A model generated the notes under the pieces. It did no database searches and was not told the DNA's origin. It was given only the letters and a program-made list of their open reading frames with translations. DNA of 64,000 bases, taken from Undaria pinnatifida. Taxonomy: Eukaryota; Sar; Phaeophyceae; Laminariales; Alariaceae. The translations under genes were made by a program, and so were the position numbers. Every line of letters starts with the position of its first letter. Position 1 is the first letter of the stretch. Location of the stretch: assembly GCA_012845835.1 (NCBI GenBank), contig JABAKD010000026.1:15877761-15941760 (forward strand), in the 5' to 3' direction. Below are positions 1 to 64,000 of this stretch, piece by piece.

Positions 1-1190
1 GTACGTATGTTGCTAGGGTATAGTAGCTGCCGTGGTACAATGTCCCGTTTTATGTTCTGACGTGAGTCCATGTTTTTCTGGGTAGTACACGTGCCGTGAT
101 ACTACATCCCTTTCGACCCTTTTGCGTGCGTCCATGTGTCGCCGGGATATTATTTTTTTCATTTTTTAAATAAAACCTGGCGTGATACTAGCTGTTGTAT
201 GCCGTGTACTCGTATGTGGTACCTGCTACTATGTGGAATTTTTCACGCGCTTGAAGCCATTACTACAAACATGACACGGCACACTCCTCACGCCGAGTAT
301 TGACATATACGAAGTGTAAAAGTATAACGGTCTTGATCCTTCATTAGCGCGATGCCTGCCAGATGACAGTACCCGCACTTGAGTACGACGACCCCGAATT
401 ACCATGGGATAATGCGGTACTCCGTAGGAACAGGTCGCGACGGGGGATTGACGCCGCGCTAAACCTGGGGCCCGCACTAAAGAGTACTGAACTAACGCGG
501 AACCCTGGCGGTACGGTAAATTGTCGACAGATGCGAAGCGTGCGGACACTATAGCATTGGACGCTTCCTCCGCACTATGCTACTTGCTGCAAGGAATCGT
601 ACGTGCAGCTATGAACTGGTTTGGGACCCAGGTGTAAGCGATAACATTTTAACAATAATTATGATCTTACCGTACTGTGAGCGTGCAGCATGCGGTAGGT
701 CGTGCTAAGCTCGTGCGGTACAATTGTTGCGCTGGCGTCTGATGTGAAAAGCACCACCCCCTGCCGCTGCCCTCTGAGGCGTTTTGTGCGGCCGATGCTA
801 TATTCAAGCCATTCATATGGGCCATGTTTATTTCACGAATAACTGGCCCAGCAGCTGCTGGCCAGCTACTAGCAACAGTACACTATCTGTTCGCGTGTTT
901 TACCAGTCCGCCAGCACCGTCCCGTGATGTATCCGCTTGGTATTGCCGCTGACGCGATCAAGCAAACACTGCCACGCTGCTGCAATCAATGTAAATGCTT
1001 CAACCACAGAACATGAACCAAAACGCCTACGAAATTCTCTCTCGCAACAAAGGACATGCTTTTCTTCGTCCGGCTCCCGAAGTCTAATAATCTTCTCCTT
1101 TACAGTGTCCGTATTTTTGCCCGCTGAAAGGCCGAAATGGTCAACACATCTCTCTATCTCGCGTTTTGGCTCGTGTTACTTTTTTCTGGG
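1..1190. other. Non-coding, 5' flank or intron
   Basis: No exon could be supported here. It probably is intron of the HCF173-like gene whose later exons begin at 3298, because decayed copies of that exon lie just to the right. It contains one antisense copy of dispersed family A (about 345-535). The reading frames present are short and lack family resemblance. Confidence 0.5.
345..535 (-). repeat. Dispersed repeat family A, copy 1
   Basis: Read on the minus strand it aligns with the copies at about 17140, 30780 (minus), 36460 and 36775. Shared landmarks, in order, are TTTAGCGCGG, a 'CGACCT...ACAGAGTACCG' block, 'CGGGGT', a second 'AGTGCGGGT' and a terminal 'GGCA...CGC' block. No coding potential; the family is unnamed. 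Confidence 0.65.
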
Positions 1191-1195
1191 CACAG

Positions 1196-1262
1196 GTACA
1201 ACTTCCGCACGTCGTCTATAGAGGACCCTCCGCCCTGGTCCTCCAGCAACACCAACTCCTAG
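1196..1262 (+). pseudogene. Decayed copy 1 of the CIA30 exon (5' half)
   Basis: A pyrimidine-rich stretch ending in CACAG is followed by a sequence translating to YNFRTSSIEDPPPWSS, nearly the start of the real exon at 3298 (YNFRTSSVKDPPPFSS). Homology fades after about 65 bp, a TAG follows and no donor is present, so it is an exon remnant and not an alternative exon. Confidence 0.75.
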
Positions 1263-1426
1263 CATTAACTCCTAACACTAGCCGCATTAATCACGGTGCG
1301 GAAATGTATCGTACCACGACCACTTGCAGCAGCCTAGCAAGAAACCACATAATGCAAGATAGTGGCATGCTACGGACAAGAACCTGTTTGACGCGTTTTT
1401 GGCGCGGTTTTTTTTTCTGGACACAG

Positions 1427-1480
1427 GTACAACTCCCGCACGTCGTCGGTGGAGGACCCTCCGCCCTTCTCGTCAAGCAT
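1427..1480 (+). pseudogene. Decayed copy 2 of the CIA30 exon (5' half)
   Basis: The same polypyrimidine/ACACAG acceptor is followed by a frame reading YNSRTSSVEDPPPFSS, after which similarity to the exon at 3298 stops. The flanking 30 bp of intron are also shared with copies 1196 and 3298, so the duplicated unit includes the acceptor. Confidence 0.75.
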
Positions 1481-1519
1481 CTACTACTTGCAATTTTTAC
1501 TAGCAACTAGTGGTACTCC

Positions 1520-2450
1520 CGAAGTTTGCCAGTTGCCGGCCGGAATGGCGGAAAAAAACAAATTGGTGCTGTATCCTCTGAGTGTAATACTATAAAAAGA
1601 ATATAATAATTACAGGGCAGCAGTACGGCAGTGCAGTAGTACGTACGGTAGTAAAGGACTGAGGAGTGCAGCAGTGGCGACGGTGGTACTCTCAAGCACA
1701 AGTGGGAGGCCGATATTTTATAAACAAAAAAAAAGTTTCATCTCCCACAGGACGAAAAAAAACTCCAACGTACGGAACGGCCCACCCACCCACCACGGAC
1801 GACGCAGTGCACTCTCCACCCACCCACTGACCAAACCTTTACCGCATACAGCAGTACAGCAGTGCAGCAGTACGTACAGCAGCAGTGCTCCGAAGTGTGC
1901 CAGTTGCCGGCCGGTATGGCGGAAAAAAACAAATTGGTGCTGTATCCTCTGAGTGTAATACTAAAAAAACATTACAATAATAACAGGGCAGCAGTACGAC
2001 AGTGCAGCAGTACGTACGGTAGTAAAGGACTGAGGAGTGCAGCAGTGCCGACGGTGGTACTCTTAAGCACCAGTGGGAGGCCGATATTTTATAAACAAAA
2101 AAAAAAGGTTCATCTCCCACAGGATGAAAAAAAAGACTCCAACGTACGGAACGGCCCACCCACCCACCATGGACGACGCAGTGCACCCTCCACCCACCCA
2201 CCGTCTAAACCTTTACCTCATACAGCAGTACAGCAGTGCAGCAGTACGTACAGCAGTGCACCTACACCCCCCCGAAAAAAAAACGGTGCTGTATCATCCT
2301 CAGAGCTCTCTATGTAAGTACTAAGAAAACAAAAAAATAACAGGCCACCCACCCACCACGGACGACGCAGTCAGTGCATCCTCCACCCACCCACTGACCA
2401 AACCTTTACTACATACAGCAGAACAGCAGTGCAGCAGTACGTACAGCAGC
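1520..2450. repeat. Tandem repeat, ~371-bp unit (2.5 copies)
   Basis: The unit starting 'GAAGTTTGCCAGTTGCCGG' at 1521 recurs at 1892, an offset of 371 bp, with high identity over its whole length. A third, internally deleted copy runs from about 2263 to 2450. Units share a GCAGTACGTACAGCAG tract, the 'CCCACCCACCACGGACGACG' block and a poly-A tract. No gene. Confidence 0.85.
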
Positions 2451-2680
2451 ACACCCGGTACGCGGGGAGCAGTTAGTTGGTTGGTTCATGAGGACCGATG
2501 GTACCCTTCTTACTGCTGTACTCCTTTTATACGGCAGACCTTGTATGAAACAGGAAACAAAAAGTGCAGCAGTACGTACAGCAGTACACATGGTACGCGA
2601 GGAGCAGTTAGTTGGTTGGTTCTTGAGCACATTGTTCCAGGTATGAAACAGGAAACAAACGGGGGGAGTTTCATTTTTTG
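2451..2680. repeat. Tandem repeat, GGTACGCG...GTTAGTTGG unit
   Basis: Two copies, at about 2457 and 2591, share 'GGAGCAGTTAGTTGGTTGGT' with the flanking CAGCAGTACGTACAGCAG tract. A decayed third copy lies near 2810-2840. The repeat continues the array that begins at 1520. Confidence 0.7.
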
Positions 2681-3297
2681 ACGATACTTGGCCATGTCGA
2701 GGAGCGAGCGAGCCGCCATCCACCACCCACCCATCACCCACCATTCACCCACGGACCTACCCAGTACTGCAGTACAGCAATGCAGCAGTACGTAAAGCAA
2801 TACACCTGTCAGGCGAGCAGCAGCCGATTTGTTGGTTACAATGCTCTCGGGCTGGGCGGGATTTGCAATTGTTTACTATTCCCGCCACGCCGGGGGCCAA
2901 GCGAGCCGTCCCCGTGAGGGCGATTTCCACGCTCCCCCTTCGCCGAGGTGGGGCACCGACGCCCCTTCTTTCGCCGGCATGTCGTAGTGCTGCTGTGCGG
3001 ATGGGACGTGGCGGCACCGCGAGGCCGCCTGAAGCCGAGTGGGGCTCGGGAGTCGCCGCTTTTTGGGGGGGGGGGGTTTAACCAAGATATTTCAAAGATC
3101 CAAAAAAACGTCACGACCACCTTAGCGTATTATATAATAAGGATAGCCGCAATGATCGCAGGCAGTGCGGTAATGTATCGAACCACGACCACGAGCCGTG
3201 CTGTAGTAACCTAATCATTGAATGCCCTGATACCGGCCTCTAGTCATAGTTAACACCCTCTGTCTCGATCTTTTTAACGTGTTTGTTTTCTGGACAG

Positions 3298-3454
3298 GTA
3301 TAACTTCCGCACGTCGTCTGTAAAGGACCCTCCGCCCTTCTCGTCCAACAGCATCAATTCCTTGCAACTCACGCTGTCCAAGTTCGAGCTAGACGGCGAG
3401 CTCAACCCAAATTTCTCCGCAGGGCCTTTCGAACTAACCATCTCGTCTATCAAG
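3298..3454 (+). CDS. HCF173: HCF173-like exon: end of CIA30 domain
   Basis: The acceptor is TTTTCTGGACAG before 3298 and the donor is GTGATG at 3455. It enters with one base completing a codon and leaves in phase 0. It encodes 52 residues including DPPPFSSNSINSLQLTLSKF and ELDGELNPNF, the conserved end of CIA30. This is the only full-length version of three tandem copies (1196, 1427, 3298). Confidence 0.85.
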
Positions 3455-4792
3455 GTGATGCTGCGCTGCTTGACGCGTGGACCATGAAATGGTGCTTTGG
3501 GATCATTTCGAGCGAATGCCAGTTTCTGATGCGCAATTCGATGCGAGCCAACGAGTAGCTGAAGTCTCCTCGCGATGAAAATGAAGGCGCGGACCGTATT
3601 GGGGAGGGGAGATAAGAGCCTGCTAAGTGACGCCGTTTAGAGTTAGGTCTATCAATAGGACTATAAATAGGTCTGTCAATAGGGTATCAATAGGGTATTG
3701 ATATGAGAGGGTATTAATAGGAGAGGGTATTAATAGGGGTGGAGAAGGAGAAGAAGGAGGAGAAGTGCGTAGATGCTACCGGTAGAAGGGATGAAACAAA
3801 GAAAATAAGTATGTTCATCGCCCCCCAAAAGTAGGGACTCCCGTTTGAATTGCCTGAATGATCCGCCGGCCACCAACGCTCACATCTTGACAGCTACGGG
3901 TACCCTGGTACCTGGTATGCGCGTTCCTAGCGACAGCCGTGCTATGTCGATTTCACTCATCTAAGTAAGACACGTCCAACGTAACGGCACACATTAGCAT
4001 CAGCGTAACGATCATCATTCCGTGTTCTCCAAAAGGCGATGTTACGCTGCTTGATGTTTCGACCGTGAGTATTTAGTATATGTTATACACGTAGGTGTTG
4101 TAATGCGGACACTTGAAAACCGAGCGTATCGAGGCCTTATACCTCTTTGTACGGGTGAGGTAAGGCGGTATGGACGGGGCGGTATGAACGGGGCGGTATG
4201 AACGGGGCGCATGAACGGATAAAAGATAATAATTTTCGAATCATGCCGATGAGTTTATTAACGATCTGGAGTTTGTTCACGACCGTGTGTATCGAGTTTA
4301 GTGCGTTTTGTGATTGTCCTCCACTAAACCAGAATCGTGTTCTAAATCGACGCGGTTTATCAAAGCCTCTAATAGTGCCTCCAACCTCTGCCACTCGCAG
4401 GGCAAGCTGTGCCCGAGTTCGTGGAGCTTTGGTTGCGGGCAAGATTTCTGCGCTCACACGCGCATCGATTAAATATGACAACGATGATATATAATTATAT
4501 ACTATTAATATGAACATACTACTTACTGTATGTTTCGTATGTATACACCAGGTACAATTAACGATGCAAGGTTTCTGCGGTGACGCGCATCGATTTATGA
4601 CAATGATCGCAGGGCTAAAGTACTACTACCACCAGTACTACTACCAACAGTACTACTATCTATTTCATGTGTTGATACAAAGTACACGCACCATGTACAA
4701 CGAAGGCAACGTTTGGGCGCTGACGCGTATCGATTAATCAAAATTATCCCAAGGCTGAAGTAGTAGTAGTATTACATCAATACTACTATTAA

Positions 4793-4832
<40 letters not shown>

Positions 4833-7800
4833 GCTACTACTACTACTACTACTAGTATTACGGAGATCCATTGTCAACGGGAGTCATTTAGTTTATGGGG
4901 TCATAACTCTGTCAATTATTCGTCGATAACGGTAAACGATAGCTTGGATTGTTCGCATAGGCCTCACGGTCACGGCGCAAAAATAAAGAATAAAAAATAT
5001 GAAGTGCTCGCCGAGATACTGCGAAAGTTATGAGAAATTTCCGGTTAATTTTTCGAAACAATTTCTGGTGATGATGCTATTAATACGGCATGATAAGGCA
5101 TGCTAAGGCATGATAGTCTAAGGCATGATAGACTAAGGCATGATAAGGCATGATAAGGCATGATAAGGCATGATAGACTAAGGCATGATAAGGGGTGATA
5201 AGGCATGATAGACTAGACTAATGCATGATAAGGCATGATACTAAGGCATGATACTAAGGCATGATACTAAGGCATGATTCTAAGGCATGATAGACTAGAC
5301 TAAGGCATGATAAGGCATGATAAGGCATGATAAGGCATGATAAGGCATGATAAGGCATGATGAGGCATGATAAGGCATGATAAGGCATGCTAAGGCATGA
5401 TAAGGCATGATAAGGCACGATGAGGCATGATAAGGCATAATAAGGCATGATACTAAGGCATGATACTAAGGCATTTACCCCTGTTAACAATTGATCTCCG
5501 AAGTACTACCGCCTTAATTTAAGGGATCGATGAATGAAAATTATCGCAAGGGTGGACTACTACTTACTGCATGTACATATCGTGCGTTTCGTTTGAGACG
5601 GGGCCTACGTGACAAATATAATACAGTGATTGCCAACGCAGTAGTTCGGATCTTCACCAATTTTCGTAGACGATTGTCGCGGTCCTCATACCACCAACTG
5701 TTTGAGCTCTTGTTTAGCTCTTCTTATACCTGGTAGCTCTTTTCATAAGCATAGACCAAAAGTGCCCACTTGGTTTTGTCGCGCTGTGCTTGTTTTTTGG
5801 CGTGTTGGCCGTGGTTCAGAGTTTTGAACCACCTCCATAATCAAGCACAATTTGGAAACCAGTCCCGTTGGAACCAGATCAAGAACAAAATATTGCTTGC
5901 ACTGCTGAACTGTATCGTGCCTCGTGTTCACGCTTCCTGCAGCACGGTGCAATTTCAGATCCCAATTTCAATTTTTTGCGATTCTTCCGGACCAGCGCGG
6001 TGCAGTTCATGTCTAATTTCTTTGCTGTTTTTCTTTGGTAAACTTGCGCTGCAGTTTCGATTTCTAGTTTTCAGCTTTTTTTTATATCTTCGCGCTGCAG
6101 TTTCGACTTGTAAAATATTGTTTTTTTCCTTCTATTTTTTCTGTCACGTTTCCGCTGCAGGTTCGCTTTCTAATTTCTTGTATATGCGTTTTTATTTTTG
6201 CGACCTTGTTTGTTTCACAGGCAGTGACACTAAGCGGAGAGGAAGGCCAGACCCCCCGCTTTGTGCACCTCAGCTCGGCAGGAGTTACGAGACCTGGAAG
6301 GCCGGGGCTCGACATCGAGGCTGAGCCTCCGGCGGTGAGAATCGCGGGCAGATCCCGCAGAGCCCCCCCCCTCGCACAATCGAAACCATCCGACGCTGTC
6401 TTTCACACGCTTGAAAGCACGCACAAGGTGCCGAAGTCCGCCCCACATTCGATTATTTTTAGGGCGCAGCTGACCCTTTATGCGAGTCGCAGAATTCCTC
6501 TCGGTGCTTGGCGCTGAGAATGGCGCAAGCAATGTGAGTCTGCCTGGTCGGTGACAGCCCGACGTGCTCAGTCCCGGCCTTGTAGGAATGCGATGGTCTA
6601 TACCATATACCTACTAATACCTACTATTACCTATCGTCGTACGACATTACGGCCATTCATGAAACGAGTACACCGCCCCCCAGGGCCCTTTGCCCCCTTT
6701 GTATAGTGCGTCCGGGCAAATGTTTTGGCGTTTTCCCCAAATGACGTGGGAATTAATTCCGGGTGACTGACGTCCCCCCTGGTCCCAATGAAACACCAAC
6801 CATCGTTCGTTGGAAAGTTCTGTTCCAGGCGAAGGTTTCGATAGGAGCGTTGTTTTTTTTTTTCGCGATGGGCGAGAAAATCACGAATTCGTCCAGATTT
6901 TGTGAGATTTTCCATAGTTTAGTGTAGTCGAGTGTGCTGTCCAATTTTTTTTTTCGACACCGGTTTTAAACCGAAAACCGCCAGGGCGCTCACGGCAACC
7001 CAACCAACTTCTGGATTCGCCTGTTACTTATCGAGAAAAGGGCATAAAGGTCCTCCAGACAGTGCAGACAGTGCAGACAGCGCAGCCAGTGTATAGATGT
7101 TGCCAGTGTATAGTTTTTGGGGAGTATTGGAAAGACGGATAGATCGTGAAAACTCGTCGGAATCGGGCGAATTGGACCTAATCCCGGGACCGTGTTTTTT
7201 TTTGTTTTTGAAGAAAAAAAAATACGCGAGATATCGCCCGCCAAAATTTCCGCTGGTGTACACACCCACACACCACCCGCAACACCACCTGGCGGCGATG
7301 TTGGCTGCTATTTCTTGGTGTGTCTCTTTTGGTGGTGGTAATGATCTAGCTGGTAGCAATGATGTAGCGCATCTGCATGTGATTACGGGGCGACAGCAGT
7401 GTACGATTGCGGAGTGATGTTGTCCTTTTCGGGTCAATTATGTGCCCTTTCGAGATAATTTCGGGGTAGGTTTGCCAAGAAGTGGCCAATCTCGCTTTTT
7501 TTTTTTTTTACACCTGATTCCGATTCCTGTCGACCCCGCGATTTTTGCCAACTTTGTTTCACGTCTCAACTCTCGAAATCGAGCGAGAACAAGTGGGGGT
7601 CACGCCTTGATAAAATTTGCCCCGGCGGATTCGGAGTTAGAAGTTCTGCTAAATATCACACCCACCATGTCGGGACAGACTACTCGGAATCTGTACCGAT
7701 GTCGTTTTTTGTAACAGATAAAAATAAGCAAATACTTCGAAGTATTGACTTCAAAGACTTTAGAGTTTACTGTATTGTCTGATTTGTGTCGTTTGTTATT

Positions 7801-10800
7801 TGTGTCGATTTACTTTTATATATACCTGGTACATACGAAGTAGGTAAAACTAAGCTGTAGTTCCAAAGTAGTAAAGTAGTTTGGAATTTGTTTAGAATCG
7901 TTTTGTTTTTTGCCACGCAGGGCCTGGAAGGATGAGGGCTAGACGAACGGACCCCGTAGCCGTGCCCCCCGACACCCCCCTTCCCCCTAACCCTAACCCG
8001 TCGGAGTTCGAAGTCATGCGATACGTACCCGCCGTTTTGGAGCAGTGCTCGCTAATAGGGTCGGGTTGTTGTATTGCAGTGCGGGTGGGGGGAAAGGGAA
8101 GACGCCTCTGACTACGGCTTGTGGCTTGTCAAGAAGGTCGCTGAGGGTAACACCTCTTACCATGGGTACAGAGTAGTTCAACTGGAAAGTAAAACTGGCG
8201 AGTAAGAAATTATTCGGTTAATGTTGTGCTGCTTGCTGCTGTTGGTTAAAAAATAAACGCACTCATTCGTTGGTTCGGTTGTGCTTAGTTGGAATTGGTG
8301 TGGACGTGTGGAGTTTCTTTTTGCTGTGCGAAGGTAAAGCAAAGGCCTAACCCGCCGAAAAACGTTGGTGGCGTTCTAAAGGGGAGTAACGTTTTTCCTA
8401 CATAAGGGGAGTAATGTTTTTTTCTACATCTGAACAATCATGCTTTGTGTCATCCCTGGTACCTGGCTTATACCTGGTACATCTGACATATGTCATCCTC
8501 GGTGTGGCATTGGTGGTACTTTGCGCAAGCAACTGAGCTTGCACGTAACAGATGAGACCTCACCGCTGTCCCCCCCCAACTGACCTGTGGCCTTGCTGGT
8601 ATGTTTGTTTCTGGTCCCCACCCTTGAAAGGTGCGCATGAACGACATGCTGTCGTACTTGCTCACGTACAAGCTCAAGGGGGAAGACGTGGTGCGCAACA
8701 GTGGTATACCGGCGACGATCATCCGACCCTGCGCTCTCACGGAAGAGCCCGCCGGGGCGTCGATGGTTGTGGCCCAGGGAGACAACATCAAGGGGAAGAT
8801 AAGCAGGTACGTCTGAAGTATGATGCAGCCGTAGTTCCTGCCTGTTTGGTGCAGTACTTGGTACCTTTTAGTGCGCGCCTCCAGTCTAGCGCGGTGAGAT
8901 CGGCTGTCACTGTCACGACCTCGCTCTACAGGGTACCGTGTTTTCACGGAAGAGCCCGCCGGCGACGCCGATCGTGGCCTAGGGGGACAGGATGAAGTGG
9001 AAGACAAGCAGGTACCTGGTATGAATTAGGGGTTGTTCACGGGTCTTAACGCCACCCGCGGATTGAGTCAAAAACTTTTGTAATTCTCACGAGTCGAGTC
9101 TGTTGGGGCCAGGAGGTGTAGGTGTCCTAAATCTCGTGAGTCAGGGTCGGGACAGGAGGTTTTCAAAACTCACGGGTCTGGTCGGGTCGGGTCGGGTCGG
9201 GTCGGGTCGGGTCGGGTCACCCTGTCGCAGCCCGACCTGCGAAAAATGACTCGACCCGTGAAAGTCCGTGGCTTTATGGCTCGTGCTACTAGTAGTGCTA
9301 CTAGTGGTAAGACAGAGGCTACACTTTTTGGCTTTTTGTTGTTTTCCATGATGCGGCTCCAAAAACCTAGTAATAACATTAGTAATAACATTAGTAATAA
9401 CATTAGTAGTAACATTAGTAATAACATTAGTAATAACATTAGTAATAACATTAGTAATAACATTAGTAATAACATTAGTAAATAACATTAGTAAATAACA
9501 TTAGTAAATAACATTAGTGAATAACATTAGTAAAAAATAAGGGTTTGTACTCAAGAACACCGCAGGGAGGTGCGAATCTCCAACGCTGTGCGTACACGCG
9601 TTCCTCTAAGGCAACGGCCGCAGAATGTGGGCGGTGTTGACGATCACCGGACGAGTAGACGTGCTCGGTAAAGAGACAGAAGAATCTCAGGTTGAGATGG
9701 GGACAGTAGGAAGTGTGAGAGGTGTGCGAGGGTGCACCCTCGCACTCCTCTCGGATGAAAGTAAGGGGCAACGAGCTGAGGAAGCGTCTGGGAAGACGTC
9801 TTGAGGTTCCTCGGGATGTTGTACCCTTCCTTGTGGCTCGGAGTGTGAGTGAGAACGACATCGCTCCGAGAGACGATCTTTCTAGGAGAACGTGCGGAAC
9901 GTTCCTGAAGGTTCTAGAATTTGTGTTCAGACGCAAGTAGGCAGGTTGGGTTCAGAGCATTGTGACCCACATTACCCCCCAGTTTTGATGGTGTTAGAGC
10001 GCTCACTCCATCAAAATTACAGAGCAATGGGAACACAGGCTCTGGTAATCCAAACTTCCGAAGACGCTATTTCGAAGAGTCTCCTCAAAATCTTCGAAAG
10101 TATGAACGACGTAGTACCGAAAAGGTTCCGGAAATACTTGTAGTAAACCAGAGTATTGTTCAGGATCGAATAACGGAGGAGTAATGACAATTGTGCTTAG
10201 CCAAACACAGCATTGCTGCGGCCTGCAGGACAAGTGGCTAGCACGGAAAATATACGCAAAGCGTATTGAAAAGCGTCGCGCGAAAGACGTTTTGACGTAT
10301 CCTGAGTGTGCTATGCAACATTGACGCATCATGGCCAGATAAAAATTGATGCGATCGGAAGCACTGACGAACGAAAATTCATGGCGAAATCATAGCAGCC
10401 ATATGAGTAGGCCGATGCTAGGTGACGGCATGTATGTAGCCAGAAGTCAGACGGAAGTTTGTTGCCTTTCTGGAGGTTGAAATGAAACTAAACCTCGCAG
10501 AAAAATGCACCCTGCAACAAACATGCGTCTCATATCCAATCACCCGGGCTTTTAAAAGCATTCCGGTGGAAAAAGACTGGGCGTGGATGCCCGTGGAGCC
10601 AGTAGACAAGAAATGGTGTTTGCTCGTTTATTATGAATTTCCTCTCGACTAGCTCGGATCTTGTCCGACCCCCCTGTGGCTGAAAGCCACTCCGGAAAAA
10701 AAAAAACGAGTAGTCAATTAATCATCTGGGTCTCGTGGAGACTAAGTGCCAACAGGCGACGTAAACGATGCAACACAAAGGCGACTAATAGGCTATTCCA

Positions 10801-13800
10801 CTCGGATTTCTGGCAAGCAAAGCTTCATATTGCTTAGAGTACACAAATTGATACCGGTTCCAAAGGTCGTGCGAGGACTCAAGGGCGCGTAACGACGCGG
10901 GGAGTCAACTGGCGTACGACAGACGCTATTGTACCTCACTAAGAAGTCAATAGAAAAAAAAAAACATACATGATCAGTGGTCATGCTTCAAAAACAAGAT
11001 AACCACAGGCACGCGTGCGCGGTACTTCGCGCGGAGGACAAAAGACAATCGAAAATCAAAGGAAGCCATGAAGGGCTGCCGGCTACAGGAAATACTAAAA
11101 CACGTGGGCGCCGGGCATCGGTTGTTGCAAAACCGACGCGATCAAATTACAAAGAAAAAAAACATATATATGACAACGCGCGTATACATGCCCTACGTGT
11201 TACCTTCGTCGCGATCCGATCTAGAATAGGTTCGCTTCTTCTTCCCGGGAGGGTCGAAAGCCGAAGGATTTTGTGACAGAATTACAGCACGGTAAGATTC
11301 GATCATCTCCTTGCATTGAGGAAGAGTGCTGTAGTGACGCCATACACCACATTGTGGTGGTTGACCTTTAAGTTTGAGGTGGTATTGGAAATTCTCCACC
11401 GACGCTGCACCTACCCCCCGCTTATGACCATCGATCGCTTCGATGACATACGGGCCGATAGTGACGGTGTGCACTGAGCCATCAAGATCAGGGACGGGAA
11501 GGGTGGTTCCGAGAAACATATCATCGAGTGCCTCAAAGTCAGGGGCAGGTGATGACTTAGGTTTGACGGATTGTTTCATCCGACCTAAGTGGACCGTAAC
11601 TTCGGCCGGTTCGTTCGGTTTTGATACACGGTAAATAACAGGGGAGAGCTGAGCTCTGACGGTATACGGGCCATGCCAAGGGCTAACGAGCTTGGGGTTT
11701 GGTCCGTCAGTTTCGTGGTACGGGCGATGCAGTAATACTTTGTCGCCCACTTTAAAACTGGGGAAAGACAATTTTTTCGTTTTCGACGGCTTGCTTATCT
11801 GCTCGTTCTTGTAAATTGCGACGGGCTAACTCGTACGCGAGCTGCAAGTTTTCTACTGTGCGACGTGAGTAGTCGAGTTTATTTTGTGGTGCATCAGTAG
11901 AAGGAACTCCGAGAATGAGTTCGACGGGGAGAGTAGCCGTACGCCCAAACACAAGATAGTGGGGAGTCTCCTCCAAAGTTTTGGAGTATGCCGTGTTGTG
12001 CGCAAGCTGGACAAACGGTAGTAGTTCCGCCCAATTATCGCAAGCCAAGTTACTGTACATGGCAAGCATATTGTGAACGGTGCTGTGGACACGCTCGAGA
12101 ACAGAGTTCCCTTGCGGACGATAAGCGGCGGTACGTGTTTTCTTGTATCCAAAGACAGACTGCAATTCTTTCACGAGTTGGTTTTGAAATTCCTTCCCTT
12201 GATCGGAATGCAGGGTTTCTGGTGGGCCGAACACTGAAAAGACGCGGTCAATAAGATGACGAACCACCACCGCAGCTTCCTTAGACTTGATAGGTATCAG
12301 AATGAGGAAACGCGTGAGGTGATCGATGGCAGACAGGATAAATCGATTACCTTCTGACTTAGATTTGTATTCGACGAGATCCACCGCAACAACTTGAAAC
12401 GGTCTGGTGACCGGTCGGTGCCCGGTAGGCAGCATAGGTGATCGGTGAGACGTTTTGCGGCGTTGACAAGGAAGACAGCTTTTAACATGTTCGGCAACGT
12501 CAGAGTGCATCGTGGGCCACCAATAACGATCTCGAACTTTGTCGAAGGTACCTTTAAAGGCTAGGTGACCACCTGACGAGGGGAGGTCATGGCAAGCGTT
12601 GATTACAAGTGTTCTCAACGATGTCGGCACCACTAGCTGGTCACGAAAGGTGTCCCGCCTACGTAGGTGGGCAGGGACGTAAGACCGGCAAAGCAAACCT
12701 TCGTGGATGAAGAATTTACTCATGCTGGACTTTGATTGCTGGTGTGGGACGCGAGCCTTAGTAGGATTGGCTAGGTAGTCAAAGTACTGACAAAATTCTT
12801 TCCTCTGATGAGCAAGCAACTTCGCAGCATCGACGACGGGGAAGACAGATATGGCACTAGCAAATAATTCGCGATCGCTTTCGACGGGCACTATCTCGTC
12901 TAAGTTGCCAGCGGACAGTTCGTATTCACGAGGGTTGGGGGGATGAAAAGGCTGATCATCGGGGACGTTACGACAGATAGCTGCAAGTTGCGGTTCGGAT
13001 GGAAGTGGTTTTCCATCCACCTCGCTAAAAATACGCGATAGCGTATCCGGTACAACGTTAAGTTTTCCCGGAACGTGTTTGACGGTGAAATCGTAATTTT
13101 GAAGACAAATTGCCCAACGGGTGAGCATATTGGACGTGTCTTGCATGTGGTACAAGTACGTGAGAGCTTGGTGGTCGGTACAACACGTAAAGTGTCGGCC
13201 TCATAGATACGGACGCCAATGGGTCAGAGCCCATACGACAGCAAGGCATTCTTTCATCGTGGGGCTATAGTGGCTTTGGCTACGAGAAAAACGCTTGCTA
13301 TAGTACACGACAATATCCAGCTCTTTGCCATCGGTGCTGCCCTTGGACGGTTGGGCTAGGAAAGCACCTACACCTTGCTCGGAAGCGTCGGTGTGAACAA
13401 CGAAATCTCTCGAAAAATCGGGAAAGTGAAGGACGGGGGCTTCGGATAAAGCATCTTTGAGTTTCTGGAATGCGGCATCTTGTGCCGGACCCCAGGCCTT
13501 TTTAAAACTCGTGCGTTTGATAAAGCTCTTTCGAGTCAGTTCTACAAGCGGTGCTGTAAGGTCAGAATAATCTTTGACAAACCGGCGGACGAAATTCGCC
13601 ATACCCAGAACAGAACGTAAGTCTTTAATGGATTTGGGCGTGGGCAGGTCGTGAATCGCATTGATGCGGTCGGTACTGACGGAAATCCCTTTCGCGGCAA
13701 TGACATGACCGAGATAGTTGACTTCTTTCTGCCCAAATTGAATTTTGGACGGTTTGAGTGTCAGCCTGCCGCATGCAACGCTGCGAACATTTTCTCGAGA

Positions 13801-16800
13801 GAGACGAGGTGGCTTTCGAACGTGTGATTGATACAAATCAAATCGTCCATGTACGAAAGGATACCGGAGTCAGGGCCAAGGTGGCCTAGAGCTAAAGACA
13901 TTACGTGTTGAAACAGCCATGGTGCATTCGCTACTCCAAAAGGCATGCGCTTAAAACAGTACTTGCCTCTCGGTGTCACGAAGGCGGTGCGGTCGACGTG
14001 CCCCTCGGCCACAGGTAGCTGCCAGAACGCACTGAGGATGTCGGCGACCGAAATGTAGAGGGCGTCTCCGACGGCATCCAGGCAGGACTCGAGGTTAGGC
14101 ATGGGCCAGCTCTTGCGAATGATGTGGCGGTTGAGGGTATGGCGGTAATCAACACAGAAACGGGGGCTGCCGTTGCTCTTGGCGACGATAGTACAAGGGC
14201 TACCCCACGGACTTGGCCGTTCCTCAATTATTCCCCATTCTAACATCTCGTTGACACATTTGTCAATTACTTCAGAGGTGTGGGGGTTGGGACGGTATGG
14301 GGGACGATCGACAGGACGGGTGCCTTCCGGCACGGGGAACGTTGCTTCGGCGATTGTACAACGTCCTAATTCAGACATTGACAGAGAGAAAACGGGACGA
14401 TATTTAGCGCATAAGTCAAGGACAGCATCCTTCTGCTCCACGGTAAACGTGGAACTGGCGAATGCTTTAGACAGAGGACCTTCAAGGTCAGACCTGGCGC
14501 GGCGAACATCCTCGTCAGTGACGGGGGTGTTCGCGACGGCGTTGATATTTAATTGGTCAGGGGTGACTACAGACGCTGTGTACAAATTGCCAAGATGCAA
14601 GCCTGGTAAAAGGCAGACACCATCGCCAGATGGGTTACATATTTGTACGACAACAGAGCCATCAGAAGCACTCCACGTAGCTAAAGTACGGGCGACGAGA
14701 ATATTCTTGAAAGGTTCAAGTGTTGTGTCATCGGAAAAATCTTTCTCGGTTACAATGCGAGGTTCGTCAACAACAGTGCAGACTTCTGGCGGTAGACAAT
14801 CAGTGTAAGCAACAGCAAGGCTTTCCCATTCCGGTTTGAGATTAACTCTCTCACACAGAGAGACAGGAATGGCATCAGCATCGTGATGTACAGCGGCCAC
14901 CGACATGTTTTGAGTGTGGCTCGCCGAGGAAGGATTGCTAGTACTGGACGACGGGACGGAGTCACGAATGCGATGAACAGCTGGTATCGTTGAACCAGTA
15001 GACGAAAATGACAAAGTTTGATTTTTCCAATCTAGGCGCGCTCCGAAGTCGGACATGACACTATTATCGAGGAGCATAAGATCGGGGCCCAAAGAGGGGA
15101 CGACTAGCGCAGTCACCGTGCGGGTGAGCTCGCTGAGGGTTAAAGGAAAATCAATAAACCCGACGACATTGATTGGCTCGCCATTTGCAGCGCGGAGCGC
15201 AACAGCGGCTGGGGGGACGGGATTAAGAGGAATACCTCGCAGGGTGGGATGAGACCGTACCCACGCGAGAGAAACAACCGGCACATCGGTAGCCGTGTCC
15301 ACCGTGATGTTATTCACGGGGACGTCGTCGACAGAGCCGGCGATGCGGACTCGTCGAGACGAGAAAGACAAAGAAAAGTCGATGGTTTTGTGCGCCAGCC
15401 TTGAGCTGTACCACACGTGGTCTGAATTATGTTTTATTTCGGGGAAACTTTTCCCTTCCACATCCCGAAAACGTACACCAAAGCGCGCAGGCGCTGTACA
15501 TCTACTTGGACGCATACCTTGACTCGCACTCGGGGACGCGAATACAGTAACTGGGGAATCAGGGACACCATTATCACAACTCAAGCTTCGCTTGCGCGAT
15601 GAACGCTGACTCTTAACCTCCTCTACTTCAGCCTGAGGGGGAGGGACGACACGTAATTCAGACACACTTGCCACACGAAACAGCTTAGTTGCTGCGCCGT
15701 GAGAACGGGCACGGTACCTAGGCACGACATAACTACGATGACGGACGGGGACACGGGGGACGATAAACTCAGGGGCAAAAGCGGCTACCGACGACGTGGA
15801 GAGTTTCCTCTTCACGCCTTTCCTGGCTACACCAGAAGACGACCCTACTGTTTCAGGCGCTACAACAGCAGGGCACCCCTAGTTGTCGTCGTCGTCGTCT
15901 GGGGCAGGGGCTTTCTTGGAGCGCTTACCTCCGCCATTGCCACCGCCGCCGCCCTTGTTGCGCTTGCTGGTTGCGCGCGCCCTGCGTGCGTCACGCTCCT
16001 CGCGTTGCCGCGTCCAGCACCCCGAAGCTCCTACAGCGTTGTCGCTGTCGACGTCCATTGCGCTCGCGGGGGAAGATCCGTCCGCGGTAGCCTCGGCAGC
16101 AGCGCCGTCGCTGGTTGTGGCGGCGCCGTCGCCATCGGGCTCCACGGGGTTATCACCAGCGGCGCCGTTGGTGGTGACCACAACAGTCCCGTCGGCGGGG
16201 GTAGCGGACTGTTGATCCCGGTTGTCGACGTTTTCTCCGTAGCTATCGGACATGGCTGAGGTGAACTCGAGAAAGGCTCAATCCAAAAGACTGCCGTCTG
16301 AACGCCAATAAGGGTTTGTACTCAAGAACACCGCAGGGAGGTGCGAATCTCCAACGCTGTGCGTACACGCGTTCCTCTAAGGCAACGGCCGCAGAATGTG
16401 GGCGGTGTTGACGATCACCGGACGAGTAGACGTGCTCGGTAAAGAGACAGAAGAATCTCAGGTTGAGATGGGGACAGTAGGAAGTGTGAGAGGTGTGCGA
16501 GGGTGCACCCTCGCACTCCTCTCGGATGAAAGTAAGGGGCAACGAGCTGAGGAAGCGTCTGGGAAGACGTCTTGAGGTTCCTCGGGATGTTGTACCCTTC
16601 CTTATGGCTCGGAGTGTGAGTGAGAACGACATCGCTCCGAGAGACGATCTTTCTAGGAGAACGTGCGGAACGTTCCTGAAGGTTCTAGAATTTGTGTTCA
16701 GACGCAAGTAGGCAGGTTGGGTTCAGAGCATTGTGACCCACAAAAACATTAATAAATAACGTTAGTAAATAACATTAGTAATAACATTAGTAATGACATT

Positions 16801-18481
16801 AGTAATAACATTAGCAAATAACATTAAAAGCATCGTTAGTGTCGTTCTTATTTTGCAGTACTATTATTAATAGTTTGTATTTCTGGGCCATGGGTTTGGT
16901 CTTCGTTTTACTTTTTCTGTTTACTCAAGAATGGCGTTTGTGCTAAGGGGTCAAGGGTTTGGTAGAGAGTAGAGTACATTATCAAATGAAGAGCCCCATA
17001 AAGGTATTGGTCATTGATTATGGCACCTTTATCGTAGCTTGTGTCTTATCCTACAATACTACAATACTACAATACTGCGATACGTGAATACACTGCAGTG
17101 TAGGCACACCCGTAGAAGTGCGCATGATATACATTCGGCCGTGGTCCCGCGATAGCGCCTTACCCGTTAGAGGCGGGATCCCTGTTTAGTGCGGTGAAAT
17201 TCGCTTGAGACGACCTCGTCGTACAGAGTACCGCAGTATAAACGCTATCCCGGGGTAGTTCGGGGCCCCACTTTAGTGCGGGTGTTGTCATTCGGCAACC
17301 CACCGCCCTTATGAGGCACGGTGACTGTAGCTGCACTCACAGACATTTGTAAAACTCTTGAATTGTAGAGCTAATTGTGTCTGCCTTTTGTGCTGAAATT
17401 GCAGACTCGGTCGTCTATACACCAGCGTTAGGGCCTTGCCATGAGCGTATACCTTGTCGGACAAGGGCACTATTAATAGGCAGGTGCTCAAATCGTCTAA
17501 TTGCTCGTGCAGTGTCTCAACCCTTACATCGTTTCCTCTCGTGCCGTGTATGCTTTGTTTTTCGACACTGCTGTGTTATGTCCAGAGATGACGTCGCGGA
17601 ACTTGTGGTAGAGGCACTATTGACCCCGCTGGCGAAGTCGCTCTCATTTGAGGTCAAGTCTGACCTGGCCTTCAGCACAGTGTGGGAAGGGCCGAGCGAG
17701 GGAGCCCAAGCTCGTGACTACGGGTGAGATGAGATGAGACGCGTGCTTGTACGTATCATACGATGCCAAACGACGGGTACACAGGTTGCCAAGCCCATCA
17801 ACACGCGTTGTGTGATGTTATTGCTGCTGGTCGGAAAGAAGTTGCGATAAACAAGGCAGGGAAAACGTACAAACACATAGTTTACGTCATACAATACAGC
17901 ACCGTTTTTGTAATCCTCCGACGGAGGGGGGAGGAATAAAACTTGAGCCCGCCACACGTACACGTATTTTCGTACTCGTCGTGTGTCAACACAGCACCGT
18001 TCGGCACGTCTGGTCATGGGAATAGGACGCGAAAAGAAAACATGCACGTACATATATACTCGTACACCCGACACTTGGCACGTTTGGTCGTGCTAATAAG
18101 CCATGTCCATGCTAAGATATCTACGATATACGTACGAGGCTTACGAGGCTTCAAAGTCCTCCTAACTTGACGCGAAAAGCATGTGCCTCTCGCGCACAAT
18201 TGTCACCTCCCCGCCCCCATACGCCTCCTCTAACCTCTACTCGTATCTCTATCCTGTCAGGGGGGCGACCAGAAAACGCCGTCCCCTCTCTGTCCGCAAC
18301 TGCATGCCCCCCTCACGCCCAAGCGCGACCCCGCCCACACCCCAACCCCTCCCCCTTCACCTGCTCTGACCCATGTTATATCAGGGACATCTTCCGACCT
18401 TTGCAACAAGGCCTCACCGGCAAAGAGTGGATGGGTGATAAGTCGCCTGAGGAGGTTTCAGGGCTCAACACCCCCGCTTGA
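3298..18481 (+). CDS. HCF173: HCF173-like atypical SDR with CIA30 domain (3' part of gene, 5 exons)
   Basis: Exons 3298-3454, 6221-6334, 8631-8806, 17586-17723 and 18385-18481 join in phase into the last 226 codons of a protein. In plants HCF173 is a chloroplast atypical short-chain dehydrogenase with an inserted CIA30 domain, needed for psbA mRNA translation and photosystem II assembly. Seen here, in family order: the end of CIA30 (LSKFELDGELNP, GPFELTISSIK), the SDR segment FVHLSSAGVTRP, YKLKGEDVVRNSGI, IIRPCALTEEPAGA, QGDNIKGKIS, the FEVKSDLAFS strand and the C-terminal GLTGKEW helix. The N-terminal Rossmann half with its GxxGxxG motif must lie upstream and is not in view. Introns are 2.8, 2.3, 8.8 and 0.7 kb; the third contains the LTR retrotransposon. 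The family call is from recalled resemblance. Another CIA30/NmrA-type SDR is the main alternative. Confidence 0.85.
4740..4855. repeat. TAC trinucleotide repeat
   Basis: Nearly perfect TAC/ACT repeats run from about 4795 to 4852, preceded by TAG repeats at 4760. A related imperfect stretch lies at 4618-4662. Confidence 0.95.
5085..5475. repeat. Minisatellite, 10-bp unit AAGGCATGAT
   Basis: Dozens of AAGGCATGAT units, some separated by AGACT or ACT inserts, run for about 390 bp. The frames across it are low-complexity artefacts. Confidence 0.95.
5990..6220 (+). repeat. Degenerate acceptor-side repeats in intron
   Basis: The pyrimidine-rich segment ending GCAG followed by TTC recurs four times (near 6000, 6055, 6102 and 6160) ahead of the real acceptor TTTCACAG at 6213-6220. 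Each copy has the form of a 3' splice site, and similarity between copies is patchy. Confidence 0.5.
6221..6334 (+). CDS. HCF173: HCF173-like exon: SDR segment FVHLSSAGVTRP
   Basis: Acceptor TTTCACAG, donor GTGAGA at 6335, 114 bp, phase 0 at both ends. It encodes 38 residues, among them RFVHLSSAGVTRPGRPGLDI, a hallmark of HCF173-type SDRs directly after the CIA30 insertion. Confidence 0.88.
6335..8630 (+). other. Intron of HCF173-like gene
   Basis: No exon is supported. It contains poly-T and poly-G tracts, a short telomere-like CCCTAACCCTAACCC at about 7985, and exact TACCTGGTA words at about 7826 and 8478. A CAGACAGTGCAGACAGCGCAG short tandem lies near 7055. Confidence 0.6.
8631..8806 (+). 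CDS. HCF173: HCF173-like exon: GIPATIIRPCALTEE
   Basis: Acceptor CCTTGAAAG, donor GTACGT at 8807, 176 bp, phase 0 in and phase 2 out. It encodes TYKLKGEDVVRNSGIPATII, RPCALTEEPAGA and QGDNIKGKIS, the best conserved block of the family. A truncated decayed copy lies 140 bp downstream. Confidence 0.92.
8876..8945 (+). repeat. Dispersed repeat family A, partial copy 2
   Basis: Contains TCTAGCGCGGTGAGA, ACGACCTCG and CTACAGGGTACCG in the same order and spacing as the central part of family A. It is directly abutted by the decayed exon copy that follows. Confidence 0.5.
8945..9012 (+). pseudogene. Decayed partial copy of exon 8631-8806 (3' end plus donor)
   Basis: CACGGAAGAGCCCGCCGG and GACAAGCAGGTAC match the end of the preceding exon and its donor. 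In the exon frame it now has a TAG (GCCTAGGGG), so it cannot serve as a substitute exon, though a GTACCT donor survives. Confidence 0.8.
9045..9275. repeat. Dispersed element with (GGGTC)n core, copy 1
   Basis: A GGGTC pentamer array (about 9176-9219) is flanked by CACGGGTC and GACTCGACCCGTGAAAGTCC. The same flanks and core recur at about 53860-54140, so the array is part of a dispersed unit and not an isolated simple repeat. Confidence 0.65.
9369..9537. repeat. Minisatellite AATAACATTAGT, left part
   Basis: Twelve- to thirteen-bp units of GTAATAACATTA or GTAAATAACATTA run up to the left LTR. The same array resumes at 16743 right of the other LTR, showing that the retrotransposon inserted into it. 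Confidence 0.95.
9538..9971 (-). repeat. 3' LTR (left)
   Basis: On the element strand it begins TGTGGGTCACAATGC and ends AAACCCTTA. It follows a polypurine tract directly. The open frame inside it has no ATG at its start and is not considered coding. Confidence 0.93.
9972..9981 (-). other. Polypurine tract
   Basis: On the minus strand CTGGGGGGTAA lies immediately upstream of the LTR start TGTGGG, the expected position for the plus-strand primer. Confidence 0.7.
9982..11192 (-). other. Retrotransposon 3' internal region without recognised gene
   Basis: About 1.2 kb lies between the end of pol and the polypurine tract. The longest minus-strand frame (10003-10332, 109 codons) resembles nothing I recognise. 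It may be a long 3' untranslated region or the remains of an extra reading frame. Confidence 0.5.
11193..11771 (-). CDS. Integrase C-terminal part with GPY/F module and chromodomain-like tail
   Basis: This frame continues the integrase after a one-base frameshift in the A6 or C4 run at 11760-11777; its apparent first codon is TTG, so it is not an independent gene. It opens with FKVGDKVLL and SPWHGPYTV, the GPY/F module of Ty3/gypsy integrases. The C-terminal ~60 residues (YVIEAIDGHKRG, YHLKLKG, LPQCKEMIESY) follow the chromodomain pattern of a YhVKWkG-like strand followed by a c-terminal helix. Such tails steer chromovirus insertion toward particular chromatin. The chromodomain call is by pattern only; the aromatic cage is not obvious. 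Confidence 0.8.
   Translation of the reverse strand: MSFPSFKVGDKVLLHRPYHETDGPNPKLVSPWHGPYTVRAQLSPVIYRVSKPNEPAEVTVHLGRMKQSVKPKSSPAPDFEALDDMFLGTTLPVPDLDGSVHTVTIGPYVIEAIDGHKRGVGAASVENFQYHLKLKGQPPQCGVWRHYSTLPQCKEMIESYRAVILSQNPSAFDPPGKKKRTYSRSDRDEGNT
11752..13155 (-). CDS. Ty3/gypsy RNase H end and integrase
   Basis: It begins in the RNase H tail (VKHVPGKLNVVPDTLSR), continues with the HHCC zinc finger (His189, His197, Cys227, Cys230 of this frame) and the catalytic core with Asp259, Asp318 and Glu354, giving the D,D35E spacing. Motifs seen include YWWPTMHSDV, LHSDQGKEFQ and YRPQGNSVLERV. It is in the same frame as the RNase H segment at 13201-13836, from which only a TGA at 13201-13203 separates it. 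The frame ends in a premature stop caused by the frameshift before 11760. Confidence 0.95.
   Translation of the reverse strand: MYHMQDTSNMLTRWAICLQNYDFTVKHVPGKLNVVPDTLSRIFSEVDGKPLPSEPQLAAICRNVPDDQPFHPPNPREYELSAGNLDEIVPVESDRELFASAISVFPVVDAAKLLAHQRKEFCQYFDYLANPTKARVPHQQSKSSMSKFFIHEGLLCRSYVPAHLRRRDTFRDQLVVPTSLRTLVINACHDLPSSGGHLAFKGTFDKVRDRYWWPTMHSDVAEHVKSCLPCQRRKTSHRSPMLPTGHRPVTRPFQVVAVDLVEYKSKSEGNRFILSAIDHLTRFLILIPIKSKEAAVVVRHLIDRVFSVFGPPETLHSDQGKEFQNQLVKELQSVFGYKKTRTAAYRPQGNSVLERVHSTVHNMLAMYSNLACDNWAELLPFVQLAHNTAYSKTLEETPHYLVFGRTATLPVELILGVPSTDAPQNKLDYSRRTVENLQLAYELARRNLQERADKQAVENEKIVFPQF
13201..13836 (-). CDS. Ty3/gypsy RT thumb and RNase H segment
   Basis: The segment contains LTLKPSKIQFGQKEVNYLGH and LPTPKSIKDLRSVLG of the RT thumb/connection, then the RNase H catalytic region FVVHTDASEQGVGAFL and YYSKRFSRS. 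It is one base out of frame with the upstream RT at about 13770 and ends at an in-frame TGA directly after HWRPYL, with typical RNase H sequence (CTDHQALTYL) continuing in frame beyond. Confidence 0.93.
   Translation of the reverse strand: MYQSHVRKPPRLSRENVRSVACGRLTLKPSKIQFGQKEVNYLGHVIAAKGISVSTDRINAIHDLPTPKSIKDLRSVLGMANFVRRFVKDYSDLTAPLVELTRKSFIKRTSFKKAWGPAQDAAFQKLKDALSEAPVLHFPDFSRDFVVHTDASEQGVGAFLAQPSKGSTDGKELDIVVYYSKRFSRSQSHYSPTMKECLAVVWALTHWRPYL
13761..15878 (-). CDS. Ty3/gypsy pol N-terminal part: protease and reverse transcriptase
   Basis: The frame is open from just after the gag-like TAG (15879-15881). A retropepsin-like domain has the active-site variant VDTATDVPVVS in place of DTGA/DSGA and the flap-end pattern LLDNSVMSDFGARLDW. 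The RT follows with WGIIEERPSPWGSPCTIVAK, FCVDYRHTLN, FAVANAP-like FGVANAPWLFQ and the catalytic YMDD (13842-13853). The frame stops at AALHAAG because one base is missing relative to the continuing RT frame. No ATG is near its start; translation would have to come from gag by readthrough. Confidence 0.94.
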   Translation of the reverse strand, partial: GCPAVVAPETVGSSSGVARKGVKRKLSTSSVAAFAPEFIVPRVPVRHRSYVVPRYRARSHGAATKLFRVASVSELRVVPPPQAEVEEVKSQRSSRKRSLSCDNGVPDSPVTVFASPSASQGMRPSRCTAPARFGVRFRDVEGKSFPEIKHNSDHVWYSSRLAHKTIDFSLSFSSRRVRIAGSVDDVPVNNITVDTATDVPVVSLAWVRSHPTLRGIPLNPVPPAAVALRAANGEPINVVGFIDFPLTLSELTRTVTALVVPSLGPDLMLLDNSVMSDFGARLDWKNQTLSFSSTGSTIPAVHRIRDSVPSSSTSNPSSASHTQNMSVAAVHHDADAIPVSLCERVNLKPEWESLAVAYTDCLPPEVCTVVDEPRIVTEKDFSDDTTLEPFKNILVARTLATWSASDGSVVVQICNPSGDGVCLLPGLHLGNLYTASVVTPDQLNINAVANTPVTDEDVRRARSDLEGPLSKAFASSTFTVEQKDAVLDLCAKYRPVFSLSMSELGRCTIAEATFPVPEGTRPVDRPPYRPNPHTSEVIDKCVNEMLEWGIIEERPSPWGSPCTIVAKSNGSPRFCVDYRHTLNRHIIRKSWPMPNLESCLDAVGDALYISVADILSAFWQLPVAEGHVDRTAFVTPRGKYCFKRMPFGVANAPWLFQHVMSLALGHLGPDSGILSYMDDLICINHTFESHLVSLEKMFAALHAAG
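15879..16253 (-). CDS. Short gag-like ORF of the retrotransposon
   Basis: An ATG-started frame of 124 codons sits 55 bp inside the 5' LTR, where gag belongs. It is rich in Ala, Asp and Gly, with a basic Arg/Lys and Gly-rich stretch and a DDDDDN end. There is no capsid-like region and no CCHC zinc knuckle, and it is far shorter than usual gag proteins (300+ aa). It ends in TAG, in frame with pol. It may be a deleted gag or a non-canonical one. Confidence 0.6.
   Translation of the reverse strand: MSDSYGENVDNRDQQSATPADGTVVVTTNGAAGDNPVEPDGDGAATTSDGAAAEATADGSSPASAMDVDSDNAVGASGCWTRQREERDARRARATSKRNKGGGGGNGGGKRSKKAPAPDDDDDN
16291..16308 (-). other. Primer binding site
   Basis: On the minus strand TTGGCGTTCAGACGGCAG starts directly at the end of the 5' LTR. 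The TGG at its head is what a tRNA 3' CCA would pair with; the tRNA was not identified. Confidence 0.7.
16309..16742 (-). repeat. 5' LTR (right)
   Basis: Identical to 9538-9971 except one seen substitution (TTATGG versus TTGTGG). It is followed on its right by AAAACATTAATAAATAACG, the continuing minisatellite. Confidence 0.93.
16743..16832. repeat. Minisatellite AATAACATTAGT, right part
   Basis: Units of AATAACATTAGT resume immediately after the LTR, completing the array interrupted at 9537. Confidence 0.93.
16833..17585 (+). other. End of intron 3 of HCF173-like gene, with repeat family A copy 3
   Basis: No exon is present. A plus-strand copy of dispersed family A spans about 17140-17335, with TTTAGTGCGGTGAAATTCGC, CTCGTCGTACAGAGTACCG and CGGGGCCCCACTTTAGTGCGG. 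ACTACAATACT short repeats lie near 17055. The intron ends in TGTTATGTCCAG. Confidence 0.65.
17586..17723 (+). CDS. HCF173: HCF173-like exon: DDVAEL...FEVKSDLAFS
   Basis: Acceptor TGTCCAG and donor GTGAGA at 17724. It enters with one base that joins the AG left by exon 8631-8806 to make Arg, restoring S-R-D-D-V across the splice. It encodes 45 residues with FEVKSDLAFSTVWEGP and leaves two bases (GG). Reading through the donor would meet TGA at once. Confidence 0.9.
18385..18481 (+). CDS. HCF173: HCF173-like terminal exon
   Basis: Acceptor TTATATCAG; one base completes Gly, then DIFRPLQQGLTGKEWMGDKS PEEV and a short tail to TGA at 18479-18481. GLTGKE matches the C-terminal helix of the family. 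The tail after PEEV is uncertain because the exon end belongs to a degenerate tandem repeat. Confidence 0.82.
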
Positions 18482-18795
18482 ATGGGCTGTGATATTCCGC
18501 TGGAAGCGACGTTCTGTCGTTGGTCGTATAGGATGGCTGATAAATCGCCTCGAACAGGCCCGCCTCATTCAGTGGGATGCGGTATCACTTAGGGCGGGGG
18601 TGACCAATGTGGCCAATCGCCTCAAGCAGATTGCAGGGCCAATCACTCCCGTTTGAGTGGTATGAGATGGCGGATTAATCGCCTTAGGCTAACGCCCTCG
18701 TCAATGGGGTGCACTGTTCTGTGAAGCGCGACACGCTGACGTTGCTCGTACAGGATGGCTGATTAGATTGCCCCAAGGGGTTTCAGCGTGCGCGG
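18410..18795 (+). repeat. Degenerate tandem copies of the terminal exon end
   Basis: The exon piece GGATGGGTGATAAGTCGCCT recurs as GGATGGCTGATAAATCGCCT (18532), GTGGCCAATCGCCT (18609), ATGGCGGATTAATCGCCT (18668) and GGATGGCTGATTAGATTGCC (18753), each followed by a CCCG/CACTC and TTGAATGGG-like segment. Spacing is 60-120 bp. Confidence 0.75.
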
Positions 18796-21195
18796 CATTA
18801 TAGTGTTGGTCGTAAGAGGCGGGGTCGTGTTGGTGGAAATTACCCATAGATAGCGTGCATCTGTCTCAATTTCAGTTTTATTTTTCGGGGGGGGGAGGGC
18901 GGCGTCCCTACTCGAAGGCGTTGCGCTTGTCTGCGTTCAGGGTTTTGGCCGTGTTACGGTGGAGAAAGTACATAATTATCGTAGCATTGGCAAGGGTGCA
19001 TTTGGCCTAAGATACTACCCCGGTTGATAATTAGTTGGCTAACAGGCGGCCTCCTCATGTTGGAGGCAGTTCAAGGTAAACGCCCCGCCCCCCCCCGCCC
19101 CTCGACCCCGGATGTTTTTTGTCCCCAATCACATGCGCGCTTCAAAGGAATGTGCGCCCCAAATGAGATGCGCATTCCACAGACTCGCGCCGGTACGGTA
19201 ATTAGATACGATCACAACAGCAAAGGTGTCGGCATGATGGCTGGAGAGGACGCACGGTGCGGGAACTACCTTTATTCGGAGCGCTGGGAGGAACAAATTC
19301 AATAGAGAGGTCGAGGTCAATTCCATTGGGATCTGAAAGGGGGAACGTGTCGAAAATATGTGACTTGATTACAGTATGTCGATTGCAGCATCGGCCACAC
19401 CAAGCAGCCCGTTCTGTTTTTGTAGGGATCGCGTTTGGTGTGCAAATGTAAGGAGGTGTACGCCATGGGCGCAGCATTATGAAAGCTGTACTGTTACATG
19501 CTCTTCTATTAATAGAAGGTGAATAAGACCGCGCTTATCGCTTTTTGGGTCACGATGCGGTAGAGTTCCGTGGGGAGTGGTTGAGTTGTCGCAGTACCTG
19601 GTAGTCCCTTTTTTTTTTGCTACTACGTTCCACTGCTGAGCGACCACTGCTGCATCGGGGTCGAGAAGGGCTTTGCGCGGCTGTAGTGCAGCAGTAGTGC
19701 GCTGGAGGCAATATCTGTGCCCCCCCTCCTCCGTGGAGTCGTTGTTTTCGCCCACACTCGCGCCCAGCCCCTATATATTCATACTTGATATACCTGGTCC
19801 CGGTATTTTTTACCAGGATATGTTTACCTATATACTTTACCTAGTATTGGTATGGGATACCAGTTTTTTTTTGTCTTCCGACAGTCCTTCGCTAATTTGT
19901 TTGGTATATGGGAGGAGGGAGCATCTTGTTCCTTGGCCGTTGTGAAATTTGTCGGGCATGATGGTGGACTTCAACCTCAAAAGGAGAGCGCGCAGGCGGG
20001 GTGAGGGGTGGGGTGGGGGGACGAAACTGCGTGAGCGAGTGTGCCGCGTGCGAACAGTATAATATAATACACACATACATGCTGAATTTGCGTCTCGTGC
20101 CGAGTTTGGCGTCGATCACTCAAAACTTATTACCTGGCATCAGGCGTATGCATTCATATGAGATGCGCTCTCTTGTTCTTTTTTAAATTATAATATGTAC
20201 TAGTAAAAAGACTCGAGGTTTTTTTTAGACTCGCGCTGCACATTGTCAGACGGCAATTAAAAAAAGGCTAAAAGACTTGAGCTGTGAAATGGAGAATTTC
20301 ATCGAAAGTAATAGGATTACATCATTTGCAAGCTGCTTGTCACAACAAGACATGCAACTACAGACTTCATGCCTTCCTTATGGTGTTCTCCGTGTGACGT
20401 GGGGTTTCAGGGGCGGGAACTAATTCCCATTGCAGTGTTTCCGTGTTTCCGTGTTTCCCTTGTAAATCAAGCCCAGTTTGTGGCTATGCTCCGTGCTCGA
20501 ACATCGTTGAACAGAACTGCATCAACGTATGTGGAGGCAATCTAGTTGGAGTTGGTGTGTCCCAGGATACTTCTGCGGTAGCAAAAGCGTAACTCGGCTC
20601 AGAGGAATGCCACAAAGTCGCTCGCCGGGTCAACTCGCCCATGTGTTTATTCCTAAAGTTGTTAACGGTTTTCCCGGATCAATGCCCGCCAGAACAATGT
20701 TTATGTACCTGGTATCATAAACCCCACTATGACGCTGGGATGGGGTACATGTCCGTAGAAAACGAACGAAACTCCACATGTAACATGAGATGCCATATAT
20801 GCAGCACGGCACTGCACACTCATTCGTGCAGAGCAACGGCGTGATTGAACGAGACTCGTGTTTCATCCAGCCAGTGTTTTTTGGTAAAACGCCACCGAAA
20901 CAAGTGGCGAAGCCCGCGACCGCCCTTGACGACCTCAACCCCCCCAAGGGCTGGGGCTAGGGTTATGGTTGGGGTCGGCTTGGGTCGGGTCGATGAGCAA
21001 GATTGGGTTTGACCTCACACGACCTGTGCAAAGTTGTGTGCACGCCGCTCCTGCACATATAGCGCGAGTCACGAAGATTGGGAGCTCATATATCTCCCTG
21101 GGTTCACCATGGTACAGAGGGGTTGAGCCCTCAGGCTACTCATGCGACCAGCTCACATCGCTGTTGCGTTCCATTAACCCTAGTCTAACATGACT
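18796..21195. other. Intergenic, no gene recognised
   Basis: No exon or family resemblance was found on either strand. It contains poly-C/poly-G tracts (18885, 19090), TACCTGGTA words (19593, 20707), a 'GTTTCC' short tandem at 20443, and a GGTTGGGGTCGGCTTGGGTCGGGTCG stretch at 20970. Confidence 0.5.
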
Positions 21196-21197
21196 AT

Positions 21198-21275
21198 GGC
21201 TTGGTGGGTAGATCATCCATTTCTTAGCGTAATGTGCTGGGATTTGAGTCCCAGCATGAGCACATTTTATTTTAG
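21198..21275 (+). repeat. tRNA-like (SINE-like) segment 1
   Basis: An A-box-like TGGCTTGGTGGGTAG is followed about 44 bp later by a B-box-like hairpin GCTGGGATTTGAGTCCCAGC. The 5' and 3' ends do not pair as an acceptor stem, so a functional tRNA is unlikely; a tRNA-derived SINE or pseudo-tRNA fits better. Confidence 0.5.
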
Positions 21276-22334
21276 GTTGAGACTTAAAGGTTCTTGATTC
21301 CCATGTAGAGCGGTCCTTGGCAAGGGGAGTGCCGTGGATACCAATGCTAAGAAGCCGGTGAGACTCGACGATATTTGAAGCATTTATTTTGTTGGATATA
21401 CAGCACTACCCAATAAATCACATATTCACTGTGACTGCGTAGTCTCGTGGATATTAATAGTGCTATGCAATAAGCAGAAGTTCACAGGCAAGCAACGCGG
21501 AAAACATTGACGATTACGGCATCGCCCACATGTCATGACCAAAGCAGCCCAAAACTGGTAGGATGGGGGATGTTTGCAAGCATCGATCTTAGGAGCTGCG
21601 ACGCTCGCGTGTGTAGCATGGTGGTACTTTTACTGCCTCACGCTCGTCCTAGCCGCTTAGGAAGACCACCATCGTCGGGTTTTTGTGTATGTTCAAAGAC
21701 GCTTGATAATACCACCACATCTTTGTTTTTTTTGTCTTTGTTCAAAGGATCATGGACAAAAACTCAGTATAGACGCGCGTCACTTCAGCATCGAAGCCAG
21801 AGGTGCTGAGCCACTTGACAGTCATGAGGTGAACAGAGTGGAAACCCGGAGATGAACCCAGGATGTCCCGGGGCAACCACAGATCGCTTTGACTGAGTCC
21901 CACGCGGGTGATTAGAGTCCGGAGTTACGAATTATCACAGGTTTTTCCGGCACTAAGCATGTGCGATGTATCCGCCACTCCATCCGGACGCAACAAAACG
22001 AAGAGTGCGATAGATCAACGACGAATCGAGCGCGTTCACGGGCGAAATGAATGCACGATACGTGGGCACATGACATGTGTACAGGGATTTTGATCTTGAC
22101 CGTCCGTACAAGAGGTGGTGCTGAGTAAGCAGCGGGTAAGTAGCTATGACCTACGACAGAAAATGAATACTGTTAATACAGCACAGGAGACCTAATGAGA
22201 AACAGGGTAACAAGAACTTCAGGGTAACATTTGCAGAAAATGTTAAATCCGGGAGCTGTTATGCTGAAGTTTCGACGTAGCCTCTCCCAATACGTTGTTC
22301 GTTGGTTATAAAGCACCCTCCACTAGACTAGTGG

Positions 22335-22402
22335 CTGCGGGGCTTAGTGGATAATGCTCTAAAACAAACTAAATATACATTTTCGAGTTCGTTGAATCTC
22401 GG
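22335..22402 (+). repeat. tRNA-like segment 2
   Basis: GGGGCTTAGTGGATAATGC resembles an A box and CGAGTTCGTTGAATCTCG, about 45 bp on, a B box with a pairing stem. No acceptor stem. Confidence 0.4.
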
Positions 22403-22470
22403 CGGTTTCTTGGGGGCACTCTCTAGCCGCTGGACGATTATCTAGGAACACACTGTCTTGACCGCTCAGA

Positions 22471-22629
22471 GCATTGTCCAGCGCGCACGCTCGAAAATAA
22501 AAAATAAGAAGTCAGGAAGCGGTCTATCAATGGTGGATACTGCGGTATAGCCTACAAGTAGGGTGTACGGTGGGTTCGAACCTTCAACGAGTACACATAT
22601 GTTCCTTTCGAGCGTGCGCGCTGGAGAAC
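22471..22629. repeat. Inverted repeat around tRNA-like segment 3
   Basis: GTCCAGCGCGCACGCTCGAAA at 22476-22496 is the reverse complement of TTTCGAGCGTGCGCGCTGG at 22606-22624, apart from edge mismatches. The loop includes CGGTGGGTTCGAACCTTC (22569-22586), a perfect B-box-like T arm, with an A-box-like GGTGGATACTGCGG about 40 bp before it. Confidence 0.6.
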
Positions 22630-22807
22630 ATTATCAATTGTTATGACATTAAAATTGTGTTCCTGGATACTTGTCCCGTGGCGACGGGGGTTCCCGAAGA
22701 ATAACGCTGACGAGGTTCGTGCTACGAGCTCTAGAGTGCATGCATGCATCGTTAGTTTTATACCTGTAGCACCATCCACTATGATAGACCATTCATAAGA
22801 CCACTCA

Positions 22808-22862
22808 ATGAGTGGCCTAGTGGGTAGTGTTACAAAACGAAGCCAGCAGAAATCCAGCCTGG
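22808..22862 (+). repeat. tRNA-like segment 4
   Basis: AGTGGCCTAGTGGGTAGTGTTA is A-box-like; the B-box position (AAATCCAGCCTGGG) is degenerate. It ends the 21.2-22.9 kb cluster of such segments. Confidence 0.35.
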
Positions 22863-22869
22863 GACAATA

Positions 22870-23900
22870 TTTATGCTTCTTTGTTGGTGCCCTATACTGT
22901 AGTTTTCACCGCTGCCATGGCACATAATATATAGCCGGATAGCTGCGAGACATATTGTGACTGTATTTTTACATGCAACTGGAGGCGTTCCCGCGCCGGG
23001 CATGCCCATCCTTACCCCTATAGTTGATGAGACCGGAGGAGGCTGCGACAGGTTACCCCCTGCCCATACCACAGATAGATCCTCCGCGTGACACTGGCCT
23101 GCACAGTCGCCGCGGGATGTATTGTCCACCTAGCGCACGTCGCAACAAGGAAAGCTAAGGTTTAAGGGGTGCTATATAAAAGTAGTTTCAACTGTACCAG
23201 GTATGTCGCTGTGTATATTTAGCTCTTGTGTATGGAATATTTGCTTTCCAATCCCTTGGTAGCATGTGGCTCATGGCTCCGAGAAAAGTTTTCCTCTCCG
23301 ATGAACTAGTTATATTCCGTGTGCACCGTGCTCGCTGTGTGAATATTAGTAGCAACTACATATATATAGACTATATATACTCATAGCTCTGGCGACAGTC
23401 AGGCAGCGTGTCAGTCGGTTTTCCCTCATATTGGTGTCCTCCGTCTCTCTGCGCGGTTTTCACCCGTCGCCGTCATGCCAGTGAACACGTCTCATACTCT
23501 ACTTCCAAGACGTTTGTCACGGAAAACTTATCGGTGGGAATAAGTTTATAGGCCTGCCGTCCGCCCCCCAAGTGCCCTCCTCCCCCCTGTTGCTGCCTCG
23601 TTGGGGGAGAGTTCGGTGACAACTGCGTGGGGTGGGGTCGTGGGTGTTTTGTCATAATGTTTTCCGGCAATACGGTAGTGAACCCCCTCTTCTTCACACA
23701 AACAAGGCGGTTTTCATGGTTGCTGTGGCTGCCACATTTCGTACGACGACTCCTTTTTGCGGGCGAGCTGTCTTCTTTCTTCCTTCAATGTTTTCTCCGG
23801 AGGCAAGATAGAGGCTTACTTGGGGGGGTGTTTGGCGAGCTGCTTCTTCGATTAAAGTCTTAGCGCGTGGAGCCTGCGCTTCCCTGACTCCCTCACATTC
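22870..23900. other. Intergenic, no supported gene
   Basis: A TATATATAGA palindromic AT stretch lies at 23360. Minus-strand 23473-23697 is open and ends in a plausible short peptide, but nothing links it to a gene. Confidence 0.45.
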
Positions 23901-24109
23901 TATGGGTGTCGCTCTTATTTACAGCCCCTTTGGGAAATCGAGGGCGGAACACGGAAACTGGCGAAAAGATGGACGATTTCACAGCCTCTCCAAAGCTACA
24001 CGAAGCAGCCCGCCGGGTAGTTCAGAGATGCAGGGGGTGTACACGAACGCCTTTACAGGTGGAAACCGTTTTTGTGACAAAATTACTTGGACTTAGTACA
24101 CGGAGGGGT

Positions 24110-25060
24110 TTTAGGGCCTTCACAACTCAAGCGATCTCCGACACTCGAAGCATGCGACTATTAATATTACCCCGAAACCAAAAGCGGGGAGAAGGTGTCC
24201 TTCACGATCAATGCAGCCGGCCAGGTATACAAACAAACAATCCAGTTTGTATACTTGGGCGGGGCTATCACCGCAGACAAGAGACCTTGGCATTGACATA
24301 ACGCGGCGTCTTAAGAGGGCCTGGGCGTGCTTCCAGCGGTACAAGATGGAAATCTTTGATCGCCCTGGTGTGCGTTTACGGTTGAAGGTGCGGTTGCTGA
24401 AAGCTGAGGTGGTCGAGACACTGCTGTACGGTTGCATGACGTGGAGCCCGAAGAAGCCTGACTATGACAGGTTACGACGGGTTCACCGCTCCATGCTCCC
24501 CCGATGCCTTGGATAGCGGAAATGGAAGTGCGACGACCACACCCTATCGTACGCCGACGCGCTTGCCCCGACACATTCCGAGGGCGTTGAGGCGATAGTG
24601 CGCAAACGGAGGATTTTGTTTGCGGGATTCGTGGCACGTATGGGGGAGGAACGTCTGCCACAGAGGGTGATGTTTGGGGAGTTTGTTGGGGGTAAGGGCT
24701 ACTCAGGGGGGCAAGAGATAGACTGGATGGATCGTCTGAAGGAGGATATGTCGGTCTTTGGAATAAAATTCGAAGGATGGCGAAAGGCTGCTCAAAAGGC
24801 TGGCAGATGGTTCCGAAGAGTAGAGGAGGGAGCCGAGTTGTTCATGCGGAATTGGCATGAAACGGAGAGACGCAAAGCTGCAGAGCGACGCGCAAAGGCT
24901 GCGGCAGCGCCATCCGCCGTTGGCATCTCTAAGCGGCCGGGGGGAGGGGGAAGGGGGGGGGGGCGGGGGGGAGGGGGAAGGGGGGGGGGGGGGGGAGGGG
25001 GGGCGGGGGGAGGGGGAAAGGGAGGAAGGGGGAAGGGGGGGAAGGGGGGGCGTCATGCCC
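24110..25060 (+). pseudogene. Decayed LINE (non-LTR retrotransposon) 3' end
   Basis: Three overlapping frames give pieces of the C-terminal part of a LINE reverse transcriptase ORF in the right order: QTIQFVYLGGAITADK (24238 onward), then LLKAEVVETLLYGCMTWSPK and RVHRSMLPRCLG (24390-24516), then a frame from 24598 with RKRRILFAGFVARMGEERLP and RRVEEGAELFMRNWHETE RRKAAERR. LLYGC.TW followed by RR.HR..LRCLG is the conserved motif after the RT core in many LINEs. Frameshifts and stops separate the pieces and the RT catalytic core is absent, so it is a truncated dead copy. A G-rich tail (24940-25060) follows. Confidence 0.75.
24938..25060. repeat. G-rich low-complexity tract
   Basis: About 120 bp of G runs broken by C or A. 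It gives long Gly-rich or Pro-rich artefact frames on both strands. Confidence 0.95.
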
Positions 25061-25249
25061 GAGAAACTGAAGTCTGGGTTTGGCCATCATCGTATTGAAA
25101 GTTGTGGGCCTTCTAATGGCCGTCACAAGATAGCATAAGACCGCCCTGACTTCGCCATGCTGCGTTCTCTCCCAGGTGTCATTGATGATGGACGTGATAC
25201 CCTCTGTTAGCCCAATGACATCCTTAGCTAGTTCCTAGGGTCTGCTAGT

Positions 25250-25450
25250 ATGACATTTTTCTTTCTTTCCTTCTTTTTTCTTCTTCACTTCTTTTTTCCT
25301 TGCCTTGCTTCCTCTTCTTGTCTTGTCTTTTCATACTTCTCTTGTCTTTTTCTTGTCGTTTCTTGCCTTTTTCGTTTTGTTTCGTTTTCTTCTCTTTTCT
25401 TTCCTTTTCTTTATCTTCTTTTCTTTTCTTTGTTTCTTTTTCTCCAATTG
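25250..25450. repeat. Pyrimidine-rich (CTTTT)n tract
   Basis: About 200 bp of nearly pure C/T on the plus strand, dominated by TCTTTTC units. No acceptor-linked exon was found after it. Confidence 0.9.
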
Positions 25451-26230
25451 ATTTACGCTTGTCGTGCGTATGCGTAGTGATAGATACTACGTGTATTATT
25501 TACGTGGTAGTGCTCTTCCTTGGGTGGCAATTGGAATAGTTGGTTTCCCCAGGCGTGAGTAATGAGACGTATGCACCGGCATGGACCTGGCACATCGTAG
25601 ACTGACTCCCGATTTCACTTTTATATGTTTCTGGTGGAGGCATGAATTGCGTCAGCTGTGATATACCGGTATGCGTGTACCACCTTGGGTTGTGTGTGTT
25701 TTTCCCTGGGGTATTCCTTAGCTCCAGAGTGACTGGAGCCTGTCCTGTGACCACGGACTTGATTATGCGAGTTAATATGAGAACAACAACAACTATTACT
25801 ATAAATCTATATATCTTAGTTCGCTTATCACATATGCACATCCTAACGTCTGCGGATATCTCCCGCCTCTGACCGACTTTCCGCGCGGTTTCTTCGCTGA
25901 GGCGTGCCCCCGCCTCGCCTGCAACCACCGGCTCAGCTGATCCGCCCGCTCGGCGCCGTAGCGCGCGCGCGAGGCCTCGACGTCGAGATCTACGACGAGA
26001 TCTCCGAAAAATCGTGCCCTGTGAGACGTTTGGTGCGTAGTCTGCACACAGGGCTAAAGTCTTCGCGTTATTTCTTCGGCACGTGTTCTCTGACCTCCGA
26101 CACACGGGGGGGGGTCGATTACCTGGCCGGCGTCGCCATTGTAAAGGCCACTAAGCGAGGTTTGTGCTAGGATCTGGGGAAGAAAAGTTCGTAACCCCCG
26201 AGAACACATGCCACCCAGGCGTAGTGGAGA
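25451..26230. other. Intergenic with a GC-rich island
   Basis: About 25865-26010 is much richer in GC than its surroundings and open in several frames, with the palindrome-like GCGCGCGCGAGGCCTCGACGTCGAGATC. No family resemblance was found, so no gene is called. Confidence 0.4.
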
Positions 26231-26234
26231 ACTG

Positions 26235-26625
26235 CGAAGTCTACAGCAGCACGTATACATGTACATGATGTACAGCAGTAGCTGAAGCTATGATGAGCCT
26301 GCAGCATCACGAAGCTACAAATGGTATATGCACAGCAGCATCACGAAGCTGCAAATGGTATATGCACAGCAGAATCACGAAGCTACAAATGGTATATGCA
26401 CAGCAGCAGCTAGGCGTCGTGGAGAACTGCGAACTCTCGATATTTTTGAACCCCCGGTAGTCTACAGCAGCACGTATAAATCAGCAGCACGTACATGTAC
26501 ATGATGTACAGCAGTAGCTGAAGCTATGATGAGCCTGCAGCATGACGAAGCTACAAATGGTATATGCACAGCAGCATCACGAAGCTACAAATGGTATATG
26601 CACGGCAGGTATATGCACAGCAGCA
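26235..26625. repeat. Nested tandem repeat, ~220-bp and ~35-bp units
   Basis: The block AGTCTACAGCAGCACGTATA ... GATGAGCCTGCAGCAT at 26237 recurs at 26458. Inside, ACGAAGCTACAAATGGTATATGCACAGCAG repeats at about 26305, 26340, 26375, 26545 and 26580. Confidence 0.85.
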
Positions 26626-27955
26626 GCTGTGGCCGCGCCTTTCTGCGTAGCAACGCAGAGCGTCACCCAGCTGGGGTGAACCGCCATGCTCTCCCATAAT
26701 TTCCAGGCTGCCTTCTCGCATTGTTCCGCCGCACACGGGAAATCGGGAAAAAATTGTCGGCATTTTCCCTTTCCAGTATCTCCCATATATATATGAATTA
26801 ACAAACTTCGTCTAACTCTTGGCATTACTTCTTACCCAATATTTACTATCCTGCGCTGCGACCGGCGGCCGTCCAGGCCGCCGGCGTAGCCCCTTGCATA
26901 GACTATATACGTAGTCGCGCTGCGATCTCCTCCCACTACAGTAGTAAAATGTTGATAAGACCGCACCTGGGGTAGTTGGGGTGCTGCTTGGATAGTCTAT
27001 GCCTGGCCCCCAAAAGCCGGCTGATGAGTGAGGCGGATGTACAGTGTATGCGCATGATTCAAGTGTGGTGTGGTACCAAGCTGGTGAGGAGCCCCGAACC
27101 TCGACATCATCAGTGCAACAACACAAAAGACTAACAGCATCAGCAACATCAGACGCTGTAGTGCGCCGTCGCGTGCCATACTGTAAGTACCTCATTCGCT
27201 CGGCTTGATGACCGAGCTCTCGCACACAAGAAGGGCTAGCCATTCTGCCAGCAGAGCAGAGGAGAGCAGCAGAGGAGCGGACCTGCAGATAGATGCCAGG
27301 CGACGGCACTTTCACCCGTTGACAACACAGACAAGCGAATTTGCCTCGACTGACATAACACTATTAATAGCGGCACTAACTAGTCTAGACTATAGGCGTC
27401 AGCGTAGAACACTCGCCCGTACATGCTTGCCTTACATGCTTCACCACGCGCGCTTTCCCTTGCGTGGCATGTTGATATCTATCACAGCAGCAGAGCAGAG
27501 CATCATCAAGCAGCAAAAAGAAGCAAATAGCAGTAGGTCCCGTTTTGGTCCGGGTTGGGGTCAGGCATAGGGTTAGAGTTAGGGGGTGGGTTGGGTCTAC
27601 CACGCCCGTACCTCTCTCCGACCAGGAAGTGCTCTCTGCTCGCAAGCGCGAACAGCCCACCGCCCCAAAGATCCGGGCGACCAACTTGTTAGGTGAGCTC
27701 CCCTTCAGATCAACAGTCAACAACAGGCCGAACAAGAACATTATCTGGGAAAATTCCAATTGGAAAATTCCAAGCAATTTTTTTCGCATTTCCATTTTTT
27801 TTTTTGGAGCTGGACTGTCGAAAAACAGAACGGTGGCACGCTGTGATTGGCCAGGACCGATACAAACTCATTTCGCTTTCCGCAAGGACACCGCGTTGCG
27901 TGATTGCAGTAGCACAGCACACCCCACCACCTGCCTAGCAGCACACCCTCCCGCC
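26626..27955. other. Intergenic and upstream region of the bZIP gene
   Basis: No gene was recognised. Just upstream of the bZIP ATG are an inverted CCAAT box (GTGATTGGCC, 27842-27851) and a TTTCGCATTTCC/poly-T stretch; no TATA box is obvious. The promoter assignment is inference. Confidence 0.35.
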
Positions 27956-28191
27956 ATGGACCTCCCCATCCAGGTCTCGCCTGTACCTCATGAGGCGACG
28001 ACCATCCAAGACGATTCCTTGACGCCCTTGCTTCTGGGGATGGATGGGAGTGACCTGGACGGGTTCGATTTGGACGACGTTTTTAACCCGGACGCCGCGC
28101 TGGACTTGTGCGACCTGCTGTCTCTCGCTGTAGACGAGCCTGATCCCGCACCAGTCCAGCAGCAGCGGCAGCCCCAGCAGCAGCCCCAGCC

Positions 28192-28236
<45 letters not shown>

Positions 28237-29074
28237 CAAGCCCCAGCACCAGCTCCAGCACCAGTCCCACGAAGATGCTGGCAACGACGGGGACGAATCG
28301 TCCGTGATGAGCGAGGTAGACTTCAACCACTACCGAGCGGAGAAAGACGGCCATGTCCGTTCGCCCTCCGAGGTCGGTGAGACTAACTCCTGGAGTGACA
28401 CAGCTTGTTGCCATCTCGAGGCTGGGGGCAACAAGAACAGCGCCCCAATGACCCTCAGCAGCACCCCCCGCACGACAACCAGTTGGTCTACCACGAGCGC
28501 TTCTGAAGACAGCGACGACTCTAGTCCCATGAGCGTCTCCAGCTGCTGCCCTGCGAATATTGGCGGTAGGGCACCTATCCCTCCTGATGTGGGATCCCAA
28601 AAGAACAACCAAAATAGTAAGCACGGAGCAGCAGCACCAGCACCAGCACCAGCACCATCAGCAGAAGCAGCAACAACATCAGGAACTGCAGCAGAAGTGA
28701 AGTCCAGCGTTGGTACCACTCTCCTCCCTCTCGCCTTCGCCCCTTCTTTCGACGGGGCAGCAGGGTACGCCTCCAGCTGCCCCGCCATGCCGCTTGGCTT
28801 TGGCAGCTCGCAACCCACCGCATTCGCAGCAGCAGCGTCAGGAGCTGTAGGGCAACTCACGGCATACCTGAAAAGACAATACGACTGCGGTAGTGGCGGT
28901 GGTGGTCGGGATGAGGAGAGGGGGGGTGGTGGACAGCGGGCATCGCGGTTACTCTCGGGGAACGGCGGTGGGGAGGGTGGTGGTGGTGGTTTGGGCGGTC
29001 GCGTGTCCAAGAAGGCGAAGAAGGAGGAGAGGCTCATGAAGAACCGGGAGGCGGCGAATCGCTCTCGCGCCAAG
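27956..29074 (+). CDS. bZIP exon 1: activation region, poly-Q, basic region
   Basis: 373 codons ending SRAK, donor GTGCGT at 29075, phase 0. The poly-Q run (28155-28235) is CAG-encoded and gives long Leu/Cys artefact frames on the other strand. The Gly-rich stretch before the basic region is GGT-encoded. Confidence 0.9.
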
Positions 29075-32000
29075 GTGCGTTGTTTCCCTCCTACTGCTTG
29101 CTGAAAATAGTCGTATCCCCGACGTATTACCAGGTATGTTTATGCTAACTTCACGTACTCGCAGTTTGTCGCCACACGTGGCCGAGTTTCGTGCATACCC
29201 GTGTGTTCGCTTCGAGTGTTTGGTCATGACAATTTGGTATTACAGCAGCGTTCCCTCTATAGTGGCAGTTGAGTAGTGCCGGTTGCCCGCTTTAGTGCCG
29301 GTTAATTCGCTTGACTCATGATGCTGCTCCTTTTTCATAACACTGAAGAAAAACTAATTATACTTGGTAGTAGTAGTAGTTGTTGTAGTAGTAGTAGTAG
29401 TACTGCTAGTTGCCACTATAGTGCCGGTGTTTCCGGCTGGCACACGCCGTTGTTGTGGTTATTGTTGGACACTATTGCTGTATTGGCCGAATTTTGTAAG
29501 ATTTGTTCAATTCGATTCGTTTAGAGTGTCGTATTTGCACATTGATTGGTATGGCGTCAGGGCGGTATGGGGTATGGATGGTCTGTTTTGGCTGTTCGGT
29601 AATGCTTTTTTTTTGTGTTCTAACCACCACTCTCACTGTTCTCACCTCAACCCGTAGTAGGTGTTACCCTCAACGACCTTCTGGACAAGTCGTGGTCACC
29701 TGTGTCTTGCCTTCTTCCCCCCTGGTACATGCCTTCATTTTTATCGCGCATACTCGTAAGGATCAGCATTATCACGTTTCAGCTATTTATGCTCGCCGCT
29801 TTTTGTCCTAGTTTAGTCACTCACGCCCTCGCTTGCCGGTTGTCATTTTTTACGCAAGCAAAGCCCGTACGAACACGAGTATGCGCTCGGTAAGACTTGA
29901 TTCAACCCACGGCATTGACGTTGGTAGGGTCGAGATTCGCCTACTGCTCCACTACTCCGTCGGAGACGTCGATGTGCAGGGTTATGGAAGGCTGAGTTAC
30001 ACGCGTTGTGGCTCTCCCCTCCGCGCCCTTGATTAACAGTCCAGTAGAATTTACGAGCTTACCCCTTGTTCCACAAACCCCTTTGTTCGTCAACTATTAA
30101 TACTGATATTCAACACATTACCCGCTTGAACAGCAGTAATGCATATCGAAACTTGGAGCGAATGTTGGACTCGCGTTTGATTCCATCGATTGGACTTCTG
30201 TAGTCCTGTTCCTGTCGTATCCTGTCGCGGTCGTGTCGGTCACAGAAACTGAGGGTTGAATGAGGCCTCCTGTCACGCCAGGCGGCCCCGCCCATACTGA
30301 ACGTTGCCAGGCTTGACTTGTTTGATCGCCCCTGCCATGACCCGGCCTCCCTTCGCCCTTCGCCGTTCGCCGTTCGCCTCTCCTTACAGTATTACGCCCG
30401 CAAGATGTAGCGAATTGTTACTTGTCAACCGCCCCCACGCCAACCTAACGATATTCTTTATACTCAGTATTTAATATCTGGTAGGCATTTTGTGTTTGTA
30501 TAGTACCTCGTACCTGCTATGATACAACGCGTCTTGTGAAGTTCTCGTGCATCATGGCTGCTGCATGTTGTTGATGTTGTTGTCGTTGTTATGCGAGTGC
30601 ATCTGGACTGACAGCAGCGCAACAGCCGTGCGACTACCGGTAGCACAAGCAACAGCACAAATTCCAAGTGCCCTATTTTATTGTTCAGCTAAGTATTCCT
30701 CTTTTCTCTCGGCTCGATGAAAACAGCTCCACCCCTTCATCTCCATATATGTATATTACTATGTATTACTGTATATACACTCGCGGTCCCCCGGCAGTGC
30801 GATGCCTTGCCAGACTACAATAACCGCACTAAACTGGGACCCCGCACTATCTTGCCTCGCCACAATACCCGTATTTTGTATGAAGAGGTCGTGACTGGTG
30901 ATTCTCACCGCACTGATAATGGGGCCCCGCGTTTCAGAGTAATATACTGCACTAAGGGGCCACGAGTACTGACTGTATGTACGTTACTTGGCTGCGCAAC
31001 AAACCTTCCGACGTTTGTTCTCAGCAGCATTTCCGACCCGGAGGTTGTTCCAGCGTAACAGCTGACCAATGCCATGATTAATATGTATCGTAGTTATTCG
31101 TCTTCTAATATTCTCGTATGTACCAGGCATCGCATACTAATAATAGCATCGTAGATTCTGTATCAAACAGCCCGCTTTCGATACCAGTGCAGTAGCTACA
31201 GTGCAGCGTGCAGTGTATGCGATGTACACATCGTGTTCAACGTGCTTTGTCGTGTGCTCTTCTTGTATTATACCAGTACTTCGTAATTATGTATATTGCC
31301 ATGGTTAGCACAGAAGTATATTAGAAACGCCGTGGGCGCGTTTACCAGCCAGCCCAATCTGGTCCTCGTTTGCTTACGTTAACTGGTTCAACACCTGGTA
31401 TATCTAATATACGCAGATACCTCGTGGGCTCAACTGTGTTTGAAGCTCGTTTGTATTCCGCTGATTTTTTCTATGAATCGCCACAACCTAGTCAGTGGTG
31501 ACAAGACAAGCTCCAATTTTGTGTCATGGCCGTGTCGTAATATCCGAGTTTTTCCCTCCTCCTGGATGAGGGTCGTTTAGTAAGTACGAAGCTTACTTGT
31601 ACTTGAAACCACGGCCATGTGTCATGAGTCCCCCCCCGAGCGCCCCCCTCTATATATGTACTATGCAACCGGTACCAGTAACAGGCACCAGGTAGGTTAT
31701 TTTCTAGTATTACCTCTCATAACGGACTTGAGTACCAGGTATGCATTTATCAGCCACTGCAATCAGAATCACGTAGCACCAACGTTGCGATCGGTGTTAT
31801 GCTTGGAAGTATTGACATAAAGAACTAAAGAACGAATAAAATTTAACTACCGGTTGTCGATCACGATTTCAGCACAACTATCTACATCAAATACCAGGTA
31901 TGTATCAATGCCGTTACGAGTATAGCAATGTAGGCGTGCAGGCTGCATCACTTTTTCTAACCACCACAACACCAGGTAGTACTCTATCCATGTTCTTTGT

Positions 32001-33141
32001 TGCAATCAGCATCAAAAACGTTATACTGTAGTAACATCACTAACAAGAGCCACATGTTCACTGACAAGACCCCTCCATTGTATCACGCGTCCTCATCGAA
32101 ACCCCCCTCCTCCCTCTTTCTTGTACCCGCCCACGACTTTTATATTTGGTGAAATCAGCATCAGTAGCATCAGTAGCAGTATCAAAAGGGGGATCGCTAT
32201 AGTTTTTCTTCGCTAACAAGGGCCGCGTGTTCATCAGTAGCAAGAGCCGCGTAATCACTATCAACAGCACCCCATTGTATCCTCCGTCTGTATCCGACCT
32301 AACTTAACTCACAACCGTATTCCTGTCCTACCCGCCCAACCCTCTCTCTATCATGCCCATACTCGCATCCATACCGCCACAGAGAAAGGAGACCATGTCC
32401 AACCTGGAAACTCAAGTGGAGGCCCTATCTCGAAGCCTCGCAGAATCCCGGGCCCAATACGCCTCCGTGCAAAAAGAAAACGCTTCTCTTCGCGAGCAGA
32501 ACTCGTTCTTAAGGGGCGTCATCTCCGAGAAGGAAAAGGTCGCAATCGATATGCCGCCCCTTGTTCCCACTCCGTCAAGAACAACTCGCAGCGGCTCGCG
32601 CGCAGCCGCAGCCAGTGGCGGCGTCAGCGGTGGTGGTGTGACGTTGTCGGGATTGACCGCGAGCGTAGCGTGCGCCGCCTCTGCTGCTATAGGTTGCGTT
32701 GCATTCTCTGCTATAGGGAGCGGTGGTGGTGGAGATAACGATGGCCATGAAAGCGGGCGGAGCGTTGGTATCGGTTCCGGCCCCGGCCGGACGGGGGGTG
32801 GGAGAACACTGCTATCGGTAAAGGACTACGAGGAGTTCCACCCAGAAGGGCGGTTGGGATCCGGATTCGGCGAGGCAATCAAAAACTTGCTTGATCACGA
32901 AGGGCTGCGGTGGCTTGCGGGCGCTGGCGTGGTGTTTGCGTTTTTGGTTTTGCTTGTGTTTGTTGTCGCACCGTGGGCGTACGAGACCGCCACGCGGCGT
33001 GACGGAAACAAGCGGGGCATGAGGGGTAGGTCGAGGGGTGGGGCTTTTGAGACGACGAGAGAGGAGTCCAGTGGGTTTTACCGCGGACTGCGGTGGTTGA
33101 GTAGCGGTGGTGGTGGTGGCCGCATGCTCAAGCACCTGTGA
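27956..33141 (+). CDS. Membrane-tethered bZIP transcription factor (2 exons)
   Basis: Exons 27956-29074 and 32383-33141 join in phase 0 into 625 codons. The first in-frame ATG (CCGCCATGG) is used although the frame is open upstream. The N terminus has an acidic, hydrophobic stretch (about residues 30-55, DLDGFDLDDVFNPDAALDL) like an activation domain, then a glutamine run (about 67-97) and low-complexity regions. The basic region KNREAANRSRAK spans the splice, with NxxAAxxSR intact, followed by a leucine-zipper-like coiled coil (about 380-418). A hydrophobic segment at about 459-485 and a strong transmembrane helix at about 550-572 (GVVFAFLVLLVFVVAPW) follow, then a short basic tail. bZIP then membrane anchor is the layout of ATF6, CREB3 and plant bZIP17/28, which are released by proteolysis in stress. 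That role is inference. Confidence 0.9.
29075..32382 (+). other. Intron of the bZIP gene (3.3 kb)
   Basis: No exon is seen. It holds a TAG/TTG trinucleotide stretch (29365-29405), dispersed family A copy 4 (30780-30975, minus), a cluster of TACCAGGTA words (31390-31975), and two ~180-bp degenerate copies of the acceptor-proximal region (about 32030-32150 and 32215-32345), sharing CCATTGTATC and TACCCGCCCA blocks. Confidence 0.65.
30780..30975 (-). repeat. Dispersed repeat family A, copy 4
   Basis: Its reverse complement matches the copy at 17140: AGTGCGGTGAGAATC, CACGACCTC, GATAGTGCGGGGTCCC, TTTAGTGCGG and TCTGGCAAGGCATCGCAC in order. Confidence 0.7.
32383..33141 (+). CDS. bZIP exon 2: zipper, transmembrane helix, tail
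   Basis: Acceptor CCGCCACAG; it starts with RKETMSNLETQVEALSRSLA directly after the basic region, in frame, and has 252 codons to TGA at 33139-33141. Zipper, a moderately hydrophobic Ala-rich stretch, a Gly-rich linker and the transmembrane helix follow in that order. Confidence 0.9.
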   Translation, partial: RKETMSNLETQVEALSRSLAESRAQYASVQKENASLREQNSFLRGVISEKEKVAIDMPPLVPTPSRTTRSGSRAAAASGGVSGGGVTLSGLTASVACAASAAIGCVAFSAIGSGGGGDNDGHESGRSVGIGSGPGRTGGGRTLLSVKDYEEFHPEGRLGSGFGEAIKNLLDHEGLRWLAGAGVVFAFLVLLVFVVAPWAYETATRRDGNKRGMRGRSRGGAFETTREESSGFYRGLRWLSSGGGGGRMLKHL

Positions 33142-33739
33142 GAAATTTACGAGGGTGCGTTTGGTAGGGTATAAGTAAACAACTCTGGATGTACGCGGGT
33201 GCCTACCTGAGTAGGGGTACCTGGTATCTACTCGGGTAGATATACCCGGGTGTCTGTATACCCGGGTCTGACCAGTATTACCAGTTTTAATACACCGGGT
33301 ACCCCAGAGTATGGACGCTGCTATTAGTAAATGCATCCTTAAAAACCCTTTTAGAACTGCAACAATCGTTCCATACCAACTTCAATTGTATCCCCCAACA
33401 ACGTGGATGCTATTGTAAAAGGGGTTACATGATTTCATTACGTAGTTGGCCGTTTGCAATTACCGACCCGCCCCCCTTCTGCGATTGGGTCGTATTAACC
33501 CGCTTTACAGTGTATCATGTGCAAGATGTGTGGAATGACTATTGGAGTAAAGGGTTGAGGCCGCCTGCTGTATATATAATACAATATATGTTCATTTTTG
33601 GGTGCTGGAAGCCGACTGATTTCAGGTGCGAGTCGTAGCCGTGTTGTTGCTTGAAGGGGAAAGCTGTGCCGCATCGCCTGTAATGCATTCAGGTCGTGGT
33701 GGTAGGAGTGTTGGCCTGCAGATTAAAGCGGTCGTGGTT

Positions 33740-33930
33740 TTCCAGCGGAGGGCTCCCTAAAAGGCGCGGGTTGGAAAGTGCCACTGCTCTCTATAGTGCC
33801 GGTGGAATCGCGTGGCATGACTGGAAACACTCCTGTTAATAGTGGTAACCCTAGTCCCAATAGTGCTGGACCATGGTGCCCTGAGTAGTGCCCGTGTATT
33901 GGGCTGACGTAGACCGGCATTATTGGGAGC
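33740..33930 (-). mobile_element. MITE-like element family B, copy 1
   Basis: Its reverse complement reads GCTCCCAATAATGCCGGT, CAGGGCACC, CATGCCACGCGATT and CACCGGCACTATAGAGAGCAG in the same order as the copies at 50290 and 57205. The end near 33740 is decayed, so terminal inverted repeats are incomplete. Confidence 0.65.
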
Positions 33931-34721
33931 TAGCTCCCCACTGATAGGTACATGAGCCTCTTCTCTTCTTGGAGGGGGTGCGTGTTTTGCTCATGATTTG
34001 CGACAGGTTGTTATCTTATGCGAGAGCGCGCTTGTTTGCTGATGATTTCGATTAGCGGGGGTGGGGGGGTTCTCATTTGGTGGGGGGGGTTCTCATTTGT
34101 TGCTTGCCTTACTCATCTGACCATTGACCACGCGTCCCTTTCGAGACGGAATACGGGGAGGGGGGTGGGGGCTGGTTCGTGTGTCAATATTGCATGTGCC
34201 TGCCTGATGTACCAATATTTTATAGTTGGGTCCTGTTTTGTGGACTCCTTGTGAGGTTCTGAAGGGAATCAGCCCCTTCAGCGCAATTTAAAAGATGCAC
34301 CCCTTTGGGACATCAGAGGCAAAACTTGTCCATTTTTTTCATTACGATTGCAAATCTTGTCCATTTTTTATTAAGGTTACAGCGTCGGTCAGCTACACAA
34401 CGCAACCCCGGCTGCTGGGTTAGGACATGCGAAAGAGAGATGTGCCACACGCGCCCAGCAGTATGCTGATACTCGGGTTTTGTGATTGCTACACGCGCCA
34501 CCCCTATAGACTGTTCATGCAAAAGGGGCAGTGAAACAATCGGTCAGCTTTCTGCTTGTTTGACCAAACGAATGATGACCGCTTTACGGTTGCCGGTTGG
34601 CTCTGACCTCGTCGAGAGGGTATGTATCTCTTTTCGTATAACGAGATTTTAATTTGAGGACAATATTGGCGGTGTTTAGGTACCCAAGAATGTAATCGGA
34701 CGGACACCCTCTTCACTTCAC

Positions 34722-34796
34722 CCTTGACTTTGCTCTTGACTTTGCTCTTGACTTTGCCCTTGACTTTGCCCTTGACTGTGCCCTTGACCTTGATGA
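34722..34796. repeat. Minisatellite CTTGACTTTGCC (12 bp)
   Basis: Six imperfect units of CCTTGACTTTGC occur in a row. Confidence 0.92.
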
Positions 34797-36459
34797 AGAC
34801 CTCGGTAGGGGGGGGCAAAAACTCTTTCTTCGAAATATGCCTTTATCAAATACGCGCTGGCGGTTACCATGCTGGTGCAGCGCAGCAAACAATTCCACGG
34901 CGGCGGCGGTGATTGTCGCCCAACCGAACAGCCCGAAACTTGCGAACAAGCAGGGCAGTCACGTGCGATGGGTCATCCCTCTATAGTGCGGTAGGGGATT
35001 GACTGCACCTCTTGGGGTACCAGGTATGACTATTCGTATCACGCTATTTTTATGTAGTTTGTCCTCAATAACGCTGGTGCAGTTGTGAAGGGGTTAGCTG
35101 TCTACACAAAAAAGTTAGTCTGAGGTCGGTAGGTGCTTACTACTTGAGACGAAAAACCCCGTTCACCACTGACCGGGTTTGTAAGTTTTAATAGTTACCA
35201 GGTACTGTTCGCGCATTCGACGCCTTCTACGATAGAGGTAGTTAAGAGTATCTACAGCAGTATCAACACCAGTATTCACAGTATCAACAGTATCAACAGT
35301 AGTATCAACTGTATTAATAGCACCGTTTGCCTGAAATGTTTTGTGAACGGCTGTGCTCCTTGACCTCCAATGGTCGGAAAAATCGACAATCGACAATGGA
35401 CAGTGTCATGATATGCAAAATGAGCATTGTTTAACATTGTTTTGTTTATACCTAGGCCATTAGGCCATGCGATCGTTTGTTCGTCGGGTTGAACTTTGAG
35501 ATCACTCGATGTCATATCACTTTTTCTTTGGGTTGAGATATATAGTCTATTGTATGTTGTATATAGAAGTCAAGCCAAGGGCCTCACAAAAAATATGCTG
35601 GTACTAGAGTACTGTACTGTACTGTACTGCATGATGCATGTGTCATTTCGAGGTTCAAGTTTGGTGATGTTAGACGTTCTCCCGTTGCAGCGATGGGGTG
35701 GTTGCTATTTCATGTTTTGCGTCACGATTAATTCGTCTTGCCGTCGTTACGTGCCAACCACCTGGTCCATTACCGCGGTGTAACCAGTTCGGTCATTGCC
35801 GTTTGTTCCTTGTCCTGCATGCCATCCCATGCCATACCAGGCGCCTATTGTACCCACATTACTACTGTCTACCGTGCGAGAGAGCGAGCTAGAAACAAAC
35901 GACCGGAATCGCTGCCGTCCCAGCCAGGCAGTGTTGGACTACAGAAACACTGCAGCGTATCGCAACGCTGCTTTCGTACTGCAAGTACGCTAATTTCATG
36001 TGTTGTATCCATCCGCAGAAAAAACAGCATCACGCCCGCAATGTAGGTAGGAGCAGTGAAGCATACCACCTTTTCGAGAAACTTGTTGATTGGTGAAGTA
36101 CTGATATGTTGATATGTCCCTGATATGTTGATATGTCCATGTTTCATTTTGGTGAACATGCGCAGGCACACAAATTTGCACTTGCCACACCCTCAGCCCA
36201 CTCACAATAGCATATTATTAATAGTGTAGTAATGTTGCACAAATACAATCAGACTTCCGCAGGAGCCGCCGGGGGTCGTGAGCGCAAGGCGCGAACCGTC
36301 ATTCCTCGTGTCAGTCGAAGCAACCCGAGGATCGGCCACACAGCCAGCAAACAATTTACAGAATTCATCGAATGATTGGTAAGGTGTACGGTACTCTCCG
36401 TACGAGACCCCTCGCGGCGCGCGTGCTTCGTGTCATGGTCCAAAAGCAGCGTGAATAGC

Positions 36460-36660
36460 ACCTACAGCCGTGGTCCGTTGTTAGCGCGGTAACCCTGACC
36501 CTGAAGCACTACTCCAGTTTAGCGCGGTAAAAACCGCTTGTCGCAACCTTGCCCTACAGAGTACCAGGCTATTAGTACTATCCCGGGTTAGCTCAGGGTT
36601 CCACTCTAGCGCGGGTATTGCCATCCGCCAAGGCACCGCACTCATGAGGGACCAAGACTA
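36460..36660 (+). repeat. Dispersed repeat family A, copy 5
   Basis: Contains GTTAGCGCGGTAACC, TTTAGCGCGGTAAAAACCGC, CCTTGCCCTACAGAGTACC, ACTCTAGCGCGGGTATTGCC and ATGAGGGACCA, the most complete version in the window. Confidence 0.7.
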
Positions 36661-36774
36661 GTCTAACACTCAACCGCGCACACGCTTCCCTTCTGCAATA
36701 GATTAGGCAGTTAACCGAATCCAATCCCGACCACACCCGCACCCCCAATTCAACCAACACCCATGGTTCGGCGC

Positions 36775-36965
36775 TAGTGCAGTAGTGGTACCCTCTACTA
36801 GTACTGCGGGGTCCTTTGTACAGTGCTGTCAAAACCGCTTGTCAAGACCTTGTCCTACAGAGTACCGCCGCGTCAACATTGTACAGGATAGCTCGGGTTT
36901 CCACATAAGTGCGGGAAGTGTATTTTGGCAAGGCACTGCCCTAATCAGGGACCACGACCGTACTG
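36775..36965 (+). repeat. Dispersed repeat family A, copy 6
   Basis: Shares AAAACCGCTTGTCAAGACCT, CCTACAGAGTACCG, AGTGCGGGAAGTG and CAGGGACCACGACC with copy 5, 120 bp to its left. Confidence 0.65.
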
Positions 36966-37599
36966 CTGTCCGCCAAAACTTCCTCGTGAAGCCAACAGCC
37001 TCCCATACGCCTATTTTCCCCAAAACCTTGCTCAGAACGGGAGCAGACGAGCTCTGCCCCGTCTCAGCGCACCGACTCACAAATTCACGAGAAATATAGA
37101 ACACGCGCGGCCGACGCATTACTTAGCTTGGAAAGTTGAGTATCGACCGCTCAATCGGTCGAAGTTACAGCTCACGTACCAGGTACCTGGTGTGATGTTT
37201 GAAACAATAAAAGAAAACCATGTCCGTGGATCTAAGATTCACCCCCTCCCCCCCCTTCCTCCCCCTCCGCCCTTCCCAACACCAACACGTACAGATCCTT
37301 TCCGTGGGTCTAAGCTTCACCCCCCCCCTTCCCGCCCCAAACTCATTGACGTACACAATATTTCCGTGGGTCTAAGCGCTATCCCCCCCCCCCCCCCTCT
37401 TCACGACCTTCGCCGTGACCTTTTCGAACATCGCATCACCCATAATTCCCCAAGCAACATAAACAGCGTCGCCATGTATGACACTACGCAGCAGCCCTCT
37501 TCGAAGCAATGCATCGAAGCACTGTAGGGAAGAGGGGTCCGACTGCATCCATTCGTCTGTATATGATGAGCCTGAGGGGGCATGGTAGCTGGAAAGAGA

Positions 37600-38160
37600 C
37601 CCGACTCTTTCTTTCGCCTGTACCCCAACGTTTGTTCCAAGCCATGGCGGGAGCTCCAGGCCACCGATGGAGAGGGGCTGAAAGGAGGGAGACCTGATCG
37701 CGTATTTCGGCTGAATCCCAAAACTTGTCCTATGCGCAATGCTTGTCCTAAGCGGAGGGAGGCGTGGCAGAACTGATGTCCGACCCCGTCCTTGTTCCTG
37801 TGTTCCTGTCTCCCGACAGTTGTTCCAAGCGACGGATGGAGAGGCCAGAACGAGAACCGGTCCCGTTCATCCACGTGTAGTCCAACCATTTTATTTTCCA
37901 ACCGTTGCAGGGAGAAGGACAGCAGGCCACGTGCTCTGGCAGTTACCCCGACCTTTCTCCCAACAAACGGAGGGAGGGGCTGAAACTAGCCCCCACCCCC
38001 GTCCTTTCGCGTGCATCTCGCTGCTTGTTCCAAGCGCTTTCGATGGAATAGCTCGAAATAATCCCAATCCTGTTCCCTGTCCATTCACGCGTATCCCAAC
38101 ACTTCTTCCAGCGCGTTTTTCCTAGCGTTGGAAAGGAGTAGCTGAAGAAAAAAAGAAAGA
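37600..38160. repeat. Degenerate ~100-130-bp tandem repeats
   Basis: Landmarks TTGTTCCAAGC plus GATGGA.AGGC recur near 37633, 37818, 37955, 38025 and 38100, each after a CCC.T.C stretch. The array lies just beyond the 3' end of the minus-strand gene. Confidence 0.55.
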
Positions 38161-38175
38161 AAGCTGAAGACAACG

Positions 38176-38282
38176 TCACCGCAACCCGGGCGCGTACTTG
38201 GTAACCTCCACCTGGCCGCTGGCCGTGAAAGATGTCCCTCCGCTCACCAAGGCGACCAGATCTTTGGTCTTGAACTTTGCGC
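38176..38282 (-). CDS. NOSIP: NOSIP-like terminal exon h
   Basis: Acceptor TTTTTTTTGCAG; two bases complete Gly, then AKFKTKDLVALVSGGTSFTA SGQVEV and TKYAPGLR to TGA at 38176-38178. GGTSF matches the family's GGTGF C terminus. Confidence 0.92.
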
Positions 38283-41200
38283 CTGCAAAAAAAAGCGATG
38301 CAAAACGTACCAACATTAACACATCGACAAAATTGCTCAGAACCGAAAAAAAAACACAAGCCCTAAAGGTAAAGGTTTACGGCACGGGCGGGGAGAAGGG
38401 GGGGTATCAAAATCATCAGTGTAAGCAAATGCAAGGTTGTAATTTAACCGCCCAAATACAGTGGCTACCGTGGTGGTCTCCCGGTCGTCGCGGTAAATGC
38501 CAGCCAACAACACCGGCATTAAACTACAGCAGACACCCGCGCTATGAGTATACTACCGATACGTTACACTACACTAGTATTGCGGGAATCAGTTGTGCCA
38601 AGCACTTTCACCCGCACTATACCGGAAATATTCCTATTCAACCGCCACTATAAGGGGGCTAGCCTAACTCGAAGCCTAACTCTTAGCCTAACTCTTAGCC
38701 CAACTCCATTTTACTCTACTTGACTCTACTTGACTCCACTTGACTCCACTTTAGTCTACTCTGCTTTACTCTACTTTAGAAATGCATGCAGCCGAGTTGT
38801 ACAACCAAGGTTCGTGTATACCGCCACACATCGGACCCGAGTTGAGCAACCAAGGTTGTGTATACTGCCACACATTGGACCCGTGTTGTACAACCAAGGT
38901 TTTGTGCATACTGCCACACATCGGACATAGCTGGGCCTTTCACGGCAGACAGATATATCCCTGGTCTGTCGTATACGATCTGCATGGTCTAGATCACATT
39001 GCCGGATGGGACACAGGTCCCTGGTCTGTCGTATACGATCTGCATGATCTAAATCATATTGCTGGATGGGAGGCAGATCCGCAGTCTGTCGCACACGATC
39101 TGCATAGTCTACAGTGCCTGTCACTGTAATTAGCTTTTGGGGGGGGGGGTTGGAGAGAAATGATTTTCTCCATCAGGGAAACTCCAATTCACCAGTGACC
39201 ATTTTTATTAGGTGCCCAACGACGTAGGGCATCTTGTATTCCAAAACATTGTCTGCAAAAAAGAACGACCTGTTGAATTACGGGCAGAAAACCGTTTTTT
39301 TCCCTGTAGGAAACGAAATCGCTAATTTCCTACAGGAAAAAAAGTTAACGTCAGATTCACCGATATCGCCTCCATAATCTTCTCCCTTGGCTCTCTCCAT
39401 ATGTGCAAGGACAACAAAACGTTTTTTTTTTCTAAAACGTCAATTTTTGACCGAGGACTAGCGATTCGAAAAATTGTACCTCTCGAAATAAACTACTACC
39501 TGGTAGTTATTAATACCGTTGGTTCCGATTTGTACAATTTTTCAAATCTCTACTCCTCGGTCAAAAACTAATAGTTTCGGGGGAAAAAAACCGTTTTGTT
39601 TTCCTTGCAAATACGGAGAGAGCCAAGGGAGAAGATTACGGAGGCGATATCGGTGAATCTGACGTCAACTTTTTTTCCTATAGGAAATTAGCGATTTCGT
39701 TTCCTATCGGAAAAAACGGGTTTCTGGCCGTAATTGGATACGTCATTATTTTTAGTAGACAATCTTTAGAATAAAAGATGCCCAACGTCGTTGTGCACCA
39801 ATGAAAAAAAAAACGATGGTAAATTTGAGTTTCCCTGGTGGAGAAAATCAATTTTCCCCAACCCCCAAAAAGAGCGAATTACAGTGACAGGCACTGTAGA
39901 TCATATTTCACGATGGGACACAGATCCCTGGTCTGTTGCGTATGATCTGCATAGTCTAGATCAAGTCGCACGATGGGAGACAGATCCCTGGTCTGTCATA
40001 TACGATCTGCATGATCTAAATAATATTGCTGGATGGGAGGTGTATAACCTGCATGCCCTAGTTCATGTTCCTCGGTTGCATCCATACTACACAGATCCTG
40101 AACAATGTAACATAACCACAGCTATAATGGGATAGGTATGATCTATTGATCTATTGATCTATCTATCCAGGTATATTATTACTACCATTACAACTATAAC
40201 CACACGTTTGTGCGGAAAAACGGGTACCAGGTACTGCTGTACATACAACTCATAATCCAACATGCAGCGGTTTAAAGCAAGTCGCCGGTGACGGGGCAGG
40301 TCATGGCCGGCACGGTCAATTGCTACACCGTATCCTCCAGTAGTATATTCCCGTCTATCTTACCGTTAACAGTTCCATGTACTACGCTACATTAAACAAC
40401 GAAATTCAGGTTTAACGGAGACCAAAGTGTTCGGGATCGGTATATAGGGCGAAGCCATCGTCTAGTTAAATCCAACACTGCTGTGCTATTAATAGCGTGA
40501 GTCACAAAAATGACTCAAGCGCTTTCTTTTAGGCGACGACATGGCGATGACATGGGGATGTCATGCAGCCGTATCAAGTGTATCAAGTGCATCAAGTGCA
40601 TCAGGCGCATCAAGTGCATCAAGTGCATCAAGTGCATCGAGTGCATCAAGTGCAAAGCGTGTCACCTGTAACGGGGCAGGTCATGGTCGGTAAAGCGAAC
40701 TGCTTGACAGCATCCTCCAGTATGACGTGTCCGCTCCTGTAATATCGACAAGATCGACAAGATCGACAAGACACATGAGGTATGGAACATGGTATAAGAT
40801 GGGATGAACTGAACTAAGCAAAGCTGAACTAAACCCTAAACGAATAACCTAAACTAACCTAAGCCCTCACTAATAGTTAACCTGACGATGCGTCCACGGC
40901 TGACGTTATCCAGTGATGAGCTTTTCTCATAATAGTAAGCGTCAGCCATCATCGTGCCTCTGAACTTTTGCGTCGGAATTGCGTTGCTCACGCCTCTCAA
41001 CTTCGTACGTCATGGACCCCCGCACTTCGTTGCCCCTTCCGAGCTTTGGAATTCCGACCCGCGTGCGACAACACAAAAGCCCGGACAAAGCCACAGGCAG
41101 CCGGGTCCATACTTCATAGCGTCACGGTTTTCACCATCGTTGACTTCGTACTGGTATGACTACTAAACATTCCTACGGTATTTTGGTAACACGGAACACG

Positions 41201-44200
41201 AACATACCACACCCTAACACCCCTCGAAGATTTTTATAATGTTGCAATGTGATATTCTCGGTACGGGGGAGAGCGCAAACGCCGACTGATGGGTATTTTG
41301 TATGGAAACACGACACTTGCAATGACTATTACTATTAATATGACCACTACTACTTGTAATACACTCTGTTGAGTACTACTATTAATACCGTAATGTTACT
41401 ACCGTATTGTTACCACCGCACAACACTCACGACAAAACACCACAACACCCCTCCGACATTTAAATAGAAAAAATATATTACTAGTGCACCTAGCTAGGTC
41501 AAACTCTGCGACGTTTTTACTCATTAGAGTTATTGTTTAGTTATTAATACTAGTCATACTCTCGGCAACAGGGAGAGTGTATGGCACACTATACATTTTT
41601 TATTATAGACTGATGCGCCGACGGAAACACGGCGATGACACACTATATTATAAAAATAAAAATACACTCCACCTGTGAGATCGAATATTTTGTCGAAACT
41701 CATCTTTGCAAGCTGTGTGTGATACTCCGATCGCGCGTATTACGGGTTGTGTGTCCTCATTTAAAGATATAGGTCGGCGACTCCCCTTGCAACTACAGTG
41801 TAGCTATCAGGGTCAACAGGGTGATGTAAGGCAGTCTGTGCGCGGAAACTATAAAACCCGTTTCTGAGGGGAACAAAATCTGACAGCTGTGGAAGGAAAT
41901 GCATCAGTTCATCAAGTGAATCCTGTAAGTCGAATATCCGGTGAGGGGAGGGCGGAGCATTATGACACATCATAGGACACACTTCACAAGCCAGCATAGC
42001 CAGCATTGTCATCGCGCGCGACCCCCAATGCTTTCGAGAAAACCGCTGTAGAACTTCGGCGGAGAGGGTGCCCAACCTTGCGTATTACACGGTAAACAAA
42101 AGCCTCCGAGTCTACGAATAACGTCACCTCTTTCCGAAAAGCGCAATGAATACAACCATGTGATAGTATACGAGTACGATGAACTAACTTTTTGATGAGT
42201 ATAGCCTTCTGCGAGATGATGCCCTTCCTGGTTACAGGGCAGATGATGCTCCCTCGGTTCCCATCTCCTCCCGAGATGTGCGCGGTCTGCGAAAGCCAGA
42301 GATGCAGAAGGGACAAAAACCAAGCGAGGCGGCGCGGTCAGGGGGGCACTATCACCTACCTGGTACCTAAAGTTTCTGAGGTCCTTTAATACGGTACCAC
42401 TATGTCCGACAATATAAGAACCATTTGTACATCAATATGACAATAAAATGGTGCTTCTTTTTCCGGACAGAATGGTAGCTAAGGAGCTCCATACCTCACC
42501 CGAACACTGACCTTGCAAAAAAAGGATAAGCGCAGCCCGATGAGCAATCCCATCACATCCATCACATCCATCACCTACTGAACCTAATATAGGCATCTAG
42601 CGAACAATACCGTACCAGGTATATGCGACACACCGACATAAGCTAGTTTGTTACTTATAGTCGAATTCAGGAGCCTCACAGTCAGAAGTACAGTAGGTTG
42701 GGCCAAAAAGTACAAGTAGTACCCTTACCATACCATTATCATGCCAGTCCTCCAACACAGTGCAAAAAAATTACCTCGTATTTTTTATTTATGCCATTTG
42801 GCTGACGCTCGAGACTACAGCGCACGGTTTCAGCGGGCAGGTTTCCACCCAAAAACGTGCATAATGTATGCCGCAAAACCACCTACCAGGTAAAACACAA
42901 CAAAACACGTCTACCACTCTCGACTGGGCCGCAAGGACCGCTCGGGGCATCAATATGAGGATACAAACGCCAGCGCTAGGTGTCCTAAGCGGAGAAGTTC
43001 GTTGCCTGGCTACCCTTTGCTTTGACGCCGTACACACGTCAAAAACCAAAGTGCAGACCGATGCGCAATCCCGTTAGCCATGGCTTAGGTACTATTAGGT
43101 ACTCTTAGGCATCCTACGAATCCTGTTGTGCAACAAACAGCAGTCAAAGGACACGTTTGGGTAATGTAGTCAATACACTATTATACACTATCAGTACACT
43201 ATCAGTACACTATCAGTACACTATCAGTACACTATCAGTACACTATTAGTATCAGTACACTATCAGTACACTATTAGTACACTATTAGTACACTATTAGT
43301 ACACTATCAGTACACTATCAGTACACTATCAGTACACTATCAGTACACTATCAGTACAATATAATTTGTTTTTTCGTTGAGAAGTATCATGCAGTCACTG
43401 ACACACAAGGCGAGGCATTAATAAGCCCAAAAGGTATGCCACAGCAGTGGGGAGCCCCGTTTAAGAGTGTTAATAGTAAGCGAACGCGGAGGTAAGAGCG
43501 GCCAAATCGGCGTGTCACGCCTTGTGAGTCCTATACTGAAAAAAAATCTACTGTACTTGATACTCATTTCGGAGATAAGAGCGGCACGGAGGTACCTGGT
43601 ATTGGAACCTGCTGTATTTGATACCCATTTCGGAGATAAGAGCGGCACGGAGGTACCCGGTATATCTAAGAGTGGTAACAAACATCGCATTGTTCCGAGG
43701 GGTCATCTTTAAAAATCTCCTAAATCGAGTACCTCACTGCGCCCCTATCGTAGCACGCGTGAGCAACGACAACACCAACGCCAACACCAACACCAACACC
43801 AACGCCAACACCAACACCAACGCCAACGCCAACGCCAACACCAACACCAACGCCAACACCAACGCCAACACCAACACCAACACCAACAGCTTACTGGTGT
43901 CCTCAGCGGAGAAAAACAGTTCCCTCACCTTGGCCTTCTCGCTGTCTAGCGTGAAAATGATCGGGATCAGGTCTTTAGGCCTCAAGGGCTCGCCAGACAT
44001 GGGGCTCCCCGGACGCTTGGGCGGCTGCGTGCACATCGGCGACGAACGAGAGGGAAAATATTATCTTTGTCATGTCTTTCACGAGTGGAGACAGGTGGAG
44101 CTTGTTGCATTCTGCGTTCAGGGAAGGACGGAGGACACGAGGCATGGCAAAATTCCAATGCTTACAAACACCATATCACAAATGAAATATGAAATATAGA

Positions 44201-47200
44201 TGTTCCACGCAGCTTGCCAAGTTGAGTTTCAACCATTCAATCGGTCGTGCTCACATTTTACTTTTCATTTTATTCTATTTTATGTTCGTGGGACACTGCG
44301 TGTAAGACGATTTTGCGTTGCTCGAGACTGCGAGCATTCTTAGAGTGTTGAATAACCCTGGGCCCGAGTCGACCGAAAAAACGATCGGATCCACGGCTCG
44401 ACAAGACCGAAAGAAAACAGTCCAACGAACGGCTTGAGTCGACCGAACAAAATCATAGGTTTGCCTGCAGACGACGTAACGGTCTCCGGTAAATGAAGCA
44501 ACCAGCAAATCGCGGCTTATTGTACACCAGATACATGCGTAGATAAAATTAAGCATATCTACATCGGAACTTTGGGGGTTGGGGGCAGAATGGGCGTGAC
44601 ACCCTCTGTTTCGGTTGGAAGCAGACTTGACGGGTAGGCTAGCATGACCAAGCCGGGCACAAACGAGTTGGGGTTCTCGCCGAGAACGTGAAGATATTGA
44701 GGTAGTCGCCTGGTTGGTCAATTCAGCCAGAGGTCGGTGCCTCTTCCCTCCTTCCACCCGTCCGCCCCCCATTTTTTTTTTACGATCCGAGCAACGGCTT
44801 GAGCCCACCGAATAACAATGTGGTAAAATATTGTTACCAACCGGTGTCATCTTTCACATTTGGGCTTGTCGAAATCCGACCCACGGCTCAAGTTGACTCG
44901 GACGATCAAATTCAGGGACTCCTGTCAGATTGACTGACTGACTGACCTGCACGATGTCAGATTGACTGACTGACTGACCTGCACGATTTTATCCTCGACT
45001 CTTTCGGGCTGGAACTGTGGCAGCCACCAGCTGGTCGTCCTAAGCTGCTCCACGCGTTCCTTCTTTGTCATCAGGACAGCGCGTCGCGTCAACTCCTGCC
45101 ACACCGTATCCGCACACAAATATTCACACACGTAAAGTAAACCGAGAGCAGTAGAGCAGTCAAAACACCGGAATAGGAGTGGGGGGGGGGGGGGGGGGGG
45201 GGTTGGGGCCACTGCAGTGCTGTTGAATGTAACGTATAATTAATACCAGGTACACATCTTTTAGAGTTATTAACAGATAAATCGTCAAGCATAAATACCA
45301 ACACTTAGCATTGTAGTGGACAAAAAATAGGACACCTCCCAATAAAAACTCACCCAGACAGTATATTAAGAGTACCAACAACGCAGCTTGCAAAAATGAG
45401 TGTTGACCTGAAATTCGTCGAACTCACGGCTGACGTCCTTGATTTTTTCTCATAAAATCGTTTCGGGATTCGGGTAGACGGTATGGTAACCTCGAGCTGT
45501 TCGTGACATTCCTTCTTCGTCGTCAGGATAGCGCGTTGCCTCAACGCCTGCCGCACCGTATGCACTCATAGAGCACATAGAGCAGGCAGATGCACCGAGG
45601 GCAATCAACACGCTGCGGGTGGGGGGGATATTATGCACACGAATAATGCTGAAGCGGTTGTCAAAGGACAGGCGCGTTGAGTCAACGCCCGCCACACCGT
45701 TTCCGCACACCGCGTACCCGGACAGCAGTAGGCACACCGAGAAGAGGCAATGACGTTGAGGCCGGAAGGGGGGTGGGGGGTTGTTGGGGGGGGCAATGGC
45801 GTTGAGGCCGCTGCAAAAAAGACCAGCAGAACAGTAACTGCGGTATAAGGTACATACAGCAAATTTTTGAATAATAAGAACAAAATAATAATGTACTTAC
45901 ACCTATCAAAACGTGAACGGTGAACACTCCCGGTACTGCAACGCTAGTGCTGTAAGAACACAATAGCGCTCTTGACGGCCGACTGAGCACGGCAGCCACG
46001 GGCAGAAACCACGTCCAACATTGCTGCGGCTCACCATCTCAAGCGCTGCGTCGTTTCCATCTTTAGACGGGCCTGCTTGCCCGGTTGACTTCTCTTCCCT
46101 TCCGCGCTTCTTGCCTTTCCCTTTGCCGTTGCCCTCGACCTGACCGTTCCGTAGGCCGGAAAACAACAAAAAAACGAGCACGATGGCGTTAAAGCCAGTC
46201 ACACTCGCGATTGCAGCATATGATACCTGCCATATACCATACCCGTGATACCCGTGATACGCCATATCTGGTACCTGCGATATGCCATACCCGTCCCACA
46301 CCATACCCGTCATTCGCCACACCCGCCGTATGCCATACCCGTCACACCCGTAACACATCATACCCCTCACACGCCATACGCATCATGGATGCACCATACA
46401 CCATACCTGTGATACGCCATACCCGTGATACACCGTAGCCGTGGCACACCATACCCGTCATACACTATGATATACCCGTGATGCACCATCCAACACACCC
46501 GCGGCATCAAAAACAACAAACTCCGAGGTTTCCTGTGCCGTGGTTTCCTGTGCCGCACGGCACCGACAGCAGTGCCTTCGATAGTCAATAATAGTACGGG
46601 GAACCTACAATACAGTACTGCAGTAAATCATCATCAAATATGGTTAGTAAAATTAAGGAAATATATACCTGGTACAGAAGGGCTCCACATGGATGCTTCG
46701 GATAGGCAAATACTTGGTTACTACAAGGATGCCGGCATTCGCCGGCACCCATTCGTCGGGTAGGAAAATACTGTGTCATGTTGTCTCATGTTTTGAAATC
46801 TGTTTACACACTTGCAGGATCAACTGTATACCACACATGCATAGTCTATAGTAGTTGGTAAGTGTTTCGCATGCATTTAGGATGGGTGGAACTATAATAC
46901 AGCAGTACCATGCTTCGAAAAGGCAAATACTTAGATAGTACAAGGGCTCCGCATGCCGGCACCCATGCTTCGGATAGGCAAAGACTGGCATATTGTATCA
47001 TGTTTCAAATTATGTTTACGTACTTGCAGGATCAAGTATATACCACACATGCATAGAGTATTTCGTATCGTAAGAGCTTCGCATGCCAAGGGTTGTTTGT
47101 AGTAGGATGAAGACAATGCCATGGACTTGCAGGATACAGACAGGACGGAAGAAAATTAGCAATAGAATGGAGAAAATGAGACGTGCATTGCACGGCCAAA

Positions 47201-50077
47201 AAATAAAAGATTGGGACTACTCGGTCTCAGTCTCACCAGTCAGTTGTCACACTGCTGTAGTTCCTGATACTACTGTAACTTTCTTCCTCAGTCTCGACTC
47301 TCAGATTCGTTTCGTTTGTTGTGTCGGTCTCACTAACCATGACGATTTCTCACTCTTGCCTAATGCTGATATTCAGCTGTCAGTCTCATTTCTCAGAATT
47401 TTTTCAGTCTCATTTCCTAGATGCTTTATCAGCCTCCTTCTTGAGATTCCTTGATTGGCGTCAGATCATATTATTAGTCCCCAATTGAGAGGTTTCTAGA
47501 TCAGTCTCATTTTTGAGCAGAATTTGTTTTAGTTTCTCATACTATTTTATGCCAGGTGTTTAATATATTAGTAGTGTTCACTTCGAAGACTCATTGTCAG
47601 ACACTTATCAGCCTCAATTACCTAACGCTCGATTGTGTAAGTATCCTTTGTCAGTCCCTTCTAAGAACGCTCACCAGTTTCATTTCCACTACAGCACTGT
47701 GTACTGTGTATCAGCAAATGTTGCCAGGATGATATTGGGTTCCCAACCTAACTTCTCACACGTTTATCAGGCTGTTACCTAACGCTCGCTTTTGAGATAG
47801 ATAGATAGATCCCTTGCAAGTGTCCCTCTCGGATAAAACAATCGGAGGTCGTGCATCGGATGCAATGATTTAAAGCGTTTTTTTCAGGGCTCTCACAATA
47901 GCTTGTTAACCGTCGGCGCAGAAGCCACGCCACTGCACTCGAGCAGCCATGTCTCAACAACTACGGCGAATCAATAAAAAACAACAGCAGATGGCATGGA
48001 AAACTACGAAGCGCAGCCACACAGGTCATCGGAAAATGGTCCCCCATCTCCTCCTGTAGGACCAGGCCGAAAACAACGACGAGGCAATAAGCAACTGCAA
48101 TCCGTTGAGCTAGCCCATGTCGTAGGTATAACTATACTATACGAGCTGTTCTCTCGCTTATCATGCACTAGCTACCGAGACGACCTACATGACGCGAGGC
48201 GCACGCCACAAGACGCATCCAGGGGGGGACACTTGGGACACTTCGGGGTTATGACGATAACGTCTCAAGTGTGCCTGGTACTCATCACCTTGTATTATGT
48301 TTGCCATCCTCCAATGCACAGCATAGCCTGCATACAATAGACGTCAATCCCTGCCACAGCAAGTCTTGGAGTGTCCCTACCTCATTCATAGCGGTAGTGA
48401 AGTATTCATATAGACTGGCTAAGATAGAAACTCGGTATAGCAATGAATAGCTTTAATAGTCGGTGTTACTTGTCCGGTTACTGGCGCGGTGCCAAGTTTA
48501 TAACTGCTTTATAGTTAGATGGCAAGGGCCCCTTTACGCTATAACTGGTCATAGCTCGTAGGAACGCCTAGGTATTCCCTTTCAAGTATAAATATTTTCA
48601 TAGCGAAACACCCCGGATTTGAAGCCAACCGCATCCCGTATAACGCAAACCTTGTACTGATCAATAGTACGATAGTAAAAGTTTATACAGGTATGGGGAT
48701 GAAACAAGCAGTTTAATTCGACATTCGATGAGACAATAACATGGCACCAGAAAAAAGGAAACAAGAGTGCACCTCGACGCTTTTGTCGGTCTCTCGTTGT
48801 GCTTGCGGCTTGACGATAACGAGCTGAGTAGACACGAACGAGCTCTCGGCTTCAACTCTTCGACCCTCGTCCGCCGTCACCTCCTCAGTAACTGCGCAAC
48901 ATGCGCAACACACAAGACATGCGCCACGAAGGCGGTGCATCAAATACGGGGATGCAAAATACACGCACATCGATGTAGTACGCAGCTCGAAAATATGAGT
49001 TTCGACTCTAAATTCGTGGAACTCACAGCTGACGTTGTTAGAATAAATTTACAGAATACACACGCAGGTTGAAATGTGAGTTTCGACTACACACCGCCAA
49101 CACCAAACCCACCACCAACAACATAAACAATAGCAACAATAACAGCTACACCACCACCGTCAACAACAACAACACCACCACCACTACTACCACCACCACT
49201 GCCACCAACAGGAGGTCACCAACTACGACCATGAATTCGTAGCCTTCATGTGGCTCGTTCCCTTTTATCCGTTGACAATAATCTATTACAGTGACAAATC
49301 CGTCGAAACATTCCTAGTAAACTGTACCGGTACAATGTCACTCCAGCCTCATAGGAGGCTGCCTCGCAACCACGGAGAACATAAAACAATATCTGGTACC
49401 ATTGAAAGACCACGGACTAGAGTATGACGATGAGCTAACATGAGAACAACAATGACAATTAATAGGTAACCCGTTCTCGTAGTACGTACCGTAATTTAAT
49501 ACAGTGCCTACAGTGCCTACAGTGCCTGCAGTGCCTACAATGCCTACTAATGCCTACCTAGTGGTTGCCAGTGCCTACTAATGGGTACCTAGTGGTTGCT
49601 AGTGCTGCTGAAGTGCCGTGATGGTGTGATGGTGTGATGGTGTGATGGTGCTATCAGAATCCCTGTAATACGAGTGCACCCATTGTGACATGCCAGGTAC
49701 CTGGTATCATACGTACGAGTACCAGCATATAAACCCTGCTGCCTGTTACTACTACAGCCATACTGCTCATGTGTATACAGTACAACAGTACATAATTCAG
49801 AGCCCCCACGTGTGCGGTACGAGTATATACCGGTACTTGTATACATATTGTGTTCTTCTCCTGCGCTGATAGAAGTACAGGACACACCTTTGTTTTTCTC
49901 CTGTTCTTCGAATGCCTCCTTCTGGCGCTTGAGCTCCTGGGTCTTGGTGAGGAGGAACTCGACGATGCATTCCTTGCAGTAGACGTGACCTGACGGTGTC
50001 GCCATGGGCTCTACCGCCGGATGGATACAGAGAGCGCAGTGACCGAACGTTTGCTGCGAGTCCCCTCCAAGTCGCAC
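38176..50077 (-). CDS. NOSIP: NOSIP/CSU1-family RING/U-box-like E3 ligase (8 exons, N terminus missing)
   Basis: Exons in transcription order: 50077-49888, 48891-48773, 46139-46035, 45095-44979, 44024-43929, 42286-42189, 40736-40666, 38282-38176. They total 903 bp, exactly 301 codons with stop, and every junction keeps phase. Human NOSIP (~300 aa) and Arabidopsis CSU1 are ubiquitin ligases with a zinc-binding module split between the two ends; NOSIP also associates with the spliceosome. Seen: the N-terminal half-module (CALC...GHVYCKECI), a Lys/Glu-rich coil, SWWLPQFQPE (FWiPs.tPe in the family), SPMSGEPLRPKDLIPI, ICPVTRKGI, MTCPVTG and the terminal GGTSF..SG. The Cys usually before PMSG is Ser here. 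The short first exon, expected to encode MxRHSKN..., was not found upstream. Confidence 0.9.
38803..38935. repeat. Tandem repeat, ~48-bp unit x3
   Basis: ACAACCAAGGTT...GTGTATAC(C/T)GCCACACAT(C/T)GGAC repeats three times. Confidence 0.9.
38958..40045. repeat. 60-bp satellite, interrupted by a transposon
   Basis: Units starting TCCCTGGTCTGTCGTATACG occur at 38958, 39018 and 39078 (variant), then at 39925 and 39985 beyond the element at 39112-39896. Each carries GATCTGCAT.(A/G)TCTA(G/A)ATCA. A related but diverged GATCTGCGTGATCTAG occurs at about 56518. Confidence 0.93.
39112..39896. mobile_element. Palindromic (foldback) Tc1/mariner-like non-autonomous element
   Basis: Termini are CAGTGCCTGTCACTGTAATT and its exact reverse complement, each flanked by TA (39110-39111 and 39897-39898). 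Nearly the whole element is an inverted repeat: CAGGGAAACTC near the left end mirrors GAGTTTCCCTG on the right, and GGCTCTCTCC mirrors GGAGAGAGCC. The arms are about 350 bp and meet near 39500. No transposase frame is present. TA duplication and CAGT termini are typical of Tc1/mariner elements. Confidence 0.88.
40268..40345 (-). pseudogene. Decayed copy of NOSIP-like exon g
   Basis: Reads ...EDTV-stop-Q and then AMTCPVTGD on the minus strand, clearly the sequence of exon g. An in-frame TAG is present, and the donor GT has become GC (ACCGGCGAC), so it cannot be spliced in as coding exon. Confidence 0.85.
40666..40736 (-). CDS. NOSIP: NOSIP-like exon g: SGHVILEDAV...CPVTG
   Basis: Acceptor CGATATTACAG, donor GTGACA, phase 2 in and 1 out, 71 bp. 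Joining restores K-SGHVIL at its start and VTG at its end. A full decayed copy lies 330 bp downstream. Confidence 0.9.
40737..42188 (-). other. Intron f-g of the NOSIP-like gene
   Basis: No exon. AT-rich stretches with TATTAATA words (41334, 41383, 41542) and a GATCGACAAGATCGACAAG short tandem (40745). The minus frame 41761-42075 is open for 104 codons but has no family resemblance. Confidence 0.55.
42189..42286 (-). CDS. NOSIP: NOSIP-like exon f: ICPVTRKGI
   Basis: Acceptor GGCTTTCGCAG, donor GTTAGT, phase 0 in and 2 out. It encodes GSIICPVTRKGIISQKAILI, the YVCAVTR-like segment of the family. Confidence 0.9.
43165..43360. repeat. Minisatellite AGTACACTATC (11 bp)
   Basis: About 16 units of CAGTACACTAT or TAGTACACTAT in a row. 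Confidence 0.95.
43755..43890. repeat. AACACC/AACGCC hexanucleotide array
   Basis: A run of AACACCAACGCC units; it gives an artefact Asn/Thr/Ala frame on one strand and Val/Leu on the other. Confidence 0.95.
43929..44024 (-). CDS. NOSIP: NOSIP-like exon e: SPMSGEPL
   Basis: Acceptor GTGCACGCAG, donor GTGAGG, phase 0-0, 32 codons. PMSGEPLRPKDLIPIIFTLD is the clearest NOSIP signature in the gene. Confidence 0.93.
44925..44990 (-). repeat. Tandem duplication of exon d end and donor
   Basis: On the minus strand ATCGTGCAGGTCAGTCAGTC followed by AGTCAATCTGAC occurs twice in a row, so the CAG|GTCAGT exon-intron junction of exon d is duplicated with almost no change. Confidence 0.85.
44979..45095 (-). 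CDS. NOSIP: NOSIP-like exon d: SWWLPQFQPE
   Basis: Acceptor GGTGTGGCAG, donor GTCAGT, phase 0-0, 39 codons. It encodes MTKKERVEQLRTTSWWLPQF. Two decayed tandem copies lie on its acceptor side (45437-45715), and its last bases plus donor are duplicated just downstream (44927-44960). Confidence 0.82.
45437..45715 (-). pseudogene. Two decayed copies of NOSIP-like exon d
   Basis: At about 45553 downward the frame reads QALRQRAILTTKKECHEQL, and at about 45705 downward ACGGTGTGGCGGGCGTTGACTCAACGCGC; both match the start of exon d (QELTRRAVLMTKKERVEQL) and include GCGGCAG or GCGGGCG at the acceptor position. The SWWLP part is lost in both. Confidence 0.72.
46035..46139 (-). CDS. NOSIP: NOSIP-like exon c: basic linker
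   Basis: Acceptor GAACGGTCAG, donor GTGAGC, phase 0 on both sides, 35 codons. Lys/Arg/Gly-rich (GKGKGKKRGREEK), a possible nuclear localisation signal. Confidence 0.7.
46140..48772 (-). other. Intron b-c of the NOSIP-like gene
   Basis: No exon. It has an array of CATACCCGTGATACGC-like 16-18-bp units (46205-46480) next to exon c, two copies of a CTTCGGATAGGCAAATACTTGG block (46690 and 46910), and TCAGTCTCATTT repeats (47225-47600). Confidence 0.6.
46205..46480. repeat. Tandem repeats of CATACCCGTGATACGC
   Basis: Around 15 imperfect 16-18-bp units (CCATACCCGTSATACRC) run toward exon c. Confidence 0.85.
48773..48891 (-). CDS. NOSIP: NOSIP-like exon b: linker
   Basis: Acceptor ATGTTGCGCAG, donor GTGCAC, phase 1 in and 0 out, 39 codons plus two bases (VTEEVTADEGRRVEAESSF...). 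It is poorly conserved and is chosen because it alone converts phase 1 to phase 0 between exons a and c. Confidence 0.65.
48892..49887 (-). other. Intron a-b of the NOSIP-like gene
   Basis: No exon. Contains ACCACCACC/AACAACAAC tracts (49090-49210), a CAGTGCCTA 9-bp array (49500-49600) and a TGATGGTG array (49618-49650). The segment AAATTCGTGGAACTCACAGC (49013) has a diverged partner in the same gene at 45412 (AAATTCGTCGAACTCACGGC). Confidence 0.55.
49888..50077 (-). CDS. NOSIP: NOSIP-like exon a: N-terminal zinc-binding module
   Basis: Acceptor TCATTGCGCAG, donor GTGTGT, phase 1 out. It encodes RLGGDSQQTFGHCALC and PSGHVYCKECIVEFLL, then a charged helix (ELKRQKEAFEEQEKNK). Cys14, Cys17, His31, Cys34 and Cys37 of the exon are the likely metal ligands. 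Confidence 0.92.
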
Positions 50078-50289
50078 CTGCGCAATGAAATGAAAAAAAT
50101 GCTATGGTTGCTTTAAACCAACGCAGCACCATAATCTACTCCATGTACGAAGTATACTCGTAAAGCACTACTGCTGTATTGGTACCGCTTTGCCGGCTTT
50201 CGTTGTTGGTATTGTAGTTGTGGTGGTTGGTGGTGGTGCTAGTGGATGTTGCTGCTGTTGTTGCTCTCACGTAAGCTCGTTGCCATACA

Positions 50290-50471
50290 GCGGGGGGCTC
50301 CCAATAGTGCCGATATATGCCAGCCTTTTGTACCGGTACTATTCAGGGCACCGGCACTAACGGCTATTGGGGATACGGCAAACATACAAATTCCCACTCG
50401 TGCCAAGCGATTTCATCGGCATTATAGAGAGCAGCGGCACCATTCAACCGGCACTATTGGGAGCCCCCCCC
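50290..50471 (+). mobile_element. MITE-like element family B, copy 2
   Basis: Terminal inverted repeats GGGGGGCTCCCAATAGTGCC and GGCACTATTGGGAGCCCCCC are perfect over about 20 bp. The ~180-bp interior has no reading frame and matches the copies at 33740 and 57205. No clear target-site duplication was seen. Confidence 0.85.
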
Positions 50472-51572
50472 TATAATCTACCCCGTGGTGACGAAACGCC
50501 GTAAGGAGCGCGAAAGGCAGGTGGGGAACAAAGGAAGCGAACAAACCAAGGGGTACCAATATCGGGGTTCGAGGGTGGTGGCTCGAAGCTCGAGTTGTTT
50601 CTCGACGGCAGAAACGGCACCTGGAGCTTAGATCCCGGAATGTTTGCTTCTCTATGTGTAGAAGGTGTGCTCTTTCTCGGACAAGTTATCAAGTTTTGAC
50701 GTCAAGAAAGGGCTACAAGTACTCGTACTCAGGTATTTACACTTCGAGGTATCATGTACGAAACTGGTAGCAACTAGTGCTGTATCGGCAGTTACTAAAT
50801 TTTCACAATACGAGGAACCTGGTGCTGTACCTGGAGTAATCATGTATCTGTATTAATAGTGACAGCAGCGCGTGACACCCCATCCTCAGATCCATGCAAA
50901 CTTGGTGCCTGGTACGAGGTGCTGCTCGTTGTATGACACGATAAGCACACTCGGAAAAGGAGTGTATAACATGTGCCAAATATCGAAATAGTGAAGGTGT
51001 TATACAGAACGTGCCCACTCTTGACTCTTTTTGGGACCCAGAGGTATCAACTGTCTGCTCTACCATGATGATGCGAGAAAACGCCCCGGGGCGCTATTTG
51101 TCGCATAAACGAGCAAATTCCAGAGAAACGCCCCCTGCCGAAGCAAAAATGCGACCCCCTCCCCCGGATACACAGTAAACGCCCTCCCCCTATCTTTTTT
51201 GGGGGGAAACGGCCCGGGTCGGAGCTCACGAGTCGTTCGAGTGTGGGAGATGGAGCCATTTCCAACGCAGGCAAAGGGGTGCTTCACATAGGAAACCTAA
51301 AGCCTGGGATGTGGGTAGGTGGACTCACTTGTTGAGCGCAACAACAGCAAGAAAGACAAAGTCACACGCGGACAGAGAATTAAACATGATTCATTAATAG
51401 ACGATCTGCCTTCAATAGAAGATAAAAATATAGAGGCCAGGTGGGTGTTACATAGTCACCCAGACGTGTTTTCTGTACCAGTATGATATGATGAGGATTT
51501 ATCACCCAGCCACTCGAACCAGCACAGTCCTATTAATATTAATAGCATGTATTTGGGGTGTGGCGTATATAA

Positions 51573-51697
51573 CAGCTAGTGCTGGTGTGTGCCCGATGAT
51601 GATGGGCTCGCTTCCTGATGGCCAGGAAAGAGCCCAGCTAGTGCTGGTGTGTGCCCGATGATGATGGGCTCGCTTCCTGATGGCCAGGAAAGAGCCC
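51573..51697. repeat. 62-bp tandem duplication
   Basis: AGCTAGTGCTGGTGTGTGCC through GGCCAGGAAAGAGCCC occurs twice in immediate succession without visible difference. Confidence 0.95.
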
Positions 51698-53859
51698 AGA
51701 TTACCGGCATGTCGATGAGGCAAACGTTCAGTCAGTACTAAAACATACTAGCGCAAATATCGAGTGGCCCGCGTTGTACCACCTGAGCGACAGGCGCGGG
51801 AACTGGAGCCGGCTCACCTTCTCTCGTGGGCACAGCTTCACCAGGACGGCGCAAGCTTGCCCGAGAGTGTGAGTGATTGGCAGTACTTTTATCGGTGCTG
51901 GGTGTCTTACCGGTGTGCTGGGCTACGATATGGCCAACATTTGTTGTTTCTGTGTGTGCGTTTTTTTTTTGTTTGATGGCCCCGCGAGTGAGAGGTGTGC
52001 ACCTTTTTCCTTGTTTTTTTTGTATCGCCCCGGGGGGCCAAAAGCGCCGAAGACGTGTCTTTTCAGCAAACGCCCCGGGTATGACGGTTAACACCTCGGG
52101 GCGTCTTGTGTTATCTGCAAATTCATAGCGCGCCGGGGGGTGTTTACACGCACGATTACGCTCATCAATCGATATCAACTGCTTACACAATACCAGGCAG
52201 TGAATGAATACAGCAGTAGTTCGGACACCATGTTTCAATGCTTGCAACCCCTACTCATAATGTTTGCCATCCCCTCATCCAGCAGTGGTCGACGCTGCAA
52301 TCGTCAGTTGTAGTCATCATGCTCTTCCTCTCAAATCAGCCCAAGTCCCCCAAAAAACGAAACGCATGAAATTTGGCGTTGAAGCTCAATTTCTTATTTT
52401 GCCACCACCACCGAGCAAAGCTATTGCCTATTCTAAAGAGTTATTACGGCTTGGTATGACACCCGTCCCTGAGCACCGTTTCTTCGGTCGATTTTCTTAT
52501 TTATCGTGCGAAAATGAGCCCAACGTTCTTACAAGCTGGCGTGCCAGGCAAAGAGACCGCCTCATTGGGGGAAGCCACTGTATTCATTCCAGGTTATGGG
52601 CCCAATTCCTCAGCCGTTCCAAGTACCAATCGCTTTAGACCGCCATATATCGGTATACCCCCTTATTCAGGACGCCTTATTGGGGGATCCTTACTGTACC
52701 AGAAACGGTTGAGAAGAGCCCACAAGCCACAGAGCGGTTCAGAGACAGAACATCAGCACGCCGACAAAGAGATCAAAGTCGCTTCCTTCTACTTATCATC
52801 CCGAGCTCGCCCCACTATTCTCTGAGCCTGGAACAGCCATACTGCTCCATCAATCCTCTCAAATCCTCTCTCCTTGCCTTGCGTGTTCCATAGTGACCCT
52901 CGCTGGAAGCCTCATTCCTCTCCCAGTGGTTGAAGCACTTCGACGCGCAGTTGTTTTTCGCGTGCTTTTGCGGCATACTTGAGACCCGCCCTTATTCCAC
53001 CGAGAAACTCTTGCTGTCGATTATGGGGCTTCACTACCCGTGGGTGCGACTGCTTTTCCTATGAGCACCAAAGCACCTAGTAAGAAACAAAAATAGCCGA
53101 CTAGGGAAGGGGAGGTTTCCAACCAAAAATGTTTGCTTTCGTGATAGGGGATGCGGGCCATTTTTGGACGCACGCAGAGCGCATCGGCCGCAGTAAACAG
53201 CGCAGAGCAGCAGCTCCTTAGTCACCAACGACTTAGATACCATGAGGTGCGCGGCGACTACTATCGCCTGCTCCTGCGTCTTCGTTTTCGGTGGGTTTGT
53301 GTTCGTGGAGCTGTGTTTCCGAATTTGTCCAGCGAGCCTTTTTCGCGAATACGTATGTAACCGACTGACCTGGTTGAACATGAAAGCTGATGCGGCCATG
53401 CTGACAGACCAGTTAGACAGGAGTAGCAGAATAGCAGCAGTGTGGCCTTTGGTGATGTTGGGGGGTGGGTCATGTCACCTTTTATCTACTCTTGCCGCGA
53501 CGCCATGGGATTGGTTTTCTCTGGCACACCTATTGCTTCGGTATTTTCTCTTTCATGGTACCAGGCACCTCTGCTGTGGCGACATGCAACTCTTACGCTC
53601 GTAGCCGCGACAGCGTCCTTCATGCACTCTGATGCTCTCGTGCGCCGGTGTCTGTGCGTGTTCTTATACACGTACATGATACTGGTGTTATCAGAACAAC
53701 ATGCAGTATTGCCCCTGTAGGTGTTATCAGAACACCATAACACCATAGCAGAACACCATAGCAACAAGTTACAGACCTGTATACAATAATCGCATCTATG
53801 CGAGTTCCTTTTCTAAATATGACGCGCCAAAAGATAGCAGGGCTTTTCATGGGTCATGA

Positions 53860-54140
53860 CAGTCATGACCCGGCCCGCGGGTCGGGTCAGGAGGCTTCGA
53901 GGACCTCAGTGGGTCGAGGCGGGGTGGGACTGGAGGTTTCCTAAATATCACGGGTCGAGTCAGGAGGGATTCAATGCACACAGGTCGGGTCGGGTCGGGT
54001 CGGGTCGGGTCGGGTCGGGTCGGGTCGGGTCGGGTCGGGTCGGGTCGGGTCGGGTCGGGTCGGGTCGGGCCGGGTCGGGTCTTGGTGTGACCCGGCCCAA
54101 CCCGTGAGAAATGATCCGATCCGTGGAAAGCCCTTGAAAA
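53860..54140. repeat. Dispersed element with (GGGTC)n core, copy 2
   Basis: About 19 GGGTC units (53985-54080) flanked by CACGGGTCGAGTCAGGAGG and by CCCGTGAGAAATGATCCGATCC, matching the flanks at 9045-9275. Confidence 0.65.
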
Positions 54141-54295
54141 TAGGCACCTCTTGCATATTGCCCCTAGAGTTCGCCGACCACCAGCGCATACAACTTGACC
54201 ACAGCAGTTACTAACAATAGTATCCTGCTGCACGAGTTCCTAGCCATATTTGCCATATTGCTACTATTAATATTTTCGTATGGGCGGCTGTGGTG

Positions 54296-54745
54296 GGTCT
54301 AGTACAGTAGTAGTTCGCAGGGTGCACGGTTAGGGTTAGCGTTGCAGCCGCTACCAACGTCGCCAGCGCCACCGTAACCCCTCGTCGTATCATACTTTTC
54401 TCCGTCACCCGCCATCGCAACTCCTGAAATCGTTTACGCGGAGTGGGTGCATTCGTAGAACCAGCAACGGCCTTCCAAGAAGTGTAGTATTATCCAGTAC
54501 GTTAAGGTTAGGGTTATGTTTGCAGAATGCTGCTCTTTTGGCACTTGCAGCAGCTCCCACTCAGCGTCGCCAGCCGCACCTTAACCCGTCCTCGTGCTCA
54601 TGTCCTTCATCCGCCATCTATACTCTTGGGATCGTATTCATAGCTTTACGCGGAGTGAGCGCATTCGTACCACCAGCATCGACTTTCCAAGTAGCATTGC
54701 GCAGCAGTACACCCCCAAGTCTGCGGGTTAGACTGGAGGAACCCT
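54296..54745 (+). pseudogene. Two decayed copies of the plastid-leader exon
   Basis: Copy 1 (about 54296-54476) reads GVGAFVEPATAFQ then a stop; copy 2 (about 54500-54740) reads IYTLGIVFIALRGVSAFVPP and then ASTFQ. Both align with the leader of the intact exon ending at 55108, including the upstream CGCCGC...CCTAACCC and CCATCTAC blocks. Copy 2 ends in TAG/TGA without a donor. Confidence 0.75.
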
Positions 54746-54838
54746 GTTCGTGATCTTTGCAGCAGCAACCACTTAGCGCCGCAAGCCCTAACCCTAACCC
54801 ATCCTCATGTACACCCATCTCCCATCTACCGTCTCTGC

Positions 54839-55108
54839 TTGTACGTCTCTATTCTTTGGATCGCAGCTTTAAGCGGGGTGGGTGCATTCGTAGCGCCAGC
54901 GTCGACCTTCCAAAAGCTGGAGTTCCCCTCCGGCGGCCAGGCGTGCTCTTCGTCGACGGGGGGGATTGAACGGCGTTTGGGCACCAGGCCTGATCTTGCC
55001 AAGACTAATGTTGGTACGAGCGGTGCGAAGCGGGGGAGGAGGTGCCAGCAGCAGCAACAGCATGCGCTAAAGGCGCAGATGACGGACGAGGAGATGGCTA
55101 TCGACCAG
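54839..55108 (+). CDS. Exon 1: plastid leader
   Basis: Hydrophobic [20 protein letters not shown] is followed by a Ser/Gly/Arg-rich transit-peptide-like region and TDEEMAIDQ; donor GTAAGA at 55109, phase 0. It is the intact one of three tandem copies. Confidence 0.78.
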
Positions 55109-58100
55109 GTAAGAATAAACATCTATACCCTGTAGCTGTTCCCTTTGCGTTTTGGTACTGCTGCGGTACGCGGGGCACCCACGACTTTAGAAATTATTTA
55201 TTGCTCGATGGTGATGATTTTTAAGCTTTGTTGTGTTCACGAGCTAATTCCAGGTAATTGAGCCATGATCTATTGTTAGAACATTTCAATAATCAGCTGT
55301 TGCTAGGAGATCGCGCAAAAGAATACCGGGTATTGCAACTGCCGTTAATGTTGTGTGCGTGGTTGGTTGGCGACGGTGGACGTACCATCCAGCTTCAGCG
55401 ATCTCTAAAATGGTCCCTATCTTTTGGCGTGGTGGACACTTGAAACTCATATTCGCTCGTGACATGGATTCTTTTGTTCCTCTCATTTATGGCGCGCTAT
55501 CATATCGTACATATGTGTTGTCTTTCTATGTACCCAAGTATCAAAGAGATACATGGATATATTCGAGTTCCGGGATTACCAACCACGAAACTGATGTACA
55601 GGTAATATACACATGACAGGTAGTACTTACCTGGTGCATTTTAGCACAGCCGTCTACGAATACTGTGTCCTTGTGTCCTCTCGTTGTACTATCGTGCTGC
55701 CTTGTCGCTTGCCTGCATTAGGTTAGAGGGAGATACCTAAGGTGGCAATTTTTCGCTAACCTCGTTTTAAATGGAGCGTTTCACGCTCGATGTGTCTGAT
55801 GACCCTTCTGGCGCTCGTCTGCATGATCATCTTGACGGCTGCAGTAGCTGACTCAAGTACCCCAGCATGCCGTTCCTTCTAACGAGTCTAACGAACAGTG
55901 CTTGGACCTCCATGTTAATGGTCTCATCCCCGCCCTTCCTGGCGCATGTCTGCATCTGCATGATGTGTTGATCTGCATCTTGTCTGCATGTGCGTCTTGT
56001 ACAAATAATCTGCATCTTGTCTACCTGTGCGTCAACCGAGGGTGCATGTGCATGTTATGTTCACTCATAATCTTCTTGTCTGCACGTCCACCATGTCTGC
56101 ATGTTCATCATCTCCGACGCTGAATGGTGAAGGCTCTGATCCAACGGGTAGCGCAGGAGGTAGAGAGCGAGTCCGGTGTGGAACTAGAGCAGCTCATCAA
56201 CCCTGCAAAGGTGAGGCGGAACCGACGTCACGTTGTTAGTCTACTTTACGTCCTGTGATTTTGCTAGCATGTTCCTGCGCATGCTGTGGGCGTTGCAGTT
56301 GCAGCATCTTGTTGCTGATTTCTTTGTGTCGTCGCGGATTTCTGCAACGACGGACTCGTTCCAGGGTTCTCACTAGCGGCGGCCTTAACCGCGTCGTTTC
56401 GTGTGCTCAATGCACACGTCGGTCAGATGACCGATACCTACTTGATGATCCAGATTATCAGATTATTTCAGGGAAGATCTGTAAGGGCTAGCTCATGTTC
56501 CCAAACGGAAGCCGTACGATCTGCGTGATCTAGCACTTGTTTCCAGGATTAGATTTGTACTCTTTAACATACAGATCCTGCACAGCATCCCGCAACGGCA
56601 GCTATAGATAGGATCTGCTGTAGATTATCTGGATCGCGTTCTGTTCAATATGTGGTTGTATGCTATGTACCCCGAGAGTATTACGGAGAGTCATTTGAAC
56701 AAGGCTTTGGCGTTAACTCGTTGTTGTCCTGAAGCATCGCCCTGCCAGTGAAATTAACTCCATTAGAACTGCGCCGACTGTTTGGGGCGAGCAAACTGCA
56801 TGAAGCGGTGTTGTTGGGATATATTTTTTCAATTCTAGAAGGGCTAACGTATCATTGGCGCTGACCCAAACGCCATGCGATTGCTAGTGCTTACACCACA
56901 AGTATTTACCTCACTCTTATGTACGACTACAGACACCTACGAGGTATGACCACTGTTCTTTGTATCTGTCCTCGAGGATATGGGTAAAACTGAAGCTCAA
57001 GCTCACCACATTTCCCCATATGTGTCTTGCTGGAAATGCCGGCGCTGCCGTGGTGGCGGCCTCGTTGTCCCATGATGGTGGTGATAATTGTGGTCAGGTA
57101 ATCAACCTCGAGCGGGATTTGGTGAAGCTGCGGGCGGCTTTGGAGAACGACCGGGGAAGCGGGCGAGATGCCATCGAAAAGGTGACCACTAGTGACCACT
57201 ACAGTCAAGGGTTCTCAATAGTGCCGGTATGTGCTAGCCCAATATACCGGCACTATTGAGAGCACCAGCACTATTGGAAATAAGGTTTTTATTAAGAGAG
57301 TTTCAGCCGTGCCAGGCGATTACATCGGCACTACAGAGAGCAATGGCACTATTACACCGGCACTATTGAGAGTCCCCCAGTGTACCGTCAAGCGTATGGC
57401 CTATACACGATACACTGCAGTAGCTACGGTCGAGACCAGTTGGTGTGTTTGAAGACGCTTGCTACGATAGTCGGTTTGCACCTTTTTCGCCAGAACATTT
57501 CAGACTCACGGAGCTCCTCGGCTAGACTAAACAGCTACCGAATACCGTTGGAATACAATTTGTGGTTTGCAATAGTATTCGTCGTGCACCTATTAATAGT
57601 ACTTAATACCTGGTGGTAGTACCCAACAATACCTCGTAGTACCTAGCAGTACCTATAGTACCTAATAGTACCTAACAGTACCTAACAGTACCTAGTAGTA
57701 CCTGGTAGTATCTAGCAGTACCTGGTAGTACCTGATAGTACTTAACAGTGCCTAATAAAGCCGACTAACTATTACCTAATACCTGGTAGTATGTAAGATC
57801 ATGATATCGAGTATCAGGTTTCGCTAGCATGCCCTTTCCTATTAATAATGAGGTTTTGGGTGCACTCCTATACTAATGAGGTTTTAATGAGATTTCTATG
57901 AGGTTTCAATGAGGTTTTAGTGGGGTTTCAATGAGGTTTTAATGAAGAGAGCTCCTCGAATGAAGAGTGTGCCATGAATTGAATTGAGGTGCACGACTAT
58001 CGTTGCATGGACTGAGGCTGATAATACAGTAATACAGTAATACAGTGTTGATCGTGCTCAGCCGGAGACACAGCAAGCGCACGGCAGTGGGCGGGTTAAA

Positions 58101-61100
58101 ATACGCAATAGGTCGTACACTAGCTACGGACTCGTTGGGCTGGGCGGTGTTGTCTGCCAGGTTACTTGCGTGGTATTAATAGCAGACTTTTTTTCTCTTG
58201 TTTTCAAAAATGTTTTTAATGATTATTTGCTCGTAAGAACGTCTGCGTTCCCCCTTTTCAACTTGCGACACCCCAACACCGTTTCAACTTGCGACACCCC
58301 AACACCGTCCGGAAGGGGCAGCTTGTTTCTATCAACATTTCTTGTATTGCTGGGTTTGATAGGATGTATCGTGTGACCCGTCTCAGCGAACTTGGGGTTA
58401 TTTCCGCAGCCAAACCACCTAAAAGTGTACCCCGTCCAGTGCTTCGCGGGCTGGTTTGTGGAGACGTGTCGCTTTGCCATGGGTGCACTTCATAAATGGA
58501 TAAACCATTGGGGGGGTCGTGTCCAGGTTCCCGCGTTCCGCCGACTAAACCTCGCCGTCCGGCTGATTGGTCCGTCCGACTAAGGCTGTGGCCGCGTGCT
58601 ACGGCGGGGGCAGTAACGTTTGGCCAGTACTTGTGTGACTGCTAACAGGAGGTTGCGACGTGACCTTTGTTTGGTTTCTCACGTATCTTGTTGTCCACCT
58701 TGTTTTTGCCACTCGCACACCAGGTGCCTGGTATATGTTAACAGGAGATTGCCGCGCGTTTTTTTTTCCTTTCTCACGTACCATGGTATGTGCCTTGCTT
58801 GTGCTACTCGTATTGTACGTTGGCAGGAGATTAGCAAGAAGGAGTCTACCCTGGCGATTGAAAAGCGAACGTACATGAAGGGCTGGCTGAAGAAGATTTT
58901 TGTGGGGCAAGCGGTGATTACCACTGTTCTCGGAGGGCTCATGGTGAGTTATCATCGTTGTTGCCGCTTCGGGACAGAGCTCATTGATTGGTTATTAGTT
59001 CTGCCGTGCAACGCTTGGCAGTTTCTAGTACCTTGCTGCGCGAGCTCCAACTGCTTGCAGTATTTATGTTAGTGATTTGAAGTGGTATTAAATGACGTTT
59101 AATGGTGTTTGATGATATTTACGAGTGATATTTAGTTACCAGGTGTACTCTCATGTATTTTATTTCTATTTAATGATATTTAACTAATCATCACTCGCTT
59201 CTACGGGTGGCGGCTGTTTTCAGGCGTACGACGCAGTTCCGTTCTTCCCGGACGTGGACCTTTCCATCCGAGTCCTGGGGTTTTGGTTCGTGTGGCTTTT
59301 CACGGTGCCCTCCCTTCGGGCGCGCAAACCGGGAGAGGCAGAGAAGGTGGCTTTGAACATCGCCTTCATCGCTACCCCGCTCGTCAGCTTCGCGGCGCCG
59401 TTCGTGACCAAGGTAACACGAATGGTACGGTAGGGCTAACACCTACCTGGTACCTTTTCCAAGGTTCCTACATTAGCAAGCTCTTCACTCCACCCAAAAA
59501 CCGACTTTGAGATAATATGAAAATGCAGCGTGGTGAATAACGCCGTGGTGATGCCCTTCGACACCAAGCTTCGAGAAGTGCTACGGTACTGGTTTACACG
59601 TATAGTTTCTGTGGGTCTTTTCTCGCTTAAGGGGCTCAATATGTCAGCCACGCCGCTGAATTTGAGAAAATGTGAAAATGCAACCCGATAACCAGCCCTA
59701 TGGGCATGTCCTTCGTGACCAAGGTTTCACGAATACTACGGTAGGGATAATAGCTACCAGGTACGAGGTAAGTACCAGGTATGTTTCTCACTTTTGTAGC
59801 TCTACATAACCCCCAAACCATTATCTCGAGAAATATCTATGCTCAACTTTTTAGAACTAAAACGAATGCTCCAGAGAAGGTGGCGCTGCACATCGCCTTT
59901 CTCGCCACCTCCTTCGTTAGTTTCGATGCGCCCTTCGTCACTAAGGTAAGACGAATGCGACGTATCAGGTTGATAGTGAAAACCCGGGCCTATCTGCGGT
60001 ATCGGGGTTATTTCCACATCCTTAATATGTACCAGGTATGTATGTATGTATGTATGTATGTATGTATGTATGTATGTATGTATGTATGTATGTATGTATG
60101 TATGTATGTATGTATAGTAGTTGTACGCAGTTTTTACTGGCCCCTCACTTGAACAGGTCTACCTCTCACCAAGGTGACCATGGCCAACCCAACGCAAGCC
60201 CACGCAACGCAAGGCAACCGATGACTTGGTACTTTTGGCGTGAATCGAGCGTCCATTCTATGTAGGTCGCTTCATGCCGGTATAAAATACCGAGATGCCA
60301 ATATCTGCTTTTCCATGCCGCCTTTTTTCGAATATCGCAATGTCAAAAAAATATTGACCCGTGACCAAACATCGGTGGTGTTGCTTGGTCTCACGGAATG
60401 GATGCACCCGCACGCAGGATCCGGTTTCCATCTACTGGGCTAACATCGCGGTGTTGACAGCATGCTACGGATACGGGTTCACCATTGGAAAACCTGACGG
60501 AGATACGGCGGCGGATCAAAATCAACCCAAATGGCTCAAATTCATTTACAAGGTAGGCTGGCCTTCAATGGTCCAAGTGCACTTCCAACGTAGGCTCCGC
60601 AATGACTCAAGCTTATTTACAAGGTAGGCTGGCCTCCAATGGCCCAAGCTCATGTACCAAGTAGGCTGGCCTCCAATGGTTCAAATTTATTTACTACTAT
60701 AGACTGGCCTCCAATGGCAGTTCATTGTATGGTAAATTGCTCTCTGTGGACGTGGTCATCCGTTTTGGCTGGCCATGGCAGCACCTGTTTCGGAAACCGA
60801 GTTAAAGCGACACACGGCACATACTTTGAAGTGTGGTGAGAGTAAAAATGGCGACATAACGGAAGCATAAGCGTGTTTTGTCGCGTTTCGAGGTGATTTT
60901 CGTCAACTTGCAGCCCTCTGCGCTTTAACCCCCCCCCAACACGCCGCTTCTTTGCTTCTTGACGATAACACAGCGTGAGACGCACAGTCAAAGCCAACAT
61001 CTAGACGCTGCTGCTTACGCCGTTCGTTCGCGGAGTAGTTTCTATTTATGTAACCGTCTAGGCCGTTGCTCCTCGCTTTGCCGCTATTACCGCCCCCCGC

Positions 61101-61887
61101 ATTCGTGTCTTAATGATGACACATCCTGAGGCGTGCAGCCAAGCCATCATCTGCAGTTATCGCGGTTTCTTTGCGAACTCGTCCCTGTTTTGTCACCGTC
61201 TTCGACGTTGCTCTTGGCGTCGCAACAATCCCCGGACAAACACGCAGTCGTAGCCAACATGGAGACGCTCCTATAACATGAACGCGTTTTTTTTTAAACT
61301 CGCTGTTGTTATTGTTGCACTCTTGGTTGTTGCCGCAAAATTTCCTCTATCACCGCACGCCTTCGCGTCCTGATAAAAACATGCGTTGAGGCGTGCAGTC
61401 GGAAAAAGCATCTGCTGCCCACGCGGGTCCTTTGCGACCTCGTCCCGCCCCTGTTTTTGCTACTGTTCTAACTGTTGCTCCTCGCTTAGCCACAATCCCC
61501 GGACATGCTCGGAGTCAAATCCGGCATCGAAACGCTCCTACTTATAGTAACGCGGCGTATTCGCCAACTCGCTCGTGTTCCTGTTGACGTCTTGGCCGTT
61601 GCTCCTCGCGTTTCCTCTATCACCGCAGCCCGCCTTCGTGTCGTAATGATAGTACATATTCCGGCATGCAGTCGAAGCCAACAACTCGACGCAGCTGCTA
61701 ACGCGGTTTCTTCGCGAACTCGCCCCTGTTCTTGTCACCCGCTTGGTTGTTGCTCCTCGCTTGCCCGTTGCTTCTCGCTTCTCTTGTTGCCACTTGGCCA
61801 CAGTCCCTGGACTTCGGGTCAGGAAAGGAGCGAGGCGCGAGGGCCCCCGCGAGAAGGGTCGACGACGACGAAGACGAGGAAGAGTAG
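54839..61887 (+). CDS. Plastid-targeted multi-pass membrane protein (7 exons), function unknown
   Basis: Exons ...-55108, 56133-56210, 57098-57181, 58827-58943, 59224-59412, 60418-60552 and 61804-61887 all begin and end in phase 0 and give about 318 codons. The first exon encodes a hydrophobic leader then [10 protein letters not shown], close to the ASAFAP signal/transit cleavage motif of heterokont plastid precursors. A coiled, charged stretch follows ([15 protein letters not shown]), then probably four transmembrane segments: [49 protein letters not shown], and [16 protein letters not shown]; the tail is acidic (VDDDEDEEE). It looks conserved, but I do not recognise the family. No in-frame ATG was found near the leader; the frame is open upstream and 54839 is only a nominal start. 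The start may lie in an unseen exon. Confidence 0.78.
56133..56210 (+). CDS. Exon 2
   Basis: Acceptor GAATGGTGAAG, donor GTGAGG, 26 codons: [20 protein letters not shown] plus LINPAK. The intron upstream carries CTGCATCTTGTCTGCATG repeats (55950-56100). Confidence 0.8.
57098..57181 (+). CDS. Exon 3
   Basis: Acceptor TTGTGGTCAG, donor GTGACC, 28 codons ([20 protein letters not shown]...). The donor region GTGACCACTA is itself duplicated head to tail (57182-57201), and a MITE-like copy follows at once. Confidence 0.82.
57205..57376 (+). mobile_element. MITE-like element family B, copy 3
   Basis: Termini TCTCAATAGTGCCGGT and ACCGGCACTATTGAGA form an inverted repeat. The interior shares CAGGCGATTACATCGGCACT and AGAGAGCA with the copy at 50290. 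It lies in intron 3 of the plastid protein gene. Confidence 0.8.
57630..57790. repeat. Minisatellite AGTACCTAGT (10 bp)
   Basis: About 14 units of AGTACCTARY; some read AGTACCTGGT and so generate TACCTGGTA words. An ATGAGGTTTT array follows (57850-57950). Confidence 0.9.
58630..58826 (+). repeat. Three tandem copies of the exon 4 acceptor
   Basis: CTAACAGGAGGTTGCG (58640), GTTAACAGGAGATTGCC (58738) and the real TTGGCAGGAGATTAGC (58821) are each preceded by GTTTTTTTTCCTTTCTCACGTACC-like intron sequence. The unit is about 90-100 bp and contains the splice acceptor. Confidence 0.8.
58827..58943 (+). CDS. Exon 4: first transmembrane segment
   Basis: Acceptor TTGGCAG, donor GTGAGT, 39 codons: a basic helix ([20 protein letters not shown]) then [15 protein letters not shown]. 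Confidence 0.88.
59224..59412 (+). CDS. Exon 5: transmembrane segments 2 and 3
   Basis: Acceptor GCTGTTTTCAG, donor GTAACA, 63 codons. Segments [17 protein letters not shown] and [19 protein letters not shown] are separated by a charged loop ([10 protein letters not shown]). Confidence 0.9.
59517..59965 (+). pseudogene. Three decayed copies of the exon 5 end plus donor
   Basis: Copy at 59866-59946 still reads [26 protein letters not shown] with an intact GTAAGA donor, but no acceptor restores phase 0. The copy at 59660-59760 keeps TTCGTGACCAAGG plus the intron sequence CACGAATACTACGGTAGGG. The copy at 59517-59600 keeps only CCCTTCGACACCAAGCTTCG and CTACGGTA. Confidence 0.85.
60034..60113. 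repeat. GTAT tetranucleotide array
   Basis: Twenty perfect GTAT units directly after a TACCAGGTA word. Confidence 0.98.
60418..60552 (+). CDS. Exon 6: fourth transmembrane segment
   Basis: Acceptor CCGCACGCAG, donor GTAGGC, 45 codons: [20 protein letters not shown], then [20 protein letters not shown] and YK. Confidence 0.88.
60535..60725 (+). repeat. Four tandem copies of the exon 6 end plus donor
   Basis: TTTACAAGGTAGGCTGGCCT (the real junction, 60544) recurs at 60619 almost unchanged, at 60655 as TACCAAGTAGGCTGGCCTCC and at 60695 as TACTATAGACTGGCCTCC, each followed by CCAATGG. The copies decay progressively to the right. Confidence 0.9.
60950..61803 (+). repeat. Degenerate ~170-bp tandem repeats up to the exon 7 acceptor
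   Basis: About five units share TTCGTGTCNTAATGATNACA, GGCGTGCAGNC.AAGCCAAC, GCTGCTAACGCGGTTTCTT and CTTGGNCGTTGCTCCTCGC. Several contain ACCGCA or GCCACAATCCC(C/T)GGAC, like the true acceptor GGCCACAGTCCCTGGAC at 61797. Confidence 0.8.
61804..61887 (+). CDS. Exon 7: acidic C-terminal tail
   Basis: Acceptor CTTGGCCACAG, 27 codons ([18 protein letters not shown] then VDDDEDEEE) to TAG at 61885-61887, phase 0. Short, so it rests on phase, the acceptor and a clean stop. Confidence 0.72.
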   Translation, partial: SLDFGSGKERGARAPARRVDDDEDEEE

Positions 61888-64000
61888 CCATCGATCATTT
61901 TTAATGTTGTACGATTTCCAGGCGGGCATGAGATAATGGAGTGAATGTTACATATTTAATTTCGGCGCTTTAGCTCCTTCATGAAATTCCGGGTTCGGTC
62001 TGCATGAACAAACTCTTTTTTTTTGTCCACAAAAACTCACGAGTGTGGGTGATGGGTCACTGACGTTCCATTGTACGGACTCGGATATGGTTAGCTGCAC
62101 CCTTTTTTTTTAGTGATGAATAGAGTGGATGCTTGCGTTGCAGTGTGGCCTAGACTGAGAATCCCGAGAATCGATAACTCGACAGGGCTCCAGAAAGCGG
62201 ACACGAAGGAACGTACAAACACATTGTCCGAATATATCAGCTTGGGAGAAACCTTTTCGGGCTAACCGCGGTAGAGGAACTGGCTACCTTGGTGGGGAAT
62301 GCGCCTGCTCGAAGCTAGAGGCGTACCTGCGATACACGCGTTGCGGCAGGCGATGTCGACTCTCTGTATGGAGCCTTGACACGACCTACCTGGTAGTGTT
62401 TATACCGCTTTGGAAAGAAATATAGAGGCTCTGAGTGACTTTTTTTACGAAGATCGAACGTTCCTGATTTTTCGTCCAGGGCAGGAAGAGACAAGGCGCT
62501 AAGCCCCATTTGCGAGTTGTGTGGTGCGCGTATTATCGAGTCAACGCTGTAACACATTTGCGACGAATCGCGTACACAGATATTTGATTCTTCGGTTTGT
62601 TCCAGGTTGATAGTTGATGGTGTCATTTAGTATGAGCTACGAGCACGTTCGAACCGGACCTTTTAAAATAACCAGCCGTACCACAGATAACATTTTTGTG
62701 CGCGGAGCATCCGCGACGTCGCATTGCTTCCGGCACAGTTGCAAGCGCCCGCTGCCAGATCTCAGTCGTGTCTCAAAGGCGAACACGTAATGGTGTACCT
62801 GGTATCGTACAGTGTGCCGTATACCTGGTAGCTCTGTTGAAAGTATACCCCCCCCCGCGCCTCAGCTGGTTTAGTTGCTTTGACACTTGAGGGGGGACAT
62901 TTTCGAAGTATGTCAAGGTTGCACCGTTAGCCCATGTTAGCCTGTGCCAAGCAACCCGGGCTGCTAGGGGCAGAGTATCAAAGATGGAGTGCACTATTAA
63001 GCTATTAATAACTTCAACGCAAGGAGTTGCACGACATGCCCGCGCGCTGGATGATGCCAGGTACCTGTACTGTACTACTTTCACGCGCGCTCACGCCTTA
63101 GAAGACCACACTCTTATCATTTCTGTTGTTGCTACCTGGTACGTCTGAGTCCCAAACAGGTTTTTGGTCGTTCCGGTTACGGCCCGACATGCAGTTCGAT
63201 GACAACGGCAATAATCCGTCCGATGACGCCTGCTGCGATATCTGCAGCCCTCCAGAAATCGCGGAGAATTCTACCGAAGCACGCAACGGTAGCGGCCAAG
63301 ACTATTAATAGTCACGAAGACTGGGTGTTGCATGCTTCACTTTTAGATCGTTTTCAGGAATGTCTTCGAAAATACCTGTAGCACGCGCGCTGGCAAAGCC
63401 CATGCTCGTCGTTAACGGAGGTTCGCTGGTACGTTGTTTTAATATATCTACAGTGCGTGCGTCGAACTAGAGCTCTGCGTTTGTGACCTCGATGAAATTT
63501 TGTATGCAGAGTTGGACAACTCAAGTTTTGACCCGTGACCTCTACAAAACACTCTTGTATGCAGCGCAGAACAACATTTGTATGATTTTGATCACCGTCG
63601 GATCGGCGCTTCACCTACAACCGACGGGTCTTAAGTATGCTTTGGCTTCCCTCGGGTCGACGCTTCCTCTATAGCCGAGAGTTCGAAGGTATCTACTGCG
63701 CACGTCTTCTGTAGTGCGGGGCGCCGTTTAGAACGCCCGCCCTGCAAAAGCGCCTACCAAACCCGTCAGTGATACACAATACGTCGATCGGACGGTCGAT
63801 GCGATATATGCCAAGTGACCACACGCAGAGATGTGTCGAAGACGTTGTCGTCCACATAGACAGTATAACTTCTGCCGCTTCATCTCCACCTCCAGAAACC
63901 ATGGGCTACTCGTGTAAGGCAGCGCCGTCAAGCATCATCACCACGCCCATCAATTTCTGAATGGCTGGTGACAGTGGAGCCTCCCGCCACTTCAACGGCT
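61888..64000. other. Intergenic, no gene recognised
   Basis: It contains TACCTGGTA words (62385, 62797, 62821, 63136), a tract of eight C at 62848 and TATTAATA words (62999, 63302). Short open frames at 63126-63308 (+) and 63728-63931 (-) have no recognisable features. Confidence 0.5.

Follow-up and report, generated by a model that had tools for sequence, protein, structure and literature searches.

Decaying direct copies of exon edges in a 64-kb Undaria pinnatifida locus occur at about the rate of copies of other intron sequence

Genes, splice junctions and other features of the window

The window analysed here is a 64-kb stretch (64,000 nucleotides) of the Undaria pinnatifida genome. The exons of four genes were rebuilt within it, and protein relatives guided three of the four reconstructions.

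Gene 1, plus strand: exons 3298-3454, 6221-6334, 8631-8806, 17586-17723, and 18385 to the stop codon at 18479-18481; an NAD(P)-binding/CIA30-type protein, placed by relatives including tblastn of P0122/P0123.
Gene 2, plus strand: donor 29074 and acceptor 32382; bZIP-like, read from the sequence, with a weak Pfam match (E = 0.079).
Gene 3, minus strand: nine exons from 52976 to 38179; NOSIP, placed by protein relatives.
NOSIP exon, minus strand: 46139-46035, placed with the Undaria protein P0245.
Gene 4, plus strand: exons up to 55108, then 56133-56210, 57098-57181, 58827-58943, 59224-59412, 60418-60552 and 61804-61887; placed by relatives.

The best relatives of two of the gene models are brown algal: a Laminaria digitata protein aligns to 74% of the query at 93% identity, and a Sphacelaria protein to 87% at 77%. 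Relatives of gene 4 occur in diatoms as well as brown algae, and those shown have no listed Pfam domain. Protein P0245, whose label Undpi1 we read as Undaria pinnatifida, spans all but one of the nine NOSIP exons; five of the alignment rows show 100% identity and the other three differ outside the exon only. By its fit to relatives, the first NOSIP intron appears to use a GC donor at 52878 (AAG/GCAAGG), where a spliced aligner restricted to GT put the donor elsewhere. For three genes this aligner retrieved the majority of the known exons, but it also produced spurious micro-exons and shortened the first NOSIP exon, and it was excluded from the counts. In the bZIP-like gene (27900-33138), a putative membrane segment was judged by eye to follow the zipper, an arrangement that we take to recall membrane-tethered bZIP factors, with the weak Pfam match borne in mind.

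The junction set comprises 40 splice junctions, drawn from 19 introns (median length 1452 bp) and two further acceptors. Its least certain members are the gene 2 pair and the acceptor at the start of gene 4.

Several other features were noted along the way. An LTR retrotransposon, Ty3-like by its open frames, occupies 9536-16742 in a gene 1 intron; its 436-bp terminal repeats are 99.8% identical, and thus the insertion is probably recent. A fold-back at 39108-39900, in the last NOSIP intron, is an inverted repeat of itself at 81%. Part of another NOSIP intron (45287-45459) belongs to a dispersed repeat that recurs at least 39 times elsewhere in the genome, in copies about 155-200 bp long and 87-94% identical. 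Another dispersed family, of about 190 bp, occurs in both orientations at 33744-33930, 50276-50472 and 57189-57378, and one member begins 8 bp past a gene 4 donor. Rfam and tRNA scans gave no matches.

Short words are also over-represented. The 9-mer TACCTGGTA (TACCAGGTA on the other strand) has 35 sites in the window against 0.5 expected, for example at 3909, 8471, 23195, 42613, 59444 and 63133, and 41 against 1.1 expected in 200 kb of other genome stretches. It has only 45 one-mismatch sites, its flanks are unrelated, and it is absent from the Ty3-like element; no repeat family surrounds this short, palindrome-like word, whose sequence is sharply maintained. The word CTATTAATAG occurs 6 times against 0.04 expected and CTATTAATA 32 times, on both strands, with 21 occurrences in 200 kb elsewhere against 0.8 expected; sites of the two include 17470, 19506, 27361, 40486, 57590 and 63302.

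Copies of exon edges in the neighbouring introns

Each junction was given the score of its best direct alignment to any target no more than 2.5 kb away (match +1, mismatch -1, gap -2), provided that the alignment ran through the junction and earned 6 points or more on either side of it. At a score of at least 30, a diverged direct copy spans 8 of the 40 junctions (20.0%; 95% interval 9-36%). These are acceptor 3297 and donor 8806 of gene 1, acceptor 45095 and donors 44979 and 40666 of NOSIP, and acceptor 54866 and donors 59412 and 60552 of gene 4; minus-strand donors are sometimes numbered one base lower (44979 is also 44978). At all eight the best copies lie on the intron side, and two of the junctions have weaker matches elsewhere as well. 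The copies and related repeat units are as follows.

1137-1264, plus: first decayed copy, in the upstream intron, of the start of a gene 1 exon and its acceptor; matches 3246-3366 at 76.6%, AG kept.
1251-1510, plus: second decayed copy of this acceptor unit; 1251-1493 matches 3116-3367 at 67.6% and 1392-1510 matches 1160-1281, AG kept.
3298-3454, plus: gene 1 exon whose acceptor 3297 is the working copy (tblastn of P0122/P0123); the score is 63 for the copy at 1195 and 56 for that at 1426.
8631-8806, plus: gene 1 exon with donor 8806 duplicated downstream (relatives; score 47).
8944-9038, plus: decayed copy of donor 8806, with a 2-nt deletion in its exon part (8944-9011), GT kept.
18470-18772, plus: repeats of the end of the last gene 1 coding exon and of post-stop sequence, no splice site (alignment).
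40274-40342, minus: decayed copy of part of NOSIP exon 40666-40736, with an in-frame stop and the donor GT changed to GC (40285); acceptor unrecognisable at threshold.
40666-40736, minus: NOSIP exon with its 3' part and donor duplicated (score 41; P0245).
44923-44987, minus: exact 32-bp tandem duplication across NOSIP donor 44979 (score 33).
44979-45095, minus: NOSIP exon duplicated at either end, where acceptor 45095 has two upstream copies and the exact 32-bp duplication crosses donor 44979 (P0245 identical; scores 43 and 33).
45495-45815, minus: two decayed copies of the NOSIP acceptor 45095 unit, the far copy having lost its AG (45688).
54335-54923, plus: three copies of the gene 4 start region, targeting-peptide-like by reading (alignments); the exon edge in use is uncertain.
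58640-58810, plus: tandem pair in a gene 4 intron, ending before acceptor 58826 (alignment).
59224-59412, plus: gene 4 exon with donor 59412 duplicated twice downstream (relatives; score 53).
59712-59764, plus: second copy of donor 59412, GT kept.
59872-59962, plus: copy of donor 59412 in which the exon sequence is open over 72 nt, GT kept.
60530-60718, plus: array of copies of gene 4 donor 60552 (score 63), GT lost at 60698.
60933-61767, plus: tandem array in the last gene 4 intron, ending 36 bp before acceptor 61803.

The initial annotation had listed twelve exon boundaries flanked by such copies and had assigned them to all four genes. Eight of the twelve were borne out: the acceptor copies at 1196/1427 (working copy at 3297/3298) and 45437-45715 (NOSIP), the donor copies at 8945 (working donor 8806), 44925 (the exact 32-bp duplication) and 60535, and three places that need qualification. 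Position 59517 itself falls within an intron-internal repeat, the working donor being 59412 and its copies lying at 59723 and 59945. At 54296-54745 the duplication is certain, and the uncertainty concerns which copy supplies the first exon edge; one copy has lost its AG at 54439, and the spliced alignment to Ectocarpus P0003 chose the middle one. At 40268, described as a whole-exon copy, the donor side is duplicated; the DNA alignment begins 14 nt inside the exon and the protein alignment extends a few residues further, an overrun with which a decayed whole exon at 40274-40342 would be compatible.

The other four places contain repeats that do not reach a splice junction in use. Three of these end short of an acceptor: a pyrimidine-rich repeat (5945-6176, for the site given as 5990-6220) stops 44 bp before acceptor 6220; the pair listed at 58630 stops 16 bp before acceptor 58826, which scores 0, with a full-length 62% alignment entering the exon by 6 nt; and the array listed at 60950 yields a weak in-register score of 18. 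The fourth, 18410-18795, had been read as a donor and is instead the last coding exon with its stop codon, about where the Sphacelaria protein P0121 also ends. Nor does the pattern extend to all four genes, given that at score 30 neither of the 2 junctions of the bZIP-like gene is spanned, nor is any of its 360 intron positions, leaving cases in three of the four.

Most of the decoy splice sites are intact, since 11 of the 15 copies retain their AG or GT and 4 lack it. Six pairs of a working exon and its copy show 65 differences in all, 33 of them synonymous, where a neutral copy of a constrained exon predicts 0.425 (P = 0.11); the six pairs are few and not independent, as two share one working exon, and the frameshifted pair 8806/9011, the short pairs at 44978 and 60552 and the other copies are outside this count. 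The pooled differences fit unconstrained decay. One pair of the six, 59412/59945, has 11 of 16 differences synonymous, which is above the neutral expectation (P = 0.03). Constraint on the copies was considered and set aside: a P of 0.0006 for one pair became 0.03 once synonymous-only change in the working exon was allowed for.

Within exons, coverage by copies falls away from the edges. Of the sampled positions, 27/109 are covered in the outermost 15 nt, about the intron rate, then 31/149 (15-30 nt), 31/159 (30-50 nt), 15/103 (50-80 nt) and 0/41 (beyond 80 nt), in a scan of the exons other than those of the bZIP-like gene, the first NOSIP exon and NOSIP exon 46139-46035. This gradient is expected if duplications that preserve the spliced product are tolerated. 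The protein relatives compared carry a single copy of the duplicated exon parts.

Junctions compared with the intron baseline

The local repeats themselves exceed chance. Once low-complexity matches are removed (complexity <=0.8, also removed before orientations were counted), 57 local direct matches in the window reach 28 bits or more, against 0, 0, 2, 1 and 0 in five shuffled versions. Up to 2.5 kb apart, 57 matches are direct and 17 inverted; beyond 2.5 kb, the numbers are 26 and 29. A direct bias confined to short range is what tandem duplication predicts.

Whether splice junctions are singled out by these repeats is a separate matter. As a control, the same score was taken at 3690 intron positions, one per 9 bp, of which 14 inside a NOSIP exon were left out, as were 293 of the remaining 3676 that fall in short-period arrays. 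At score 30, 666 of the 3383 intron positions outside microsatellites are spanned (19.7%), against the 20.0% of junctions. At lower thresholds the intron positions give 904/3383 (26.7%) at score 20 and 1133/3383 (33.5%) at score 16, and the junctions 9/40 (22.5%) and 11/40 (27.5%). With microsatellites kept, 891 of 3676 intron positions are spanned at score 30. Intronic AG and GT sites unused for splicing are spanned in 110 of 486 cases (22.6%) at the same score.

Null models built on 38 junctions agree with this comparison. A circular shift over genic territory yields 5.6 +/- 2.6 expected against 8 observed (P = 0.24), the eight of this set including 43928 instead of 44978, and the three models together give P values of 0.24, 0.51 and 0.25. 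Random intron positions lead to an expectation of 7.7 of 38; removal of the junction-linked families lowers the intron rate to 15.8% and the expectation to 6.0, against 8. Copy density at score 30 shows no increase toward junctions within 1.5 kb, remaining at 0.15-0.19 in all distance bins, and it is highest beyond 1.5 kb, at 0.55 (198 positions). This null result rests on 40 junctions, and an enrichment below about 1.8-fold is compatible with the data.

Thus, the first reading saw real repeats at eight of its twelve places, and the intron baseline accounts for where they lie. Its view that the repeats are beyond chance holds for their existence and not for their placement. Its premise, that chance would not place repeats on splice junctions with such regularity, fails against the intron positions of this window. 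Exon edges seem to be swept up in a general duplication habit rather than targeted, because their copies are no commoner here than copies of other pieces of intron.

The surroundings offer further points of comparison. Twenty 10-kb stretches elsewhere in the same genome, picked at round coordinates and not drawn at random, contain 99 direct and 48 inverted local matches, with 349 of 2289 positions spanned at score 30, or 234 of 2174 (10.8%) without one stretch (L032) in which every position is covered by local copies. Given that these stretches are also rich in local copies, local duplication is common genome-wide. In the intergenic stretches of the window, 90 of 1451 positions are spanned (6.2%), and introns and junctions have about three times that rate. 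The window introns, at about 20% spanned, therefore exceed both the genome stretches and the window's own intergenic DNA; we give this excess as an observation rather than a result because the arrays are few and clustered.

Origin of the copies and its implications

We consider the copies to be best explained by frequent local tandem duplication that is tolerated in introns and across single splice sites, and we assign this reading a probability of roughly 78%. In this kelp genome, local tandem duplication would be frequent, with most units measuring tens to a few hundred bp. Duplications wholly within introns would be neutral, and those crossing one splice site nearly so, because the copy that adjoins the remainder of the exon would still yield the same protein. 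The working copy would be the last for an acceptor and the first for a donor, after which the intron copy would decay, and duplications inside exons would be lost. Tolerance of this kind would leave exon edges carrying decayed copies at about the intron rate. The copies, their direct orientation and divergence, the matching rates at junctions and in introns and the lack of copies deep in the sampled exons are observations; the duplication mechanism, its neutrality and the disregard of the copies by the spliceosome are what we infer.

Four observations count against this explanation. Copy-rich introns often include a junction, a coincidence that 40 junctions cannot separate from chance; the approximately threefold coverage of introns and junctions over intergenic stretches goes beyond plain neutrality, although the arrays are few and clustered; one pair of six, 59412/59945, has a synonymous excess; and AG or GT is intact in 11 of 15 copies, so that the majority of decoys survive. 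One proposal of the initial annotation, that duplicates are removed elsewhere and survive in introns, agrees with the contrast between 0 of 41 exon positions deeper than 80 nt and 27 of 109 within 15 nt of an edge. It fits for another reason as well, namely that the identifiable working copy is the one that preserves the protein.

If exon edges were instead preferred targets of duplication, through AG/GT sequence or through splicing itself (for example, by R-loops), introns would lengthen from their edges. Copies at eight junctions in three of four genes, the 6.0 of 38 expected against 8 once junction-linked families are removed, and the excess of introns and edges over the window's intergenic stretches all lend this some weight. 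Nevertheless, we judge it unlikely in view of the matching rates of junctions and intron positions, the three P values, the flat density toward junctions with its maximum beyond 1.5 kb, and the 22.6% of unused AG/GT sites that are spanned. The initial annotation had suggested that introns lengthen by duplication across junctions, and this survives in the general sense that about 20% of intron positions are spanned, without the junctions being singled out. It had also offered duplication across AG/GT junctions as the way in which introns arise. The AG and GT sites within the copies recall this model of Rogers, in which tandem duplication of an AGGT-bearing exon segment creates an intron, and gains of this type have been published (PMC4974935). 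The model implies that the flanks of a new intron repeat each other, yet none of the 19 introns has a repeat between donor and acceptor flanks, with scores of 7-11 where 327 unrelated pairs average 9.2 and reach 18. Given that the copies also include intron sequence and match one intron edge only, intron gain is very improbable here.

That the copies serve as functional alternative or mutually exclusive exons finds its best case in the 59945 copy, with its open 72-nt frame, retained GT and 11 of 16 synonymous differences, and in the gene 4 start copies, which encode a similar motif and of which the spliced alignment to Ectocarpus P0003 took the middle one. We regard this as quite improbable, since an acceptor and a donor never occur together in one copy at threshold, the copy of the NOSIP exon contains a stop, lacks its GT and aligns only from 14 nt inside the exon, the homologous proteins compared hold one copy, and the pooled differences fit neutrality. 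Assembly artefacts could produce the few exact repeats, such as the 32-bp and 62-bp pairs. The 57 local matches are 60-87% identical, which is unlike assembly error, and the published Undaria assembly is described as built from PacBio reads (PMC7058681); an artefactual origin is therefore scarcely credible.

With local tandem duplication as the preferred reading, the copies can be set beside known systems. Gao and Lynch reportedly described, in 2009, internal gene duplication across the exon-intron boundary. The kelp segments likewise cross one intron-exon boundary; unlike those duplications, they have added no new intron or exon in the window, and the protein is unchanged. The available text of a survey of tandem and partial exon duplication covers unannotated intron copies and cites a 2002 study in which about 10% of animal genes had tandem duplicated exons (PMC9013439). 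As in those cases, exon pieces lie in tandem near the parent exon and some are unannotated; by contrast with what that text describes, the kelp copies are partial and diverged, have one splice site each at threshold, and are matched by equally frequent duplication of ordinary intron. Both traits of partial exon duplication are nonetheless found in the window: an edge copy in the adjoining intron, and the decay of that copy together with its absence from the proteins of the relatives compared, with the first edge of gene 4 uncertain.

In a potato RdRp gene, the duplicated segment crosses an intron-exon boundary, according to the part of the report concerned (PMC4974935). Here, as in that case and in Drosophila (PMC2891723), tandem duplication has brought extra AG and GT sites into a gene; in comparison with those accounts, as far as the excerpts extend, the kelp intron flanks are not mutual repeats, and introns have been lengthened rather than created. 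Brown algal ROCO genes undergo exon duplication and shuffling that leads, by the title of the paper, to receptor diversity (PMC11378527). Both are instances of rearranged brown algal exon sequence, although the edge pieces in the kelp decay, unlike what that title announces. Among the titles and abstract openings returned by a literature search on tandem duplication and the introns of kelps or brown algae, none described kelp intron growth by this route.

Splice junctions as hot spots of intron growth are contrary to what is seen in this window, and exon-edge copies need an intron baseline before they are taken as a signal. The duplication habit may bear on the long introns of kelps, whose mean length in Saccharina japonica is given as 1203 bp against 704 bp in Ectocarpus (PMC6507550). 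On a wider view, which we advance tentatively and would not yet favour over its negation, introns of Undaria, and perhaps of kelps at large, may grow largely through local tandem duplications nested within one another, in units of tens to a few hundred bp. About one-fifth of exon edges would then carry a decaying copy of themselves, and decoy splice sites would be a lasting trait of this genome, with gene bodies receiving more of these copies than intergenic DNA does. Because decoys of differing divergence adjoin working sites, the genome suggests a direct measure of how far splicing tolerates such decoys.
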